From Glycomyces luteolus (GTDB taxonomy: Bacteria > Actinomycetota > Actinomycetes > Mycobacteriales > Micromonosporaceae): a stretch of DNA of 64,000 nt. The stretch lies in contig NZ_JAPZVP010000006.1 of assembly GCF_027622875.1 (NCBI RefSeq), positions 179,261 through 243,260 of the forward strand, in the 5' to 3' direction. The translations under genes were made by a program, and so were the position numbers. Positions within the stretch are counted from its first letter, which is position 1; each line of letters begins with the position of its first letter. The notes below the pieces were generated by a model. It was given only the letters and a program-made list of their open reading frames with translations, was not told where the DNA came from and ran no database searches. Shown here piece after piece: positions 1 through 64,000 of the stretch.

Positions 1-70
1 CCCCCGGGTGGGTCCCCTCCGCGCCCCCCTGCCCTCGGGCGGGCCCGGGCCGCGGCGCCCGGCCGCGGCG

Positions 71-105
71 AGGGGCGGCCGCCGGTATCGAAAGCGGCCG
101 CCCCT
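71..105 (-). terminator. Rho-independent-type hairpin after the small secreted protein
   Basis: A perfect 12-bp inverted repeat (71-82 pairing with 94-105) encloses an 11-base loop, just past the stop codon of the minus-strand gene at 117. There is no long T-run, which is usual for GC-rich actinobacterial terminators. Confidence 0.7.
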
Positions 106-116
106 CTGCTTGAGCG

Positions 117-329
117 CTAGTCGACCGCGACGAGCTTGTCGAGGTTGAGAACGTCAGCGCCGACGACCGACGCGACGATGTCGTCCGCGCCACCCACCAC
201 CGCGGACAGCACGCTGCTCGGCTCGCCGGACTCGACGGTGCCGGCCGCGAACACGGGTGTCGCCACCCCGGCGGCGAGCATTCCAGCGGCTCCGGCCGCG
301 ATGGCGGTTCTGGCGATGAAACGAATCAT
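117..329 (-). CDS. Small secreted or surface protein of unknown function
   Basis: Encodes about 70 residues. The N-terminus has the form of a Sec signal peptide: MIRF-Ala-Arg, then a run of Ala, Gly, Val and Leu to about residue 28, with a likely cleavage after VFA. That leaves a mature peptide of about 42 residues rich in Val, Asp and Ser, with no Cys and no recognisable domain. I chose the ATG at 329 because GAGAGG lies 6-7 bases upstream; a GTG two codons earlier (335) is possible but sits on that ribosome site. A TATATT -10-like hexamer lies on the minus strand at 385-390, without a convincing -35. The gene stands alone, with a strong terminator hairpin just after it. Such small actinobacterial exported peptides are often surface or developmental proteins, but nothing here identifies a role. 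Confidence 0.6.
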   Translation of the reverse strand: MIRFIARTAIAAGAAGMLAAGVATPVFAAGTVESGEPSSVLSAVVGGADDIVASVVGADVLNLDKLVAVD

Positions 330-470
330 GGTCACCTCTCAGTGTCGGTGTCGATATTGACCCTTTTGTAGCGAGCCAGCCCCGAATATAACGACTGGGT
401 CGTGTCGGATATAGGGAATCGACAAACCAGACTCATCAGGCTCGAACGTCCTGGAAAGCGGGCCTTCACC

Positions 471-1079
471 TCACCAGAAGATCCACGGCTCCGTCGCGAT
501 GGCCGCGGCGGCTCCGGTGAGCATCGCCGGGCCGTAGGGGAAGTCCTTGCGGCCCATGGCCATGACGGCGACCGCCTGGCCTCCTCCGAAGAGGATCGCG
601 GCCGCGAGCGCCAGGGCCGCCGCTTCCCAAGCGGCCCAGCCGGTGACGAGGCCGAGCAGCCCCGCGAGCTTGACGTCGCCGAAGCCGATCTGGCCGGTCG
701 CGCAGCCGATGCCGTACAGCGCCATGGCGATCGCGGCGCAGGCGACGGCCCGCAGCAGCATGTCCGGGTCGCCGGTGGCGATGAGCAGCGCTCCCGCGAG
801 GGGGTAGGCGGGCAGGATGAGCACGTCGGGCAGGCGTCGCTGGTAGACGTCGATCCAGCCCGCCGCGATGCCGACCGCGGCGACTGTGCCGAGTGCGACC
901 CCGTGCAGCAGTCCGTCTGCGCGCCAGGCGATCAGGAGGGCTACAGCGAGGCTCACGCTCTTGACGAGGCGCGGGTCGGGATGGCGGTCGGTCGCCAGGG
1001 CGACGCAGCGGCCGAGGCCTGGGCCCGCGAGGAGGGCGGCCGTGGCCGCGCCGATATAGAGAGCACCGGGGAAGAGCAC
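471..1079 (-). CDS. Prepilin-type leader peptidase (A24 family aspartic protease)
   Basis: Polytopic membrane protein of about 202 residues. Both A24 catalytic aspartate motifs are visible: WIDVYQRRLPD in the first cytoplasmic loop, and GFGDVKLAG (the GxGD motif). A late FPYGPA motif is also typical. The family cleaves the leader of type IV-like prepilins or Flp/Tad pilins at the inner membrane. This is the short form without the N-terminal methyltransferase domain, as usual in Gram-positive Tad systems. The start is uncertain: GTG at 1079 puts the first membrane segment at the N-terminus, while GTG at 1181 would add 34 residues rich in Pro and Arg. Neither has a strong ribosome site. No pilin or Tad gene is in view, so its substrate must be encoded elsewhere. 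It follows uvrA on the same strand. Confidence 0.8.
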   Translation of the reverse strand: MLFPGALYIGAATAALLAGPGLGRCVALATDRHPDPRLVKSVSLAVALLIAWRADGLLHGVALGTVAAVGIAAGWIDVYQRRLPDVLILPAYPLAGALLIATGDPDMLLRAVACAAIAMALYGIGCATGQIGFGDVKLAGLLGLVTGWAAWEAAALALAAAILFGGGQAVAVMAMGRKDFPYGPAMLTGAAAAIATEPWIFW

Positions 1080-1244
1080 GCTGCGATGCTCGCATTCCGT
1101 TGGGGCGGAATACGGGAGCGACGCGGGCGCGGTCGGGCGCGGGGCCCGCGGTGGTCGGGTTGAGTTGGGGCGCAGGGTCACCGGGGATGCGGCGGCAGTG
1201 CCGCGGGAAGCCGTTGGGGCACCGCGGGAGCGAGGCGGCCCGGA

Positions 1245-4241
<2,997 letters not shown>

Positions 4242-4495
4242 GGTGGGAATCTAACGTTCGGGTCCGACAGTTCTGGGAGCCCCGCTGTTCGAAGGAGGGC
4301 CGCCCTACGAGGCTACTCCCCCGCGTAGTGCGGATTCGTACGCCGATGTGACCTTTGACTCAGGCTCCACGCATACGAAAGCGGGCCCGGTGGCGGCGCG
4401 CATGCATGGCTCGCGAGTTTCGCCGAGAATGCCGCCGCCTTGACCGGACCCGCCTTCGATGGCAGGAATCAAGCCTTGTGGGTGACCCGTCCGGT

Positions 4496-5590
4496 TCAGT
4501 CGAACCGGTAGAGGTCGTAGTCGTCCATGATCCCGATGAGCTTGTCCGAGTACTGCGGGTCGGTCGCGTAGCCGGCCTTGTGGATCTCTCGGGCGAAGCG
4601 CTTCGCGTCGTCCGCGTGGTCCATGGCGGTGGCGTAGCGGGACCAGTTCGCGAGCAGGTCGCCGTGGTCGCGGTAGGAGTCGGCCACGTTCCTGTAAGCG
4701 CGGAACGTCGCGTCCATGTCGAAGCAGCCGCCGGTCGGACTGCACTCGAAGGTGGCGTAGTCGCGGCAGCCGATGGCGTGGTCGCCGGGCGAGCCGAAGC
4801 ACTTCATGCCGAACAGGTTGTGGTCCTCGCGGGCCAGTGCGCCCTTGCCCCAACCGGATTCGAGGATCGCCTGCGCGATGGTCACCGAGGCGGGCACGCC
4901 GGTGGCGCGGTCGCTGGCCTGCGCGGCGGAAGCGTGCGCGTCGATGAAGCCCGCGGTGCCGCCGCGCGGGACCGCGGGCGGGGCCTGGCCGCACCAGGGC
5001 AGCCACGGCTCGCCGGCGCTCCACTTGATGTAGGCGGCGGAGACGTAGCGCTTGTCGCCGATCAGGTACCAGGCGCCCGTCTTGCGGGCGGGGCCGGTGA
5101 CCTCCTGGCCCCAGACCTGGCATTTGACGGAGATCCCGGTGCCGTTGGCGAAGGTGCCCTGCCTGTCGGAGGTCGAGTTCGCGGCGGCGCGGATGTTGAG
5201 TTCGCCGCCGTCGGTGCTGACCATGGCGTTGGTGGCGGCCTTCGTGGCGGCGGAGCACCACGGCACGGGCTGCGGGGGCGACCAGTTGACGTACGAGTTG
5301 GAGATCCAGCGGTTCTTGCCGATGCGCAGCCAGGTTGACGTGGTGCGGACGTAACCGCTGATCTCCTCGCCGCGGACCATGCAGAACACCTCGGGGTTCG
5401 CGCCGTTGGCGAGGGTCCCGGCGGTCTTCTGGTCCGTGGCCGGGCCGGTGCGGACGTTCAGCGTGCCGCCTTCGGTGGCGATGATCGCACCGGTGATCTT
5501 GGCCTGTCCGGGGGCCGCGCCGACGAGGATCACCCCGGCGGCGAGCGCGAGAACCGTAACGAACCGGATGTATATTTGGAATACGCCCAT
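4496..5590 (-). CDS. Secreted glucosaminidase with two bacterial SH3 domains
   Basis: Likely exported peptidoglycan hydrolase. After a signal or anchor segment (VTVLALAAGVILVG, ending near GQAK) come two bacterial SH3-like repeats of about 65 residues. Each has a GG-x-LN-V/I-R core and ends in a W-x-x-I-G-x-x/R-W/Y-I/V-S motif. The C-terminal 150 residues form a FlgJ/LytG-like glucosaminidase domain: VPASVTIAQAILESGWGKG, containing the expected catalytic Glu, then NLFGMKC. SH3b domains usually bind wall peptides and position the enzyme. I chose the ATG at 5590; an in-frame ATG at 5647 would place 19 hydrophilic residues before the signal segment, which is less likely. It is divergent from typA across 135 bases. 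Confidence 0.85.
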   Translation of the reverse strand: MGVFQIYIRFVTVLALAAGVILVGAAPGQAKITGAIIATEGGTLNVRTGPATDQKTAGTLANGANPEVFCMVRGEEISGYVRTTSTWLRIGKNRWISNSYVNWSPPQPVPWCSAATKAATNAMVSTDGGELNIRAAANSTSDRQGTFANGTGISVKCQVWGQEVTGPARKTGAWYLIGDKRYVSAAYIKWSAGEPWLPWCGQAPPAVPRGGTAGFIDAHASAAQASDRATGVPASVTIAQAILESGWGKGALAREDHNLFGMKCFGSPGDHAIGCRDYATFECSPTGGCFDMDATFRAYRNVADSYRDHGDLLANWSRYATAMDHADDAKRFAREIHKAGYATDPQYSDKLIGIMDDYDLYRFD

Positions 5591-5623
5591 AGTGGGCAGC
5601 CTAGATAATGAGGGATTTTCTGT

Positions 5624-5640
5624 CATTGAAAGGCTCAATG
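5624..5640. promoter_or_regulatory. Inverted repeat CATTGA-N5-TCAATG between the glucosaminidase gene and typA
   Basis: Perfect 6-bp arms (5624-5629 and 5635-5640) lie 34 bases upstream of the glucosaminidase start and about 86 bases upstream of typA. It is AT-richer than its surroundings and may be an operator for the wall hydrolase. No regulator can be assigned. Confidence 0.3.
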
Positions 5641-5692
5641 TGAACAAACTTCAGGCATCGGACGAGGTTTCTGGTGTCCGCGATCACCTGGG

Positions 5693-5721
5693 TTGACGCC
5701 AGGTCCCTCTCGTGCTTAAGC
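5693..5721 (+). promoter_or_regulatory. Candidate typA promoter giving a leaderless transcript
   Basis: TTGACG at 5693-5698 is a good -35 hexamer. A 17-base spacer leads to TTAAGC at 5716-5721, a weak -10. Transcription would then begin at about 5726-5728, on the ATG itself, which fits the lack of a ribosome site before typA. Confidence 0.4.
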
Positions 5722-5725
5722 GACA

Positions 5726-7606
<1,881 letters not shown>

Positions 7607-7617
7607 GCCCTGAACGC

Positions 7618-7655
7618 GGAAAGCGGGCCCGACCTTCCGGTCGGGCCCGCTTTCC
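7618..7655. terminator. Bidirectional terminator between typA and the PAC2-family gene
   Basis: A perfect 17-bp stem (7618-7634 with 7639-7655) and a TTCC tetraloop, with AAA/TTT at the stem base. It lies 12 bases after the typA stop and 45 bases after the stop of the opposing gene, so it can serve both. Confidence 0.9.
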
Positions 7656-7699
7656 GCTGTTATTCGGTCGCCGTCGCGCTTGCCGCGCACCACGAGGCG

Positions 7700-8614
7700 C
7701 TACTTGTCGTCCTCGCCTCGCTGGCGCTCGGCCAAGAAGTGCTCGAACGCCGCTCCGAGTTCGTCGGCGGTCGGCATCCGGCCGTCCTGGAGCATCTCGT
7801 CGGCCTCGGCGGCCTCGGTGAACGAGTCGTACTGCTCCTCAAGGGTCTTCACCACGTCGGCGACCTCCTCGGATTCGGCGACCTGCTCGGCGATGTCCGA
7901 ATCCACTTGCGCGCGTTCGACTTCCAGCTCCTCGTCGGAGGGCAGGTCGAGGCCGGTGGCCTCGCGGATGCCCTCGAGGAGGCGCAGCGAGGCGGCCGGG
8001 TAGGTCATCTGCATGACGTAATGCGGCACGTGCACCGAGAGGCCGATCGCGTCGCGGCCGGACTCGCCGAGGCGGTACTCCAGCAGCCCCGCGGCGTTGC
8101 CGGGGACCGTGACCTCGTTGAACACCGGGCGGTTGTCGAAGACGAGTTCGGGCCGGGTGGCGTGCACGGTCATGCCGAGCGGCCGGGTGTGCGGCACCCC
8201 CATCGGGATGCCCTGGAAGCCCAGGGTGAGCGGCACATGCCAGTGCTCGACCAGGTCCTCCACCGAGTCCACGAAGCGTTCCCAGGCGAAGTCGGGCTCA
8301 GGGCCCGTCATGAGCAGGAACGGCTTGTCCGCCGCGTCCCGCATCAGGTACACCACCAGCTGCGGGGCCTCGAAGTCCGACCAGCGGTCGATCGAGAACG
8401 TGAGGTTGGGCCGCCGGGAGCGGTAGTCGATGAGCTGGTCCACGTCGAACGACGCGACCGGGGTGTGCTCGCAGGTCTTGAACAGGTGGTCCACCACCCC
8501 GCGACCCGCTTGGCCTGCGTCCATGAACCCGTCGAGGAAGTGCAGCAGCACCGCTCCCCGCGCCTCGGCCGGTTCCGCCAGGACCTCGCACAGTGCCCAA
8601 GGGTCAACGTTCAA
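7700..8614 (-). CDS. PAC2 (proteasome assembly chaperone) family protein
   Basis: About 304 residues with the PAC2 fold seen in archaeal and actinobacterial proteins related to eukaryotic proteasome assembly chaperones. Visible family features are the N-terminal LLHFLDGFMDAGQAG segment, the central LTLGFQGIPMGVPHTRP, and VHVPHYVMQMTYPAASLRLLEGI near the end of the domain. A very acidic, probably coiled C-terminal tail (about residues 230-304) follows. I chose a TTG start at 8614 because GGAG lies 9 bases upstream; the open frame extends to 8707 but would then run into the end of ftsI. The role in bacteria is not established. It follows ftsI by 90 bases on the same strand and could be cotranscribed with it. 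Confidence 0.8.
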   Translation of the reverse strand: MNVDPWALCEVLAEPAEARGAVLLHFLDGFMDAGQAGRGVVDHLFKTCEHTPVASFDVDQLIDYRSRRPNLTFSIDRWSDFEAPQLVVYLMRDAADKPFLLMTGPEPDFAWERFVDSVEDLVEHWHVPLTLGFQGIPMGVPHTRPLGMTVHATRPELVFDNRPVFNEVTVPGNAAGLLEYRLGESGRDAIGLSVHVPHYVMQMTYPAASLRLLEGIREATGLDLPSDEELEVERAQVDSDIAEQVAESEEVADVVKTLEEQYDSFTEAAEADEMLQDGRMPTADELGAAFEHFLAERQRGEDDK

Positions 8615-8703
8615 AACAATCGGCTCCTTCTTCCTTGACGCCTTCGATGCTAACGCCCTGGGCCGACCCCCGATTCCCGCTCGCGGAGAACTTCGGAGAA
8701 GCG

Positions 8704-10902
8704 TCACCCCCAGACGTCGAACTCCGGCGCGGGCTCGGTCGCGGGGCGAACCCCGAAGTACCCCAAGGCGAACTCGTTGATCTCCTTAAACGCCTCGCCC
8801 GTGGTGGAACCGCCGCCGCCACCGCCGGGAACGTAGACGCTCACGGCCACCACGTACTGCGGATCCTCGGCCGGGGCGAATCCCACGAACGAGGTGATGT
8901 TGCCGGGCGCGTACGCGCCGTCGACGACGAGGCTGCCGGTGCCGGTCTTGCCGGCCAGGTGGTAGTTCTCGAGCGCCGCGTTGCGGCCCGTGCCGGTCTC
9001 GGCCGCGATGGGCGCCTGCAGCAGGTACTGGAGGTTCTCGGCGGTCTCCTTGGAGATGACGCGGTGCGTCTCGGGTTCGGGCTGCTCCACGACGGTGCCG
9101 TCGGCCTCGATCTTCTGGTCGACGAGCGTGGGCTGCACGTAGACACCGTCGTTGGCGATGGCGCCGTAGAGCGCGGCCATCTGCATGATCGTGGTGGTGC
9201 CCTCGTGGCCGATCGGGACCGAGCCGTACGAGGTGCCCGACCAGTTCTGGGGTTCCTGGAGGATGCCCGAGGCCTCGCCCGCGATCCCGACGCCCGTGGG
9301 CTGGCCGAGGCCGAAGGCGAGCTGGTACTCGTAGAGCTTCTCCTTGCCGATGCAGTCGGCGAGCTTGATGGTGCCCACGTTCGAGGACTGCGCGATGATC
9401 CCGGCGAGGCTGAGCACCGCGTCGCCGTGCTCGTAGCCGTCCTTGTAGACGGTGTCGCCCTTGGTGATCGTCTGCTCGAGAGGCATCGTGCCGTCGGGCT
9501 CGATGCAGCCCTCCTCGAGGGCCGCGGCGAACACGATCGCCTTGTGGATCGATCCCGGGTCCACAGTGGCCTGAGTGCCGTAGTCGCGGTACGCCTCGGG
9601 GTCGTCCACGTCGAACGGGTTGGCCGCGTCGTAGGTCGGGGTCGAGGCCATCGCCAGCATCTCGCCGGAGCCGACCTCCATGACCATCGCCGAGCCGAAC
9701 TCGGCGTCGTGCTCCTTCACCGTCTCCTGCAGGATGTTCTGCACCTGGAACTGGAGCTTGTCGTCGAGGGTGAGCTGGATGTCGTTGCCCGGCACCGCTT
9801 CCTCCTCGCGGTAGAACGCGCCGGGGATCGGCTGGCCGGACTGGCTGCGCTCGTACGAGACCTCGCCGTCCTCGCCCGAGAGCCAGTCGTCGTAGGCGGC
9901 CTCCAGGCCGACGAGGCCGTTCCCTTCGCCGCCGGTGAAGCCGATGACGTTGGCGGCCAAGTCGTGTCCGGGGACCATGCGGCTCTCGTCCTCGCCGATG
10001 ATGAGGCCCGGGTTCTCCATCTCGCGGATCCGGTCGCCGACCTCGAGGCTGACGCCGCGCTGCAGGTACGCGAAGCGGATCGCCTCGCCCTGCGCGGTCT
10101 CCTTGGTGGCGATGATCGGTTCGATGTCGGAGGCCTTCCGGCCCAGGAGCGGCGCCAGGGTCGCGGCCACCTCCGCGGGGTCGCCCTTGACCATGCCGGG
10201 ATCGACGGCGATGTAGTTCGCCTCGATCGAGTAGGCGAGCCGGTTGCCGTTGCGGTCGAGGATCGCGCCGCGCTCGGCGGGCAACGGCTCGGTCGTGAGG
10301 CGCTGGTTCAGGGCCTCCGCCGCGTAGGCCGCTGAGTCGGTGACCTGGAGCTGCACGAGCCTGGCGCCCGAGACGAGCAGCAGGATCATGACGAAGGCCG
10401 CGGCCATGCGCAGCCGCCGCCGCGGGTTGCCGATGCGCGGCAGGCTCGCGAGCGGCCGCACCTCGATCGGCCCGGTGGCACGGAGCGTGCCGCGCGGTCC
10501 GCCGCGGCGCGGCGGGTTGACCGGACCGGTGCGCCTGGTCGGCGCCGGACGGACGGTCCCGGTGCGGCGCACCGGCTCCGAGCGGTCGGCGGCGGTGCGC
10601 TTCGGTTCGGGTTCGGGCCTGCGGGGCTCGGTGATCGTGCCGGTCTCGCGCTGGCGGCGCTCGCGCGAGCGGGCCGCGGCCTCGCGGCGCCTGCGCGCCG
10701 CGAGGTCGTCGGCCTCCTGCTGCTGCGAGGTCCGGTTGCGTTCGCGGCGCGCGGCCTCGCGGTCGCGCGCCCCGTTCTCCCGGGCCCGGTTGTCCTCGGA
10801 CCCCTCCGCCGCCTCGCGGACGGTGCGCCCGCGAGGCGTGTAACGGCGCGCTCGACTGATCGATGAGGGGTCGCGCCGTCGACGGGGGTCGGATTCGGTC
10901 AT
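8704..10902 (-). CDS. ftsI: Division transpeptidase, class B penicillin-binding protein (FtsI/PBP3-like)
   Basis: Septal peptidoglycan transpeptidase, 732 residues. A long basic cytoplasmic leader rich in Arg, Glu and Pro (1-164) is followed by one membrane segment (about 165-183), the pedestal domain (starting near AERGAILDRNGN) and the transpeptidase domain. Active-site motifs are SxxK at 451-454 (S-I-H-K), SSN at 506-508 and KTG at 652-654. The first motif reads DPGSIHK rather than the common EPGSTFK. The leader is much longer than in E. coli; extended basic or disordered leaders are known in actinobacterial FtsI. The gene starts 8 bases after ftsL with AAGGAC as ribosome site. It is the last recognisable dcw gene here: a PAC2 gene, not murE, follows. 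Confidence 0.93.
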   Translation of the reverse strand: MTESDPRRRRDPSSISRARRYTPRGRTVREAAEGSEDNRARENGARDREAARRERNRTSQQQEADDLAARRRREAAARSRERRQRETGTITEPRRPEPEPKRTAADRSEPVRRTGTVRPAPTRRTGPVNPPRRGGPRGTLRATGPIEVRPLASLPRIGNPRRRLRMAAAFVMILLLVSGARLVQLQVTDSAAYAAEALNQRLTTEPLPAERGAILDRNGNRLAYSIEANYIAVDPGMVKGDPAEVAATLAPLLGRKASDIEPIIATKETAQGEAIRFAYLQRGVSLEVGDRIREMENPGLIIGEDESRMVPGHDLAANVIGFTGGEGNGLVGLEAAYDDWLSGEDGEVSYERSQSGQPIPGAFYREEEAVPGNDIQLTLDDKLQFQVQNILQETVKEHDAEFGSAMVMEVGSGEMLAMASTPTYDAANPFDVDDPEAYRDYGTQATVDPGSIHKAIVFAAALEEGCIEPDGTMPLEQTITKGDTVYKDGYEHGDAVLSLAGIIAQSSNVGTIKLADCIGKEKLYEYQLAFGLGQPTGVGIAGEASGILQEPQNWSGTSYGSVPIGHEGTTTIMQMAALYGAIANDGVYVQPTLVDQKIEADGTVVEQPEPETHRVISKETAENLQYLLQAPIAAETGTGRNAALENYHLAGKTGTGSLVVDGAYAPGNITSFVGFAPAEDPQYVVAVSVYVPGGGGGGSTTGEAFKEINEFALGYFGVRPATEPAPEFDVWG

Positions 10903-10910
10903 CGACGTCC

Positions 10911-11489
10911 TTACTCTTCGTTCCAGGGCACCTCGACGGTCTCGCCGCCGGGCAGGTACAGGAAGGTCACCTTCTCCGGGTGCACCATGCCGTACAGCTG
11001 CGCCTGGGCCTGGAGGTACACCGGCGTGTCGAGGTGCGACAGCTCGTCCTCGAGCGCCTGCTCGGTCTGGTCGAGCTCGCCGGCCTGGGTCCGCAGCTCC
11101 TGCAGCCGGTAGGCGTCCTCGTTGATGACCGTGTTCAGCACCAGCAGGCCGAAGATCCCGGCGACCACCAGCGCGAGGATGCCGCCGACGAACGCCGGGC
11201 GCGGCACCTCCACCGGCTCCGGCGCGGGCTTGGCCTTCGTCTCAGTCCGGGTGCGCGGGAGCACCACGGTCTCGCGCTGCGGCGCGGCCGGGGTCTCGGT
11301 CTCCGCCGGAGGCGCCTCGACCGGGACGGTGGCGGGCTGGACGGCGAGGTTCCCCTCGAACACAGGCGCGGAGTCATCGGCGTCGCCGACGAGGCCGCGG
11401 CGTCGCGAAGACGCGGCGCGGGCCCGCCGGCGGGCGGCCTTGATGATCTCGTCGGGGTCGGCTTGCGCGCGACGGTACTGGTCGCTCAT
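10911..11489 (-). CDS. ftsL: FtsL-like septum formation protein
   Basis: Single-pass membrane protein of 192 residues in the position of FtsL, between rsmH and ftsI. The N-terminal 98 residues are cytoplasmic, basic and then rich in Pro and Glu. A membrane segment runs over about 99-119. The short extracytoplasmic part begins with a coiled-coil-like stretch (RLQELRTQAGELDQTEQALEDEL) and ends with a YGMVHPEKVTFLYLPGGE-type region common to actinobacterial FtsL/DivIC-like proteins. By family knowledge it would bind FtsQ and FtsB/DivIC and help activate FtsI and FtsW. Sequence conservation in FtsL is low, so the call rests on topology and position. Its ATG overlaps the rsmH stop by 4 bases (ATGA), indicating translational coupling. 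Confidence 0.85.
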   Translation of the reverse strand: MSDQYRRAQADPDEIIKAARRRARAASSRRRGLVGDADDSAPVFEGNLAVQPATVPVEAPPAETETPAAPQRETVVLPRTRTETKAKPAPEPVEVPRPAFVGGILALVVAGIFGLLVLNTVINEDAYRLQELRTQAGELDQTEQALEDELSHLDTPVYLQAQAQLYGMVHPEKVTFLYLPGGETVEVPWNEE

Positions 11490-12454
11490 GGTGCGCCTCC
11501 TGCTCCTGTGGACGGTGCGATGCGTTCCGCGGCGCGGAGCCGGGCGGGCGCCGCGCGCGGATTGCGGTCGAGTTCGGTCTGGGTCGGTTGCTGGGCCTTC
11601 TTCGTGAGGAGTCGAAAGGTGGGTTCGGTTCCGGGGAGGTCGACGGGGAGGCCGGCCGGGCTGGTGGAAGTGGCCCTTCGGGCCAGCTCCTGCTTGGTGA
11701 TGCGGTCTTCGAGCGAGTGGTAGGAGAGCACGACGACGCGGCCGCCGGGGGCCATCACGTCGAGCGCCGCGGGCAGTGCGCGCTCCCAGGTCTCGAGCTC
11801 GCCGTTGACCTCGATCCGCAGGGCCTGGAAGGTCCGCTTGGCGGGGTTGCCGCCGGTGCGGCGGGCCGCGGCCGGGATCGCGTCCCGCACCAGGTCCGCC
11901 AGCGCGCTGCTGGAGGTGATCGGGGCCTTGGCCCGGGCCTTGACGATGCTGGAGACGACGCGGGTCGCGAACTTCTCCTCGCCGTACTCGCGCAGGATGC
12001 GCACGAGGTCGCCCGGCTCGTAGGTGTTCACGACGATCTCGGCGGTGAGCGGGTCGTCGGGGTTCATGCGCATGTCGAGGCGCGCGTCCTGGCTGTAGGC
12101 GAAGCCGCGGTCGGCCTGGTCGAGCTGCATCGAGGAGACGCCGAGGTCGAACAGGACGGCGTCCAGTGATGCGAAGCCGTTGTCCTCCAGGACTTCCGGG
12201 ATCTCGTCGTAGACGGCGCGGGCCGGGATGAAGCGCTCGCCGAAGTCGGCGAGGCGCTTGGAGGCGAGTTCGAGTGCGGTGGGGTCGCGGTCGACGCCGA
12301 TGACCGTGAGGCCGGGGTGGGCGGTCAGCAGCGCCTCGGTGTGCCCTCCGGCGCCGAGGGTCGCGTCGACGGCCAGCGCCCCGGGGCGCGAGGCGGCGGG
12401 CGCGAGGTATTCCAGCACTTCGTCGAGCATCACCGGGATGTGCGGTGCGTTCAT
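11486..12454 (-). CDS. rsmH: 16S rRNA (cytosine-1402-N4)-methyltransferase
   Basis: RsmH (MraW) methylates N4 of C1402 in the 16S rRNA P site. The 322-residue protein begins MNAPHIPVMLDEVLEYL, followed by the SAM-binding motif VDATLGAGGHTEALL. Later family motifs are VLFDLGVSSMQLDQADRGFAY and the C-terminal VLSYHSLEDRITK. The ATG at 12454 is preceded by an excellent ribosome site (AAGGAGGT, 7 bases away); the frame stays open further upstream over mraZ, but that is not coding. It lies 17 bases after mraZ and overlaps ftsL, so mraZ-rsmH-ftsL-ftsI is one operon. Confidence 0.96.
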   Translation of the reverse strand: MNAPHIPVMLDEVLEYLAPAASRPGALAVDATLGAGGHTEALLTAHPGLTVIGVDRDPTALELASKRLADFGERFIPARAVYDEIPEVLEDNGFASLDAVLFDLGVSSMQLDQADRGFAYSQDARLDMRMNPDDPLTAEIVVNTYEPGDLVRILREYGEEKFATRVVSSIVKARAKAPITSSSALADLVRDAIPAAARRTGGNPAKRTFQALRIEVNGELETWERALPAALDVMAPGGRVVVLSYHSLEDRITKQELARRATSTSPAGLPVDLPGTEPTFRLLTKKAQQPTQTELDRNPRAAPARLRAAERIAPSTGAGGAP

Positions 12455-12471
12455 TCCGCTCACCTCCTTCT

Positions 12472-12903
12472 CTACAGTCCTTCGGGCAGGTCGCCCTCTT
12501 CGATGTCGGCGAAGGCCTCTTCCGAGGCCTCCAGGTAGTCGTCCCAGGTCTGGGTGTTCCAGATCTCCACGCGGTTGGAGGCGCCGATGACCGCGAGTTC
12601 GCGGTCGAGGCCGGCGTATTCGCGCAGCCGCGGGGGGATGGTGACGCGCCCCTGCTTGTCGGGGACCTCGTCGTGGGCCGAGGCGAAGAACACCCGGCTG
12701 TAAGCGCGGGCGGTCTTGCTCGACATGGGGGCCTGCTGGAGCGCTTGGGCGATGCGCGTGAACTCCGTTTCGGGGAACACGTACAGGCAGCGTTCCTGGC
12801 CCTTGGTGATCACGACTCCTTCCGCCAGTCCTTCCCTGAACTTCGCGGGGAGGATGACGCGGCCCTTGTCGTCCAGGCGCGGGTTGTGGGTGCCGAGGAA
12901 CAT
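12472..12903 (-). CDS. mraZ: Transcriptional regulator MraZ
   Basis: Ring-forming regulator of the dcw operon, 143 residues. It has two SpoVT-AbrB-type half domains: [15 protein letters not shown] near the N-terminus and [18 protein letters not shown] in the second half. I chose the ATG at 12903 because [15 protein letters not shown] matches the usual MraZ N-terminus; GTG three codons upstream overlaps the G-rich ribosome site. In other bacteria MraZ represses or activates its own operon by binding direct repeats with a 10-bp period, and such repeats are present 64-102 bases upstream. It is first gene of mraZ-rsmH-ftsL-ftsI. Confidence 0.95.
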
Positions 12904-13473
12904 CGGCGCCACCCCCCGTGACTCTCAGGCTGCGCGGCCGCTCCGACCGCGTCGATGAGGCGACGGCCCCACCATTGCGCCCCACCTTACTCCACTCTCC
13001 CCCACCCTTGGGGGTTGTTTCCGCGTGGCATCCGTGGTGGGCGTGGCGTTAGGGCTGGTCAGGGTTGGTGGAGGACAGTGGAGTGACGAGTGCGCAACAC
13101 GTGCCCCAGAAGGCGAATTCCGTTCATCCTTCACCACCGCGGGTGGCAAGCGGCCCAAGAGGACCCGGTTGTCGGCGACGCATCGGGCACGGAGGGCGAC
13201 GGTCACGGGCACAGTGCGCGCCCGTGCGATCACTGTGGAGCGAGGGGTGGCGGGGAGTGGAGGCGATCCGGGGGCGTCCGCGCTGCCCGGTGCGGGCGGC
13301 GCATCGGCGTTCGTCGCTGCCCCGGGTAGCACTCGTGCCGATCGGCGGCCCGCAAGCGTCGCCGATCCCCGGTCCACCTCACGCAACGCCGCCACTCATC
13401 ACGGGTTCCGGTGCGCATGTGACAAACTCTTGTGCATAGTCACCGGTTCCGATCAAGCTGAAAGCGAGCCCGC
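12904..13473. other. 570-base intergenic region between divergent mraZ and murT
   Basis: The longest gap in the window. Next to mraZ it carries the period-10 MraZ boxes. At 13068-13083 a second pair of GTGGAG boxes, also exactly 10 bases apart, faces the opposite way (plus strand). Several open frames of 60-156 codons cross the gap on both strands, but they overlap one another, lack ribosome sites, and have the Arg/Pro/Ala-rich composition of non-coding GC-rich DNA, so I call no gene. The right end must hold the murT promoter; I could not find convincing -35 and -10 hexamers. Confidence 0.5.
12967..13005 (-). promoter_or_regulatory. MraZ-box direct repeats upstream of mraZ
   Basis: Read on the minus strand, three boxes GTGGGG, GTGGAG and GTGGGG (13000-13005, 12990-12995, 12980-12985) are spaced exactly 10 bases apart. 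A fourth, GTGGGG (12967-12972), lies 13 bases further. Period-10 TGGG/GTGG repeats are the known recognition pattern of MraZ in E. coli and Mycoplasma, so autoregulation of the division operon is likely. Confidence 0.7.
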
Positions 13474-14718
13474 ATGAGCGCGAATCTGACCCCACGCGCG
13501 AAATTCGCCACCACGCTCCTCAGGACCGCGGCGGCGCTCTCGCGGGCCACGGGCCGCGGCGACGGCTCGGTGATCGGCGGACGCGTCGGGTTGATCGTCG
13601 AGCCGCGGCTGCTGGAGCTGCTGGCCGAGGGCCGCCATGTCGTGCTCATCTCGGGCACGAACGGCAAGACCACGACCACCCGGTTCACGACGGCCGCGAT
13701 CGAGGCGATCGGGAAGGTCGCCACGAACTCGTTCGGCGCGAACATGCCGACGGGCCACACGACCGCGCTGGCGAAGGCGCCCAAGGCGGAGTACGCCGCG
13801 CTCGAATGCGACGAGCACTACCTGGGGCAGCTGCTGGACGCGGCGAGCCCGAAGGTCGTGGCCCTGCTCAACCTCTCGCGCGACCAGCTCGACCGGGCCA
13901 TGGAGGTCACGGCGCTGGCGGCGAAGTGGCGCCAGACCCTGCAGACTTCGGCCGGGCAGTCGACGATCGTCGCGAACGCGGACGACCCGCTCATCGTGTG
14001 GGCCGCCTCGGTGTGCCAGCGCGTGGTGTGGGTGGCGGCGGGCCAGTCGTGGACGGCGGACTCGGCGATCTGCCCGAACTGCGGTTCGCACCTGGACCGG
14101 TTCGGCGAGTTCTGGCGCTGCACGAACTGCGGCCTGAACCGGCCGAGCCCGCAGTGGTCGGTGGCGCAGGAGGGCGAGGCGGTGGTGGGCCCGGACGGAC
14201 GCCGCTACGAGCTGAACCTGCAGCTGCCGGGCCGGGTGAACCGCGCGAACGCCGCGACGGCGCTGGCCGTTGCGAGCCTGTTCGGGGTGGATCCGGCGCA
14301 GGCCGCGCCGCGCCTCTCGGAGGTCGCTTCGGTGGCCGGGCGGTACGCGAAGGTCGAGCGGGAGGGCCGCCAGCTGCGGCTGCTGCTGGCGAAGAATCCA
14401 GCCGGGTGGCTGGAGTCGTTCGACATGATCGAGCCGAACCCTCCGGTGGTCTTGTCGCTGAACGCGCGCGAGGTGGACGGCTTCGACACGTCGTGGATCT
14501 ACGACGTGGACTTCACGTCGCTCGCGGGCCGCAAGGTGGTCGTGACGGGCGACCGGCGCACCGACCTGGCCGTGCGCCTGGAGGTCGACGGCGTCGACTT
14601 CATCGTGGTGGACGACATCAGGGCGGCGATCGCGGCGGTGCCGCCGGGGCAAGTGGAGGTCGTCGCGAACTACACGGCCTTCCAGGACATCCGCGCCGAA
14701 TTCAACCGGGTCAACTAG
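13474..14718 (+). CDS. murT: Lipid II isoglutaminyl synthase, Mur-ligase subunit MurT
   Basis: With GatD, amidates the D-Glu of the lipid II stem peptide to D-isoglutamine at the cytoplasmic face of the membrane. The 414-residue protein has the Mur-ligase P-loop GTNGKTTTT (61-69) and an ALECDE motif near 109-114. A Cys4 zinc ribbon is inserted in the central domain (C200, C203, C216, C219). The C-terminal domain is DUF1727-like, which interacts with GatD. MurT differs from MurE by its N-terminal MurT-type start and this zinc ribbon. GatD follows after 19 bases, the usual two-gene operon. Confidence 0.95.
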   Translation: MSANLTPRAKFATTLLRTAAALSRATGRGDGSVIGGRVGLIVEPRLLELLAEGRHVVLISGTNGKTTTTRFTTAAIEAIGKVATNSFGANMPTGHTTALAKAPKAEYAALECDEHYLGQLLDAASPKVVALLNLSRDQLDRAMEVTALAAKWRQTLQTSAGQSTIVANADDPLIVWAASVCQRVVWVAAGQSWTADSAICPNCGSHLDRFGEFWRCTNCGLNRPSPQWSVAQEGEAVVGPDGRRYELNLQLPGRVNRANAATALAVASLFGVDPAQAAPRLSEVASVAGRYAKVEREGRQLRLLLAKNPAGWLESFDMIEPNPPVVLSLNAREVDGFDTSWIYDVDFTSLAGRKVVVTGDRRTDLAVRLEVDGVDFIVVDDIRAAIAAVPPGQVEVVANYTAFQDIRAEFNRVN

Positions 14719-14737
14719 CGAGAGAGAGCGTCCCATC

Positions 14738-15460
14738 GTGGCTATGAGCACCCTGCGCATCGTCTGGCTCTACCCCGACCTCTTGTCCACCTACGGCGAC
14801 CGGGGGAACCTGCTGGTGCTGGCCCACCGGGCCCGCGCCCGGGGCATCGACGTGGAGCCCATGCAGGTCCGCAGCGACCAGCGCGTCCCGCACACCGCGG
14901 ACATGTACCTGATCGGCGGCGGCGAGGACGGCCCGCAGGCCGTGGCGGCCGACCGGCTGCTGCAGGACGGCGCGCTGAACCGGGCCGCCGAGGCGGGGAA
15001 GCCGATCCTCGCGATCTGCGCCGGGTATCAGCTGCTGGGCGCGTCGTTCTACGCCAACGGCCGCGCGTACGAGGGCTTGAACATCCTGGACCTGCGCTCG
15101 GACCGGGGCCCGTCGCGGGCTGTGGGCGAGATCGCGGGCGAGGCGGCGCCGCAGCTGGGGATCGGGCCGATCACCGGATTCGAGAACCACGGCGGGCGTA
15201 CGCACCTGGGCGAGGCGGTGCAGCCGCTCGCGCGGGTCACCGCCGGGATCGGGAACGACGGCGCGACCGAGGGCGCGTGGGCGGGTCACGTGATCGGCAC
15301 GTACATGCACGGTCCGGGCCTGGCGCGCAACCCGAAGCTCGCTGACCTGCTGCTGGCGTGGGCGATCGGGGTGGACCCGTCGCAGCTGCCGCCGGTCGAC
15401 GACACGTGGCCGGAGCGGCTGCGCGCCGAGCGCTTCCAGGCGCTGTCGGCAGCGCAGTAG
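14738..15460 (+). CDS. gatD: Lipid II isoglutaminyl synthase, glutaminase subunit GatD
   Basis: Class I glutamine amidotransferase of the CobB/CobQ type that supplies ammonia to MurT. The 240-residue protein has the nucleophile C94 in the elbow ICAGYQLLG and a GGGEDGPQ oxyanion segment before it. The catalytic His lies in YMHGPGLARNP, close to the C-terminus. GTG at 14738 follows a GAGAGAGAG stretch 9 bases upstream; ATG at 14744 is an alternative with two fewer residues. It completes the murT-gatD operon. Confidence 0.95.
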   Translation: MAMSTLRIVWLYPDLLSTYGDRGNLLVLAHRARARGIDVEPMQVRSDQRVPHTADMYLIGGGEDGPQAVAADRLLQDGALNRAAEAGKPILAICAGYQLLGASFYANGRAYEGLNILDLRSDRGPSRAVGEIAGEAAPQLGIGPITGFENHGGRTHLGEAVQPLARVTAGIGNDGATEGAWAGHVIGTYMHGPGLARNPKLADLLLAWAIGVDPSQLPPVDDTWPERLRAERFQALSAAQ

Positions 15461-15529
15461 CCTCCCCACCGGAGCCCTTACGGACGGTACTCCCGCTCGC
15501 ATTAGGCTGGCGAAACCACCCACATGCGG

Positions 15530-15550
15530 TTAGTTTTGTCAGACAACTAA
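15530..15550. promoter_or_regulatory. Palindromic operator candidate upstream of the GH42 gene
   Basis: The arms TTAGTT and AACTAA (15530-15535 and 15545-15550) are perfectly inverted with a 9-base spacer. A nested TTGTC-A-GACAA palindrome (15535-15545) is offset by one base. The AT-rich element stands out in a GC-rich region 57 bases before the ATG and resembles a MarR- or TetR-type repressor site. No regulator gene is adjacent. Confidence 0.45.
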
Positions 15551-15607
15551 TTGACCCCGGCGCGGCCTCCCCCGCCGCGCCGGTGCGATGCGCGCGAGGA
15601 GAACCCC

Positions 15608-17518
15608 ATGGACTGGCCCAAAGGCGTCGAAGGCCTGAGCTACGGCGGCGACTACAACCCCGAGCAGTGGCCTGAGGACGTCTGGGACGACGACGTCATG
15701 CTCATGCGCGAGGCGGGCGTCAACCTCGTCAGCGTCGGCGTCTTCTCGTGGGCCAGACTCGAACCGCGCCAAGGCGAGTACGACTTCGGCTGGCTCGATG
15801 CCGTCCTCGGCAAGCTCCACGCCGGGGGGATCGCCGTCAACCTCGCCACCCCCACCGCCTCGCCCCCGCCGTGGTTCACCCTCGCCCACCCCGACGCGCT
15901 CAACACCCGCCCCGACGGCGTGCGCCAGGTGCACGGCTCCCGCGACACCTACGACATCTGCGCGCCCGCCTACCGCGAGGCCTCGCGCACCATCGCCGCG
16001 AAACTCGCCGAGCGGTACGCCGACCACCCCGCGCTCGCGATGTGGCACGTGCACAACGAGTACGGCTCCTCCACGTACTCCGAGCACGCCGAACGGGCGT
16101 TCCGCCTCTGGCTGCAGGCGAAGTACGAGAGCCTCGACGCCCTGAACGCCGCCTGGTGGGGCTCCTTCTGGAGCCAGCACTACAGCGAGTGGGACCAGAT
16201 CCTCGCGCCCCGCGCCACCCAGTACCTCCAGAACCCCGCTCAAGAGCTCGACTTCAAGCGCTTCACCTCCGACGCGATGCTGGAGCACTACAAGGAGCAG
16301 CGCGAGATCCTCCGCGCCGCGAACCCGGAGGTCCCGATCACCACGAACTTCGTGTTCGGGCAGTGGGTCCCGGTCGACCACTGGAAATGGGCGTCCGAAG
16401 TGGACGTCGTGGCGTTCGACTCGTACCCGTCCGCGCCCGATGAGCGGGCCGAGCAGCAGAGCGCCTTCCACGCCGACCTCTGCCGCTCCTGGGCCGGCGG
16501 CGGCGACTGGCTCCTCATGGAGCAGGCCGCCGGAACCCTGCACTCCAAGGACGGCCGGATCGCCAAGGCCCCCGGGCGCATGGCCCGCCACTCGATGATC
16601 CACATCAGCCGCGGCTCCAAGGGCGCCATGTTCTTCCAGTGGCGCGCCGGACGCGGCGGCGCCGAGCAGTGGCACTCCGCGCTGGTCCCCCACGCGGGCA
16701 AGAACACCCGCGTGTTCCGCGAAGTCGCCGAATTCGGCAACACCCTCCCGAGCATCGCCCACACCGTCGAGGCCCCCGTCGAGACCGACGTCGCGATCCT
16801 GTGGAGCCCCGACTCCTGGTGGGCCACCCACGGCGGCGTGCACCTGCCCGGGCAGGTCGACTACCTCGAGAACGTCGCCCAGATCCACCGGGTCCTGCGC
16901 GACCGCGGCGTCATCGCCGACTTCGTCGCCCCTGAAGGCGACCTCTCCAAGTACAAGACCGTGATCGCCCCTACCACCTACGTGCTCAGCCGGGCCGGGG
17001 CCGAGAACCTCCGCTGGTTCACCGCCGGGGGCGGGCGCCTCGTCGCCTCCTACCTCACCGGCGCCGTCGACGAGCACTGCCAGGTGTGGCTCGACGGCTA
17101 CCTCGGCGGCATGACCGACCTCTTCGGCATCCGCGTCACCGAGCACCTCCCCCAGCCCGCCGGCGAACTGCGCGCCCTGTGGAACTTCGGGGCCGCCGAG
17201 CGCTTCTGCGAACTCGTCGAACTGCGCGGCGCCCAGTGCGTCACCCAGTACGCCACCGGGGACGTCATCGAGAACCAGCCCGCCGTCACCGTCAACCCCT
17301 TCGGCGAGGGCGAGGCCTGGTACGTCTCCTGCAAGCTCGTCGACGAGGCCTGGGACCGGCTCTTCGAGGAACTGAAACTCAGCGGCCCGGGCCGCCCCGG
17401 ACTCGACGTCGTCGACCGCGGCCAGTGGCGGTTCATCATCAACCACACCGACAAGGAAGAGCAGGTCGGGCACGTGATCGTCCCCGCCGGCTCCTGGGCC
17501 GTCGACCGGAAGGTCTGA
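15608..17518 (+). CDS. Beta-galactosidase, glycoside hydrolase family 42
   Basis: Cytoplasmic retaining glycosidase, 636 residues and without a signal peptide. The TIM barrel begins GLSYGGDYNPEQWPEDVWDDD. The acid/base Glu is E151 in VHNEYG, and the probable nucleophile is E305 in DWLLMEQAAG. The trimerisation domain and C-terminal beta domain follow; near the end is the ...GRWRF-like stretch WRFIINHTDKEEQV. GH42 enzymes hydrolyse beta-galactosides and often act on plant- or oligosaccharide-derived galactose. ATG at 15608 has GAGGAG 7 bases before it; the frame is open further upstream across the operator. It stands alone, followed by a 24-bp palindrome and an exporter gene. Confidence 0.93.
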   Translation: MDWPKGVEGLSYGGDYNPEQWPEDVWDDDVMLMREAGVNLVSVGVFSWARLEPRQGEYDFGWLDAVLGKLHAGGIAVNLATPTASPPPWFTLAHPDALNTRPDGVRQVHGSRDTYDICAPAYREASRTIAAKLAERYADHPALAMWHVHNEYGSSTYSEHAERAFRLWLQAKYESLDALNAAWWGSFWSQHYSEWDQILAPRATQYLQNPAQELDFKRFTSDAMLEHYKEQREILRAANPEVPITTNFVFGQWVPVDHWKWASEVDVVAFDSYPSAPDERAEQQSAFHADLCRSWAGGGDWLLMEQAAGTLHSKDGRIAKAPGRMARHSMIHISRGSKGAMFFQWRAGRGGAEQWHSALVPHAGKNTRVFREVAEFGNTLPSIAHTVEAPVETDVAILWSPDSWWATHGGVHLPGQVDYLENVAQIHRVLRDRGVIADFVAPEGDLSKYKTVIAPTTYVLSRAGAENLRWFTAGGGRLVASYLTGAVDEHCQVWLDGYLGGMTDLFGIRVTEHLPQPAGELRALWNFGAAERFCELVELRGAQCVTQYATGDVIENQPAVTVNPFGEGEAWYVSCKLVDEAWDRLFEELKLSGPGRPGLDVVDRGQWRFIINHTDKEEQVGHVIVPAGSWAVDRKV

Positions 17519-17542
17519 CAGACGGCCCGAATGGGGCATTCC

Positions 17543-17566
17543 GGCCCGCCTCCGCGGAGGCGGGCC
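17543..17566. terminator. Self-complementary GC hairpin between the GH42 and MFS genes
   Basis: A 24-base perfect palindrome (GGCCCGCCTCCG and its complement). It begins 24 bases after the GH42 stop and ends 14 bases before the MFS start codon. It could terminate the GH42 transcript or shield the MFS ribosome site; there is no T-run. Confidence 0.5.
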
Positions 17567-17580
17567 ATACGCTCAGGCGC

Positions 17581-19188
17581 ATGAGCGACGACAACGCCTG
17601 GACCGGCCAGCGCCTCAGCGGCCGCGAACTGTTCACGCTGTTCAGCGCGCTCATGCTCACCATGCTGCTGGCCGCGCTCGACCAGACGATCGTCGGCACG
17701 GCCCTGCCCACGATCGTGGGCGACCTCAACGGCATGGACGACTACACGTGGGTCGTCACCGCCTACCTCATCGCGACCGCGGCCACCACCCCGCTGTACG
17801 GCAAGCTCTCCGACCTCTACGGGCGGCGGCCGATCATCCTGCTGGCCATCACGATCTTCCTGGTGTCCTCGGCACTGGCGGGCCTGTCGCAGAACATGCT
17901 CCAGCTCGTGCTGTTCCGCGGCCTCCAGGGCGTGGGCGCCGGCGGGCTCATGACGCTGGCGTTCACCATCGTCTCGGACGTGCTGCCGCCGCGCGACCGC
18001 GGCAAGTACCAGGGCCTGTTCGGCGCGGTGTTCGCGCTGTCGTCGGTCGCGGGCCCGGTGCTCGGCGGCTGGCTGGCCGAGGTGGACTGGCGCTGGATCT
18101 TCTACATCAACCTGCCCACCGGCCTGGTCGCGCTCGTCGCCGTCAACGCGGTGCTGCGCAAGCACCCGATCCCGACGCGGCAGCACAAGATCGACTACCT
18201 CGGGGCGATGTTCCTCGTCCCGGCCGTGACCTGCCTGCTGCTGGCGACGACCTGGGGCGGCCAGGACTACGCGTGGACCTCCGGGGTCATCCTCGGCCTG
18301 TTCACGGCCGCGGCGGTGCTGACCGCGGCGTTCCTGGTGGTGGAGACCCGCGCGGAGGAGCCGATCCTGCCGCTGCGGATGTTCCACCAGGGCACGTTCA
18401 GCCTCGCCTCGGTGATCGGGTTCGTCTTCGGCATCGCCATGTTCGCCGGGATCGTCTACATCCCGCTGTTCTTCCAGATGGTGCGCGGCTACACGCCCAC
18501 CAAGTCGGGCCTGCTCATGCTGCCGATGATGGTCGGCATGGTCGCGACCTCGATCCTCTCGGGCTTCGTGATCTCCAAGGCGGGTCGCTACAAGTGGTTC
18601 CTGGTGGGCGGCGCGGTCGTGTCGACCGTCGGGCTGTCGCTGTTCACGCAGGTGCACGTGGACACGCCGCTGGCGACGAGCGCCGTGTACTTGCTGGTCC
18701 TCGGCCTCGGCATGGGCATGTTCATGCAGCCCTTGGTGCTCGCGATGCAGAACATCGTGTCGATGGCGGACCTCGGCGTCGCCACCAGTACGAACACGTT
18801 CGCGCGGACCCTCGGCGGGGCGGTCGGCACCTCGGTGCTCGGCGCGGTCATGAACGCGACGCTCGACCGCGAGCTCACCGCGAACCTCCCCGCGGCCCTC
18901 GCGCAGCTCTCCCCTCAAGAGGCCGCCGCGTTCGGCGGCTCGGACCTGTCGGCGCTGACCGAGTCGCCCACCGCCGTCCAGGGCCTGCCGGAACCGGTGC
19001 GGCTGGTCGTGCAGCAGGCGTTCACCGACGGCATGGACGACGTCTTCCTCGTCGCGGCGGTCATCACCGCCGTCGCGATCGTGCTGACCCTGTTCCTGCC
19101 GGACCTCGTCCTGCGCGGCGCACCTGACGCGCGGACCGAGGAGCCCGACACCGCGGCTGACCAGATCCGGGCCGACACCCTTCCGTAA
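17581..19188 (+). CDS. MFS drug exporter, DHA2 (EmrB/QacA) family
   Basis: A 535-residue polytopic membrane protein with the 14-helix DHA2 pattern. The D1 motif LAALDQTIVGTALPTIVGDL in helix 1 and motif A GKLSDLYGRRP between helices 2 and 3 are clear. The helix-4 R in LFRGLQGVGAG and motif C GPVLGGWLAEVDWRWIFYINLP also fit. These proton antiporters expel drugs and other amphipathic compounds. ATG at 17581 gives the normal short cytoplasmic N-terminus; the frame stays open upstream through GH42 but that is a shadow. No regulator gene is adjacent. It is followed after 33 bases by a reductase gene. Confidence 0.9.
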   Translation: MSDDNAWTGQRLSGRELFTLFSALMLTMLLAALDQTIVGTALPTIVGDLNGMDDYTWVVTAYLIATAATTPLYGKLSDLYGRRPIILLAITIFLVSSALAGLSQNMLQLVLFRGLQGVGAGGLMTLAFTIVSDVLPPRDRGKYQGLFGAVFALSSVAGPVLGGWLAEVDWRWIFYINLPTGLVALVAVNAVLRKHPIPTRQHKIDYLGAMFLVPAVTCLLLATTWGGQDYAWTSGVILGLFTAAAVLTAAFLVVETRAEEPILPLRMFHQGTFSLASVIGFVFGIAMFAGIVYIPLFFQMVRGYTPTKSGLLMLPMMVGMVATSILSGFVISKAGRYKWFLVGGAVVSTVGLSLFTQVHVDTPLATSAVYLLVLGLGMGMFMQPLVLAMQNIVSMADLGVATSTNTFARTLGGAVGTSVLGAVMNATLDRELTANLPAALAQLSPQEAAAFGGSDLSALTESPTAVQGLPEPVRLVVQQAFTDGMDDVFLVAAVITAVAIVLTLFLPDLVLRGAPDARTEEPDTAADQIRADTLP

Positions 19189-19221
19189 GCGAGTTGTCCG
19201 ACCGGAAACCAAGGAGGAGCA

Positions 19222-19836
19222 ATGGAAGTACTGATCGTCGGAGCGGGCGGCATGGCCCGGGGCATCGGCCTGCGGCTCGTGCGCGGCGGGCACCAGGTGC
19301 GCATCGCCCACCGCGAACCCGACAAGGCCGCGGACCTCGCGGCGGAGCTCGGCGACAACGCCTCCGGCGAGCCGCTCGACAGCGCCGCCGGCGCCCAGGT
19401 CGTCATCCTCGCCCTGCCTTACGAGGGCAGCAAGGAGATCGCCGAGGTCTGGGCCGACCGGCTCGCGGGCAAGATCATCGTCGACATCAGCAACCCCGTC
19501 GACTACGAGACGTTCGACCGGCTCGTCACGCCGCCCGGCAAATCCGCGACCGACGAGATCGCCGAGGCCGCGCCGGGCGCGAAGGTCGTCAAGGCCTTCA
19601 ACACCACGTTCGCGTCCCGGCTAGCGACCACCGGAAAGCTCGACGTCTTCATCGCCGGGGACGACGGCGACGCCCGCAAGCAGATCGCGAGCCTCTGCAC
19701 CGACGCCGACCTACGCCCGATCGACGTCGGCGGCCGCAAGCACGCCGCCACCCTCGAGGCCATGCAGCTGCTCCACATGAAAGTGCAAGGCGAGATCAAC
19801 GGCAACTGGTCCACCGCGCTCACCTTCGCCCCCTGA
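19222..19836 (+). CDS. NADPH-dependent F420 reductase-like oxidoreductase
   Basis: A 204-residue Rossmann protein. The dinucleotide motif VGAGGMARGIGLRLVRGGHQV is at the N-terminus, and the following HREPDKA suits NADP(H). The KVVKAFNTTFAS segment and the C-terminal helix with HMKVQGEINGNW are typical of the family of F420:NADP oxidoreductase and its NADP-only relatives. It may therefore transfer hydride between F420 and NADP, but many members have other substrates. It has a strong ribosome site (AAGGAGG). A large hairpin follows the stop. Confidence 0.75.
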   Translation: MEVLIVGAGGMARGIGLRLVRGGHQVRIAHREPDKAADLAAELGDNASGEPLDSAAGAQVVILALPYEGSKEIAEVWADRLAGKIIVDISNPVDYETFDRLVTPPGKSATDEIAEAAPGAKVVKAFNTTFASRLATTGKLDVFIAGDDGDARKQIASLCTDADLRPIDVGGRKHAATLEAMQLLHMKVQGEINGNWSTALTFAP

Positions 19837-19840
19837 CCGC

Positions 19841-19887
19841 GATGCGGAGGGGAGGGTGCCGCCGCCGCGGCGACCTCCCCTCGCATC
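19841..19887 (+). terminator. Terminator hairpin after the F420-type reductase gene
   Basis: Stem 19841-19855 pairs with 19874-19887 (GATGCG and AGGGGAGG with their complements, one bulged G) around a GC-rich loop that can itself fold. It starts 4 bases after the stop codon. Confidence 0.7.
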
Positions 19888-19947
19888 CCAAGAGCTCTCG
19901 GCCGCTACTCACTGGCGCGGTAGCGCCCCGGAGTGGAGAATGAGCGG

Positions 19948-20637
19948 ATGCGCACCATCGGCCTCATCGGCGGCATGTCCTGGGAGTCCTCGGCGGAGTA
20001 CTACCGGTTGATCAACGAGGGCGTCCGGACCCGCCTGGGCGGGCAGCACAATGCACGCAGCCTCATGGTCACGGTGGACTTCGCGGAGATCGAGGCGATG
20101 CAGCGCGCCGATGACTGGGACCGAGCCGGGAAGGTCCTTGCCGAGGCCGCGACGGCCCTCGAACGCGGCGGCGCCGACATGATCGCCCTGTGCACCAACA
20201 CGATGCACCTTGTCGCCGACCGCATCGAAGCGGTGTCCCGGGTGCCGTTCGTCCACCTGGTCGACGCGACTGCCGAGCGCATCACGGCAGCCCGGATCGA
20301 GCGGGTCGGGCTGCTCGCCACCCGCTTCACCATGGAGATGGGCTTCTACGCCGAGCGGATGGCCCGGCACGGCGTCGAGGTCATCGTGCCGCCCTCCGGG
20401 GACCGCGAGACGGTCCACGAGATCATCTACGGCGAGCTGACGCTCGGCGTGGCCGAGGACGACTCGCGGGCGTCCTACCGGCGGATCATGGCCGATCTCG
20501 CGGAGCAGGGCTGCGAGGGGATCATCTACGGCTGCACCGAGATCACGCTGCTCGTCGACGAATCCGACAGCCCGGTCCCGGTCTTCGACTCGACGCGCCT
20601 GCACGCGGAGCGGCTGGTCGGCCTCGCACTCGAATGA
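19948..20637 (+). CDS. Aspartate/glutamate racemase family protein
   Basis: A 229-residue cofactor-independent racemase-type protein. The N-terminus RTIGLIGGMSWESSAEYY is typical of aspartate racemase. The two catalytic cysteines are C82 in LCTNTMH and C196 in YGCTEIT. It probably interconverts L- and D-aspartate or a related amino acid, for wall or D-amino acid metabolism. ATG at 19948 has GGAG upstream; GTG at 19933 would add five residues. Its stop lies only 9 bases from that of the convergent acVLRF1 gene, with no terminator between. Confidence 0.88.
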   Translation: MRTIGLIGGMSWESSAEYYRLINEGVRTRLGGQHNARSLMVTVDFAEIEAMQRADDWDRAGKVLAEAATALERGGADMIALCTNTMHLVADRIEAVSRVPFVHLVDATAERITAARIERVGLLATRFTMEMGFYAERMARHGVEVIVPPSGDRETVHEIIYGELTLGVAEDDSRASYRRIMADLAEQGCEGIIYGCTEITLLVDESDSPVPVFDSTRLHAERLVGLALE

Positions 20638-20646
20638 CCCCGCGCC

Positions 20647-21300
20647 TCAAGCGATGCGGATGGCGAAGCCGATGGCGCGGTAGGCGTTCTCGGTGAGGAG
20701 GGCCTGCTTGGGTTCGGCGATGTCGCCGAAGTGGATCGCCGGTTTGAGCTTCGCGAGCCTCGGGTCTTCGAGGATGCCCTCCACGGGGCCGCCGGTCACG
20801 AGGGCGTCGAAGTCGGCGTTGCCGAGGACGGCGACGACCGCGTCCCGGGCGCGCTTCTCAGCGGCGTGGGCCTGCCCTTCGCGCCTGCGCGCGAAGCGCT
20901 GCTGGGACTGGCCGCCCGCTTTCGTCTTGCCCTGGACGTAAGCGGTGTCGGTCTTGGAGACCGTGACGCGGCCGTCGACGATGATGCCGACCGAGTACGC
21001 GCCCTTGCGGGCCAGCAAGACTGCGATGCGGCGGGGTTCGAGGGCGTAGTCGCGAAGGTGCTCGGCGGCCTTGAGCGGGTCGTCGTCGAGCAGCCAGCCC
21101 GCGGGCAGGCCGCCGGCCAGCGTCCATACGACACTGGCCGACGTTCCCTCGTTCGATTCGATCGTCCAGGCGTCGCCTTCGGCGTGATGGCTCGCGATGC
21201 CGCCGTTGCGCGTCGCGAAGTTCGCGACCCACCTCGGAAGCCGTTCGGGCTCGACTTCGACGATCTTGCCGCCGCCTGAAGCGGGGCGGATCTTCACCAT
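20647..21300 (-). CDS. acVLRF1-family peptidyl-tRNA hydrolase (release-factor-like)
   Basis: A 217-residue protein resembling the actinobacterial branch of the Vms1-like release factor family. These have an eRF1-domain-2 fold and cleave peptidyl-tRNA on stalled 50S subunits during ribosome quality control. The key region GGQSQQRFARRREGQ carries the catalytic-loop Gln and the basic, Arg-rich stretch. The C-terminal ILEDPRLAKLKP segment is also of the family type. I chose the ATG at 21300, only 2 bases after the sufT stop, so it is probably the last gene of the suf operon. The open frame continues upstream over sufT, but not as coding sequence. Confidence 0.75.
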   Translation of the reverse strand: MVKIRPASGGGKIVEVEPERLPRWVANFATRNGGIASHHAEGDAWTIESNEGTSASVVWTLAGGLPAGWLLDDDPLKAAEHLRDYALEPRRIAVLLARKGAYSVGIIVDGRVTVSKTDTAYVQGKTKAGGQSQQRFARRREGQAHAAEKRARDAVVAVLGNADFDALVTGGPVEGILEDPRLAKLKPAIHFGDIAEPKQALLTENAYRAIGFAIRIA

Positions 21301-21302
21301 TC

Positions 21303-21641
21303 CTAGACGTTGAACCCTAGAGCGCGAAGCTGGTCGCGGCCGTCGTCGGTGATCTTGTCCGGGCCCCACGGCGGGATCCACACCCAGTTGATCTTGAGGT
21401 CGGCGGCGAGGCCGCCTTCCGGGCCGCTGCACAGGGCGGAGCGGGACTGGTCCTCGATGACGTCCGTCAGCGGGCAGGCCGCCGAGGTCAGGGTCATGTC
21501 GAGGGTGACCACGTTCTGCTCGTCCACGTGCACGCCGTAGATGAGGCCGAGGTCGACCACGTTGATGCCCAGCTCGGGGTCGACCACGTCTTTCATGGCT
21601 TCGAGGATGTCGTCCTCTTTCGCCTTCACGGTGTCGGTCAT
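21303..21641 (-). CDS. sufT: Fe-S assembly factor SufT (MIP18/DUF59 family)
   Basis: A 112-residue protein of the MIP18/PaaD family that helps mature Fe-S proteins. Family motifs are DVVDPELGINVVDLGLIYGV near the N-terminus and LTSAACPLTDVIEDQ, with the conserved Cys. The IPPWGPDKITDDGRDQLRALGF end is typical. Its ATG overlaps the sufU stop by 4 bases. It is the usual closing gene of actinobacterial suf operons. Confidence 0.92.
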   Translation of the reverse strand: MTDTVKAKEDDILEAMKDVVDPELGINVVDLGLIYGVHVDEQNVVTLDMTLTSAACPLTDVIEDQSRSALCSGPEGGLAADLKINWVWIPPWGPDKITDDGRDQLRALGFNV

Positions 21642-22096
21642 GCGTCGGTCCTTCCGGGGATCGAGGCTTCAGCTCTGACTAGGGCGTCCTGGAACGCCTT
21701 CCAGCCCAGCAGCGCGCATTTGACGCGCATCGGGTACTTCGAGACGCCCGCGAACGCGACGGCGTCCTCGAGCGACTCCTCGTCGCCCTCGGACTGGCCC
21801 TTGGAGTTCATCAGCTCGGTGAACTCGGCCAGCTTCGCCAGCGCGTCGTCCACCGTAGTGCCGTTGATGAGCTCGTACATCACGGAGGCCGAGGCCTTCG
21901 AGATCGAGCAGCCGACGTTGTCGTAGGAGACGTCGGCGACCTTGCCGTCCGCCACGTGGACCCGGAGGGTGATCTCGTCGCCGCAGGTCGGGTTGACCTG
22001 GTGCGACTCGCCCTCGTAGGGTTCGCGCAGGCCCGCGCCGCGCGGGCGCTTGTAGTGGTCCAGGATGACTTCCTGGTAGAGCTCGTCGAGATTCAT
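21638..22096 (-). CDS. sufU: Zinc-dependent sulfurtransferase SufU
   Basis: A 152-residue SufU-type protein that receives the persulfide from SufS and passes sulfur to the SufBCD scaffold. The ligands C38-G-D40, C63 and C127 are all present (NPTCGD, VGCSIS, VKCALLGW). The insert between C63 and C127 that distinguishes SufU from IscU is present (residues about 80-112). Its start overlaps the sufS stop by one base (TGATG). Confidence 0.95.
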   Translation of the reverse strand: MNLDELYQEVILDHYKRPRGAGLREPYEGESHQVNPTCGDEITLRVHVADGKVADVSYDNVGCSISKASASVMYELINGTTVDDALAKLAEFTELMNSKGQSEGDEESLEDAVAFAGVSKYPMRVKCALLGWKAFQDALVRAEASIPGRTDA

Positions 22097-23364
22097 CAGC
22101 CGAACACCTTTCGCACCTGGCCCAACGCCTCCACGAGCCGGTCTATTTCCTCATGGGTGTTGTAGAGGTACCCGGAGGCGCGCGTGGTGGCGTTGACGCC
22201 GAAGCGGGCGCAGGTGGGTTTGGCGCAGTGGTGGCCTACCCGGACCGCGATGCCCTCGGCGTCGAGGATCTGTCCGACGTCGTGCGGGTGAACCCCTTCG
22301 AAGGTGAAGGAGACCGTGGCGCTGCGCCCGATCGGGACGCGCGGGCCGATGATCTCAAGGCCGTCCACGGTCTCGAGCCTGTCGAGCATGTAGCCGGCGA
22401 GCTCCTTCTCGTGGGAGCGCACGTTCGCCATGCCGAGCTTGTCGAGGTAGTCGACGGCGGCGGCGAGGCCCACGGCCTCGGCGATCGGCGGCGTGCCGGC
22501 CTCGAACTTGGCGGGCGCGTCGGCGAAGGTGGTGTGCTCCATCGTGACGGTCTTGATCATCGAGCCGCCCGTCAGGAACGGGGGCATGGCGGCGAGCAGG
22601 TCCGCTTTCGCCCACAGGACGCCGATCCCGGTCGGGCCGAGCATCTTGTGTCCGGTGAAGGCGATGAAGTCGACGCCGAGTTCGGTCACGTCCACGGGGA
22701 GGTGCGGGACGGACTGGGAGGCGTCGAGCCCGACGAGGGCGCCGACCTCGCGTGCGCGCCGCGTGATCTGCGAGGTCGGGTTGACCGTGCCGAGCAGGTT
22801 GGCGACGTGGACGAACGAGATGACCTTGCAGCGTTCGGTGATGACCTCGTCGACGGTGTCGAGGTCGAGGCGGCCGGCGTCGGTGATGCCGATCCACTTC
22901 AGCGTCGCGCCGGTCCGCTGGCAGAGCTGCTGCCAGGGGATGAGGTTGGCGTGGTGCTCCATCTCGGTCACCACGACCTCGTCGCCGGGGCCGAGCTTGA
23001 AGCGCGGGTCGGCGGCGGGGTCGAAGGCGGCGTTCTGGAACGCGTAGGCCATCAGGTTGATCGACTCGGTGGAGTTCTTGGTGAACACCACTTCGTCGGG
23101 GCTCGGGGCGCCGATGAACGCGGCGACCTTGGCGCGGGCGCCCTCGTAGGCCTCGGTGGCCTCGGAACCGAGCGTGTGGACCGAGCGCGAGATGTTCGCG
23201 TTCGAGTGGTCGGTGAAGTGGCGCATGGCCTCGACGACCTGGACCGGCTTCTGCGAGGTCGCGGCCGAGTCGAGGTAGGTCAGGGGCTTGTCCCCGATCC
23301 TGCGCTGCAGGATCGGGAAGTCGGCCCTGATGGCCTCGACGTCGAGCTTGCTGGCAGCCTCCAC
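22096..23364 (-). CDS. sufS: Cysteine desulfurase SufS
   Basis: PLP-dependent group II cysteine desulfurase, 422 residues, providing sulfur for the suf pathway. The PLP lysine is K240 in FTGHKMLGPTGIGVLW. The persulfide-forming Cys is C380 in RVGHHCAKPTC. The start region DFPILQRRIGDKPLTYLDSAATSQKP is standard. It lies 19 bases after sufC and overlaps sufU. Confidence 0.96.
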   Translation of the reverse strand: MEAASKLDVEAIRADFPILQRRIGDKPLTYLDSAATSQKPVQVVEAMRHFTDHSNANISRSVHTLGSEATEAYEGARAKVAAFIGAPSPDEVVFTKNSTESINLMAYAFQNAAFDPAADPRFKLGPGDEVVVTEMEHHANLIPWQQLCQRTGATLKWIGITDAGRLDLDTVDEVITERCKVISFVHVANLLGTVNPTSQITRRAREVGALVGLDASQSVPHLPVDVTELGVDFIAFTGHKMLGPTGIGVLWAKADLLAAMPPFLTGGSMIKTVTMEHTTFADAPAKFEAGTPPIAEAVGLAAAVDYLDKLGMANVRSHEKELAGYMLDRLETVDGLEIIGPRVPIGRSATVSFTFEGVHPHDVGQILDAEGIAVRVGHHCAKPTCARFGVNATTRASGYLYNTHEEIDRLVEALGQVRKVFG

Positions 23365-23383
23365 GGCTCCTTCTTCCTGTTGG

Positions 23384-24145
23384 CTAGGCGGCCTTCGTGC
23401 CGACGTAGGACTCGTAGCCTTCGGCTTCGAGCTTGTCGGCGAGTTCGGGGCCGCCCTCTTCGGCGATCTTGCCGTCGACGAAGACGTGGACGAAGTCGGG
23501 CTTCACGTACCGCAGGATGCGCGTGTAGTGCGTGATGAGCAGGACGCCCGGGTTGCTCGTGGCCTTGGCGTGGTTGATGCCCTCGGAGACGATGCGGAGG
23601 GCGTCGACGTCGAGGCCGGAGTCGGTCTCGTCGAGGATCGCCATCTTGGGCTTGAGCAGCTCCATCTGCAGAATCTCATGGCGCTTCTTCTCGCCGCCGG
23701 AGAATCCCTCGTTCACGTTGCGGTTGATGAACGCCTCGTCCATCTTCAGCTCGGCCATGGCGCCTTTGAGGTCCTTCATCCAGGTGCGGATCTTGGGGGC
23801 CTCGCCGTCGACGGCGGTCTTGGCGGTGCGCAGGAAGTTGGAGACCGAGACGCCGGGGACCTCGACCGGGTACTGCATGGCGAGGAAGAGGCCGGCGCGG
23901 GCGCGCTCGTCGACGGTCATCTCGAGGACGTCCTCGCCGTCGAGCAGGACGGAGCCGGAGGTGATCTCGTACTTCGGGTGACCGGCCAGCGAGTAGGCCA
24001 GAGTCGACTTGCCGGAGCCGTTGGGGCCCATGATGGCGTGGGTCTCGCCGGAGCTGATGGTCAGGTCGACGCCGTGCAGGATCGGCTTGGCGCCCTCGTC
24101 GGTGTTGACCGAGACGTGCAGGTCGCGGATCTCGAGCTTGCTCAT
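23384..24145 (-). CDS. sufC: Fe-S assembly ATPase SufC
   Basis: ABC-type ATPase of the SufBCD scaffold complex, 253 residues. Walker A is GPNGSGKS (40-47); the signature is FSGGEKKRHEILQ, followed by Walker B and the D-loop AILDETDSGLD. The KKRHEILQ form is the SufC hallmark. ATG at 24145 has AAGGAAA as ribosome site, 11 bases after the Rieske gene; the frame is open far upstream as a shadow of sufD. Confidence 0.96.
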   Translation of the reverse strand: MSKLEIRDLHVSVNTDEGAKPILHGVDLTISSGETHAIMGPNGSGKSTLAYSLAGHPKYEITSGSVLLDGEDVLEMTVDERARAGLFLAMQYPVEVPGVSVSNFLRTAKTAVDGEAPKIRTWMKDLKGAMAELKMDEAFINRNVNEGFSGGEKKRHEILQMELLKPKMAILDETDSGLDVDALRIVSEGINHAKATSNPGVLLITHYTRILRYVKPDFVHVFVDGKIAEEGGPELADKLEAEGYESYVGTKAA

Positions 24146-24156
24146 AACTGTTTCCT

Positions 24157-24495
24157 TCAGGCGTTTTCGGTGGTCTTGGGCTTCAGGCTGAGATAGACGT
24201 CGCCGTCGCGGATCTCGATCGGATAGGTCGCGACCGCGGTCGTGGCGGGCGGGCCGGACGGCTTGCCGGTGCGCAGGTCGAAGGTCGACCCGTGCAGCCA
24301 GCATTCGATCGAGCAGTCCTCGACGTCGCCCTCGGAGAGCGCCACGGCCGCGTGGGAGCACTCGTCGTAGAGGGCGAAGGCCTCGTCTCCTTTGCGCACG
24401 AGCACGATCGACGTGCCGTGGATGTCGGCCGCGATGGCCTCGCCCTCCGGCAGTTCGTCGAGGGCGCATACGCGCAGGAAGTCGTTGTCGGTCAT
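24157..24495 (-). CDS. Rieske [2Fe-2S] ferredoxin-type protein of the suf operon
   Basis: A 112-residue Rieske protein of the dioxygenase-ferredoxin kind. Both cluster motifs are present: C46-S-H48 and C65-W-L-H68, the latter followed by GSTFDLRTG. A small Rieske protein between sufD and sufC is usual in actinobacterial suf operons. It may supply electrons for cluster assembly, though this is not proven. It begins directly after the sufD stop. Confidence 0.92.
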   Translation of the reverse strand: MTDNDFLRVCALDELPEGEAIAADIHGTSIVLVRKGDEAFALYDECSHAAVALSEGDVEDCSIECWLHGSTFDLRTGKPSGPPATTAVATYPIEIRDGDVYLSLKPKTTENA

Positions 24496-25704
24496 TTACG
24501 CACCGGCCTCGACATCCGCGGGTGCGAGGAATCTGCCGGCGTCCAGGCGGGCGACGACGAGCTCGGTGAGCTCCTCGCGCAGGCCCTCGTCGGGGATCTT
24601 CTGGACGATCTCGTTGAAGAAGCCCTTGACGACCAGGCGGCGGGCCTCCGCTTCGGGGATGCCCCTCGACTGGAGGTAGAACAGGTGCTCCTCGTCGAAG
24701 CGGCCGGTGGTCGAGGCGTGGCCGGCGCCGACGATCTCGCCGGTCTCGATCTCGAGGTTCGGCACCGAGTCGGCGCGGGCGCCGTCGGAGAGCACGAGGT
24801 TGCGGTTGATCTCGTACGTGTCGGTGCCGGTGGCCGCGTCCTGGATGAGGACGTCGCCGATCCACACGGTGTGCGCGCCGTCGCCTTGGAGGGCGCCGCG
24901 GTAGTTCACGTTGGAGCGGCAGTCGGGGACCGCGTGGTCCACGAGCTGGCGCTGCTCCAGGTGCTGGCCGGCGTCGGCGAAGTAGAGGCCGAAGGCGTCC
25001 ACGGACCCGCCCTGGGCGGCGTAGTCGACCGACAGGTACTGGCGGACCAGGTCGCCGCCGAGCGTGACGGCGATGTGGTCGAGCTTGGCGTCGCGGCCGA
25101 GGCGGGCCTTCTGGTGCTCGACGTGGGTGGACTCGCGGTCCCATTCGGCGACCACGACGAGGCGCAGGTGGGCGCCGTCGCCGACGGCGATCTCCACGTT
25201 GTCGCCGAGGCGGGCCAGGCCGGTGTGCCGCACGATCAAGGTGACGTCGGCGTGGTGGCCGACCTCGATGAAGGTGTGGGCCCAGGTGGCGCCGTCGAGG
25301 CCGCCGCCCGTCACGTCGATCCAGACCGGTTCGGTGACCTGCGCTTCGGGCGAGATCGCGACGAGCAGGGCCTTCTCGCTCTTGGCCCACGCGATGGCGC
25401 TGGGCCGGTCGAAGGGCTTGAGGATGGAGCCCAGGCGCTCGTCGTCCTTGCCGACGGCCTCGGCGCTGACCCCTTCGGGCAGGCTGCGGATCGCGTACTC
25501 GGCGGCCTTGGCCGCCGGGGCGGTCTCGAGGCTGTCGAGCCCGGCGAGGCGCTTGATGGGCGTGAAGCGCCAGTCCTCCTCCCGGCCGGTGAGGGCCGGG
25601 AAGTCCGCTGGCTCGAAGGAGCGCAGCAGCTGCGACTTGGTCTTCGGGGGCGCCTCGCCCGCGCCGTGGGTGTGCGGCTTGGCGACTGCCAATTCGATGC
25701 TCAT
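24496..25704 (-). CDS. sufD: Fe-S scaffold subunit SufD
   Basis: A 402-residue beta-helix subunit of the SufBC2D scaffold, with the shared SufB/SufD core. Family segments include HTVWIGDVLIQDAATGTDTYE, GAGHASTTGRFDEEHLFYLQSRGI and the final KGFFNEIVQKIPDE. The His in GHAS is the position needed for cluster assembly in the E. coli enzyme. It follows sufB after 34 bases. Confidence 0.95.
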   Translation of the reverse strand: MSIELAVAKPHTHGAGEAPPKTKSQLLRSFEPADFPALTGREEDWRFTPIKRLAGLDSLETAPAAKAAEYAIRSLPEGVSAEAVGKDDERLGSILKPFDRPSAIAWAKSEKALLVAISPEAQVTEPVWIDVTGGGLDGATWAHTFIEVGHHADVTLIVRHTGLARLGDNVEIAVGDGAHLRLVVVAEWDRESTHVEHQKARLGRDAKLDHIAVTLGGDLVRQYLSVDYAAQGGSVDAFGLYFADAGQHLEQRQLVDHAVPDCRSNVNYRGALQGDGAHTVWIGDVLIQDAATGTDTYEINRNLVLSDGARADSVPNLEIETGEIVGAGHASTTGRFDEEHLFYLQSRGIPEAEARRLVVKGFFNEIVQKIPDEGLREELTELVVARLDAGRFLAPADVEAGA

Positions 25705-25738
25705 GAAATCTCTGGTTTCCTCGTCCTAGCCGGGCCGC

Positions 25739-27172
25739 TTAACCGACGGCGCCTTCCATTTGAAGCTCGATCAGGCGGTTGAGCTCGAGGGCGTACTCCA
25801 TCGGGAGCTCCTTGGCGATGGGCTCGATGAAGCCGCGCACGATCATGGCCGCCGCCTCGTCCTCGGTGAGGCCCCGGCTCATGAGGTAGAACATCTGGTC
25901 CTCGCCGATCTTGGACACGGTGGCCTCGTGGCCCATGTCGACGTCGTCCTCGCGGATGTCGACGTACGGGTACGTGTCGGAGCGCGAGATGGTGTCGACC
26001 AGCAGCGCGTCGCACTTCACGGTGGACTTCGAGTGGTGCGAGCCCTCGTCGACCTTGACCAGGCCGCGGTACGAGGTGCGGCCGCCGCCGCGCGAGATCG
26101 ACTTGGAGACGATCGTCGAGGAGGTGTGCGGCGCCGCGTGCGTCATCTTCGCGCCGGTGTCCTGGTGCTGGCCCTCGCCCGCCATGGCGACGGACAGGAC
26201 CTCGCCCTTGGCGTGCTCGCCGACCATGACCACGGCCGGGTACTTCATGGTGACCTTGGAGCCGAGGTTGCCGTCGACCCATTCCATGGTCGCGCCCTGC
26301 TCGGCGATCGCGCGCTTGGTGACCAGGTTGTAGACGTTGGACGACCAGTTCTGGATGGTCGTGTAGCGGACGCGGGCGTCCTTCTTGACGATGATCTCGA
26401 CGACCGCGGAGTGCAGCGAGTCCGAGGAGTACACCGGGGCGGTGCAGCCCTCGATGTAGTGCACGAACGAGCCCTCGTCGGCGATGATGAGCGTGCGCTC
26501 GAACTGGCCCATGTTCTCGGTGTTGATCCGGAAGTAGGCCTGGAGCGGGATGTCGACGTGGACGCCCTTGGGCACGTAGATGAACGAGCCGCCCGACCAG
26601 GTGGCGGTGTTGAGCGCGGCGAACTTGTTGTCGCCCACCGGGATCACGGAGCCGAAGTACTCCTTGAAGATCTCCGGGTGCTCGCGCAGGCCCGTGTCGG
26701 TGTCCATGAAGACGACGCCCTGCTGCTCCAGGTCCTCGCGGATGGAGTGGTAGAGCACCGTGGACTCGTACTGGGCGGCGACGCCGGAGACGAGCTGCTG
26801 GCGCTCGGCCTCGGGGATGCCCAGCTTGTCGTAGGTCTTCTTGATGTCCTCGGGCAGGTCCTCCCAGGACTCGGCCTGCTTCTCGGACGCCTCGACGTAG
26901 TACTTGATGTTGTCGAAGTCGATGCCGGACAGGTCGGCGCCCCAGTTGGGCATGGGCTTGCGGCCGAAGAGCTTGAGGCCCTTCAGGCGCAGGTCGAGCA
27001 TCCACTCGGGTTCGTCCTTGCGCGCGGAGATGTCGCGGACGACCTCTTCGGTCAGCCCGCGGCGCGCGTTCGCGCCGGCGGCGTCGGAGTCGGCCCAGCC
27101 GTACTCGTACCGCTCGAGGGAGGCGAGGGCCTCTGCTTGGCTCAGCGGCTCGGACTTCTGCGTGTCGGTCAT
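25739..27172 (-). CDS. sufB: Fe-S scaffold subunit SufB
   Basis: A 477-residue main scaffold subunit. It begins near [15 protein letters not shown] and contains the SufB core [21 protein letters not shown]. Near the C-terminus are [22 protein letters not shown] and [31 protein letters not shown] chose the ATG at 27172, with AAAGGTGAG upstream; GTG at 27184 overlaps that site. It follows sufR by 27 bases and is the first enzyme gene of the operon. Confidence 0.96.
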
Positions 27173-27199
27173 CTCAAGTCTCACCTTTGACCTGTCGGG

Positions 27200-27922
27200 T
27201 TATCGGTCTGCGCGTTCGGGGTCTGGCAATGGCACCGGGCCTTCGGCGCCCGCGGCCCGGAGGCCGCGGTTCGTGCCGGGCACGTGGGTGGTGCACACCC
27301 CGTCCCCGTTGGCGATCGTCGCCAGGCGCTGGACGTGAACGCCCAGCAGGCGGCTGATCACCCGCGTCTCCGCCTCGCACAGCTGCGGGAACTCCGCGGC
27401 CACGCCCGCCACCGGGCAGTGGTGCTGGCAGATCTGCCCGCCTGAAGCGATGACCGACGCAGTTGCGGCGTAGCCCTCGCCTGACATGGCGGTGGCCAGC
27501 GCCTGCGCGCGGGCCATCGAATCGTCCGAGTCGACCGCGTCCATGGCGGCCCGGCAACGGGCCTCCAATCGCGCGACCTGCTCGGCGGCGAAGCCGCCTA
27601 CGGCGTCCTCGCCTTCGAAGCGGCGGATCCAGCGCAGCGCCTCCATCGCGAGGTCGTCGTAGGTGTGGCCGAAGTTGGTGCGGGCGGCGGGCGTGAGCTG
27701 GTAGCTCTTGGCGGGCCTTCCGCGACCGGCGGTCTTGACCACGCGGGTCTCGACCTGGCCTTCGGCCTCCATCGCGTCGAGATGGCGGCGGGTGGCGGTG
27801 GCGGTGATGCCGAGGTCCTGCGCGAGGTCGGCGGCCGTGGCTTGACCGCGTTCGAGCAGCAACCGGGTCACTCGGCGGCGGGTGTCCCCGTCCGTCGAGT
27901 GGCTGGTCGCCCTCGTCACCAT
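27200..27922 (-). CDS. sufR: Fe-S sensing repressor SufR
   Basis: A 240-residue ArsR/DeoR-like regulator at the head of the suf operon. The winged helix-turn-helix lies at about 15-70 (RRVTRLLLERGQATAADLAQDLGITATATRRHLDAM in outline). The C-terminal half has cysteines C165, C169, C182 and C210, in line with a [4Fe-4S] or [2Fe-2S] sensing cluster. In cyanobacteria and mycobacteria SufR represses suf when clusters are sufficient. ATG at 27922 was chosen; GTG two codons earlier is possible. The gene is divergent from ctaA. Confidence 0.92.
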   Translation of the reverse strand: MVTRATSHSTDGDTRRRVTRLLLERGQATAADLAQDLGITATATRRHLDAMEAEGQVETRVVKTAGRGRPAKSYQLTPAARTNFGHTYDDLAMEALRWIRRFEGEDAVGGFAAEQVARLEARCRAAMDAVDSDDSMARAQALATAMSGEGYAATASVIASGGQICQHHCPVAGVAAEFPQLCEAETRVISRLLGVHVQRLATIANGDGVCTTHVPGTNRGLRAAGAEGPVPLPDPERADR

Positions 27923-27935
27923 TTCCACAACACAA

Positions 27936-27964
27936 AGCTTACTTAATTCGGCGCGGCACGTCGA
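27936..27964 (-). promoter_or_regulatory. Candidate suf operon promoter
   Basis: On the minus strand TCGACG (27959-27964) and TAAGCT (27936-27941) are separated by exactly 17 bases. Transcription would start near 27929, a few bases before the sufR ATG. The hexamers match the consensus only partly. Confidence 0.4.
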
Positions 27965-27989
27965 GATGGCCGCCGGTGAGACGGGGCAC

Positions 27990-28008
27990 GCAGGTTTGCC
28001 TAACCTCA
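27990..28008. promoter_or_regulatory. IdeR/DtxR-like iron box in the sufR-ctaA divergent region
   Basis: The 19-mer matches the DtxR consensus at 15 of 19 positions. Its arms AGGTT and AACCT are perfectly inverted around TGCCT. It lies 26 bases upstream of the candidate sufR -35 (centre about -70) and about 80 bases before the ctaA start. That position would suit activation of suf, or control of ctaA. Confidence 0.65.
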
Positions 28009-28087
28009 CATTCCTCAGGTGCCGCTCCAGCCCACACCTCGAGGCCCGGCCCGAAGCCGTGACCGGGGACAGGGATAAATTCGCGGC

Positions 28088-29062
28088 GTGAACCTGTTGC
28101 AGCGGTGGTTTGGCAGACCGGGCGCGGTGCGCCGGTGGGCGCTCGCGAGCGTCATCGCGAACGTCGGCATCATCGTGACCGGCGGCGCGGTGCGGCTGAC
28201 CGAGTCGGGTCTGGGCTGCCCCGAATGGCCCCAATGCACAGCCGACTCGCTGGTGGCGACCCCTGAGATGGGGATCTACGGCGCGATCGAATTCGGGAAC
28301 CGGGTCCTGACCTGGGTGCTCGTCGCGATCGCGATCGGCGCGCTGGTGGCGGCGTGGCGGCGGATCCCGCGGCGGTCGTCGCTGGTGAAGCTGGCGTTCG
28401 GCGCGTGCCTCTATGTGCCGGTTCAGGCGATCCTCGGCGGCATCACGGTCTGGACGGGCTTGAACCCGTGGGTCGTGGGACTGCACTTCCTGGCCTCGAT
28501 CCCACTGGTGGCCCTCTCCGTGGCGCTGTACGTGCGCTCGGGCGAGCCGGACGGCGAAGTGGTGCCGCTGGTCCCCCGCCCCGTGCAGCTGCTCGCTCGC
28601 GGCCTGGTGGGGGTCGCCTTCGCGGTGATCGTGCTCGGCGTGGTCGTGACCGGTTCGGGCCCGCACGCGGGCGACGCCGAGACGCCTCGCAACGGTCTGG
28701 ACCCGGCGCTGATGTCGCAGCTGCACGCGGACCTGGTGTGGCTGCTGCTCGGCCTCACGGTGGCGCTGATCGCGGCCCTGCACGCGGTGAAGGCCCCCGA
28801 GGCGGCGAAGCGCGTGGCGTACACGCTGCTCGCGGTCGAGCTTCTGCAAGGGGTCGTCGGCTACACGCAGTACTACCTGGATCTGCCGGTGCTCCTGGTC
28901 GGCCTCCACATGTTCGGCGCCGGGGTGCTCTGGGTCGCGGCGGTGGCGGTCCCCTTCAGCCTCCGCAAACGCGAACCGAGCATCGAAGCGGTCCCCCTCC
29001 ACTACGAGATCCACGGCGACCGGGAAGGCGACCGAATCCTCGACCCCGAACCCGTCGCCTGA
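28088..29062 (+). CDS. ctaA: Heme A synthase (Cox15/CtaA)
   Basis: Oxidises the C8 methyl of heme O to give heme A for aa3-type cytochrome oxidase. The 324-residue membrane protein has about eight hydrophobic helices. The first extracytoplasmic loop has the family motif GGAVRLTESGLGCPEWPQC with its Cys pair. Heme-ligand His residues occur in predicted helices, for example LHFLASIP and LHMFGAG; the latter repeats the pattern in the second half. GTG at 28088 is the start. It is divergent from sufR and shares its control region. Its partner ctaB is about 29 kb away. Confidence 0.93.
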   Translation: MNLLQRWFGRPGAVRRWALASVIANVGIIVTGGAVRLTESGLGCPEWPQCTADSLVATPEMGIYGAIEFGNRVLTWVLVAIAIGALVAAWRRIPRRSSLVKLAFGACLYVPVQAILGGITVWTGLNPWVVGLHFLASIPLVALSVALYVRSGEPDGEVVPLVPRPVQLLARGLVGVAFAVIVLGVVVTGSGPHAGDAETPRNGLDPALMSQLHADLVWLLLGLTVALIAALHAVKAPEAAKRVAYTLLAVELLQGVVGYTQYYLDLPVLLVGLHMFGAGVLWVAAVAVPFSLRKREPSIEAVPLHYEIHGDREGDRILDPEPVA

Positions 29063-29356
29063 CTCGCTCAATCCGCAGGTGCACGAATCCGGCTGCCAGG
29101 AGTGACGGGGGTGGCCGGCGAAAGACCGGGGGCGCTGGACCGGGGCCGGGTCGGCTTGAGGCGAGGTTCAACCAGCCACCAACGGAACGGTGCGGCAGCG
29201 GCGGCGCCTTGTCGGTGCATCCCGAGGCCACGTTTCGTTCGCATGCCCGCCGGTGGGGTCGCCGAGATGCCGCACGGATTCGGGTGAATGGTGCAACCGT
29301 CGACCGCGGTCACCGCGTATAGCCGGCATCAGAACTTCCCATAGGAAGGTGGTTGC
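29063..29356. other. Intergenic region after ctaA, no gene seen
   Basis: Short open frames on both strands overlap each other and lack ribosome sites. There is no tRNA-like or clear terminator structure. A GTATAG -10-like hexamer lies about 40 bases before the next gene. Confidence 0.4.
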
Positions 29357-29896
29357 ATGACGGCGATGGAGTCCGGGTTGGCCGGGGCGGCCGGCCGTAT
29401 GGAGTCGAGCGCGCGGTTGTTGCGCGGGTATCGGGTCGCGTCAGCGCTCAATCTCGTCGCCCTGCTGGTCTATTACTGCGTCAGCTCGACCGTCGAGATG
29501 ATCGTGGGCGACCCGAACGAGGGCATCTCGTGGCAGGACCCGATCCTCGTCACGGCAGTCGCGGTTCCGGTGGCGCTGTTCCTGGGCGCGCATCTGCCGC
29601 TGCTGCGCGCAGCAGCGCGACGGGTGGACGGTCTGCGCTCAGGTGAGGAGGGCGCCCGCCGGTCGGCGCACGTCCTGTCGTACTGGTTCGCGGTCGCGTG
29701 GGGCTTGACCGCCTGGCTGATCACCTACGTCTTCCACGTGGAAGAGAACGGCTTCGGCCTCGACGAGTCGAACTGGCCGAGGGACGGCTTGCTGCACGCC
29801 GGCGGCTGGCTCGGTGCGGCGGTCGTCGTGTTCTCGGCGGCGCTGACCATCGGTGCGCTTGCGGTCGCCGTGGCGACCCGTCGCGTGCGCGACTGA
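29357..29896 (+). CDS. Four-helix membrane protein of unknown function
   Basis: A 179-residue protein with four hydrophobic segments (about 28-46, 62-80, 105-125 and 148-170). A polar loop between helices 3 and 4 contains VEENGFGLDESNWPRDG. No family is recognised. It has a good ribosome site (AGGAAGGTGG before the ATG) and a terminator just after, so it is likely a real single-gene unit. Confidence 0.7.
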   Translation: MTAMESGLAGAAGRMESSARLLRGYRVASALNLVALLVYYCVSSTVEMIVGDPNEGISWQDPILVTAVAVPVALFLGAHLPLLRAAARRVDGLRSGEEGARRSAHVLSYWFAVAWGLTAWLITYVFHVEENGFGLDESNWPRDGLLHAGGWLGAAVVVFSAALTIGALAVAVATRRVRD

Positions 29897-29908
29897 ATTC
29901 GAGCAAGG

Positions 29909-29938
29909 CGCGGCCCTGGGCTTTCGCCCGGGGCCGCG
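29909..29938. terminator. Bidirectional terminator between the membrane protein and GH51 genes
   Basis: A 13-bp stem (29909-29921 with 29926-29938, one G-T wobble) and a TTTC loop, with a TTCGTTCTT tail on the plus strand. It ends 7 bases before the convergent GH51 stop. Confidence 0.8.
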
Positions 29939-29945
29939 TTCGTTC

Positions 29946-32417
29946 TTAATGGCGCCCTTGTGGTTTCAGGGTGATGAAGGTGACGGAGTAGGGCTCGAAC
30001 TCGTAGGTGAACTCGTTGCCGAGGCCCTTGACCTCCTCGGTGGCCGGGTAGACGACCTGGTCCTGGCCGAGGAGGTTGTCGCAGCCGGGTTCGCAGGCGA
30101 TGGTGGTGACCTCGGCCGTGCTTCGGAGGCTCTGCCCTTCGATTTCGACGTCGGTGGCGACCGCTTCGCTCTGGGCGTTGACGACCTTGAGGGTGACCTC
30201 GCCGGTGTCCTCGTTGCGGGTGACGACCTGGTAGAGCGGTTCGACCGCCTCCTTGTCCTCGAACGTGAAGGCCTGCACGCCGTCCACGTAGCCGGTGACG
30301 GTGCGGCCCTCGACCTCGATCTTGAGGTCGTAGGTGCGGCCGGTCTCGATCACGGTGTCGTGGTTGAGGAGCGTGGACTTCGCGCCGTTGCCGGCCTTCT
30401 CGACGGCGCTGGTGGTGTTGTTCCAGCCGCCGAGGTTCCACCAGTAGTAGTCGTCGGAGCCTTCGACGCCGAACATGACAAGGAAGCCCTCGCTGCCGGC
30501 GGTCTTGGTGGCCTTGACTTCATACGTGTAGTTCGACCAGTCCGCCGAGCCGGCGGTGCTGCGGGCGTCCTCGACGAGCGCGGTCTGGCTGTACGAACCG
30601 TCTGCCGCCGACCAGGCGCCGGCGGCGTTGCCGCCGACGGTCCAGCCGTCGGCGCCCGTGGAGAAGTCGTCGCTGAAGAGCTCGGTGCCGTCGGCGGCGG
30701 TCACCTTCACGTCATCGTAGGTCGCGGCGGTGTTCCAGGTGGCGAGGCCGATGCCGCCCTGGATGTCGGGCGAGGCGATCGGCGTTGCTTCCAGAGTGGA
30801 GGCCAGCACTTCGTCTCCGGCGTTGGTGCTGAAGAGCTTCTGGACCTCGTAGCTGGCGGACTTGACGGCCTGGTGGTTGTCGTACCAGATCATGTCCGGC
30901 GCCCAGTCGATGTAGTCGATGTTGGACAGCAGCGGGGCGTAGGAGGCCATGTCGACCACGTCGCCGTTGCGTTCGATGCCCGTCAGGTAGGAGGCCTCGG
31001 AGAGGGCGCTCCACCAGGTGTTCGAGCGGGAGGCGTACTCGCCGACGAACACGTGCGGGCCCATCCGGTCGTAGCCGTCGTAGCGCGTGTTGTTGGAGAA
31101 GAACCACTCGGGCGAGTTGTAGTAGTGCTCGTCGACGAGGTCGACCTGCTGCTCGCGCATGAACTCCCAGCTGCGGTCGAAGACCGCGCCGGAGTCGTCG
31201 ATGCCGGAGTTGCCGACGATCTCGATCTCGGGGTGGGCCTCGCGGAGCGCTTCTTTGAAGGCCGGGAAGTTCACGTAGAACTGGTCCTTGTACTCCTCGT
31301 TGCCGAGGCCGATCTTGGTGAGCCCGAAGGGCTCCGGGTGGCCCATCGCGGCGCGAAGCGAACCCCATTCGGAGTCGGCGGGGCCGTTGGCGAACTCGAT
31401 GAGGTCGAGCGTGTCCTGGACCCAGGTCTGGAGCTCGGCGGCATCGGTGATCTCGGCGGACTGGCCGCAGCCGGTCACGCCGACCGGGACGACGGGCAGC
31501 GGCTGCGCCCCGATGTCCTCGGCGAACTGGAAGTACTCGTAGTAGCCGAGGCCGTAGGTCTGGTTGTAGCCCCAGAAGTTCTGGTTGGTCAGGCGCTCCT
31601 CGACGGGCCCCACGGTGTCTTTCCAGTTGTAGGCGCGCTCGCGGCCCTCGCGGTCGAAGTCGCCGGTGTTGACGATGCAGCCGCCGGGGAAGCGCAGGAA
31701 GCTCGGGTCGAGGTCGGCGATGAGTTCGGCGAGATCCTTGCGCAGGCCGTTCTCCCGCCCGAGGAAGGTGTCCTGCGGGAAGAGCGAGACCATGTCGAGG
31801 TCGGCGGCGGCGTCGGTGGTGACCGCGAGGCGGCCGTTCACAGTGGAGGCGCTGGCGTTGAGCACTGTGGAGAGTTCCACCCATTCGCCCGCGCCGGTGT
31901 TGACGGTGGCGGTGCCGCTGACCGGGTTGCCGTCGGCGTCGAGGAGCCGGGCGGTGAGGTTCGCGTTCTGGTCGGCGCGCGCCCAGACGCTGAAGTCGTA
32001 GGTCTCACCGGCTTCGATCGCCATGCCGCTGTTGTAGCCGGCGTTGACGATCGCGGTGCCCGCTTCGGCGGCGAGGTAGTGGACGTTGTTCTCGTGCAGG
32101 CCGTCCGTGTCGGCCACTGCGGCCTCGCCGTTCACGGTCCACGAGGTCAGCGAGTGGTAGGAGCCCTCGTCGGCCGGGCTGAACTCGAAGGAGCGGTTTT
32201 GGACGAGCTCGGCGTAGAGGCCGCCGTCTGCGGCGTGGTTGATGTCCTCGTAGAACAGGCCGTAGAGCTCGTCGGAGATCGCGGTGGCGTCGTCGAGGTC
32301 GACGCGGATGCTCGCGTCGGCCTCCTGCGCCGACGCTTGGGAGGCGGAGAAGGTGGAGAGCACGATGGCCGCCGCTGCAACGACGGTCACCGTTCTCGTT
32401 CTGGTCGGAGGCTTCAT
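29946..32417 (-). CDS. Secreted alpha-L-arabinofuranosidase, glycoside hydrolase family 51
   Basis: An 823-residue exported enzyme that removes arabinofuranose from plant hemicellulose. The signal peptide ends near AQASAQEA (about residue 30). A carbohydrate-binding-like beta domain spans about 85-210. The GH51 barrel follows: FPGGCIVNTGDF near 243-254, acid/base E374 in GLGNEEYKDQ, and nucleophile E460 in HVFVGEYASRS. A laminin G/DUF1080-like beta-sandwich (about 570-720, with FSDDFSTGADGWTVGG) is inserted before the C-terminal GH51 beta domain. The start has GGA 8 bases upstream. A promoter lies about 45 bases before the ATG. Confidence 0.92.
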   Translation of the reverse strand: MKPPTRTRTVTVVAAAAIVLSTFSASQASAQEADASIRVDLDDATAISDELYGLFYEDINHAADGGLYAELVQNRSFEFSPADEGSYHSLTSWTVNGEAAVADTDGLHENNVHYLAAEAGTAIVNAGYNSGMAIEAGETYDFSVWARADQNANLTARLLDADGNPVSGTATVNTGAGEWVELSTVLNASASTVNGRLAVTTDAAADLDMVSLFPQDTFLGRENGLRKDLAELIADLDPSFLRFPGGCIVNTGDFDREGRERAYNWKDTVGPVEERLTNQNFWGYNQTYGLGYYEYFQFAEDIGAQPLPVVPVGVTGCGQSAEITDAAELQTWVQDTLDLIEFANGPADSEWGSLRAAMGHPEPFGLTKIGLGNEEYKDQFYVNFPAFKEALREAHPEIEIVGNSGIDDSGAVFDRSWEFMREQQVDLVDEHYYNSPEWFFSNNTRYDGYDRMGPHVFVGEYASRSNTWWSALSEASYLTGIERNGDVVDMASYAPLLSNIDYIDWAPDMIWYDNHQAVKSASYEVQKLFSTNAGDEVLASTLEATPIASPDIQGGIGLATWNTAATYDDVKVTAADGTELFSDDFSTGADGWTVGGNAAGAWSAADGSYSQTALVEDARSTAGSADWSNYTYEVKATKTAGSEGFLVMFGVEGSDDYYWWNLGGWNNTTSAVEKAGNGAKSTLLNHDTVIETGRTYDLKIEVEGRTVTGYVDGVQAFTFEDKEAVEPLYQVVTRNEDTGEVTLKVVNAQSEAVATDVEIEGQSLRSTAEVTTIACEPGCDNLLGQDQVVYPATEEVKGLGNEFTYEFEPYSVTFITLKPQGRH

Positions 32418-32461
32418 CGTCTTCCGTCCTGATGTGAGGGAGGGTCGAAATATGTCGATGT

Positions 32462-32491
32462 ATTGTGCATGTTAACGGTCACTCGCGTCAA
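32462..32491 (-). promoter_or_regulatory. Candidate GH51 promoter with an internal GTTAAC palindrome
   Basis: TTGACG (32486-32491 on the minus strand), an 18-base spacer and CACAAT (32462-32467). The spacer contains the palindrome GTTAAC, a frequent core of LacI-type operators in actinobacterial sugar genes. Repression by a LacI regulator encoded elsewhere is an inference. Confidence 0.4.
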
Positions 32492-32553
32492 GAGTCCGCA
32501 CTTGGACCGATCTGCCGGAGGCCCAAGGGGCTTGGACGCCATACAATCCCGGC

Positions 32554-33510
32554 GTGACTCAAGCGCTCTCGCGGCACGACCGCGTTCTCGGATGCCTCAT
32601 CGGCGGGGCGGTCGGCGACGCCCTCGGATATCAGGTCGAGTTCAACCACTGGGACCGGATCAATGTGTCGTGGGGGCCGGAAGGAGTCACCGAGCTCCGC
32701 CGCAACCAGATCTCCGACGACACCCAGATGACCCTCTTCACCGCCGAAGGACTCCTGGAGGCATCGGCGGGCGACGAGTTCGAGTCGGTCAAGCGCGCCT
32801 ATATGCGCTGGTACGCGACGCAGAAGGAGTACCTGCCGCCGAGCGGCGCGCGGGGGCTGGCCGCCGAGCCGTGGCTCTACGACCGCCGCGCCCCGGGCAA
32901 CGCGTGCCTCTCAGGCCTGCGGGCCGGCGGCGGGCCCGGCGTCAACATGGACTCGAAGGGCTGCGGCACCGTCATGCGCTCAGCGCCGTTCGGATTCCAC
33001 TTCGGACCGGATGAGGCGTTCGCGCTCGCCGAGCGGTGCTCGGCCCTGACCCACGGCCACCCGACCGCCGGGGCCTCGGCGGGCGCGTTCGCGATGATCG
33101 TGGCGCACTTGATGAACGGCGAGACGCCGCAGCGCGCCGTCTCCGCGACCCTGCTGCACCTGCGCGGCGGCCTCGACCGCTCCGAGACCGCTGACGCGCT
33201 GCAGCAGGCGTACCGGTTGGCGGGCAACGTCCCTCCCGGACCGAACACCTGCGCGCCGCTCGGCGAAGGCTGGATCGCCGAGGAGGCCTTGGCGATCGCC
33301 GTCTACTGCTTCCTCGGCACCGACGACGTGCGGAAGGGCCTCACCGCCTCCGTGAGCCACAGCGGCGACTCGGATTCGACGGGTGCGATCCTAGGGAACC
33401 TCTACGGCGCGGCGTACGGCCATGCGGCCCTGCCGAGGGAATGGGCCTCGCAAGTGGAGGGACGGGACACGATCACCGCATTGGCCGCCCGAATGGAACC
33501 CGTTGCCTGA
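32554..33510 (+). CDS. ADP-ribosylglycohydrolase family protein
   Basis: A 318-residue all-helical protein of the DraG/ARH family, which removes ADP-ribose from proteins or small molecules with two Mg or Mn ions. Metal-binding motifs are SDDTQM at 54-59 near the N-terminus and SGDSDSTGAILGNLYG near the C-terminus. The N-terminus GCLIGGAVGDALGYQVEF is typical. The start is GTG at 32554. No ADP-ribosyltransferase gene is nearby, so the target is unknown. It is divergent from the GH51 gene across 136 bases. Confidence 0.92.
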   Translation: MTQALSRHDRVLGCLIGGAVGDALGYQVEFNHWDRINVSWGPEGVTELRRNQISDDTQMTLFTAEGLLEASAGDEFESVKRAYMRWYATQKEYLPPSGARGLAAEPWLYDRRAPGNACLSGLRAGGGPGVNMDSKGCGTVMRSAPFGFHFGPDEAFALAERCSALTHGHPTAGASAGAFAMIVAHLMNGETPQRAVSATLLHLRGGLDRSETADALQQAYRLAGNVPPGPNTCAPLGEGWIAEEALAIAVYCFLGTDDVRKGLTASVSHSGDSDSTGAILGNLYGAAYGHAALPREWASQVEGRDTITALAARMEPVA

Positions 33511-33561
33511 GCCCGAAACCGGCGCATGACGGGGAAGGCGTACCTGTGCCAAGCTGGACGG

Positions 33562-34203
33562 ATGACCGCACGCCCCCTCCGGAGCCGGCGCGAGATCATC
33601 GCCCTGCTCGTCCTCGTCGCCGCTCTCGCGGGCCTGTCCACCTGCTATGGAGCGCTCAACCACGGCCCCGAGGACATGGTGCTCCGAACGCCCCTCGACG
33701 AGCGCATCCCGCTCGTGCCCGCGTTCGTCATCCCCTACCTGTCCGTGTTCGCGCTCGCGCCGCTCACCTTTCTCGTGTTCGGTCTGCGCGCGGCCGACCT
33801 GCTGCTGAGCACCCTGCTCGCGGCGGTCGTGCTGCTGCTCATCGCCTACACCGTCTACCTCACCGCGCAGACCTACGTGGCCCGCCCCGACGAGCTCGGC
33901 ACCGGCCCTCTTTGGGACGGCCTGCGGCTCGTCTACGGCAATGACGAGCCCTACAACGCCTTCCCCAGTCTCCACACTGGATTCTCGACGGTCTTCGCGA
34001 TCCACTGGCTGCGCTTCGGCGGCCGCGTGGGGATCATCTGCACGACCTGGTGCGCGCTCGTGGTGGTCTCCACGGTGTTCGTGCACCAGCACTACCTCGC
34101 CGACCTCGCGGGCGGCATCGCCGCCGCGAGCCTGGCCTCGTTCGCCGCCTGGCGCTGCCGAGGCCTTTGGGCCGCACCGGATGGCGAGACGGCGAATCCA
34201 TGA
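33562..34203 (+). CDS. PAP2-family membrane phosphatase
   Basis: A 213-residue membrane protein with about six helices. PAP2 motifs are [11 protein letters not shown] and [12 protein letters not shown], with the catalytic His residues in each. The first motif (KxxxxxxRP) is not clear, as in the inositol-phosphoceramide-synthase-like PAP2_3 branch. It would dephosphorylate or transfer a lipid head group at the outer side of the membrane. ATG at 33562 is chosen; an upstream ATG at 33526 would overlap the region next to the ADP-ribosylglycohydrolase. Its stop overlaps the next start (ATGA), so it is coupled to the PLD-like gene. Confidence 0.85.
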
Positions 34204-35783
34204 CCGCCGCAGTCGTCCAGGGACCGCGCCCGAGCCGCGGGAACCGCGTCGAGTTCCTGATCGACAACGAGGCCGCCTGGGGACGCCTCGCCGAGGACAT
34301 CGCAAGTGCGCGGACCTCCCTGCGCTGCATGCTGTTCATGCTCGACCTGCCGCACGTGCGCCTGGGCTTCGCCGAGGACCCGGCGGGCCGCCCGGGAGCC
34401 CCGGGCAGCGTCCGGATGGAGGAGGCCCTGCTCGCGGCCGCCCGCCGCGGTGTCGAAGTCGACGTGCTGCTCAACGACGTCCGACCCGGCTGGTCCCCCG
34501 CCAACACCAGCCGGGCCGTGGAGCGGTACTTCGCCCGGCACGACGGCACCGGCCGCATCCGGTTGCGGCGCTTCACGACACCGCAGGCCGCCCCGATCCA
34601 CGCGAAGCTCTTCATCATCGACGACGCGCTCGCGTACTCGATCGGGTCGATCTTCGCCCAGGAGTACTTCGACGGCCCCGCCCACGCGGTCGACGACCCG
34701 CGGCGCGGCCACCTGCGCTGGCGCAGTTCGGTACTCGCCCCCAATCACGACGTCTCCGCCCGCGTCACCGGGCCCGCCACCGCCGACCTGGACGCGGTGT
34801 TCCGCCTCCACTGGGACCACTGCGGGCCCGACGACCGCACCGAGCGCAAGCCCGACGACCGCACCGGAACGATCCCGGTCCAGGTCACCCGGACCCTGCA
34901 CGGCGGCCGCTTCGCCGCACTGCCGCAAGGCGAGACGGGCGTCCACGAGTCCTACCGGACGGCCCTCGCCGAGGCCGAGGAGTTCGTGTACCTGGAGAAC
35001 CAGTATCTGACCTCGACCGCGATCGTGGACGAGCTCGTCGCGGCCTTGCGACGCAGCAGGGACCTCCAGGTGATCGCGCTCCTCAACAGCCGCCCCGACA
35101 TCCCCGGCTACCCGCGCTGGCAGGCTGAGGCCCTCGAGCGGCTGTGGACGGGCGTCCGCAGAGCGGGCGCGGCGAACCGGGTCGGCGTGTACACCGCCTG
35201 GAGCCACGAGGGCCGCTCGATCATCCGCACCCACATCCACTCGAAGGTCGCCATTGTGGACGACCGGTGGCTGACCGTCGGCTCGGCGAACCTCGACGGC
35301 TTGTCCACGCTGGCTTCCGACCACCGCCGCCGGGCTTCGCTCCCCGTCCGCTGGCTCGGGCGGGTGTCCGGGGTCTTCGGACCCGAGGCTCCGGAACTGG
35401 TGCGCGCCACCGAGGTCAACCTCTCGATCGCCGACTTCGACGGCGGGGACGGCGCGGCGGTGCGGCACCTCGCCTCCGGATTGCGGCGCCGGCTGTGGGC
35501 CGAGCACCTGGGCCTCGACGACGCCGAACTCGTTCGCCCCGAAGGGGGTTGGGCGGCGCTCTGGCGCGAGCGGGCCGAGCTGAAACTGCGGGGACTGCGC
35601 GAGGCGCCGGGCGAGCCGGTGGCCTCTCGGATCCTGCCGTTCCCGCACGAGGGCACACGCGTGCCGCTCGGCCTCGAACGACCGGAGGCGTACCTGCGGG
35701 CGCTCGGCCTCGGGACCGAAGGCCTCGACGTGCGCCGCAGGTTGCGGTCGTTCCGGTTCGACACCGGGGCGTGGAAGCCCTAG
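34200..35783 (+). CDS. Phospholipase D-like phosphatidyltransferase/hydrolase with two HKD motifs
   Basis: A 527-residue protein without a signal peptide or clear membrane helix. Two HxKxxxxD motifs are present: [10 protein letters not shown] (about 137-146) and [10 protein letters not shown] (about 350), each followed by a GS motif. The pair forms one active site. Family members include cardiolipin synthase, phospholipase D and PLD-type nucleases. Coupling to a PAP2 gene favours a phospholipid role. The C-terminal 120 residues ([17 protein letters not shown]...) are not recognised. Its stop overlaps the convergent NACHT gene stop by 4 bases (CTAG). Confidence 0.85.
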
Positions 35784-37978
35784 GCCCGCTCCAGCTCCTT
35801 CGCTCCCCGCGCCGCGATGGCGGCGGCGATGTTGGCGTGTCGGAACTCGTAGGTGCCGCCCGCCTGCCGCCGCAGGATGCCGCACTTGTGGGCCTCCTCG
35901 AGGAAGTGCATGACCTTCCACGGCAGGTGCCGCTTCGGCGCGAGCACCAGGATCGCCAACGCCAAGTGCACGAAGGCGACGGCCCCGGCCTTGCCGCCTC
36001 GCAGTGCGAGCGCCCATTGCGCGCCGTAGAGCAGCGCTCCCGCTAGCGCGCAGGCGATCGCGAAGGCCACGCTCAACCAGATCCGGTCGGAGGTCACGAA
36101 GGCGACGACGAAGGCGGGGACGGCGTAGGCGGCACCGAAGACGTAGCCGACCCGCAGGTCGCGAGTGAGCAGCAGGCGCGGGTTGGTCGCTTTCGCGGCG
36201 GGGTCGGGGGTGACGAGGGCGTACATGGCGCCGATCGGGAGGGCGAAGCCGAAGCCGATGAGCGGGCCGCGTTCGGGGCCGAGCATGGCGACCCCGGCCA
36301 CGGTGGCGAAGAGGAAGATCGGAATGCCGCTCTTGAGGGCGGTCATGAGCTGCTTGCCGTCGGTGTGGACCTGGGTCTCGGCGGGCAGCGGCGGGCGGTT
36401 GCGGTAGCAGAAGTAGCCGAGGAGGCAGGCGGCGAAGAGGCCGAGGAGGCCGCCGACGAGCCAGGCGCCGCGCGGGTCGAGCCCGGCCTGCTCGAAGCCG
36501 ATGCGGCCGCCGAGGCCGACGGCGGCGAGGGTGAGGGCGAAGCCGATGGCGCCGGCGGCGATTCTGGTCGGAGTGCGGGCGAGCATGGACAGCTCCCACC
36601 ACCGGATGGCGTCCCAGGTGTCGCCGTTGCGGGTGTTCGCGGCGAGGTATTGGAGCGAGCGCATGGCCTCTTCGCGGGCGAGTCGGCCCTTCTTCCGTTC
36701 GATCTTGCTGGGGCGCTGTTTGAAGCGGGTGGGCGCGAATTCGCGCAGGACGAAGGCGGTGACGGCGGCGGCGTCGGGGAAGCGGCGGCGGTCGGTGAGA
36801 TGGGCCGGTCGCATGTCGGTCTTCTCCCAGATCTCGATGGTGAGCCTGAGGACGAGCGGTGAGGTGAGTGCGAGGAGGGCCGGGTTGCCGCGCCGGAACG
36901 GGAGGTCGCGGAGGTCGTTGAAGACGGGCCGCCATTCGTCGTGGGCCTCTTCGAGGATGACGCGTTCGAGGTAGGCGCGGACCTGCTTCTTGGTGAGCGG
37001 CTGGAGTTCGATGACGGTGGCGTCGTCGAGCGGTCCGCCTCTCCTTTCGGCTTCGGTGTACTCGGGGGTGCGGGAGGAGAGGATGAGGCCGGGCAGTTCG
37101 AGGGCGGTCTCGTTGAGCGAGGCGATGAGCTGCTTGCGCAGTTCGAGGGAGGTGTCGCCGGTCGGGCCGCCGGTCTCGGTCGCCTTGACGCTGATCTCGT
37201 CGAACGAGTCGAGGACCGGGAGGATGTAGCCGCCGCGGATGAGGAGGGCGGGGAGGTCGGGGCCGTAGTCCTCGGCGGTGAGCCAGGTGTGCTGGTCGGT
37301 GAGGCGGGCGATGAGCCAGTCCTCGAAGCTGTCGGGGGTGTTCCAGTCGGCGAGGGTGAAGAGGACGGGGACGCGTCGGGCTTGGGGGCCGCGGGTCTTG
37401 AGGAGGCGGAGGGTGAGGTAGACGAGGGAGGCGCTCTTGCCGCTCTCGGGACCGCCGAGGAGGACGAGCCGCGGTGAGCCGTGTGCGGCCAGGTCGTCGA
37501 AGAGGCCGGGGAGTTGGGTGAGGGTGCGGTCGCGGCGGCTTCTGGGGGCGCGGCGTCCGGCGGCGTCCCAGTCGAGGTCGATGAGGTCTTTGGCGCGGTT
37601 GAGTTTGAGGTTGGTGGCCTCGCTGAACCACTGCTCGCGGACGGCGGCGGCGAGGCGGTCGGCGGCTTTGCCGAGGCGGACTTCGTCGGCGGGGTCCTCG
37701 GGGCGTCCTCGGCGGCGGATGGCGCGACGGGTGCTGAGGAAGACGAAGGGCAGCACGAGGACGGCGACGACGGCGATGCGCAGGTACAGGTTGCCTTGGA
37801 ACCAGGGCTCGGCGGCGGGCAGCAGCATCGGGATCGCGACCACGGCGAGCATCGCGGTGGAGACGCGGGTGAAGAGGCTGTCGTCCTTGACGGGCTTGTG
37901 CTGGTCGGGTGCGTCCGTGGGGGGCTGGGTCACCGGGGTCCTCTCGCGGCTGGGCAGCACGTTCGTTTCCCCCGTCAT
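35780..37978 (-). CDS. Membrane-associated NACHT-domain NTPase
   Basis: A 732-residue STAND-type NTPase. Two N-terminal membrane helices lie at about 40-55 and 66-82. The NACHT domain follows: Walker A GGPESGKS (175-182), Walker B ILPVLDSFDEIS (251-262), and sensor-like ILSSRTPEY. From about 450 to 700 there are six to eight more hydrophobic helices, then a short tail (YEFRHANIAAAIAARG) that resembles the end of NACHT modules. NACHT proteins sense invaders or signals in eukaryotes and some bacteria, but many membrane forms in actinobacteria have no known role. The start is unsure: ATG at 37978, or GTG at 37933 with AGAGGA upstream. It stands alone after a terminator. Confidence 0.85.
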   Translation of the reverse strand: MTGETNVLPSRERTPVTQPPTDAPDQHKPVKDDSLFTRVSTAMLAVVAIPMLLPAAEPWFQGNLYLRIAVVAVLVLPFVFLSTRRAIRRRGRPEDPADEVRLGKAADRLAAAVREQWFSEATNLKLNRAKDLIDLDWDAAGRRAPRSRRDRTLTQLPGLFDDLAAHGSPRLVLLGGPESGKSASLVYLTLRLLKTRGPQARRVPVLFTLADWNTPDSFEDWLIARLTDQHTWLTAEDYGPDLPALLIRGGYILPVLDSFDEISVKATETGGPTGDTSLELRKQLIASLNETALELPGLILSSRTPEYTEAERRGGPLDDATVIELQPLTKKQVRAYLERVILEEAHDEWRPVFNDLRDLPFRRGNPALLALTSPLVLRLTIEIWEKTDMRPAHLTDRRRFPDAAAVTAFVLREFAPTRFKQRPSKIERKKGRLAREEAMRSLQYLAANTRNGDTWDAIRWWELSMLARTPTRIAAGAIGFALTLAAVGLGGRIGFEQAGLDPRGAWLVGGLLGLFAACLLGYFCYRNRPPLPAETQVHTDGKQLMTALKSGIPIFLFATVAGVAMLGPERGPLIGFGFALPIGAMYALVTPDPAAKATNPRLLLTRDLRVGYVFGAAYAVPAFVVAFVTSDRIWLSVAFAIACALAGALLYGAQWALALRGGKAGAVAFVHLALAILVLAPKRHLPWKVMHFLEEAHKCGILRRQAGGTYEFRHANIAAAIAARGAKELERA

Positions 37979-38030
37979 CGCAGTATGACATCGGCGCGCC
38001 GGGCGTGCTCGCCTCGCAAGGGAAGCGAAG

Positions 38031-38058
38031 GGGCGGCCCGGCGTGTGCCGGGCCGCCC
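38031..38058 (-). terminator. Terminator after the malic enzyme gene
   Basis: A perfect 12-bp stem (38031-38042 with 38047-38058) and a four-base loop, 14 bases past the malic enzyme stop and about 50 bases before the NACHT start. It separates the two genes. Confidence 0.8.
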
Positions 38059-38071
38059 GTTCATGTGTCCG

Positions 38072-39208
38072 CTAGGCCGCGGCCCGCACTGCCGCCGCCA
38101 CCGCCGGGGCGACCCGGGGGTCGAGCGGGGACGGGACGATGCGGTCGGCGGCGAGGTCTTCGGCGGCGATGTCCGCGATCGCCTGGGCCGCGGCGAGTTT
38201 CATCGCTTCGGTGATCTGCGGGGCGCCCGCGTCGAGGGCGCCGCGGAAGATCCCGGGGAACGCGAGGACGTTGTTGATCTGGTTCGGGTAGTCGCTGCGG
38301 CCGGTGGCGACGATCGCGGCGTACTCCGCGGCGATCTCGGGTGCGACCTCCGGTGTCGGGTTGGCGAGGGCGAACACGATCGCGTTGTCCGCCATGCCTT
38401 CCAGGGCCGATTCGGGGACGGAGCCGCCCGAGACGCCGACGAGGACGTCGGCGCCTTTGAGCGCCTCGGCGACGCCGCCGCTGCGGCCGGATCGGTTCGT
38501 CGCGGTCGCGAGCCGCGCCTTCACCGGGTTGAGGCGGTCGCGGCCCTCGTGGATGATCCCGGTGGAGTCGCAGACGATGAGGTCGCCGACGCCCGCTTCG
38601 CTCAGGATCTTGGTGATCGCGACGCCCGCCGCACCGGCGCCGACGACGGCGACCGTGAGGTCTTCGGCGCGGCGGCCCTGGAGGCGCAGTGCGCTGGTGA
38701 GCGCGGCGAGGACGACCACGGCGGTGCCGTGCTGGTCGTCGTGGAAGACCGGGATGTCGAGGAGGGCCTTGAGCCGGTCCTCGATCTCGAAGCAGCGCGG
38801 AGCGGAGATGTCCTCCAGGTTGATGCCGCCGAAGGACGGCGCGATGGCCGCGACGGCGGCCACGATCGCGTCGGGGTCCTTGGTGTCCAGGCAGATCGGG
38901 ACCGCGTCGACGTCGGCGAACTGGCGGAACAAGGCGGCCTTGCCCTCCATGACGGGGAGGGAGGCGGCCGGGCCGATGTCGCCGAGGCCGAGGACGGCGG
39001 TGCCGTCGGTGACCACGGCGACCACGTTGGAGCGCCAGGTGTGGGTCCGCGCCAGGGACTCGTCGGCGGCGATGGCCTCGCAGACGCGGGCCACGCCGGG
39101 CGTGTAGGCGACCGCGAGGTCCTCGCGGCTGGCGAGTGGAACGGTGGTGGAGGTGCGCAGTTTGCCGCCCTCGTGGGCGACGAAGATCGGGTCTTGCAGG
39201 TCGATCAT
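38072..39208 (-). CDS. NAD(P)-dependent malic enzyme
   Basis: Oxidative decarboxylation of malate to pyruvate, linking the TCA cycle to pyruvate and reducing power. The 378-residue short bacterial form has [13 protein letters not shown] at the N-terminus, catalytic Lys in [11 protein letters not shown], and metal ligands in [17 protein letters not shown]. The substrate segment is [12 protein letters not shown]. The Rossmann motif is [15 protein letters not shown]. Coenzyme preference is not clear from sequence alone. ATG at 39208 has GAGG as ribosome site. It is flanked by accessory genes, which is unusual for a central enzyme. Confidence 0.95.
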
Positions 39209-39319
39209 TGGTCAAGCCTCATTGCTTCGATGATGATCGCCGACTCTGCGTACGCCGAACGGATGGCTCCGGCTGAGATTTGAGTGGCTGAAGTTACAGA
39301 CTGGGGATTGCCCAGGCGG

Positions 39320-41281
39320 TCAGTGTAGCTCAGCGGTGACCAGTATTCGGACAACGGCGGCAGTCCAGGCGGCGCATTTCGCGGTGTCGTCCCCGCCGGC
39401 CAACGATTTGGACAGGTGCACGAAATCGCTTGCGGCCCTTTGCAGTCCGACCCGCTGGAGTTCGGCGGCGGTGGCGTCCACGCGGCGCCGGGACGGCTCG
39501 CGGGCGCCCCGCAGGCCCTGGTGCGCGAGATCGGCGCATGCGGTGAGCGCGCCCTCGATCGCGGCGGCGACCGGGTCGGTTTCGGCCGCCGCGTCGACGG
39601 CCGCCAGCTCGGCCGTGTCGTCCCCCGGCGCGAAGTCGGGGATCACGGGGCCGTCCTCGGTGAGGAGCGCGGTGGGCTCGACGATGAGCTCGCCGCGGTG
39701 GCGGTGCACGTGACCGGCGACGCCGATGACCCCTTTGAGCAGGGCCTGCTCGGCCGCTTCAAGGGCGCCGGGTGCAGCGCCGCGATGGGGGACGCGAAGG
39801 ATCGCGGTGCCGCCCTTGGGGGCGCTGATGCGGGCTTCGAGGCACTGCGAGGCGGGATCGTAGCCGAGGAGCCGGGCCTCCTCGACGGCGATGACGCGCA
39901 GGGATTCGGCGGCCACGCGCGGGCGCACGAGTGCGGGCGGGCGGGCGGCGAGTTCCTCGGCCAGGGCGTCGAGGTCGGTGGTGCGGAGCGAGTCCGGGAG
40001 GTCGTTCCAGGCCAGGCCCAGCGGCAGGACCTGGGTTTTGGCGAGTCGGCCGGTGCCGAGTCTGAGCGCGCGGGCCGCCGTGCGCGAGGCGGCCTCGGTG
40101 ACGGTGTTCCCGGAGGCCAGAGCGCCGATCTTGCATCCGGCGAGGCGGCGCGAGGCGAGCTCTGATCCGGTGGGGCCGCCGTTCTCCGCGACGGGCCAGT
40201 CGCGCTGGACCGCGAGGACCATGCCGGTCTCGGGCTGCGCGAGGTAGATCTCGAGGGTGCGCGTGTCGCCTTCGGTGCCGACGCGGGCGCCGAGGCCGGT
40301 GAGGCGCACGAGGGTGAGCGGGGTGGCGTCGGCTTCCTCGCTGCCGAGAACCTGGGCGGTCGGGGTGCCTTCACGGTGTCTGGCGGCGCGGGCTCGGGCG
40401 GGGAGTTCGGCAAGGAGGACGGCGAGCCGCTGCGGGTCGTACGCGGCTGAGCGTTCCTCGTAGCGTTCGAGCTGGTCGATGAGGTCGTCGACCGCTCCGG
40501 CGGGCCAGTGGGCGCGGCGGCGGGTGAGGGCTTGGGACTCGCGTTGGAGCGCGGCGCGGAGGACGCCGTCGGCACCGACCGCGCCGTCGAGGAGGACGCG
40601 TTCGGCGAGGGTGAGGGCCTGGTCCAGGGCGGCGCCGAGGGCGGCGTCGAGGCCGTCGGTGGCGACAGCGCCGCCGACGCTGACGGTGATCGCGTCCGGT
40701 TCGGCGTCTCGGAAGGCCCAGACGGCGAGGACGATAGCGGCGTCGCGGGCGGGGCCGGTGGCGTCGGTGTGGACGTAGCCGAGGCCGGGGACGAGGAACT
40801 TCACTGTCGCCGCGGGGAGTTCGGCCGCGGCTGGCCGGTCGGGGCCGGGCCAGGTGAGGCGGGCGGTGTATCCGGCGCGGCGGGTCTGCTCGGCGGCTTT
40901 GAGGGCGTGGTGGCCGAGGGTGCCGCGGAGCTCCTCGTCGGTGATGGCGGCGGGGCTGGCGACCGGTTCGGTTGCTGCCGGAGCCGTTTCGGGCGCCGCT
41001 TGTGCGCGCTGGTAGGCGAGGACGGCGCCGACGCGGTGGCGGCACTTGCCGGAGGCGCCGCAGGTGCAGGTGGAGGCTTCGAGGCCGCCCGCGGCCGGGA
41101 GCGCGGTCTCTGCGCCGTCGGGGAAGACGGCGGTGAGGGTGCCGTCCTCGGCGAGCGTGACGGTGGGGGCCGTCCCGGCGTCGAGGTCCTTGGCGGCGCG
41201 TTTGACGAGGCCGCGGTTGGCAAGGGCCGCAAGGGCGTCGGGGGTGAGGGCGAGGAGGTCGTGCCTGGGTTCCGCGGTCAC
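39320..41281 (-). CDS. SWIM zinc-finger protein (YehQ-like)
   Basis: A 653-residue protein whose SWIM finger CxCx5CxH is seen at C72, C74, C80 and H82 (STCTCGASGKCRHRVG). The remainder is a long Ala/Arg-rich region without catalytic motifs I can identify. SWIM domains bind DNA or protein. In E. coli a SWIM protein (YehQ) closes the yehL-yehM-yehP-yehQ locus, the same order of families as here. GTG at 41281 overlaps the VWA stop by 4 bases (GTGA), so it is translationally coupled; the frame is open upstream but that part is a shadow. It is the last gene of the cassette. Confidence 0.85.
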   Translation of the reverse strand: MTAEPRHDLLALTPDALAALANRGLVKRAAKDLDAGTAPTVTLAEDGTLTAVFPDGAETALPAAGGLEASTCTCGASGKCRHRVGAVLAYQRAQAAPETAPAATEPVASPAAITDEELRGTLGHHALKAAEQTRRAGYTARLTWPGPDRPAAAELPAATVKFLVPGLGYVHTDATGPARDAAIVLAVWAFRDAEPDAITVSVGGAVATDGLDAALGAALDQALTLAERVLLDGAVGADGVLRAALQRESQALTRRRAHWPAGAVDDLIDQLERYEERSAAYDPQRLAVLLAELPARARAARHREGTPTAQVLGSEEADATPLTLVRLTGLGARVGTEGDTRTLEIYLAQPETGMVLAVQRDWPVAENGGPTGSELASRRLAGCKIGALASGNTVTEAASRTAARALRLGTGRLAKTQVLPLGLAWNDLPDSLRTTDLDALAEELAARPPALVRPRVAAESLRVIAVEEARLLGYDPASQCLEARISAPKGGTAILRVPHRGAAPGALEAAEQALLKGVIGVAGHVHRHRGELIVEPTALLTEDGPVIPDFAPGDDTAELAAVDAAAETDPVAAAIEGALTACADLAHQGLRGAREPSRRRVDATAAELQRVGLQRAASDFVHLSKSLAGGDDTAKCAAWTAAVVRILVTAELH

Positions 41282-42438
41282 GTGCCGAGCCTTTCCGCAA
41301 CGAATTCGACCAGGTGGGAGGGGGTCATGGCGCCGACGTGGGCGCCGGCCTTGGTGAGGCGGGCGGCCATGTGGCGGTCGAAGATCGGGTTCGCGTCCTC
41401 GTCGAGGGCGGCGAGGCCGAGCACCTGGGTGCCCTGATCGCAGAGCTGCTTGACGAGGTGGACGAGCCGGGCTTCGCTGCCGCCTTCGTAGAAGTCGCTG
41501 ATGAGGGCCACGATGGAGCGGCGCGGGTTCTCGATGAGTCCGGCGCCGTACTCGACGGCTCGGGCGATGTCGGTGCCGCCGCCGAGCTGGACCTTCATGA
41601 GCAGTTCGACCGGGTCGTCCACATCGGAGGTCATGTCGACCACGGCGGTGTCGAACGCGATCAGGTGGGTCTTGAGGCCGGGGAGGGCGTGCAGGCATGC
41701 GGCGGTGACGGCCGAGTGGATCACCGAGCCGGTCATGGACCCGGACTGGTCGACGAGCAGCACGAGCTGCCACTGCTCCAGGCGTTTGGAAGTGCGCGAA
41801 TGGAACTGCGGGCGTTCGATGGCGACGCGCCGCTCCTCGGGCTGGTAGTGCTTGAGGTTGGCGCGCAGCGTGCGTTTGAGGTCGAAGTCGCGGGAGCGGC
41901 GGTGGAAGCTGGGTTTGCGGGTGCGGCTGCCGGTGAAGACGGTGCGCACCTGCACGGAGAGCTTCTCGACGAGGCGCTGCACGACCTCTTCGACGATGCG
42001 GCGGGCGGCGGCGAGCACCTGCGGGTTCATGAGGTGCTTGGTGCGCAGGACGGCCTTGAGGAGGGCCGGGCTCGGCTCGATGCGCTCCAGCACATCGGGA
42101 TTGGTGAGCACGTCGCTGATCTCGTAGCGTTCGATCGCGTCGCGTTCGAGCCGTTCGATGGTCTCCTTGGGGAAGAGCCGGTGAATGCCGTCGAGCCAGT
42201 CCACGGTGGTGAGCTGCGACGGCGAGTCGTCCGCGCCGCGCTGGCCGTCCCGGTCGCCTCGTGCCCCGCCGCGTCGGACGCCGCGCTTGCCGAGGTCGTC
42301 GTCGCGGCTGTAGAGCCAGTCGAGGGCGGCGTCGCGCCCGGCGTTCTCGGCGCTGAGGCCGCCGGTGCAGCTCTCGGCGGCGGGCCCGAGGATGAGCCGC
42401 CAGCGTTGCAGGTCGGCTCCGTTGTGCTCGTCCCCCAT
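41278..42438 (-). CDS. VWA (CoxE-like) domain protein (YehP-like)
   Basis: A 386-residue protein. A helical N-terminal half includes LFPKETIERLERDAIERYEI. The von Willebrand A domain carries a complete MIDAS: D230-x-S232-x-S234 in LVDQSGSMTGS, the Thr in GGGTDIARA, and Asp in LISDFYEGG. VWA proteins next to MoxR ATPases usually act as the metal-binding partner in chaperone-like remodelling of a client complex. A basic segment (KPSFHRRSRDFDLKRTLR) lies before the VWA domain. It overlaps the DUF5682 gene by one base and the SWIM gene by four. Confidence 0.9.
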   Translation of the reverse strand: MGDEHNGADLQRWRLILGPAAESCTGGLSAENAGRDAALDWLYSRDDDLGKRGVRRGGARGDRDGQRGADDSPSQLTTVDWLDGIHRLFPKETIERLERDAIERYEISDVLTNPDVLERIEPSPALLKAVLRTKHLMNPQVLAAARRIVEEVVQRLVEKLSVQVRTVFTGSRTRKPSFHRRSRDFDLKRTLRANLKHYQPEERRVAIERPQFHSRTSKRLEQWQLVLLVDQSGSMTGSVIHSAVTAACLHALPGLKTHLIAFDTAVVDMTSDVDDPVELLMKVQLGGGTDIARAVEYGAGLIENPRRSIVALISDFYEGGSEARLVHLVKQLCDQGTQVLGLAALDEDANPIFDRHMAARLTKAGAHVGAMTPSHLVEFVAERLGT

Positions 42439-44720
42439 CAGGACTCCCCTCCGAATACGAGGTCTTCGCGGGCGAGGGCGGCCTCGACGCGGGCTTCGAG
42501 TGCCATCGCGGCGGCCATCACGACCGGGTCGACGGCGAGTTTGCGGGTGAGGCTGCGGGCGTCGCCGCCGCCTCGGACCGCTACGAGGCGTTCGGCGATG
42601 AGGCCGCGCTCACGCGGCGGGAACATCGCGAACGCCTGCCGCAGGGCCGGCAGGGCGATGAGGAACTCGTCCTCGCTGAGGTCGGCCACCAGTTCATCCA
42701 CAGCGGACACGACACCCTGCTCCTCGGCGAGGACCTCTTCGCGGGCGACGGCGAAGAGCCCGGCGAGCCAGTCGCCGAGGCGGTCGGGGTCGGCCGCGCC
42801 CGCGGCGGCTTCGGCGGCGTTCGCGGGCGCGCCGAGCGCCCAGGCGAGGCCGAGGGCCGCGCCGCGCAGGTCGGGCGGGGCCTGGCCGTCGATCGCGATC
42901 CTTTGGGCCGCAGCGGCGACCGAGGCGGCCGGGGGCGTGAGGCCCGGGGCGTGGCGCACGGCGTCGCGCAGGGCGCGCATCGCGCGGAGGCGTCCGTGGT
43001 CGGCAGGGCCGGGCCCGGCGTGCAGGCCTTCGGCGAGCCACAGGAGGCGGTTCGCGCACGCGGTGACGACGGCGGCGTAGAGGTCGCTCCCGGCGGTGCC
43101 GAAGAGGTGGTCGTGGCGCCACAGCGCGAGCACGGTGGCGAGTGCGGGTCCGACCTCGCCGAGGTTGCCGCTGTCGTCCACAGCGGATTCGACGGCGGCG
43201 CCGAGGCGGTCGGTGAGGTGCGCGCGGCCGCACAGGGCGGCGTCGAACAGCATGGCGGCCAAGGCGTCGAGCGCGGTCTCGGCGTCGGCGCGCTGCTCGA
43301 GAACGGTCTGGGCGGCGTCGCCGAGGGTGGCGCCGAGCGCTCCGGACTCGATGAGCACTGGGAGCCGGTCGGCCCTCGAGTCGAGCGTCCAGTGCTCATG
43401 GGCTTGGACGTCCGCTCCCGCCGTGGGACCCTCGTCGCGCTTCACTCCGGGGAGGCGCAGGAGCCGCATGCAGTGGAGGACGCGGCTGCGTTCGAGGTCT
43501 TTGGGTTTGGCGAGGTCGAGGCGGAGCGGTCCGTCGCCGTCGAGGCGGAGGCGGGCCATCTCGGCTTCGGCGTCGTCCACGAGCGGAGGCCGGGGCGTGT
43601 CCGGGTGGAGGCGGCCGACCCGCTCGCCGGTGAGGGCCGCGGTCATCTCGACCACGACCGGATGCGTTCCGGCCGTGAGCAGTCCGCGGCGGGTCCACGG
43701 GAGCGGCTGCTCGAGGTCGTCGCTGATGAGGGCGCTGGCGAGGCCGTCGAGGAGGTCGGTGCGGCCGGGCCGTTCGTGGCCGCGCAGGCGCGCGAGGCCC
43801 TCGGTGAGGCTGCGTGCGCCGATGAGGTCCGAAGTGGAGACGTGCAGGCCGCGGAGGCGCAGGCGGGTGGTGATGCGCTGCACGAGCGTGGCCGCCGCCT
43901 CCTCGGGCCCGGCTTCCCAGAGGCGCTGGTAGTACTCGGGCGAGGGCATCCCGGACTGGTATCCGGCGAAGGCGTCGAGGCGCTTGAAGGAGTAGGGCAC
44001 GAGGTAGCCGCCGGTCTCGGTGCCTTCGGGGGGTTCGGGCAGCGGAGGAGGGGCGGCGTCCTCGTTCTCGGTGGCGGCGAGCGCGACGAGGCGGCGCAGC
44101 GCGGGAGCGTGGAAGCCGCCGCAGACGACGAGCACGGGACCGTCGGTCGCCGCCAGCGTCGCGTGGATCCACTGGGCCATGAAGGCTTCGCGGGCGGTGT
44201 CCACATCGGCGGTCTCGGCCTCGCCGCGCACGAGGTCGAAGTACCGGTCGAGCCGGTCGGCGAGCCCTTCAGGGTCGGCGACCTCGACGAGGTGGTCCCA
44301 GAGTGCGTCCACATTGTCCACGGCGAAGGCGCGGCAGAGCCGGTCGGTGGCCTCGGTGTAGCGGCGCTCGGCGTCCGAGTACCGGTTCTCGACGCCGTCG
44401 AAGGCCTGGTGCCAGGCGGGAAGGTCGATGAAGCGGACCTCCGCCCCGGCGCGGCGGCCCTCGGCGAGCGCGACCCACTCGGGCGAGTAGTCGCACATCG
44501 GCGCCCAAGTGCGGCGCACCGCGAGGTCGGTGCTCGCGTACGAGTAGATCGCCACGGGCAGTTCGTGTTCGAGGGCGAGTTCGCCGAGGCGGTCGTTGAA
44601 GTCCGCCGGGCCCTCGATGAGCACGGCGGCGGGCCGCAGCTCCTCGATCCGCTCGGCGACGAGGCGGGCGCAGGCGGGCGAGTGGTGCCGCACGCCCTGG
44701 ACGTGGAGGCGCTCGATCAT
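42438..44720 (-). CDS. DUF5682-family protein (YehM-like)
   Basis: A 760-residue cytoplasmic protein of unknown biochemical role. The N-terminal third has conserved stretches with polar residues: VQGVRHHSPACARLV, VLIEGPADFNDRLGEL, and later VLVVCGGFHAPALRRLV, as in DUF5682. These look like an alpha/beta fold with possible active-site His, Asp and Glu. The C-terminal half is helical and Ala-rich. DUF5682 proteins are regularly encoded between a MoxR ATPase and a VWA protein. ATG at 44720 overlaps the MoxR stop (ATGA); the open frame extends to 45692 as a shadow of the MoxR gene. Confidence 0.8.
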   Translation of the reverse strand: MIERLHVQGVRHHSPACARLVAERIEELRPAAVLIEGPADFNDRLGELALEHELPVAIYSYASTDLAVRRTWAPMCDYSPEWVALAEGRRAGAEVRFIDLPAWHQAFDGVENRYSDAERRYTEATDRLCRAFAVDNVDALWDHLVEVADPEGLADRLDRYFDLVRGEAETADVDTAREAFMAQWIHATLAATDGPVLVVCGGFHAPALRRLVALAATENEDAAPPPLPEPPEGTETGGYLVPYSFKRLDAFAGYQSGMPSPEYYQRLWEAGPEEAAATLVQRITTRLRLRGLHVSTSDLIGARSLTEGLARLRGHERPGRTDLLDGLASALISDDLEQPLPWTRRGLLTAGTHPVVVEMTAALTGERVGRLHPDTPRPPLVDDAEAEMARLRLDGDGPLRLDLAKPKDLERSRVLHCMRLLRLPGVKRDEGPTAGADVQAHEHWTLDSRADRLPVLIESGALGATLGDAAQTVLEQRADAETALDALAAMLFDAALCGRAHLTDRLGAAVESAVDDSGNLGEVGPALATVLALWRHDHLFGTAGSDLYAAVVTACANRLLWLAEGLHAGPGPADHGRLRAMRALRDAVRHAPGLTPPAASVAAAAQRIAIDGQAPPDLRGAALGLAWALGAPANAAEAAAGAADPDRLGDWLAGLFAVAREEVLAEEQGVVSAVDELVADLSEDEFLIALPALRQAFAMFPPRERGLIAERLVAVRGGGDARSLTRKLAVDPVVMAAAMALEARVEAALAREDLVFGGES

Positions 44721-45808
44721 CCCGGCAGCAGGTTCCGCGCCTGGTAGAGCGATTCCCAGTGCGGGCCTTTGCGTTTGGGGGCCTTCTGCTCGAGGTAGCG
44801 GCGCAGGCGCGCGAGGTCCTCCGCGTTGTCCTTGGCGGCGGCCCCGGCCATGCAGTCCACGATGTCCCCGGCGACGGCGGTGCCGCCGCGCAGGTACCAG
44901 GCCTTGATGCCCACGGCGTGGGCGACGGAGACGGCTTCGGCGGTCGACATGACCGCCTGAGGGCGGCCGGAGTTCGCGTCGCCGGTGCGGAGGTCGCGGA
45001 AGACCCGCACGAGCACTTCGAGCACGTCCCGCGACGGGGGCGCGGGCACGCCCGAGCGGGAGAGGGCAGCGGCGGCCTCGGTCTCGACCAGGTCGAGCTC
45101 GGTCTTGAAGTCGGCGATGGGGAAGACCGTCTCGAAGTTGAAGCGGCGCTTGAGGGCCGCGCTCATCTCGTTCACTCCGCGGTCGCGGGTGTTGGCGGTG
45201 GCGATGATGTTGAAGCCCTCGCGGGCGAACACCATCGAGTCGCCGTCGAGCTCCGGGATGGCGAGCACGCGGTCGGACAGGGGCGAGAGCAGCGAGTCCT
45301 GGACTTCGAGGGGGCAGCGGGTGATCTCCTCGAAGCGCACGACCCGGCCCTCGGACATGCCGCGCAGCAGGGGCGCGGGCACGAGCGCGCGTTCGGTCGG
45401 CCCCTCGGAGACCAGCAGGGAGTAGTTCCAGGAGTAGGCGATCTGGTCTTCCGTGGTGGACGCTCCACCTTGGATGGTGAGGGTGGAGTCGCCGGAGACG
45501 GCGGCCGCGATGAGCTCGGACAGCAGCGATTTCGCGGTGCCGGGCTCCCCCACGAGCATGAGGCCGCGGTTGGTGGCGAGCGTGACGAGCGCCCGGTCGA
45601 TGAGCGAGGGGTCGCCCACGAACTTGCGGCTGATGCCGCGCGATTCGTCGCCCACGATGAAGGTGCGGGCGGCCTGGAGGCTGAGGGCCCACCCGGGCGG
45701 GCGGGGCGACTCGTCCTCGGCGGCGAGCTTCTCGAGCTCGGAGGCGTAGCGGCGCTCGGCGGGCGGGCGTTGGAGTTTCGGCTCTGCTGGGAGTGCGGTG
45801 GCGGTCAT
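44717..45808 (-). CDS. MoxR-family AAA+ ATPase (YehL-like)
   Basis: A 363-residue AAA+ protein. Walker A is GEPGTAKS (87-94), Walker B VVRFEEI (156-162), and sensor 1 is NIIATANTRDRGVNEMS. The arginine-finger region KRRFNFETVFPIADF follows. The MoxR family (here probably the YehL subfamily) forms hexamers that work with VWA proteins to assemble or activate client proteins. Its gene follows the short DUF4132 gene after 13 bases and overlaps the DUF5682 gene, so all five genes to 39320 are probably one transcript. Confidence 0.92.
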   Translation of the reverse strand: MTATALPAEPKLQRPPAERRYASELEKLAAEDESPRPPGWALSLQAARTFIVGDESRGISRKFVGDPSLIDRALVTLATNRGLMLVGEPGTAKSLLSELIAAAVSGDSTLTIQGGASTTEDQIAYSWNYSLLVSEGPTERALVPAPLLRGMSEGRVVRFEEITRCPLEVQDSLLSPLSDRVLAIPELDGDSMVFAREGFNIIATANTRDRGVNEMSAALKRRFNFETVFPIADFKTELDLVETEAAAALSRSGVPAPPSRDVLEVLVRVFRDLRTGDANSGRPQAVMSTAEAVSVAHAVGIKAWYLRGGTAVAGDIVDCMAGAAAKDNAEDLARLRRYLEQKAPKRKGPHWESLYQARNLLPG

Positions 45809-45821
45809 GGCGGCTTTCTGC

Positions 45822-47996
45822 TCAGTGGTGGATGCCGGTGGCGCGGCCGAGTCCGGCGAGGATCTCGGCGACGAGGACGGGGTCGAGGGCGTCGCCGCGC
45901 AGCGTCGGGACGCCGCGGCGGCGGTTCTTGGTGGGCGAGAACCAGATCCAGAGGATCCGGTGGCGGCCTTCGGGATCGGGGTCGTCGTAGTCGGGGCTGG
46001 GGTCGATCTCGGCGAGGAGGTGGGCGTTGTAGACGATAGCGGCGCTCTCGGCGTTCAGCGCCGCGCGCGGGAGGTCGCGGGCGAACAGGTAGGTGAACGG
46101 CCTGGAGGCCCAGTCGGGCAGCTCGTCCCAGTGGAGCCGCTTCCAGTCCAGCACCTCGTTCAGAGCGCCGAACGCGGCGGTCGCACCGGAGAACCGGTCG
46201 AGGACGCCGGTGCGGGCCTCCTCCGGCGTGAGGGTGAGCGCCGGGCGGGCGAGCTGGTCGAAGGGCTGCAGGATCTCGTAGTCGGCGAAGATCTCGGTCC
46301 AGAGCGGCAGGTCGGGGCCGAGCAGTACGGGGTGCGCGAGGCGGACGCGGGCGCCGTCGAGGAGCTGGAGCGGTTTGTCGTCGACGGCGGCGAAGCTGCC
46401 GTCCTCGGCGAGGCGGAAGCCTTGGGGCCCAGCGGCGGTCTCGCCGATCCAGAGGAGTCCGCGGGCGAGGGAGGCGAGCACCGGGTGCGCGGTGAGGTGC
46501 GCGAACTCGTCGGCCGCCCAGACGCGACTGTGGAGCATCGCGTCCTTGAGGCGGTCGCTCTGGAAGGCGAGCTCGGCGGTGAGGTCCTTGGAGAGCTTGC
46601 GAAAGCGGGCGATCGAGGCCTTGGCGGTCTCGGCGTCGTCGCGGACTCCGGGGCGGGGCACGCGCGCGCGGCGCTTTCCCGCGGCGTCGGTGACGCTCAG
46701 CTTGAGCCGTTCGTCGGCCTTGATGTGGAAGACGCGCGACCCGAAGTCGAGCGTGAGCCGAGCGGGGTCGTCGAGGCCGAGCGCACGCGCGTCCCGGTCC
46801 GCCAGCGATTCCACTTCGGACCCGATCCGGGCGGCGACCTTGGCGGCGTGGGAGGTGGCGAGCTCCCGCACCGATTCGTGCTGCTTGCCTCGGGAGAGGC
46901 GGTACAGCGCCGGGAACGCGAGCTCGGCGGGGAATGCCGGAAGGGTCTCCAGTGCCATGGCGGTCCCGTCGAGATAGCGGGCGCTTGATGCCGCCGACCA
47001 CCCCTCGACCAGCGCGGCGGCCTCGGCCCCGCCGAAACGGGCGAGCTGGCCGACCGACCAGTCCGCATAGCCGTAGTGGTTCACCAGCGCGAGCGAGAAG
47101 CGGGCGAGCGATTCGCGGTCGCAGGCCTCGGCGACGGTCTCGACGGCGGGGTACGGCGTGCGGGGGGACCACTGCGAGAGGACGGCGATGAGGTGCGAGA
47201 CGGCGGTGGACGGCAGGAGCGCGGAGCGGTCGGCGGTGAGCACCGGAGGGAGCGGCTCGCCGATGTCGGGGGAGCCCGCGTTGGGGTTGTTGAGGAGCGG
47301 CCGGTCGGGGTAGTCGGCGAGCACTGCGGTGACGCCCGCGACCGCTTCGGGCCCATGGGTTTCAGCGCCTTCGATGACGGCCTCGGGGCCGTAGCGCCAG
47401 GCGAGGAGTCGCAGCGCGCCTCGTGCGGTGGTGCGCTGGTAGCCCTTGGGGCCGAAGGCCTCCGGGACGAGTAGGGGTACGGCGTGGAGGCCGTGGCGGT
47501 CGAACCAGTCGAGGCCGGGGCCGCGTCCGGCGTCGAGGCGGAGAAACCAGTGCGCGGCGAGGGCGGCGGCCGGGGTGCTGCGGATCGGGAGGAGGGCGCG
47601 GCCGGCCCAGGGGGAGTCGCGGAGCACTTCGACGGCTTCGTCGGCGATCGACGGGCCTCGGCGGGCGAGCTGCGAGAGGACGCTCTCGGCGAGTTTCCAG
47701 CCGTAGGAGTAGCTGATGCCGACCTGCTGGTCCCAGTAGGTGTCCGGGTCCCATTCGACCAGGTCGGGTTCGATGGCCATGGCGCGCTCGAACTCGTCGC
47801 CGCGCCCGACGATCTGCGGTGCGGGGGTTTCGAGCCCGGGGATCTCGCGGGGCGGGCGGCTCCGGCGCGGCTCGGCCCAGGGCGGGGAGACGAGCACCTT
47901 CGGGAGGTCCGCAAGCGCCGCCTCGGGGAGGCCGAGCGGCGGCGACTCGATCGTCACGTCGAGTTGCTTTTCTTGTGGCGCAAGGTGATCGGGCAT
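45822..47996 (-). CDS. DUF4132 protein, short paralogue lacking most of the N-terminal region
   Basis: A 724-residue member of the DUF4132 (MolR/YehI-like) family, about 370 residues shorter than its three neighbours. The first 12 residues (MPDHLAPQEKQL) match the start of the paralogue at 58079 (MTDHVAPQEDQL). It then jumps to the region that lies near residue 394 in that protein (LPKVLVSPPW against LPPLLVAPPW). The middle and C-terminal parts are collinear with the others: RYGPEAV repeats, DFGSRVF, and the invariant DYEILQPF near 590. The C-terminus after about 620 differs strongly. No catalytic motif is known for the family. It has its own promoter-like motif and precedes the MoxR gene by 13 bases. 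Confidence 0.88.
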   Translation of the reverse strand: MPDHLAPQEKQLDVTIESPPLGLPEAALADLPKVLVSPPWAEPRRSRPPREIPGLETPAPQIVGRGDEFERAMAIEPDLVEWDPDTYWDQQVGISYSYGWKLAESVLSQLARRGPSIADEAVEVLRDSPWAGRALLPIRSTPAAALAAHWFLRLDAGRGPGLDWFDRHGLHAVPLLVPEAFGPKGYQRTTARGALRLLAWRYGPEAVIEGAETHGPEAVAGVTAVLADYPDRPLLNNPNAGSPDIGEPLPPVLTADRSALLPSTAVSHLIAVLSQWSPRTPYPAVETVAEACDRESLARFSLALVNHYGYADWSVGQLARFGGAEAAALVEGWSAASSARYLDGTAMALETLPAFPAELAFPALYRLSRGKQHESVRELATSHAAKVAARIGSEVESLADRDARALGLDDPARLTLDFGSRVFHIKADERLKLSVTDAAGKRRARVPRPGVRDDAETAKASIARFRKLSKDLTAELAFQSDRLKDAMLHSRVWAADEFAHLTAHPVLASLARGLLWIGETAAGPQGFRLAEDGSFAAVDDKPLQLLDGARVRLAHPVLLGPDLPLWTEIFADYEILQPFDQLARPALTLTPEEARTGVLDRFSGATAAFGALNEVLDWKRLHWDELPDWASRPFTYLFARDLPRAALNAESAAIVYNAHLLAEIDPSPDYDDPDPEGRHRILWIWFSPTKNRRRGVPTLRGDALDPVLVAEILAGLGRATGIHH

Positions 47997-48029
47997 GTCC
48001 GGCTTTCGGGAGGCGGCTTCGTTCTGGAG

Positions 48030-48052
48030 AGCATAAGAGAACGGTGCGACAC
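48030..48052 (-). promoter_or_regulatory. Promoter-like motif upstream of the short DUF4132 gene
   Basis: On the minus strand GTGTCGCACCG (48042-48052), a 6-base gap, then TATGCT (48030-48035), 33 bases before the ATG. The 11-mer and the spacing are identical to those upstream of the DUF4132 gene at 58079. No -35 hexamer fits the normal spacing, so the 11-mer may be a regulator site over the spacer. Confidence 0.5.
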
Positions 48053-48053
48053 G

Positions 48054-48093
48054 CCTCCGGCCCGCCGCTGTTCGAACGGCGGCGGGCCGGAGG
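48054..48093 (-). terminator. Very strong hairpin between DUF4132 genes
   Basis: A perfect 15-bp GC-rich stem (48054-48068 with 48079-48093) around a 10-base loop. It is 9 bases after the stop of the gene ending at 48103 and directly upstream of the promoter-like motif. It could end the upstream DUF4132 transcript. Confidence 0.7.
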
Positions 48094-48102
48094 GGGGCGG
48101 GC

Positions 48103-51100
48103 TCAGGACAGATCGGTGGCCCTCGCCAGCGCCGCCAGCGTCTCGGAGGCGACCACCGGGTCGACCGGGCCGAAGCCGGCCTTCGGCCGGGGCACGCTCC
48201 AGCCGTCCAGACTCTGCCGCGAGAGCACCACGGTCCGCAGTGTCTGGTCCGGGCACTGGTCGATCGCGCCGACCCAGATTCCGGGATCGAGGCCGAGCAC
48301 GAGGTATCCGGCGCCGTGCATGACGCACGACATGCCCGCTTCGATCCCCGCGTCCATCGGCGAGGACCGTTCCCAGCCCTTGCTCGTGAGCCCGAGGAGT
48401 CTCCCGACGGGGACGGTGATCCCCTCGAAGCGTGTCAGGCGGCCCGTCCGCAGTTCTTCCTCGGTGAAGGCCATCACCGGCCGCCCCAGTTGCGGGAAAG
48501 GCTGCAGGATCTCGTAGTCGGCGAGGATCTCGGCCCAGGCTTCGACCTCGTCGCCCATGATCGCGGGGTGGGCGAGCCGGACGGCGGCGTTCGCGGGGAG
48601 TGTGTACTCGTTCTCTTCGACGTCGGTGCAGCCCTTGTCCTCCGCGAGGCGGAAGGTCGTGCGGGTCCCGTCGGTTTCGGCCGTCCACACGAGTCGCCTC
48701 GCGAGGTGCCACACGAGCGGATGCCGCACGAAATGCTCCTCGAATTCGGCGGGCGTCCAGGTGCGGCCCTGCACCATCGCGCGTTCGAGCCGCTTCACCT
48801 GGTCGGCGGCGACGGTCCGGAGGTCCTTCCGGAGGGCCGCGAACCGCTTGTAGGCGGCGTCGGCGAGCAGTTCGTCGTCCTTCGCCGCGGGTTTCGGGAG
48901 GCTCTTGCGCGGTTTGCCGTCCATGTCGGACACGAAGGGTTTGAGCGCCTCGTCGAAGCCGACCTTGAACCGCCTCTGCCCGTAGTCGAGTACGAGCGCT
49001 GATTCCTCGCGCAGCCCGAAGTCGGGCACGAGCCGGTCGCCGAGCTGGTCGGCGGTGAGGCCGAGATTCGCGGCGATCGTTTCGATCTGCTCTCTCGCTT
49101 CGGCTTTGATCGCGGCGAACTTGGCCTTCTCGGCGATCTGGTTGATCGCCCGCAGCGCGGCCTCGGTGCCGATCGCGCCGAGCGCCTTGAGGCCTTTCAC
49201 CGCCCGCTGGTGCTGGCTCTCGCCGGGCCACTTCGCGACGAGCGGCTGGAGGAGGCGCACGGCCTCGTCGTCGGCGAAGTGCGCGAGCTGCGTCAGCGCC
49301 CAACCGTCCTCGGAGGGCGCTCCGGCGGTGATCCACTGCTCGAACAGCGCGAGGGAGAAGCGGGCCAGGGAGATCCGGTCGCAGGTCTCGGCGACGACCG
49401 CGACGCCCGGGTAGTGGTATTCGGGCGTGCCGAGGGCGAGCACGGTGACGAGGTTGCGGACGGCGGCGTTCGGCAACGCCCGCTCGCGCCCGTTGAGCAG
49501 GACCTGCGGCAGCGTCATAGGCGACGCCCAGGCGCCGGCCTGCGGGATCTGGACGCCGACGGGCATCAGCGGATCGATGTCCACCAGCGCTTTGATCGCG
49601 GCGGCGGCCTCGTCTCCATATTGGACGGCGGCTTCGCGCACCGTGTCCGGGCCGTGCGTCGAGGCGAGGTAGCGCAGCGCGACCTCGGCGGCGGCCCGGA
49701 GCTTCTTGGCCTTGCCGAGCGCGTCCGGAACGAGCAGCGCGGCGGCGTCGGCGCGGTGCCGGTCGAGCCACGCGAGTGCGAAGGGCCGCATGGTCTTCAG
49801 CCGTGCGAGTGCGTCGGCGGCGTACCGGGCCGCGGCGAGGTTCGCCACGGGCACCAGCAGGAGTCGGCGCTGTTCCATGTCGTAGCTGGTCGCGCTCAGC
49901 AGCTGTGGTGCCGCGTCGGCTCCCAGGTTCGCCGCGATGCGCTGGAGGATCGCGGTGCTGAAGTAGTGGTGCTCGGGTCGCCAATGCGGCAACAGGTCGG
50001 CGGCGATCGCTCGGGGGGCCAGAGCGAGCAGGACCGCCTGGTCGCTCACGTGCCTGGCGTCGAACTCCCCCGCCTCGGACTCCCAGCGCGTGCGGTCCCA
50101 GTCGCCCTTGCTGTAGCGGGCGAAACCGTGGTGTTGTGCATTGGACCAGGCCTCGTACTCGCCCTCGGCCCAGACCATCCGGTTGATCGGAGCGGGTTCC
50201 AGACCCTTGACGACGACCGGTTCGCTCGCAGCGGCGCCGGTGGTCCAGGGAGGCATGGCCAGCAGCGGGGGCACGGCGTCGGACGGTGCCTCGGGGACGC
50301 GCTGGAGATCGGCGGTGAGGCTCGCGACGGCCGACCGGGTGTCCGCGTCCATCAGCGGGAGTGCGGTGTCGAGCAGGATCGGGTCGGAGTGGAGCAGGGC
50401 CGAGAGCTGCTTGCGCTGGTCGTCGTCGGCACCGGGGACGCGGCGGGCGATCAGTTCCAGTGCGCGCCTGGGGAAGTTCGCGGCGGCCTCCATCGCGAAG
50501 CCCATGGCGTCAGCGGCGTCGAGCCGGTCGAGCAGCAGCGTCATGGCACGCTCGCTGGGCAGGGCCGCGAGCGCACGGTAGAGGATCTTCCTGTCGTTCG
50601 CGTCGACATAGCCGTTGAGGCGCCCCTCGATGACGGGCAGTGCGGCGACCCCGAGCCGGTGGACGAGGTCGGCTATCTCGGAGGCCGGCAGCCAGTAGAA
50701 AGCGGACGCGTCGATCTCGACCGTATCGAGCTGCTGCTCGGTCGTGGCCAAAGCGAGGAACAGGACCGAATAGGACGCGTTCGGCGCCAGGGACCGGTGC
50801 TCTTCGCAGACCTCGTTCAGCCAGGCCTCTTCGTCGGGGACGAGGACGCTCACCGCCAGCCTCAGCTCGGGGCTGGTGCGGCGCTCGGCGAGCGCGGCCA
50901 CGACCGCCTCGTAGTCGGCGGCGGCCGCGATGAGCGCCCTGATCTGGCGGACTTCAGTGTTGTCGTAGAGGTGCGCCCAGCCGGACTTCGCGAGCGGACG
51001 CCGGTTGAGGCCGAACTTCTGGCCGTTCTTCTCCTGGTCGAGGGCGAAGGCCTCGGCGAGCGCGGCCGCGGCGAACGGCAGGCCGTGATCGGCCGCCAGC

Positions 51101-51420
51101 GCGTCGAACACGGGGCGGAATTTCGTCGAGCCGTAGTCGAGCTTGGTGAGCCGCAAGGCGACCGCCGCACCCAGGACGTCGGCTGCCCCGTCGAGGAAGG
51201 CCGAGCAGGCGACGGCGAACTCGTCGTCGGGTTTCACGAGCCTGAACGATCGGAGCCGGTCGGCGTGCTCGCCGAGGAGGGCGCGACCGGCTTCGGGGTC
51301 GCGCTTGATCTTTCGCGGCTTGGCGGCGCCGCGGCGGGGCTGCACGAAGCGCTGCCAGGTTTCGGGGAAGGCGGGTCGGTCCTCGTCGGGCAGTGCTACC
51401 GCGATGACGTCACTGGCCAC
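48103..51420 (-). CDS. DUF4132 domain protein, full-length paralogue
   Basis: A 1105-residue protein. The first 400 residues are helical with HEAT-like features and include the family start pattern LP-x2-W near PETWQRF and the DPEA motif. The middle part has LLAMPPWTTG, then a long repeat-like region (HGPDTVREAAVQYGDEAAAAI). The C-terminal DUF4132 region has DYGQRRFKVGFDEALKPFV, RTWTPAEFEEHF, and ADYEILQPFPQLGRPVMAFTEEE. A final beta-rich part includes VLGLDPGIWVGAI. The start is GTG with GGAG upstream and overlaps the previous gene by 11 bases, showing translational coupling. No enzymatic function is assigned; E. coli relatives are MolR and YehI. Confidence 0.9.
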   Translation of the reverse strand: MASDVIAVALPDEDRPAFPETWQRFVQPRRGAAKPRKIKRDPEAGRALLGEHADRLRSFRLVKPDDEFAVACSAFLDGAADVLGAAVALRLTKLDYGSTKFRPVFDALAADHGLPFAAAALAEAFALDQEKNGQKFGLNRRPLAKSGWAHLYDNTEVRQIRALIAAAADYEAVVAALAERRTSPELRLAVSVLVPDEEAWLNEVCEEHRSLAPNASYSVLFLALATTEQQLDTVEIDASAFYWLPASEIADLVHRLGVAALPVIEGRLNGYVDANDRKILYRALAALPSERAMTLLLDRLDAADAMGFAMEAAANFPRRALELIARRVPGADDDQRKQLSALLHSDPILLDTALPLMDADTRSAVASLTADLQRVPEAPSDAVPPLLAMPPWTTGAAASEPVVVKGLEPAPINRMVWAEGEYEAWSNAQHHGFARYSKGDWDRTRWESEAGEFDARHVSDQAVLLALAPRAIAADLLPHWRPEHHYFSTAILQRIAANLGADAAPQLLSATSYDMEQRRLLLVPVANLAAARYAADALARLKTMRPFALAWLDRHRADAAALLVPDALGKAKKLRAAAEVALRYLASTHGPDTVREAAVQYGDEAAAAIKALVDIDPLMPVGVQIPQAGAWASPMTLPQVLLNGRERALPNAAVRNLVTVLALGTPEYHYPGVAVVAETCDRISLARFSLALFEQWITAGAPSEDGWALTQLAHFADDEAVRLLQPLVAKWPGESQHQRAVKGLKALGAIGTEAALRAINQIAEKAKFAAIKAEAREQIETIAANLGLTADQLGDRLVPDFGLREESALVLDYGQRRFKVGFDEALKPFVSDMDGKPRKSLPKPAAKDDELLADAAYKRFAALRKDLRTVAADQVKRLERAMVQGRTWTPAEFEEHFVRHPLVWHLARRLVWTAETDGTRTTFRLAEDKGCTDVEENEYTLPANAAVRLAHPAIMGDEVEAWAEILADYEILQPFPQLGRPVMAFTEEELRTGRLTRFEGITVPVGRLLGLTSKGWERSSPMDAGIEAGMSCVMHGAGYLVLGLDPGIWVGAIDQCPDQTLRTVVLSRQSLDGWSVPRPKAGFGPVDPVVASETLAALARATDLS

Positions 51421-54400
51421 TTTGCACTCCGTTCAGGCTGGTGAGGGCGCCCAGGATCTCCGAGGCGGTAACCGGGTCGATTTCAGTGGAGAGGCCTCCG
51501 CCCGCGCTTCGCCAGTTCGGCCGCCAGTACTCCAGGCGGTCGGAGAGGAAGATCCCGTCGAGGCGCTGGATCGGGTTCTCGGCGATCATGCCGACCCAGA
51601 TGCCCGGGTCGAGCGCGATGGTGACGTAGCCGCCTCCGGGGATCGGGTAGTAGATGCCGGGTTCGACCCCGGCGTCCTCGGGCGCGGCACGGTGCCAGCC
51701 GCGCTTGGTGAGCGCCAGGAGGCGGCCGATCTCGACGTCGGCGCCGTCGAAGCGGGCCAGGTGCCCGGAGGCGAGTTCCTCATCGGTGAACGCCATGACG
51801 GGACGCGAGAGCTGCTCGAAGGGCTGCAGGATCTCGTAGTCGGACAAGACCTCCGCCCAGGCGTCGATCTCCTTGGGCTCCAAGTGGACCGGGTGCGCGA
51901 GCCGGATCACGGCGTCGTCCGGGAGCGCCACCGACTCGTCGTTCACGTCGCTGTAGGTGCCGTCCTCCGCGATGCGGAACCCGGTGTCGCCGGCCAGCCA
52001 GACCAGCCTGCGCGCCAAGTGCTTGACGAGCGGGTGCGCCGCGAAGAACCGTTCGAACTCCTCGACGGACCAGGTGCGGGAGTCCGCCATGGCCGCTTCG
52101 AGCCGGGAGACCTGGTCGGCGGCGGCGGTGCGCAGTTCCTTCTTCAGCAGCGCGAACCGCTGGTATGCGGCTTCGGCGAGCTCGGCGTCGTCCTTCGCGC
52201 CCGGCTTCGGCAGCGCCTTGCGGGGTTTCCCGGTGTCGTCGGTGACGTACGGGCGCAACTGCTCGTCGAAGGCCACCGTGAATCGGCGCGGACCGTAGTC
52301 GAGCACCAGCGGCTCCGCGCCGAGCCCGAAGTCGGGGACGAGGCGGTCGGCCAGCTGCGCGGAGCTCAGGCCGAGCCCGGCGGCGATCAGTCCGATCTGG
52401 ACACCTGCTTCGGCCTTGAGCGCCTTGAACTTCACCTTCTCAGAGATGCCTTGGATGGCCCGCAGCGCCGTCTCGGAGCCGATCGCGCCCAGCACGCCGA
52501 GACCGTTGACCGCCCGTTTGTGATGGCTCTGACCGGGCCATTGGCGGACCTTCGCGGCGAGCAGCCGCACCGTGGCGTCATCGGCGAAGTGGGCCAGCTG
52601 GGTCAGGGCCCAGGCGTCCTTCGACGGCGCGCCCTCCGCCAGCCACAGCTGGAACAGCGCCCTGCTGAAGCGGGTCAGCGAGCCCCGGTCGCAGGTCTCG
52701 GCGACCACTTCGAGGCCCGGGTACGGATAGTCGGGAGTGGCCAGCGCGAGCACGGTGATCAAGTGCGGCAGCGACGATGACGGCAGCGCCCGTTCGCCGT
52801 CCGCAAGGAGGACCTGCGGCAGCTGCGCCGGGTCGATCCAGGATCCGGGCTTCGGGACTTTCACGCCCGGTTCGAGCGGGTCGCCGTCGAGGAGCGCGGC
52901 GATCGCGGCCGCGGCTTCCGGACCGTACGCTTCGGCGGCGCGGAGGACCGCGTCGGGGCCGTGGCGCAGCGCCAGGAACACCAGGGCGTTCTCGGCGAGC
53001 CGACGCGCTTTCTTGTCCTCCCCCAAGGCGTCCGGGACGAGCATGCGGGCGCCTTCGGTGCCGTGCCGGTCGAACCAGGCGATCGCGCTGGCCCGGGCGG
53101 TCTTGAGGCGGTCGAGCCAGTCGGCGGCGAGCCGGGCGGCCGCGAGGCTGTGGATCGGCGGCAGGGTCGCGTGCTCGATCGGATCGTTCCGCAGCGACTC
53201 CACCAGGCGGGCCGCGGCCGGGGTGCCGAAGCGGGCGAGGATGGTCTTGCCGTAGTCCGTGGTGTACGGGGGGATGCCGCCGGTCCATCGGTCGAAGGCC
53301 TTGGCGGCGATCGCATCGGGCGCGTGGACGAGGAGGTCGCAGTTCATCCGGCCGTGGTCGCGATTCCCGAGGCTGCGCAGCCGGTGCTCCCATTCCCCGT
53401 CGGTGAGGCGGCTGTGATAGCTCTCCGCGGGGACCGCCCAGCGCTCCTGTTCGCCTTCGGCCCAGACGATCCGGGTCTCGGCGGGCGCTTGGAGGCCCGC
53501 GATGACGGCTGCTTTGCGCTTGGGGCGCTTCTGCGTCCACGGCGGCGTGGTAAGCAGTGGAGGGAGGGCTTCGGGCGGGGCCTCCGGCGCTTGCGCGGTG
53601 TCGACGTTCGCTGTGTCGCGGAGTGCTTCTGGGACGACAGCCGCGAGGGCGGCGAGGCGGGGCCGCAGTTCGGGTGGGGTCGTCTCGGCTGCGGCGGCGA
53701 TCGCGCGGAGTGCGCGGCGGGGGAAGCGGGCGGCCGCGTCGGCCGCCGCCGGGAAGACCTGCGGTTCGATGAGGTTGCCGACGAGGTGGGCCATGGCCTC
53801 GTCGCTCGGGAGGACGGCGATGCCGTCGAGGAGCCACCGCCGCCGGTCCGGGTCGTGCTCGTTGCGGAGGGTTGCGAGCAGGTGCGGGAGCGCGGCGGTG
53901 CCGAGGTTGTCGACGGCCGCGGCGATGAGTTTCGGGCTGGTCCAGTAGGGGTCGAGTCGGGAGAGTTTGACGCCGGCGAGCAGCTCGGGCCGGTCGATGA
54001 CGTACCAGAGGAACGCGTCGAATTCGAACGAGCTCGCGCTGCGGTGCTCAGCGCAGATCTCCGCGGCCCAGGTCTCCTGTTCAGGGAAGAGCGCGGTGGC
54101 CACGAAGCGCTGCACGGGGGTGGTCCGGAAGGTCGCGGCCCCGGCGAGCGCCTGGTCGTATTCGGTTTCGGAGGCGGCGGCGAGCAGGCCCCGCACGACG
54201 CCGATGCCGTCGGGGATCTCCTGGACGATCCGGCTGAGGTTCGCGACGGTGCCGTCGCTGATCTGTCGGTCCGCGATGTTGTGGACGCGGGTGCGGTAGT
54301 CGGTGGCCCAGGGGTTGAGCGAGAGCTTGGCGATGGCGGCGCAGACCGCGAACGGCAACCCGTGCTCGATCGTCCAGGCGTCGACTTCGGGGCGCAGGAG

Positions 54401-54700
54401 TTGCCCGGACCCGTGCTTTTCAGTGCTCAGCAGGGCGGCCGTGGCCCCTGCGCCGTACGCGTCCGCCTCGCCGTCGAGGTGGCGCAGGATCGAGGGGGCG
54501 ACGGCCTGGTTGAGGGGGTTGGCCATCGCCGCGCGGAGGTCCTTCTCGTAGCGCGCGGTGCGCACGCGGAGCGTGTTCGGCGCTTCGGGGTCGAGCGTGA
54601 CGGGTTCGCCGATCCGCTTGCCGCGCTTGGGCAGCAGGTAGCCGGACCAGCTTTCGGGGAGCTCGAGTCCGTCTTCTCGGGGTGCGGGTGTCGCTGTCAT
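51410..54700 (-). CDS. DUF4132 domain protein, full-length paralogue
   Basis: A 1096-residue protein, collinear with the paralogues before and after it. Landmarks are LELPESWSGYLLPKRGKR at the N-terminus, LPPLLTTPPWTQKRPKRKA near 390, and LDYGPRRFTVAFDEQLRPYV near 830. Also present are RTWSVEEFERFFAAHPLVKHLARRLVWLAG and SDYEILQPFEQLSRPVMAF. Near the end VTIALDPGIWVGMI matches the neighbour. Residues 1-390 look like helical HEAT-type repeats. It ends 11 bases inside the next gene. A promoter-like TATGCT lies 36 bases before the ATG. Function unknown. Confidence 0.9.
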   Translation of the reverse strand: MTATPAPREDGLELPESWSGYLLPKRGKRIGEPVTLDPEAPNTLRVRTARYEKDLRAAMANPLNQAVAPSILRHLDGEADAYGAGATAALLSTEKHGSGQLLRPEVDAWTIEHGLPFAVCAAIAKLSLNPWATDYRTRVHNIADRQISDGTVANLSRIVQEIPDGIGVVRGLLAAASETEYDQALAGAATFRTTPVQRFVATALFPEQETWAAEICAEHRSASSFEFDAFLWYVIDRPELLAGVKLSRLDPYWTSPKLIAAAVDNLGTAALPHLLATLRNEHDPDRRRWLLDGIAVLPSDEAMAHLVGNLIEPQVFPAAADAAARFPRRALRAIAAAAETTPPELRPRLAALAAVVPEALRDTANVDTAQAPEAPPEALPPLLTTPPWTQKRPKRKAAVIAGLQAPAETRIVWAEGEQERWAVPAESYHSRLTDGEWEHRLRSLGNRDHGRMNCDLLVHAPDAIAAKAFDRWTGGIPPYTTDYGKTILARFGTPAAARLVESLRNDPIEHATLPPIHSLAAARLAADWLDRLKTARASAIAWFDRHGTEGARMLVPDALGEDKKARRLAENALVFLALRHGPDAVLRAAEAYGPEAAAAIAALLDGDPLEPGVKVPKPGSWIDPAQLPQVLLADGERALPSSSLPHLITVLALATPDYPYPGLEVVAETCDRGSLTRFSRALFQLWLAEGAPSKDAWALTQLAHFADDATVRLLAAKVRQWPGQSHHKRAVNGLGVLGAIGSETALRAIQGISEKVKFKALKAEAGVQIGLIAAGLGLSSAQLADRLVPDFGLGAEPLVLDYGPRRFTVAFDEQLRPYVTDDTGKPRKALPKPGAKDDAELAEAAYQRFALLKKELRTAAADQVSRLEAAMADSRTWSVEEFERFFAAHPLVKHLARRLVWLAGDTGFRIAEDGTYSDVNDESVALPDDAVIRLAHPVHLEPKEIDAWAEVLSDYEILQPFEQLSRPVMAFTDEELASGHLARFDGADVEIGRLLALTKRGWHRAAPEDAGVEPGIYYPIPGGGYVTIALDPGIWVGMIAENPIQRLDGIFLSDRLEYWRPNWRSAGGGLSTEIDPVTASEILGALTSLNGVQSGQ

Positions 54701-54736
54701 CGGGGTCCTTCAGAGGGCTGGAGGGGTGCCGCCCCG

Positions 54737-54759
54737 AGCATAGGGCCCGGGGACGGCGC
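54737..54759 (-). promoter_or_regulatory. Weaker copy of the DUF4132 promoter-like motif
   Basis: TATGCT (54737-54742 on the minus strand) lies 36 bases before the ATG at 54700. At the same 6-base distance upstream is an 11-mer that matches GTGTCGCACCG at 6 of 11 positions. Confidence 0.35.
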
Positions 54760-54782
54760 TCCCTCGTGTCGGTCGGTTCGGT

Positions 54783-57700
54783 TCAGGCGCTGGTGAGTCG
54801 GGAGAGCGCGGCGAGGATCTCGGAGGCGGCGACCGCGTCGATGTTCTTGGGCGGCACCGGTACCGGGTCGCCGTGCCACGGATAGGCCTCTGCGCTGACG
54901 AGATGGACGCCGCGCACGGTCTGCTGCGGGTACTCGGCCGGGTAGCCGACGGCGATGCCGGGTTCGACTGCGACGGTGGCGAAGCCGCCGCCCGGCAGGG
55001 CGAAGGCGAGCCCGGGGCACATGCCGCCGGTACGGGGTTCGGCGCGTCGCCAGCCGCGGCGGGTCATGCCGAGGAGGCGTCCGACCTCCACTGTGGCCCC
55101 TTCGAAGCGCTCAAGGCGGCCGGTCGCCAGGTCGTCCTCGGTGAACGCGAAGACGGGCCGGGCGAGCTGCGGGAACGGCTGCAGGATCTCGTAATCGGCG
55201 AAAAGCTCGGCCCAGTCGGCGAGCCGGTGCCCAAGATGGACGGCATGCGCCAATCGCACGGTCGCGTCGTCGGCGAGCGTGAACGCCTCGTCGTCGGCGT
55301 CGCTGAACGAACCGTCCTCGGCGATGCGGAACCCGGCGTCCCCGGCCAGCCACACGAGGCGGCGCGCGAGGTGCCCGGTGAGCGGGTGCTCGGCGAAGTA
55401 CCGCCGGAACTCCGCGGCACTCCAGGCGCGGCCGTCGACCATCGCGGCTTCGAGCCGCGACACCTGCTCGGCCGCGACGGCCTTCAACTCCCGCTTCAGC
55501 GCCGTGAAGCGCGCGTACGCGTCGTCGGCGACGCCCGGGGCGTCCTTGGCGCCGGGCTTCGGGAGGCTCTTGCGCGGCTTTCCGGACTCATCGATCACGA
55601 ACGGCCGCAAGTGCTCGTCGAAGGCCACGGTGAAGGCGCGCGTCCCGTAGTCGAGCACGATCGTGGCCTTGTCGCCGAGCCCGAAGTCGGGGACGAGCCG
55701 GTCCGACAACTGCTCCTGGTCGAGGCCGAGCTCCCCCGCGATCGCCTCGATCTGGCGGGTGGCCTCCGCCTTGAGCGCCTTGAACTTCACCTTGTCGGCG
55801 ATCTGCTTGACCGCGCGCAGCGCCTCCTCAGTGCCGATCGCGCCGAGTACCTCGAGCCCGGCGACGGCGCGCCGGTGCTGGCCTTCGCCGGGCCAGTCCC
55901 GGATGCGCGGCGCGAGCGTCCACACGGTCGCGTCGTCGGCGAAATGGATGAGCTGCGTCAGCGCCCAGGAGTCCTTCGCCGGTGCGCCGATCGCCGTCCA
56001 CCGGTCGAACAGGGCCCGGCTGAACCGGGCGAGTGAGGCGCGGTCGCAGGCTTCGGCGACCACCACGACCCCGGCGTAGTCGTACTCCGGAGTGCCCAGG
56101 GCCAGCACGGTGATCAAGTGCGGGATCGACTCGGCGGGCAGCGCGCGCTCGCCGTCTTTGAGGAGCACCTGCGGCAGGATCAGCGGTGAGACCCAGTTCC
56201 CGGGCTGGGGGACCTTGACGCGCGGGATCACTGGGTCGGCCTCGAGCAGGGCCGTGATCGCCTCGGCCGCTTCGGCTCCGTATTCGGCGGCCCCGGCCGT
56301 GACGGCTCCGCTGGCGTAGAGCGAGGCGAGGTGGGCCAGCGCGAACTCGGCATACCGGCGCAGCCGCTTGTCGGTTCCCAGGGCGTCGGGCACCAGGTAC
56401 GGCACCGCGGCGAGCCCGTGGCGCCGGAACCACCCGACCGCGCTGGGACGGGCCGATCTGAGCCGCTCCAGCCGTTCGGCCGCGATGCGGGCGGCGGTCA
56501 GGTTCAGGATCGGCCCGGGAAGCGCATCGCAGCGGTGGTCGGCGGCGGGGACCTTGAGCACCCGGTCGATCACGCGATCGCCGTAGCGGGCCAGGACGCG
56601 CAGGAGGTCCTCCGACCAGGAGGCGTCCGCCTCGCCCTGCCAGCGCTCCAGGAGCGCCTCGGCCCGTTCGGGGGTCGCGTACGCGAGGCCGTGGGCGAAC
56701 TGCCAGGGCTCGAGGTCCCGCGCATCGATCCAGACCGGGTCCTCGATCCAGAGCTCCAGGGTCCGATTCCACCGGTCCTGCTCGGCTTCGGTCCACGCCA
56801 CGTGCGATTCGGCGGGCGGCTCGAGGCCTTCGATGACGACCGGCTTCGCCTTGGGCCGCTTGCGGGTCCACGGCGGGGCGACCAGCAGCGGCGGCAGGTC
56901 CTCGGGTGCGGCGGACGGCACGCGGCCGTCGCCGGTGAGCAGGTCGGCGAGGACCGACCGGTCCGCTTCGCTCACATGGACGTGCAGCGCCGGGTCGATG
57001 CGGTTCACGACGGCGGCGGTCCAGAGGCGCACGTCGGCGTTCGCGGTCGGGGCGAGCCGCGCGGCGGCGCGGAGGGCGCGGACGGGGAAGCGGGCGGCGG
57101 CCTCGGTCGCCGCCTCCCAGACGTTCGGCGAGTCGAGGTGCGCGAACACGAACGCCGTGGCGTCGTCGAGTGGTATCAGGGCGATCGCCCGGTAGAGCTG
57201 CTTTCGGAAGTCGTCGTTGTAGTAGTGGCGGGCTTTGTGGGTCTCGAGGAGGACGGGCAGTGCGTCGGTGCCGAGCCCGCCGAGCAGGACCGCGAGGGTG
57301 TCGACGTCGGCGATGCAGCCGTCGATCTCGGTGATGCCCGCGGCGGCCAGGTGCTCGGGGCGGCTGGCGGCGTGCGCGACGACCAGGTCGGCCGAGGCCC
57401 AGTGCCGGGCCTTCCCGTAGTCGGCGCAGGCTTCGAGAACCCAATCGGTCTCAGTGGGGAGCAGGAGCATGGCGGCGATGCGCTTCGGGGCCGTGTCGCG
57501 GTGCGCGGCGACCGCCGCGACGGCTTCGGCGTACTCCTCGTCCGACGCGGCGGCCAGGGTCGACCGCACCGCGGCGATCCCGCCGTGGGCCAGTTCGTGG
57601 TCGCAGGTCTCGGGATGCTCGACCTCGTGCTCCTTGGCGATGCGGTGCCCGCTGACGGCACCGCCGTAGTACCCGTCGGTGACCGGGGCGAGGGCGAGTC

Positions 57701-58079
57701 GCTCGACGGCCGCGGCCACGGCGAAGGCCAGGCCGTGCTCCTGCAGCCAGCAGGCGAACTCCGGGTACAGCATCGAGGTGTGGGCGCGGCGGTCGTAGTC
57801 GAGGATCAGCGTCGCGACCGCGGCGGCGCCGCGCGGATCGGGCTTCCCTTCGAGGTAGGCCTCCGCGTCCGCGGCGTACGGCGCGTTGCCGCCGGTCGCC
57901 AGTGCGGCCCGGATCGTCGCCTCGCGGGCCGTGATCAGCTCGCGGTGCCGGACGAGCGCTTCGGGGTCGGCGGGCGCGGCCGGGTTCCCGGCGCGCCTGC
58001 CGCGCCACGGCAGCGGCTTGGCGTTCCAGGCCGCCGGCAGTACCAGCTGGTCTTCTTGGGGGGCAACGTGATCGGTCAT
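54783..58079 (-). CDS. DUF4132 domain protein, first gene of the paralogue array
   Basis: A 1098-residue protein that starts MTDHVAPQEDQLVLPAAW. Landmarks are DLPPLLVAPPWTRKRPKAK (about 394-412) and LDYGTRAFTVAFDEHLRPFV. The C-terminal region contains RAWSAAEFRRYFAEHPLTGHLARRL and ADYEILQPFPQLARPVFAF. The first 390 residues are helical and repeat-like. I chose the ATG at 58079; the frame stays open to 59306 across ctaB, but that part has shadow composition. It follows a terminator and a motif with an inverted repeat, so it is probably the first gene of the array. No function is known for the family. Confidence 0.9.
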   Translation of the reverse strand: MTDHVAPQEDQLVLPAAWNAKPLPWRGRRAGNPAAPADPEALVRHRELITAREATIRAALATGGNAPYAADAEAYLEGKPDPRGAAAVATLILDYDRRAHTSMLYPEFACWLQEHGLAFAVAAAVERLALAPVTDGYYGGAVSGHRIAKEHEVEHPETCDHELAHGGIAAVRSTLAAASDEEYAEAVAAVAAHRDTAPKRIAAMLLLPTETDWVLEACADYGKARHWASADLVVAHAASRPEHLAAAGITEIDGCIADVDTLAVLLGGLGTDALPVLLETHKARHYYNDDFRKQLYRAIALIPLDDATAFVFAHLDSPNVWEAATEAAARFPVRALRAAARLAPTANADVRLWTAAVVNRIDPALHVHVSEADRSVLADLLTGDGRVPSAAPEDLPPLLVAPPWTRKRPKAKPVVIEGLEPPAESHVAWTEAEQDRWNRTLELWIEDPVWIDARDLEPWQFAHGLAYATPERAEALLERWQGEADASWSEDLLRVLARYGDRVIDRVLKVPAADHRCDALPGPILNLTAARIAAERLERLRSARPSAVGWFRRHGLAAVPYLVPDALGTDKRLRRYAEFALAHLASLYASGAVTAGAAEYGAEAAEAITALLEADPVIPRVKVPQPGNWVSPLILPQVLLKDGERALPAESIPHLITVLALGTPEYDYAGVVVVAEACDRASLARFSRALFDRWTAIGAPAKDSWALTQLIHFADDATVWTLAPRIRDWPGEGQHRRAVAGLEVLGAIGTEEALRAVKQIADKVKFKALKAEATRQIEAIAGELGLDQEQLSDRLVPDFGLGDKATIVLDYGTRAFTVAFDEHLRPFVIDESGKPRKSLPKPGAKDAPGVADDAYARFTALKRELKAVAAEQVSRLEAAMVDGRAWSAAEFRRYFAEHPLTGHLARRLVWLAGDAGFRIAEDGSFSDADDEAFTLADDATVRLAHAVHLGHRLADWAELFADYEILQPFPQLARPVFAFTEDDLATGRLERFEGATVEVGRLLGMTRRGWRRAEPRTGGMCPGLAFALPGGGFATVAVEPGIAVGYPAEYPQQTVRGVHLVSAEAYPWHGDPVPVPPKNIDAVAASEILAALSRLTSA

Positions 58080-58098
58080 CGATGTCCTTCGTCGGGAA

Positions 58099-58133
58099 GT
58101 GTCGCCCACGACGATAGGCCCGCGGTGCGACAC
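58099..58133 (-). promoter_or_regulatory. Promoter and inverted-repeat operator of the DUF4132 array
   Basis: GTGTCGC (58099-58105) and GCGACAC (58127-58133) form a perfect 7-bp inverted repeat with 21 bases between. A TATCGT -10-like hexamer (minus strand, 58111-58116) lies between the arms, 31 bases before the ATG. Read on the minus strand, the upstream arm belongs to GTGTCGCACCG, the same 11-mer and spacing as at 48042-48052. A repressor bound across the -10 would control the array. Confidence 0.55.
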
Positions 58134-58144
58134 CCCGGAGACGC

Positions 58145-58174
58145 CGAAAGCCCGGCCGTAGGGCCGGGCTTTCG
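58145..58174 (-). terminator. Terminator after ctaB
   Basis: A perfect 13-bp stem (58145-58157 with 58162-58174), a four-base loop, and AAA/TTT within the stem. It lies 9 bases past the ctaB stop and isolates ctaB from the DUF4132 array. Confidence 0.85.
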
Positions 58175-58183
58175 AACAGCCGC

Positions 58184-59170
58184 TTACATGAGGAAGGAGT
58201 CGACCGCCAGCGCGAGGAACAGCAGCGTCAGGTAGCTCGTGGACCAGTGGAAGAGGCGCATCGGCTTGGGGTCCTCGCCGCGGTTGACGCGGCCGAGGAG
58301 CTTGTGGCACTCGAGTACGAACAGGCCGCCCGCGACGAGGGCGACGAGGCCGTAGAGCCAGGTGGCGCCGAGCGGGACGGCGACGAGGGAGACGGCGAGC
58401 ATCGCCCAGCCGTAGACCACGGATTCGATCGCGACGCGCCGGGCGGGGGCGACGACGGGGAGCATCGGGATGCCCGCGGCGGCGTAGTCGTCCTTGAACT
58501 TCATGGCGAGCACGTAGAAGTGCGGGGGTTGCCACAGGAAGACGACGGCGAAGAGCACCCAGGCCATCCAGGACATGTGCCCGGTGACGGCGGCCCAGCC
58601 GATGAGCACGGGGGCCGCGCCGCAGGCGCCGCCCCAGACCGTGTTGTACGGGGTGGTGCGCTTGAGCCAGATCGTGTAGACGACGTCGTAGTAGACGATG
58701 GCGCCGAAGGTGAGGAGCGCGGCGAGCCAGTTCACGAGGAGGCCCATGCCGAGGACCGCGACGGCGCCGATGACGAGGCCGAAGACGAGCGCGTTGCGCG
58801 GCGGGATCTGGTGCTTGGCGAGCGGGCGCCGCGAGGTGCGGGCCATGAGCTGGTCGATGTCGCGGTCGATGTAGCAGTTGATCGCGTTCGCGGACCCGGC
58901 GGCGAGGGCCCCGCCGATGAGGGTCGCGAGGACCGCCTTGAGGGTGGGCAGGCCGTTGTACTCCATGCGCGCGGCCACGAGCATCGCCGGGATCGTGGTG
59001 ATGAGGAGCAGTTCGACGATGCGCGGTTTCGTCAGGGAGACATAGGCTCCGACGAGGGTCCGCAGGGAGGGCTTGGCAGCGGCCTCGGCGCCGGGCGCGG
59101 GCAGTTCGATTCGCTTGCGGGCCTGGGGCCGGGGGCGGTCGGCCAGGGCGCGGGTCGGGTCCTCGTTCAT
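58184..59170 (-). CDS. ctaB: Protoheme IX farnesyltransferase (heme O synthase)
   Basis: Adds farnesyl to heme B to make heme O, the substrate of CtaA. It is a UbiA-type polytopic membrane protein of about 328 residues. The first Asp-rich motif is NCYIDRDID with ARTSRRPL after it. The second conserved loop includes [17 protein letters not shown], and [19 protein letters not shown] is typical of CtaB. ATG at 59170 has GGTGAG upstream; GTG at 59173 is next to it. The gene is divergent from tkt across about 215 bases, as in many actinobacteria. Confidence 0.96.
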
Positions 59171-59363
59171 CACCGCTCACCATACGGGCAGTGAGGTGGT
59201 GACCTGGGCCTGGGGCAAGGGCCCCTACCTGGGCGTTTCCGATGGGAGGATTGCTCGTGGGCGGGCTCACAAGCCGTCGAATTCCGTCCTCCGAGAGACC
59301 GCGCATAAAGTTCAGCCTGTGTAGGTAGGGTCAGAAGGCACACGTCAATGGCCCAAATACGAC

Positions 59364-59382
59364 GAGTATCCAAGGAGTATCC
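59364..59382 (+). repeat. Direct repeat GAGTATCC across the tkt ribosome site
   Basis: Two exact copies (59364-59371 and 59375-59382) are 3 bases apart. The second overlaps the AAGGAG ribosome site (59372-59377) just before the tkt GTG. Translational control is possible but not supported further. Confidence 0.35.
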
Positions 59383-59384
59383 CA

Positions 59385-61463
59385 GTGGCACAGTTCGAGT
59401 GGACCGTACTCGACCAGAAGGCGGTCGACACGGCGCGGCTGCTCGCCGCCGACGCGGTGGAGAAGGCCGGCAACGGTCACCCCGGCACCGCCATGAGCCT
59501 CGCCCCGGTCGCGCACACCCTGTTCCAGAAGGTCATGCGCCACGACCCGAGCGCCCCCGACTGGGAAGGCCGCGACCGCTTCGTGCTCTCGTGCGGCCAC
59601 TCCAGCCTGACCCTGTACGTGCAGCTGTACCTCCAGGGCTACGGCCTGGAGCTTGAGGACCTGAAGAGCCTGCGCCAGTGGGGTTCGCTGACCCCGGGCC
59701 ACCCCGAGGTGGGCCACACCGCCGGCGTTGAGACCACCACCGGGCCGCTGGGCCAGGGCCTGGCGACCGCCGTGGGCATGGCGATGGCCGCCCGCCGCGA
59801 GCGCGGCCTGTTCGACCCCGAGCCGGCCGTGGGCGAGAGCCTGTTCGACCACTTCGTGTATGTGATCGCGTCCGACGGCGACATCGAGGAGGGCGTGACC
59901 CACGAGGCCTCCGCCATCGCGGGTGTGCAGGAACTCGGCAACCTCGTGGTCGTCTACGACGACAACGAGATCTCCATCGAGGACGACACCAAGATCGCCC
60001 TGGGCGAGGATGTCGCCCAGCGCTACGAGGCCTACGGCTGGCATGTCCAGACCGTCGACTGGAAGTCCGGCGCCGAGTACGAGGAGGACCCGAAGGCCCT
60101 CTTCGAGGCGATCGAGAAGGCCAAGGCCGTCACGGACAAGCCCTCGCTGATCCGCCTGAAGACCATCATCGGCTGGCCCGCGCCGAAGAAGCAGAACTCC
60201 TACGCCGCGCACGGCTCCGCCCTGGGCGCCGAGGAGATCGCCGCGACCAAGGAGCTGCTCGGCTTCGACCCGGCCGTCTCGTTCAACGTGCCCGAGGACG
60301 TCCTCGCGTACACCCGCGGCTCGATCGAGCGCGGCCAGAACGAGCGCTCGGCGTGGCAGACCGAGTTCAACAACTGGGCCGCCGCGAACCCGGCGAACAA
60401 GGCCCTGCACGACCGCCTGTGGGCGGGCGAGTTCCCCGAGGGCTTCGAGGACGCGTTCCCCGTGTTCGAGCCGTCCGAGAAGGGCGTCGCGACCCGTTCG
60501 GCCTCCGGCAAGGTCCTGTCGGCCCTCGCGCCGGTCCTGCCCGAGCTGTGGGGCGGCTCGGCCGACCTCGCGGGCTCGAACAACACCACGATGGACGGCG
60601 AGCCGTCGTTCCTGCCGCTGTCGCGCCAGACGAAGGCCTACCCGGGCAACCCGTACGGCCGCACCCTCCACTTCGGCATCCGCGAGTTCGCGATGGGCAC
60701 GATCCTCAACGGCATCAAGCTCCACGGCCCGACCCGCCCGTACGGCGGCACGTTCCTCGTGTTCTCCGACTACATGCGCGGCGCGGTCCGCCTCGCGGCC
60801 CTCATGAAGACCCCCGTGGTCTACGTGTGGACGCACGACTCGATCGGCCTCGGCGAGGACGGCCCGACCCACCAGCCGGTCGAGCACCTCGCCTCGCTCC
60901 GCGCCATCCCGGGCCTGGACGTCATCCGCCCCGGCGACGCGAACGAGACCGCCGTGGTCTGGAAGACCCTGCTGGGCAAGACCGACCGCCCGGCCGCGCT
61001 GGCGCTGACCCGCCAGAACATCCCGGTGTGGGACCGCACGAAGTTCGCTTCGGCCGAGGGCGCCGCGAAGGGCGCGTACACCCTCCTCGACACCGAGGGC
61101 ACCCCCGACGTGATCCTGATGGGCTCCGGCTCCGAGGTGCAGCTCGCGGTCAAGGCCGCCGAGTCGCTCGCGGGCGAGGGCGTCAAGGCCCGCGTCGTGT
61201 CCGTGCCGTCGATCGAGTGGTTCGACGAGCAGGACGAGGACTACCGCGAGTCGGTGCTGCCGAAGGCGGTCAAGGCCCGCGTCTCGGTCGAGGCCGGCAT
61301 CGGCCTGTCCTGGCGCGACCTCGTGGGTGACGCGGGAGTCAGCGTCTCCCTGGAACACTTCGGTGCCTCCGCGCCGTTCGAGAAGCTGTACGAGGAGTTC
61401 GGCATCACCGCCGCCGCCGTGGCGGACGCGGCCCGCTCCTCCATCAAGAAGGCACAGCAGTAG
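59385..61463 (+). CDS. tkt: Transketolase
   Basis: TPP-dependent enzyme of the non-oxidative pentose phosphate pathway, 692 residues. TPP motif: [18 protein letters not shown], with [12 protein letters not shown] after it. Early motifs are [17 protein letters not shown] and [11 protein letters not shown]. The pyrimidine domain includes [13 protein letters not shown] and [23 protein letters not shown]. The start is GTG with AAGGAG 7 bases before. It begins the tkt-tal-pgi run on the plus strand; codon use is strongly C/G at third positions, as in a highly expressed gene. Confidence 0.97.
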
Positions 61464-61502
61464 CAACGTCGAAGAACTAGCTGGAAAGCTGGAGGAACAC
61501 CG

Positions 61503-62618
61503 ATGAGCGCGAACGAGAACCTCGCTGGACTGTCGGCAGCGGGAGTGTCCGTCTGGTTGGACGACATCTCGCGTGAACGCCTGGAGACGGGCAACCTGAA
61601 AGACCTCATCGCCGGGTCGTCCGTCGTGGGCGTCACCTCGAACCCGTCCATTTTCGCCGCGGCCCTCTCCAAGGGCAGCGCGTACGACGAGCAGATCGCC
61701 GACCTGGCGGTCCGCAAAGTGAGCGTCGACGAGGCCGCTCGCGCCATCACCACCTTCGACATCCGCTGGGCCGCGGACGTCCTGGCCCCGGTCTTCGAGA
61801 CCACCGGGGGCCAGGACGGCCGCGTGTCCATCGAGGTCGACCCGCGCCTCGCCAACGAGACGCAGGCGACCATCGCCGAGGCCAAGGCCCTGTGGTGGGC
61901 CGTGGACCGGCCGAACACCATGATCAAGATCCCCGCCACCCGGGCCGGGCTCCCCGCCATCACGGCCGCGATCGCGGCGGGCATCAGCGTCAACGTGACG
62001 CTGATCTTCTCGCTCGAGCGCTACCGCGAGGTCATGGACGCCTACATGGCGGGGCTGGAGTCCGCGAAGGCCGCCGGGATCGACCTCTCCTCGATCCGCT
62101 CCGTCGCCTCCTTCTTCGTGTCCCGTGTGGACGCGGAGATCGACAAGCGGCTCGACGGCATCGGCACCGACCTCGCCGTCTCGCTCAAGGGCAAGGCGGC
62201 AGTCGCCAACGCGCGCTTGGCGTACCAGGCGTTCGAGAACGTCACCGCGTCCCCGCGCTGGGAGGCCCTGGCCGCCGCCGGCGCCCACCCGCAGCGCCCG
62301 CTGTGGGCCTCCACCTCGGTCAAGAACCCGCAGTACCGCGACGTCCTCTACGTCGAGGACCTCGTCGCCCCCGGCACCGTGAACACGATGCCCGAGGGCA
62401 CCCTCCGCGACTTCGCCGACCACGGCGAGACCGAGCCCGACACGGTGCGCCCGTTCTACGACGAGGCCGCCACGGTCCTGCTGCGCCTCAAAGAGGTCGG
62501 CATCGACTACGACGATGTCGTGCAGGTGCTCGAGGACGAGGGCGTCGAGAAGTTCATCGTCAGCTGGAAGCAGCTTCTGGACCAGATCGAATCCAAGCTC
62601 AGTGAGAGCGGAGAATAG
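61503..62618 (+). CDS. tal: Transaldolase
   Basis: Transfers the dihydroxyacetone unit between sugar phosphates in the pentose phosphate pathway. The 371-residue form is the actinobacterial type. The Schiff-base Lys is K142 in [13 protein letters not shown]. Further motifs are [13 protein letters not shown] near the N-terminus and [24 protein letters not shown] ribosome site precedes the ATG. It lies 39 bases after tkt and 2 bases before pgi. Confidence 0.97.
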
Positions 62619-62620
62619 AA

Positions 62621-64000
62621 GTGAGCGATCCGATGGGAAAGATGGAAGCCGCTGGCGGCCTGGCCGCGACCACGGGCGTCGACGTGAACCGGACCGTCGA
62701 GCGGCTCCGGGCCGAGGGCATCCCGGCCAAGGTCGCCGCCAAGGACGCCACCCTGTGGGGCCCCGAGGCTGAAGAGGAGGCCGCGATCCGGCTCGGCTGG
62801 GTCGACACCTTCGTCAAGTCGAAGGAGCTCCTCGCACCGCTCGCGAAGCTCCGCGCCGAGCTGGGCGAGCAGGGCATCGACCATATCGCCCTCGCGGGCA
62901 TGGGCGGCTCCTCGCTCGCCCCCGAGGTCATCTCCCGCACCCTCGACCTGGGGATCAGCATCCTCGACACCACCGACCCCGGCCAGATCCTGACCGAGTT
63001 CGGCGAGGCCAAGCTGCGGCGCACCGCCGTCGTCGTGTCCTCCAAGTCCGGGTCCACCGTGGAGACCGACTCCCAGCGCCGCGCCTTCGAGAAGGCGTTC
63101 GAGGGCATCGGGATCACCGAGCACGCGGGCCGCTTCGTGTTCGTCACCGACCCCGGCTCCGCGCTCGAAGAGCTCGCGACGAAGCAGGGCTCGCACCTGT
63201 TCCTCGCCGACGCCACCGTGGGCGGCCGGTACTCGGCGCTCACCGCGTTCGGCCTCGTCCCGACCGCGCTCGCGGGCGCCGACGTAGCCGAGCTGATCGA
63301 CCAGGCCGAGGCCTTCGCGGCCACCATCGGCTCCGACGGCGACGACCCGGCGGTCGTGCTCGGCGCGGTCATCGCGGCCAAGCCGACGATCACCATCGCC
63401 GACGACGGCACCGGCATCGTGGGCCTGGGCGACTGGGCCGAGCAGCTCATCGCCGAGTCCCTCGGCAAGGACGGCAAGGGCACGCTCCCGGTCGTCCTCG
63501 AAGGACCCGCCGCGGCGGGCGCGCGCGGCTCCGACCGCGTGTACGCCACCGTCGGGGGCTCCTCGACGGGCCTGCCGTCCTCGGGTTCGGCGCTGGCGAT
63601 GCCGGACGTGGTCGTCAACGGCCCCTTGGGCGCCCAGTTCCTCGCGTGGGAACTCGCGACCGCTTACGCGGGCTACCTGATCGGCATCGACCCGTTCAAC
63701 CAGCCCAACGTGACCGAGTCGAAGAACAACACCAACCGCATCCTCAAGGACGGCCTGCCGGAAGAGCGGCCGCACGCCGTCGACGGCTCGGTGGAGATCT
63801 ACGGCTCGCACGCCGAGACCGTCGCCGGCGCGCTCGGCGAGGTGCTCACCGACGCCGACCGCGAGGACGCGTACATCGCCGTCCTGGCCTACCTGGACCG
63901 GATCGAAGACGCCGACGTGGCGAAGCTCCGGGCCGAACTGGCCGATCGCACCGGCGCGCCCGTCACGTGGGGCTGGGGACCGCGGTTCCTGCACTCCACG
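62621..64000 (+). CDS. pgi: Glucose-6-phosphate isomerase, cut by the window edge
   Basis: Interconverts glucose 6-phosphate and fructose 6-phosphate. The first 460 codons are present with no stop; the usual length is about 550. SIS-domain motifs are ALAGMGGSSLAPEVIS and VVSSKSGSTVETDSQRR. The later DPFNQPNVTESKNNT includes family active-site residues. GTG at 62621 is two bases after the tal stop, with GGAG 7 bases before; an ATG at 62633 is an alternative. It continues the tkt-tal-pgi operon, which in actinobacteria often goes on to zwf, opcA and pgl. Confidence 0.93.
   Translation, partial: MSDPMGKMEAAGGLAATTGVDVNRTVERLRAEGIPAKVAAKDATLWGPEAEEEAAIRLGWVDTFVKSKELLAPLAKLRAELGEQGIDHIALAGMGGSSLAPEVISRTLDLGISILDTTDPGQILTEFGEAKLRRTAVVVSSKSGSTVETDSQRRAFEKAFEGIGITEHAGRFVFVTDPGSALEELATKQGSHLFLADATVGGRYSALTAFGLVPTALAGADVAELIDQAEAFAATIGSDGDDPAVVLGAVIAAKPTITIADDGTGIVGLGDWAEQLIAESLGKDGKGTLPVVLEGPAAAGARGSDRVYATVGGSSTGLPSSGSALAMPDVVVNGPLGAQFLAWELATAYAGYLIGIDPFNQPNVTESKNNTNRILKDGLPEERPHAVDGSVEIYGSHAETVAGALGEVLTDADREDAYIAVLAYLDRIEDADVAKLRAELADRTGAPVTWGWGPRFLHST

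Follow-up and report, generated by a model that had tools for sequence, protein, structure and literature searches.

A YehILMPQ-type cassette with four DUF4132 genes in Glycomyces luteolus and a proposed AAA+/VWA machine

What could eight genes of Glycomyces luteolus be for, when four of them encode DUF4132 proteins and the others encode the families of the Escherichia coli yeh machine, for which no function was found in the literature searched? The genes lie in assembly GCF_027622875.1, contig NZ_JAPZVP010000006.1, positions 179,261-243,260 of the forward strand. This whole 64,000-nucleotide stretch is called the window, and all feature coordinates are window positions, position 1 being its first letter.

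The gene set and its relation to the E. coli yeh locus

Open reading frames and Pfam profiles place four DUF4132 genes and one gene each for MoxR, DUF5682, VWA and SWIM proteins at 39320-58079, all on the minus strand. D1 (1098 aa, 54783-58079) matches PF13569 with an E-value of 1.9e-56 and its DUF4132 domain lies at 55050-55583. D2 (1096 aa, 51410-54700; domain 51695-52231) and D3 (1105 aa, 48103-51420; domain 48373-48918), whose genes overlap by 11 bases, were identified by Pfam (E 9.1e-59 and 2.4e-60) and by a genome match. D4, adjacent to the MoxR gene, is a shorter protein of 724 aa (45822-47996; E 9.3e-43; domain 46149-46679), in which approximately 350-390 residues present at the N-terminus of D1-D3 are missing. 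It is followed by the YehL-type MoxR AAA+ ATPase (363 aa, 44717-45808; Pfam MoxR/AAA_5, E 3.4e-35), with the Walker A motif GEPGTAKS at 45527-45550, and by the YehM-type DUF5682 protein (760 aa, 42438-44720; PF18934, E 6.3e-108). The YehP/CoxE-type VWA protein (386 aa, 41278-42438; Pfam VWA_CoxE, E 1e-55) shows the MIDAS motif DxSxS at 41737-41751. Finally, the YehQ-type SWIM zinc-finger protein (653 aa, 39320-41281) has a weak Pfam match (E 0.0035, 17.3 bits vs a cut-off of 19.6), an intact C-x-C-x5-C-x-H motif, CTCGASGKCRH, at 41036-41068, and 32% identity to YehQ over 563 columns. A UbiA-family gene, presumably ctaB, adjoins the DUF4132 array in the window, and a NACHT-like protein is encoded near the cassette.

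Identities to the E. coli K-12 proteins are 63.6% for MoxR and YehL, 57.3% for VWA and YehP, 38.9% for DUF5682 and YehM, and 32.0% for SWIM and YehQ, and the DUF4132 proteins show 30-34% identity to YehI in their C-terminal part. As in a YehILMPQ-type cassette, the five families are adjacent, on one strand and in the order of yehI-L-M-P-Q, and each component is homologous to its E. coli counterpart. An earlier sequence-only reading had named this gene set, its strand and its Yeh identity, as well as a complete VWA MIDAS and a coupling of the last five genes, and all of these held: DQSGS, GGGTD and SDF are present, and the refined coordinates give a 13-base gap between D4 and MoxR followed by overlaps of 4, 1 and 4 bases.

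The E. coli locus molR(yehF-yehH)-yehI-yehL-yehM-yehP-yehQ shares families, order and single strand with the Glycomyces cassette and also, in a strain with intact molR, tandem DUF4132 genes (MolR and YehI). Unlike Glycomyces, E. coli has two DUF4132 genes instead of four, a WGR domain on MolR, the small gene yehK between yehI and yehL, and a LexA-like box upstream. Because E. coli too has two DUF4132 genes, the array is not an oddity specific to the window, and arrays are also found in Lentzea and Actinomadura.

The association of DUF4132 with the MoxR-VWA cassette, which had been predicted from the window, was upheld by the surveys. The order DUF4132-MoxR-DUF5682-VWA-SWIM is found in 76 of the 80 loci of named DUF5682 relatives, all of them actinobacterial; two loci (L125 and L137) show no DUF4132 within 10 kb upstream according to our own profile. 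Among 61 relatives examined, all 23 genomes with a Yeh-type DUF5682 show the DUF4132-cassette association, and in a 149-genome sample of the phylum five of the six genomes with DUF4132 over the cut-off also have DUF5682. The same order occurs in E. coli and on an Iodobacter plasmid, and on Rhizobiales plasmids the DUF4132 gene lies inside the operon. Plasmid records with a match number 35, some of them chromosome-sized. Viral carriage was rejected: 36 viral_contigs stretches fit a search pattern and none encodes a relative, and one phage record matches (24.6% identity, 70% query coverage).

A constant engine and variable DUF4132 proteins

Sister cassettes show the same four engine families with another partner. 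In type B cassettes, found on Deinococcus and Hymenobacter plasmids and in several actinobacteria, the order is SWIM-DUF5691-MoxR-DUF5682-VWA, so that, unlike in Glycomyces, DUF5691 replaces DUF4132 and SWIM lies upstream; in Hymenobacter, SWIM is fused to DUF5691. In two further cassettes (type B2) the DUF4132 domain is a separate open reading frame of 292 or 377 aa. Cassettes with DUF5691 or a stand-alone DUF4132 domain thus mark MoxR-DUF5682-VWA as the constant engine. Detectable homology between DUF4132 and DUF5691 was rejected (hhalign probability 0.4%, E 0.17, with a DUF5691 profile of only four sequences).

The AlphaFold2 model of DUF5682 (pLDDT 88.2) suggests two parts. Residues 1-221 (44058-44720) are modelled, with moderate scores, with a TIKI/EreA-type hydrolase fold including the TIKI parallel beta-sheet core, and contain the candidate residues H12, H13, E36, E81, D99, E178 and H204. 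Residues 376-750 (42471-43595) form, in the model, a HEAT-like helical-repeat solenoid. H12/H13, E36 and H204 are invariant in the alignment, and the motif is also present in three distant type C proteins. The modelled N-terminal domain resembles the TIKI/erythromycin esterase/ChaN/HopBA1 superfamily in its fold, in a conserved His past strand 1, in a Glu ending strand 2 and in a His past the strand at 196-201. It differs from the superfamily in lacking the Glu that immediately precedes the first His of the TIKI-type 2His/2Glu set, in being fused to a HEAT-like solenoid and encoded beside an AAA+ engine, and in sequence profile, as hmmsearch of the DUF5682 alignment against PDB sequences gave three chance-level matches and no significant similarity to a known member. 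On this model DUF5682 is a probable hydrolase, and its proposed role as effector becomes plausible. The TIKI/EreA-type fold and invariant residues of DUF5682 are new here, as are the HEAT-like solenoids of DUF5682 and DUF4132.

Most of DUF4132 is, in the AlphaFold2 model of D1 (pLDDT 91.7), a HEAT-like solenoid that covers approximately residues 40-797. The VIA list, in which absence is uninformative, gives no row for the C-terminal DUF4132 domain of D1 (residues 805-1098), and a Pfam scan for hidden domains at loose E-values gave nothing useful. Column conservation in D1 is 0.36-0.42 at residues 1-300 vs 0.65-0.74 at 701-1000, and 0.41 at the extreme C-terminus.

Evolutionary rates differ along the cassette. 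Against three relatives, dN/dS was lowest in MoxR (0.02-0.15) and highest in DUF4132 (N-half 0.48-0.70, short D4 0.31-0.67); the values were 0.13-0.36 for VWA, 0.15-0.29 for DUF5682, 0.18-0.43 for SWIM and 0.25-0.39 for the DUF4132 C-half, all of them relative values only, as obtained by NG86 at approximately 71% G+C. The calculation omits D1 together with the copies in L092 (first) and L093 (second) that are not orthologous; for L093, the N-half covers only residues from approximately 358 onwards. This gradient supports the suggestion that DUF4132 is the variable partner; DUF4132 is the most variable component yet keeps dN/dS below 1, and DUF5682 is constant.

DUF4132 was amplified separately in Glycomyces, Lentzea and E. 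coli. Within the genus Glycomyces, 20 of the 22 genomes have one DUF5682 and 1-12 DUF4132 matches, and the other two have neither. In the tree, the copies include lineages common to several species, and D4 belongs to a supported clade of 12 rows, 11 of which come from genes next to MoxR. In L091 and L092, the copy beside MoxR is likewise short at its N-terminus.

Defence, chaperone or DNA repair

The sequence-only reading had compared DUF4132 diversity to that of conflict systems. The locus would then be a fifth MoxR-vWA class directed against invaders, with DUF4132 solenoids as sensors of phage products and DUF5682 as a toxic effector that the machine sets free. Its MoxR and VWA engine is that of the ternary systems (VMAP, iSTAND, FtsH and beta-propeller) described by Kaur et al. 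2020 (PMC7159879), and the P-loop GEPGTAKS fits the GXXXTAKS variant given there for the FtsH and beta-propeller classes, as it does in 74 of 80 MoxR proteins. The rapid evolution and independent amplification of DUF4132 also fit, as do a sub-threshold bpMoxR match (22 vs 27 bits) and the Iodobacter plasmid copy, which adjoins type I restriction-modification genes and transposases. However, no VMAP, iSTAND, FtsH or beta-propeller third component was found by Pfam among the eight proteins; in Glycomyces the third component is DUF5682 (TIKI-like and HEAT-like in the model), with SWIM and DUF4132 in addition. The words "yehL", "SWIM" and "WGR" do not occur in the text of PMC7159879. Furthermore, the presence of the cassette is not patchy: in addition to the 20 of 22 Glycomyces genomes, it is found, at 80% coverage, in 5162 of 5426 complete E. 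coli genomes and yehI in 5177 (approximately 95%), with only the molR-yehI pair lower, at 4682. PADLOC 2.0.0 at an E-value of 0.01 matched none of nine proteins (the eight and the NACHT-like neighbour), and no recurrent defence partner appeared among 97 flanking genes at 39 of the 80 loci, where the most shared PADLOC profile had four hits; these genes were hand-picked from 307 called neighbours (up to 900 aa), with genes called by codon-position G+C rather than by a gene finder. Finally, dN/dS stays below 1 throughout, with no value above 0.82 in 33 windows of 100 codons each, and DUF4132 lineages are shared between species. The conflict reading is weakened because of the approximately 95% presence in E. 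coli, the lack of a recurrent defence partner in the sampled flanks and dN/dS below 1, and we consider it doubtful.

A dedicated chaperone that matures a metalloenzyme or cofactor complex, with DUF4132 proteins as assembly scaffolds or clients, is less likely still. RavA-ViaA and CoxD-CoxE are, like the Glycomyces pair, MoxR-VWA chaperones, and the Glycomyces VWA is CoxE-type according to Pfam; to our knowledge they have no DUF4132, DUF5682 or SWIM partners. Several of the MoxR-VWA pairs covered in PMC7159879 mature complexes, molR was named for molybdate use according to the title of a 1990 reference, and a UbiA-family gene is next to the array. However, a genome with as many as 12 fast-evolving DUF4132 matches would not be expected for a cofactor chaperone, the neighbouring prenyltransferase, transketolase and transaldolase genes resemble a local cluster of the ordinary kind, and moeA/moeB expression is given as unchanged under DdrO depletion in Deinococcus (PMC8533742).

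Links to DNA damage come from regulation and domain content. PMC11039860 lists E. coli molR among the genes regulated by LexA, and a LexA-like box, AACTGGATAAAATTACAGGG, lies directly before yehF, being one of 11 plus-strand sites with one mismatch in a 26-kb stretch. In Deinococcus, the DUF4132 gene DRA0166 is reported as induced upon DdrO depletion (PMC8533742). The DUF4132 family thereby links two separately reported DNA-damage regulons, that of LexA in E. coli and that of DdrO in Deinococcus. A WGR domain, of DNA-binding type, is found on MolR and on one scanned Rhizobiales DUF4132 protein, and the SWIM motif is present in all 78 near-complete SWIM proteins. The window contains seven LexA-like boxes with up to one mismatch, none of them upstream of D1. 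Actinobacterial SOS control was rejected, since boxes occur in 18 of 417 regions (4.3% vs 3.5% at random, no clear excess), the regions being those upstream of every profile match that begins near the profile start and not of operon starts alone.

A repair or nucleoid machine, in which WGR and SWIM modules attach to damaged DNA and MoxR-VWA clears it of proteins bound by DUF4132, would draw on these observations and on the structural matches of the D1 solenoid to ATR, FANCI-FANCD2 and condensin chains, though any generic solenoid would give the same; it appears improbable, as the DUF4132 proteins of the window are without a Pfam WGR, actinobacteria show no SOS-box excess and the hydrolase-type DUF5682 is left unexplained.

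A proposed machine with exchangeable receptors

We tentatively propose that the locus encodes an AAA+/VWA machine that gates or feeds a TIKI-fold hydrolase, with DUF4132 proteins as interchangeable receptors, perhaps in stress or DNA-damage surveillance; this is a possible reading, held at somewhat less than even confidence. By analogy with characterised MoxR-VWA pairs, MoxR would form an AAA+ ring and the VWA MIDAS would capture a peptide of a partner, and the motifs needed for this step are intact in Glycomyces. ATP-driven remodelling would then gate or feed DUF5682, which, with its hydrolase-like domain and solenoid, most likely would act as a peptidase or esterase on the bound target. The fast-evolving N-terminal solenoid of DUF4132 may recognise variable targets and its more conserved C-terminal part may dock on the engine. 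The SWIM protein could add a zinc-dependent contact with nucleic acid or protein. A single Glycomyces engine may serve several receptors, those of the array and those encoded by orphan genes elsewhere. The likely setting would be surveillance of damage or stress to proteins or DNA, the cues being the LexA-listed molR, the DdrO-controlled DUF4132 gene and WGR.

A more specific form of this proposal strikes us as rather unlikely. MoxR and a VWA/SWIM co-chaperone would drive DUF5682 as a built-in TIKI-fold protease, and the choice of its targets would depend on a genome-wide repertoire of exchangeable HEAT-solenoid receptors, either DUF4132 or, in the sister systems, DUF5691, each docking by way of a conserved C-terminal domain. 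If true, receptor swapping would work as ubiquitin-ligase adaptors diversify one degradation engine, in a surveillance machine of an undescribed kind.

For the yeh genes, the analysis offers a testable model with a hydrolase-like YehM, a receptor-like YehI/MolR solenoid, and one engine beside many receptors. E. coli K-12 itself has this machine, which is kept in approximately 95% of complete E. coli genomes.

Genes and surroundings of the window locus

According to ORF and Pfam analysis with refined starts, the eight minus-strand genes of the cassette (39320-58079), which encode four DUF4132 proteins (D1-D4), a MoxR ATPase, DUF5682, a VWA protein and a SWIM protein, have the positions and family identities proposed in the sequence-only reading, and the gene starts, the proposed 13-base gap and the overlaps of 4, 1 and 4 bases proved exact. 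The VWA protein has the full MIDAS claimed for it, the MoxR protein shows the Walker A motif GEPGTAKS and the SWIM protein a CxCx5CxH motif. D4 (45822-47996) is a short DUF4132 copy of 724 aa, with some 350-390 residues missing from its N-terminus; the MoxR-adjacent copies of two other loci (L091 and L092) are shortened likewise, whereas this copy is full-length in several other Glycomyces.

The chromosomal surroundings look ordinary. Genes for a UbiA-family prenyltransferase (presumably ctaB), a transketolase and a transaldolase lie beyond D1, and a malic enzyme gene lies beyond the SWIM gene. The malic enzyme gene is adjoined by a minus-strand gene (35780-37978) whose product shows hydrophobic stretches, a weak NACHT-domain match (19.5 bits against a cut-off of 26.7) and no PADLOC match.

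Conserved gene order and exchangeable partners

The E. coli K-12 order agrees with that of the window: yehF (WGR), yehH (a DUF4132 pseudogene), yehI (DUF4132), yehL (MoxR), yehM (DUF5682), yehP (VWA) and yehQ (SWIM); a small gene, yehK, separates yehI from yehL. A scan of genome contigs with a DUF5682 alignment gave 527 confirmed relatives, of which the best 80 were used; these 80 are all actinobacterial by record titles, and among them the best named match of the window DUF5682 is Glycomyces sp. YM15 (94%). The one-strand order DUF4132, MoxR, DUF5682, VWA, SWIM was found in 76 of the 80 loci, including two of Actinomadura (L105 and L134) in which 5-8 kb of other sequence separates the nearest detected DUF4132 from MoxR. 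Two loci outside the 76 (L099 and L157) end at contig ends, and DUF4132 was not found within 10 kb in L125 and L137. All 80 MoxR proteins show the Walker A pattern and all 78 near-complete SWIM proteins of the 80 loci the SWIM motif; 79 near-complete VWA proteins contain DxSGS (76), GG[GS]T[DN] (79) and SD[FLH] (48).

In 61 genomes of relatives, the own genome among them, DUF5682 of the E. coli (Yeh) type was sorted by score and coverage. DUF4132 was present in 23 of 23 genomes with Yeh-type DUF5682 versus 9 of 38 others (Fisher 8e-10, indicative because the genomes are related); some DUF5682 was found in 31 of 32 DUF4132 genomes, and DUF4132 was absent from six of 37 DUF5682 genomes. A phylum-wide sample of 149 genomes contained DUF5682 in 10, DUF4132 over the cut-off in six (seven at E 0.001), both in five and neither in 138 (Fisher 2.6e-6), with a distance of 10 kb or less in all five genomes with both. 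The proposed association of DUF4132 genes with the cassette is thus seen in the loci and in both genome samples.

Two Rhizobiales plasmids show the DUF4132 gene between DUF5682 and VWA, and the one of their DUF4132 proteins that was scanned carries WGR. Type B cassettes, on Deinococcus and Hymenobacter plasmids, have the order SWIM-DUF5691-MoxR-DUF5682-VWA, SWIM and DUF5691 being one fused protein in Hymenobacter. Five actinobacterial loci resemble type B (L078, L079, L082, L083 and L088); the DUF5691 part was detected in four and only the SWIM part in L078. Profile comparison of DUF5691 with DUF4132 showed no homology. The DUF5691 cassettes (L079, L082, L083, L088, L171 and L174) form a parallel uncharacterised system with an engine identical in kind. 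Type B2 (L081, L084 and L085) shows a large frame of 967-1717 aa, with no Pfam match, before MoxR, and a frame with the CxCx5CxH motif beyond VWA. In loci L177 and L178, which have the MoxR-DUF5682-VWA core of type B2, a DUF4132 domain stands alone in a short ORF of its own (292 and 377 aa between stops), some 5 kb ahead of MoxR. In type C (L086, L087 and the start of L140) a divergent DUF5682 lies beside MoxR, and VWA precedes MoxR in L086 and L087. The Salinispora locus L140 carries a type C MoxR-DUF5682 pair (17-3123) immediately upstream of a complete Yeh-type cassette. From the variant cassettes, therefore, MoxR-DUF5682-VWA is the constant core, SWIM is nearly constant and the solenoid slot is exchangeable.

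DUF4132 copies and their divergence

In a 61-row DUF4132 tree, a single supported clade (100/100) holds the 49 Glycomyces rows, the three Lentzea copies of one genome cluster and the E. coli rows do likewise; because the rows of each lineage group together, the arrays of these lineages have separate origins. Actinomadura rows are without such resolution. Within Glycomyces, 11 rows of a supported 12-row clade are MoxR-adjacent copies, those of loci L077 and L098 falling outside it, and D2 belongs to a supported cross-species group. On this tree, the Glycomyces copies are old paralogues with turnover. Twenty of 22 genus genomes have 1-12 DUF4132 matches and one DUF5682 each, and both are missing in two; DUF5682 is apparently split at contig ends in two genus genomes. 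The own genome has six DUF4132 copies, two of them orphans on another contig, C12 (L008:6428-9682 and L009:3451-6603), on one strand and about 8 kb apart; the 30 kb examined around them gave no match to MoxR, DUF5682, VWA or SWIM.

In comparisons of the window with three relatives, dN/dS was 0.02-0.15 for MoxR, 0.13-0.36 for VWA, 0.15-0.29 for DUF5682, 0.18-0.43 for SWIM, 0.25-0.39 for DUF4132 C-halves and 0.48-0.70 for N-halves; D4, with its N-terminal part missing, gave 0.31-0.67. Selection for diversity had been suggested, but positive selection was not shown, the peak over 33 windows of D2 and D3 being 0.82. The gradient fits a conserved part that binds the engine together with a variable one for recognition; relaxed constraint fits it as well.

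Of 5426 E. coli genomes, 5162 have yehLMPQ and 5177 yehI, with coverage set at 80%; the molR-yehI pair occurs in 4682 of 5426. Identities of 90-95% are commoner among yehI records (2054 of 5285) than among cassette records (924 of 5303); the E. coli DUF4132 gene is accordingly more variable, yet not patchy.

Conflict, regulation and standing of the system

Kaur et al. describe four MoxR-vWA conflict classes (PMC7159879) and, by Pfam, the window cassette belongs to none of them as set out in the accessible parts of that paper. The cassette proteins have no PADLOC match. PADLOC at 1e-8 on 97 flanking genes of 39 loci gave scattered matches, the most shared of the 25 profiles listed, out of 31, reaching 4 of 97 genes; the 25 Pfam families listed for these genes are mainly ordinary enzymes. 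The 40 largest flanking-ORF families of the 80 loci are mostly restricted to one genus, one occurring in six loci of five genera. In one plasmid copy, from Iodobacter, the cassette has transposases and a type I restriction-modification system as neighbours. Locus L091 encodes an ADP-ribosylglycohydrolase-like protein (16702-17697, minus strand), and nine Glycomyces loci have a related frame close to the cassette; this Pfam family is found in three of the 97 scanned neighbours.

In the portions of the sources available, molR is named in a LexA-regulated gene list (PMC11039860), and the Deinococcus DUF4132 gene DRA0166 and WGR gene DR2173 are strongly induced upon DdrO depletion (PMC8533742). 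A LexA-like box with one mismatch lies just before yehF, and 11 such sites occur on the plus strand of 26 kb; SOS boxes show no clear excess in actinobacteria. Likewise from partial texts, yehM is among the mutated genes of a copper-evolution study (PMC12409786), a weak clue, and within one ST131 sub-branch 184 isolates have the DUF4132 region interrupted by a transposon (PMC9334617).

A literature search, with subscription papers mostly outside its reach, showed no paper on the cassette among the matches listed and none naming DUF5682 or DUF5691; DUF4132 is named in three. The new points are the putative assignment of DUF5682 as TIKI-like, the exchangeability of the solenoid slot and the gradient in rates. 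A model of receptor and hydrolase is possible, at somewhat below even chances. The locus itself is a real, conserved, uncharacterised multi-component machine, of which the window carries an expanded member.
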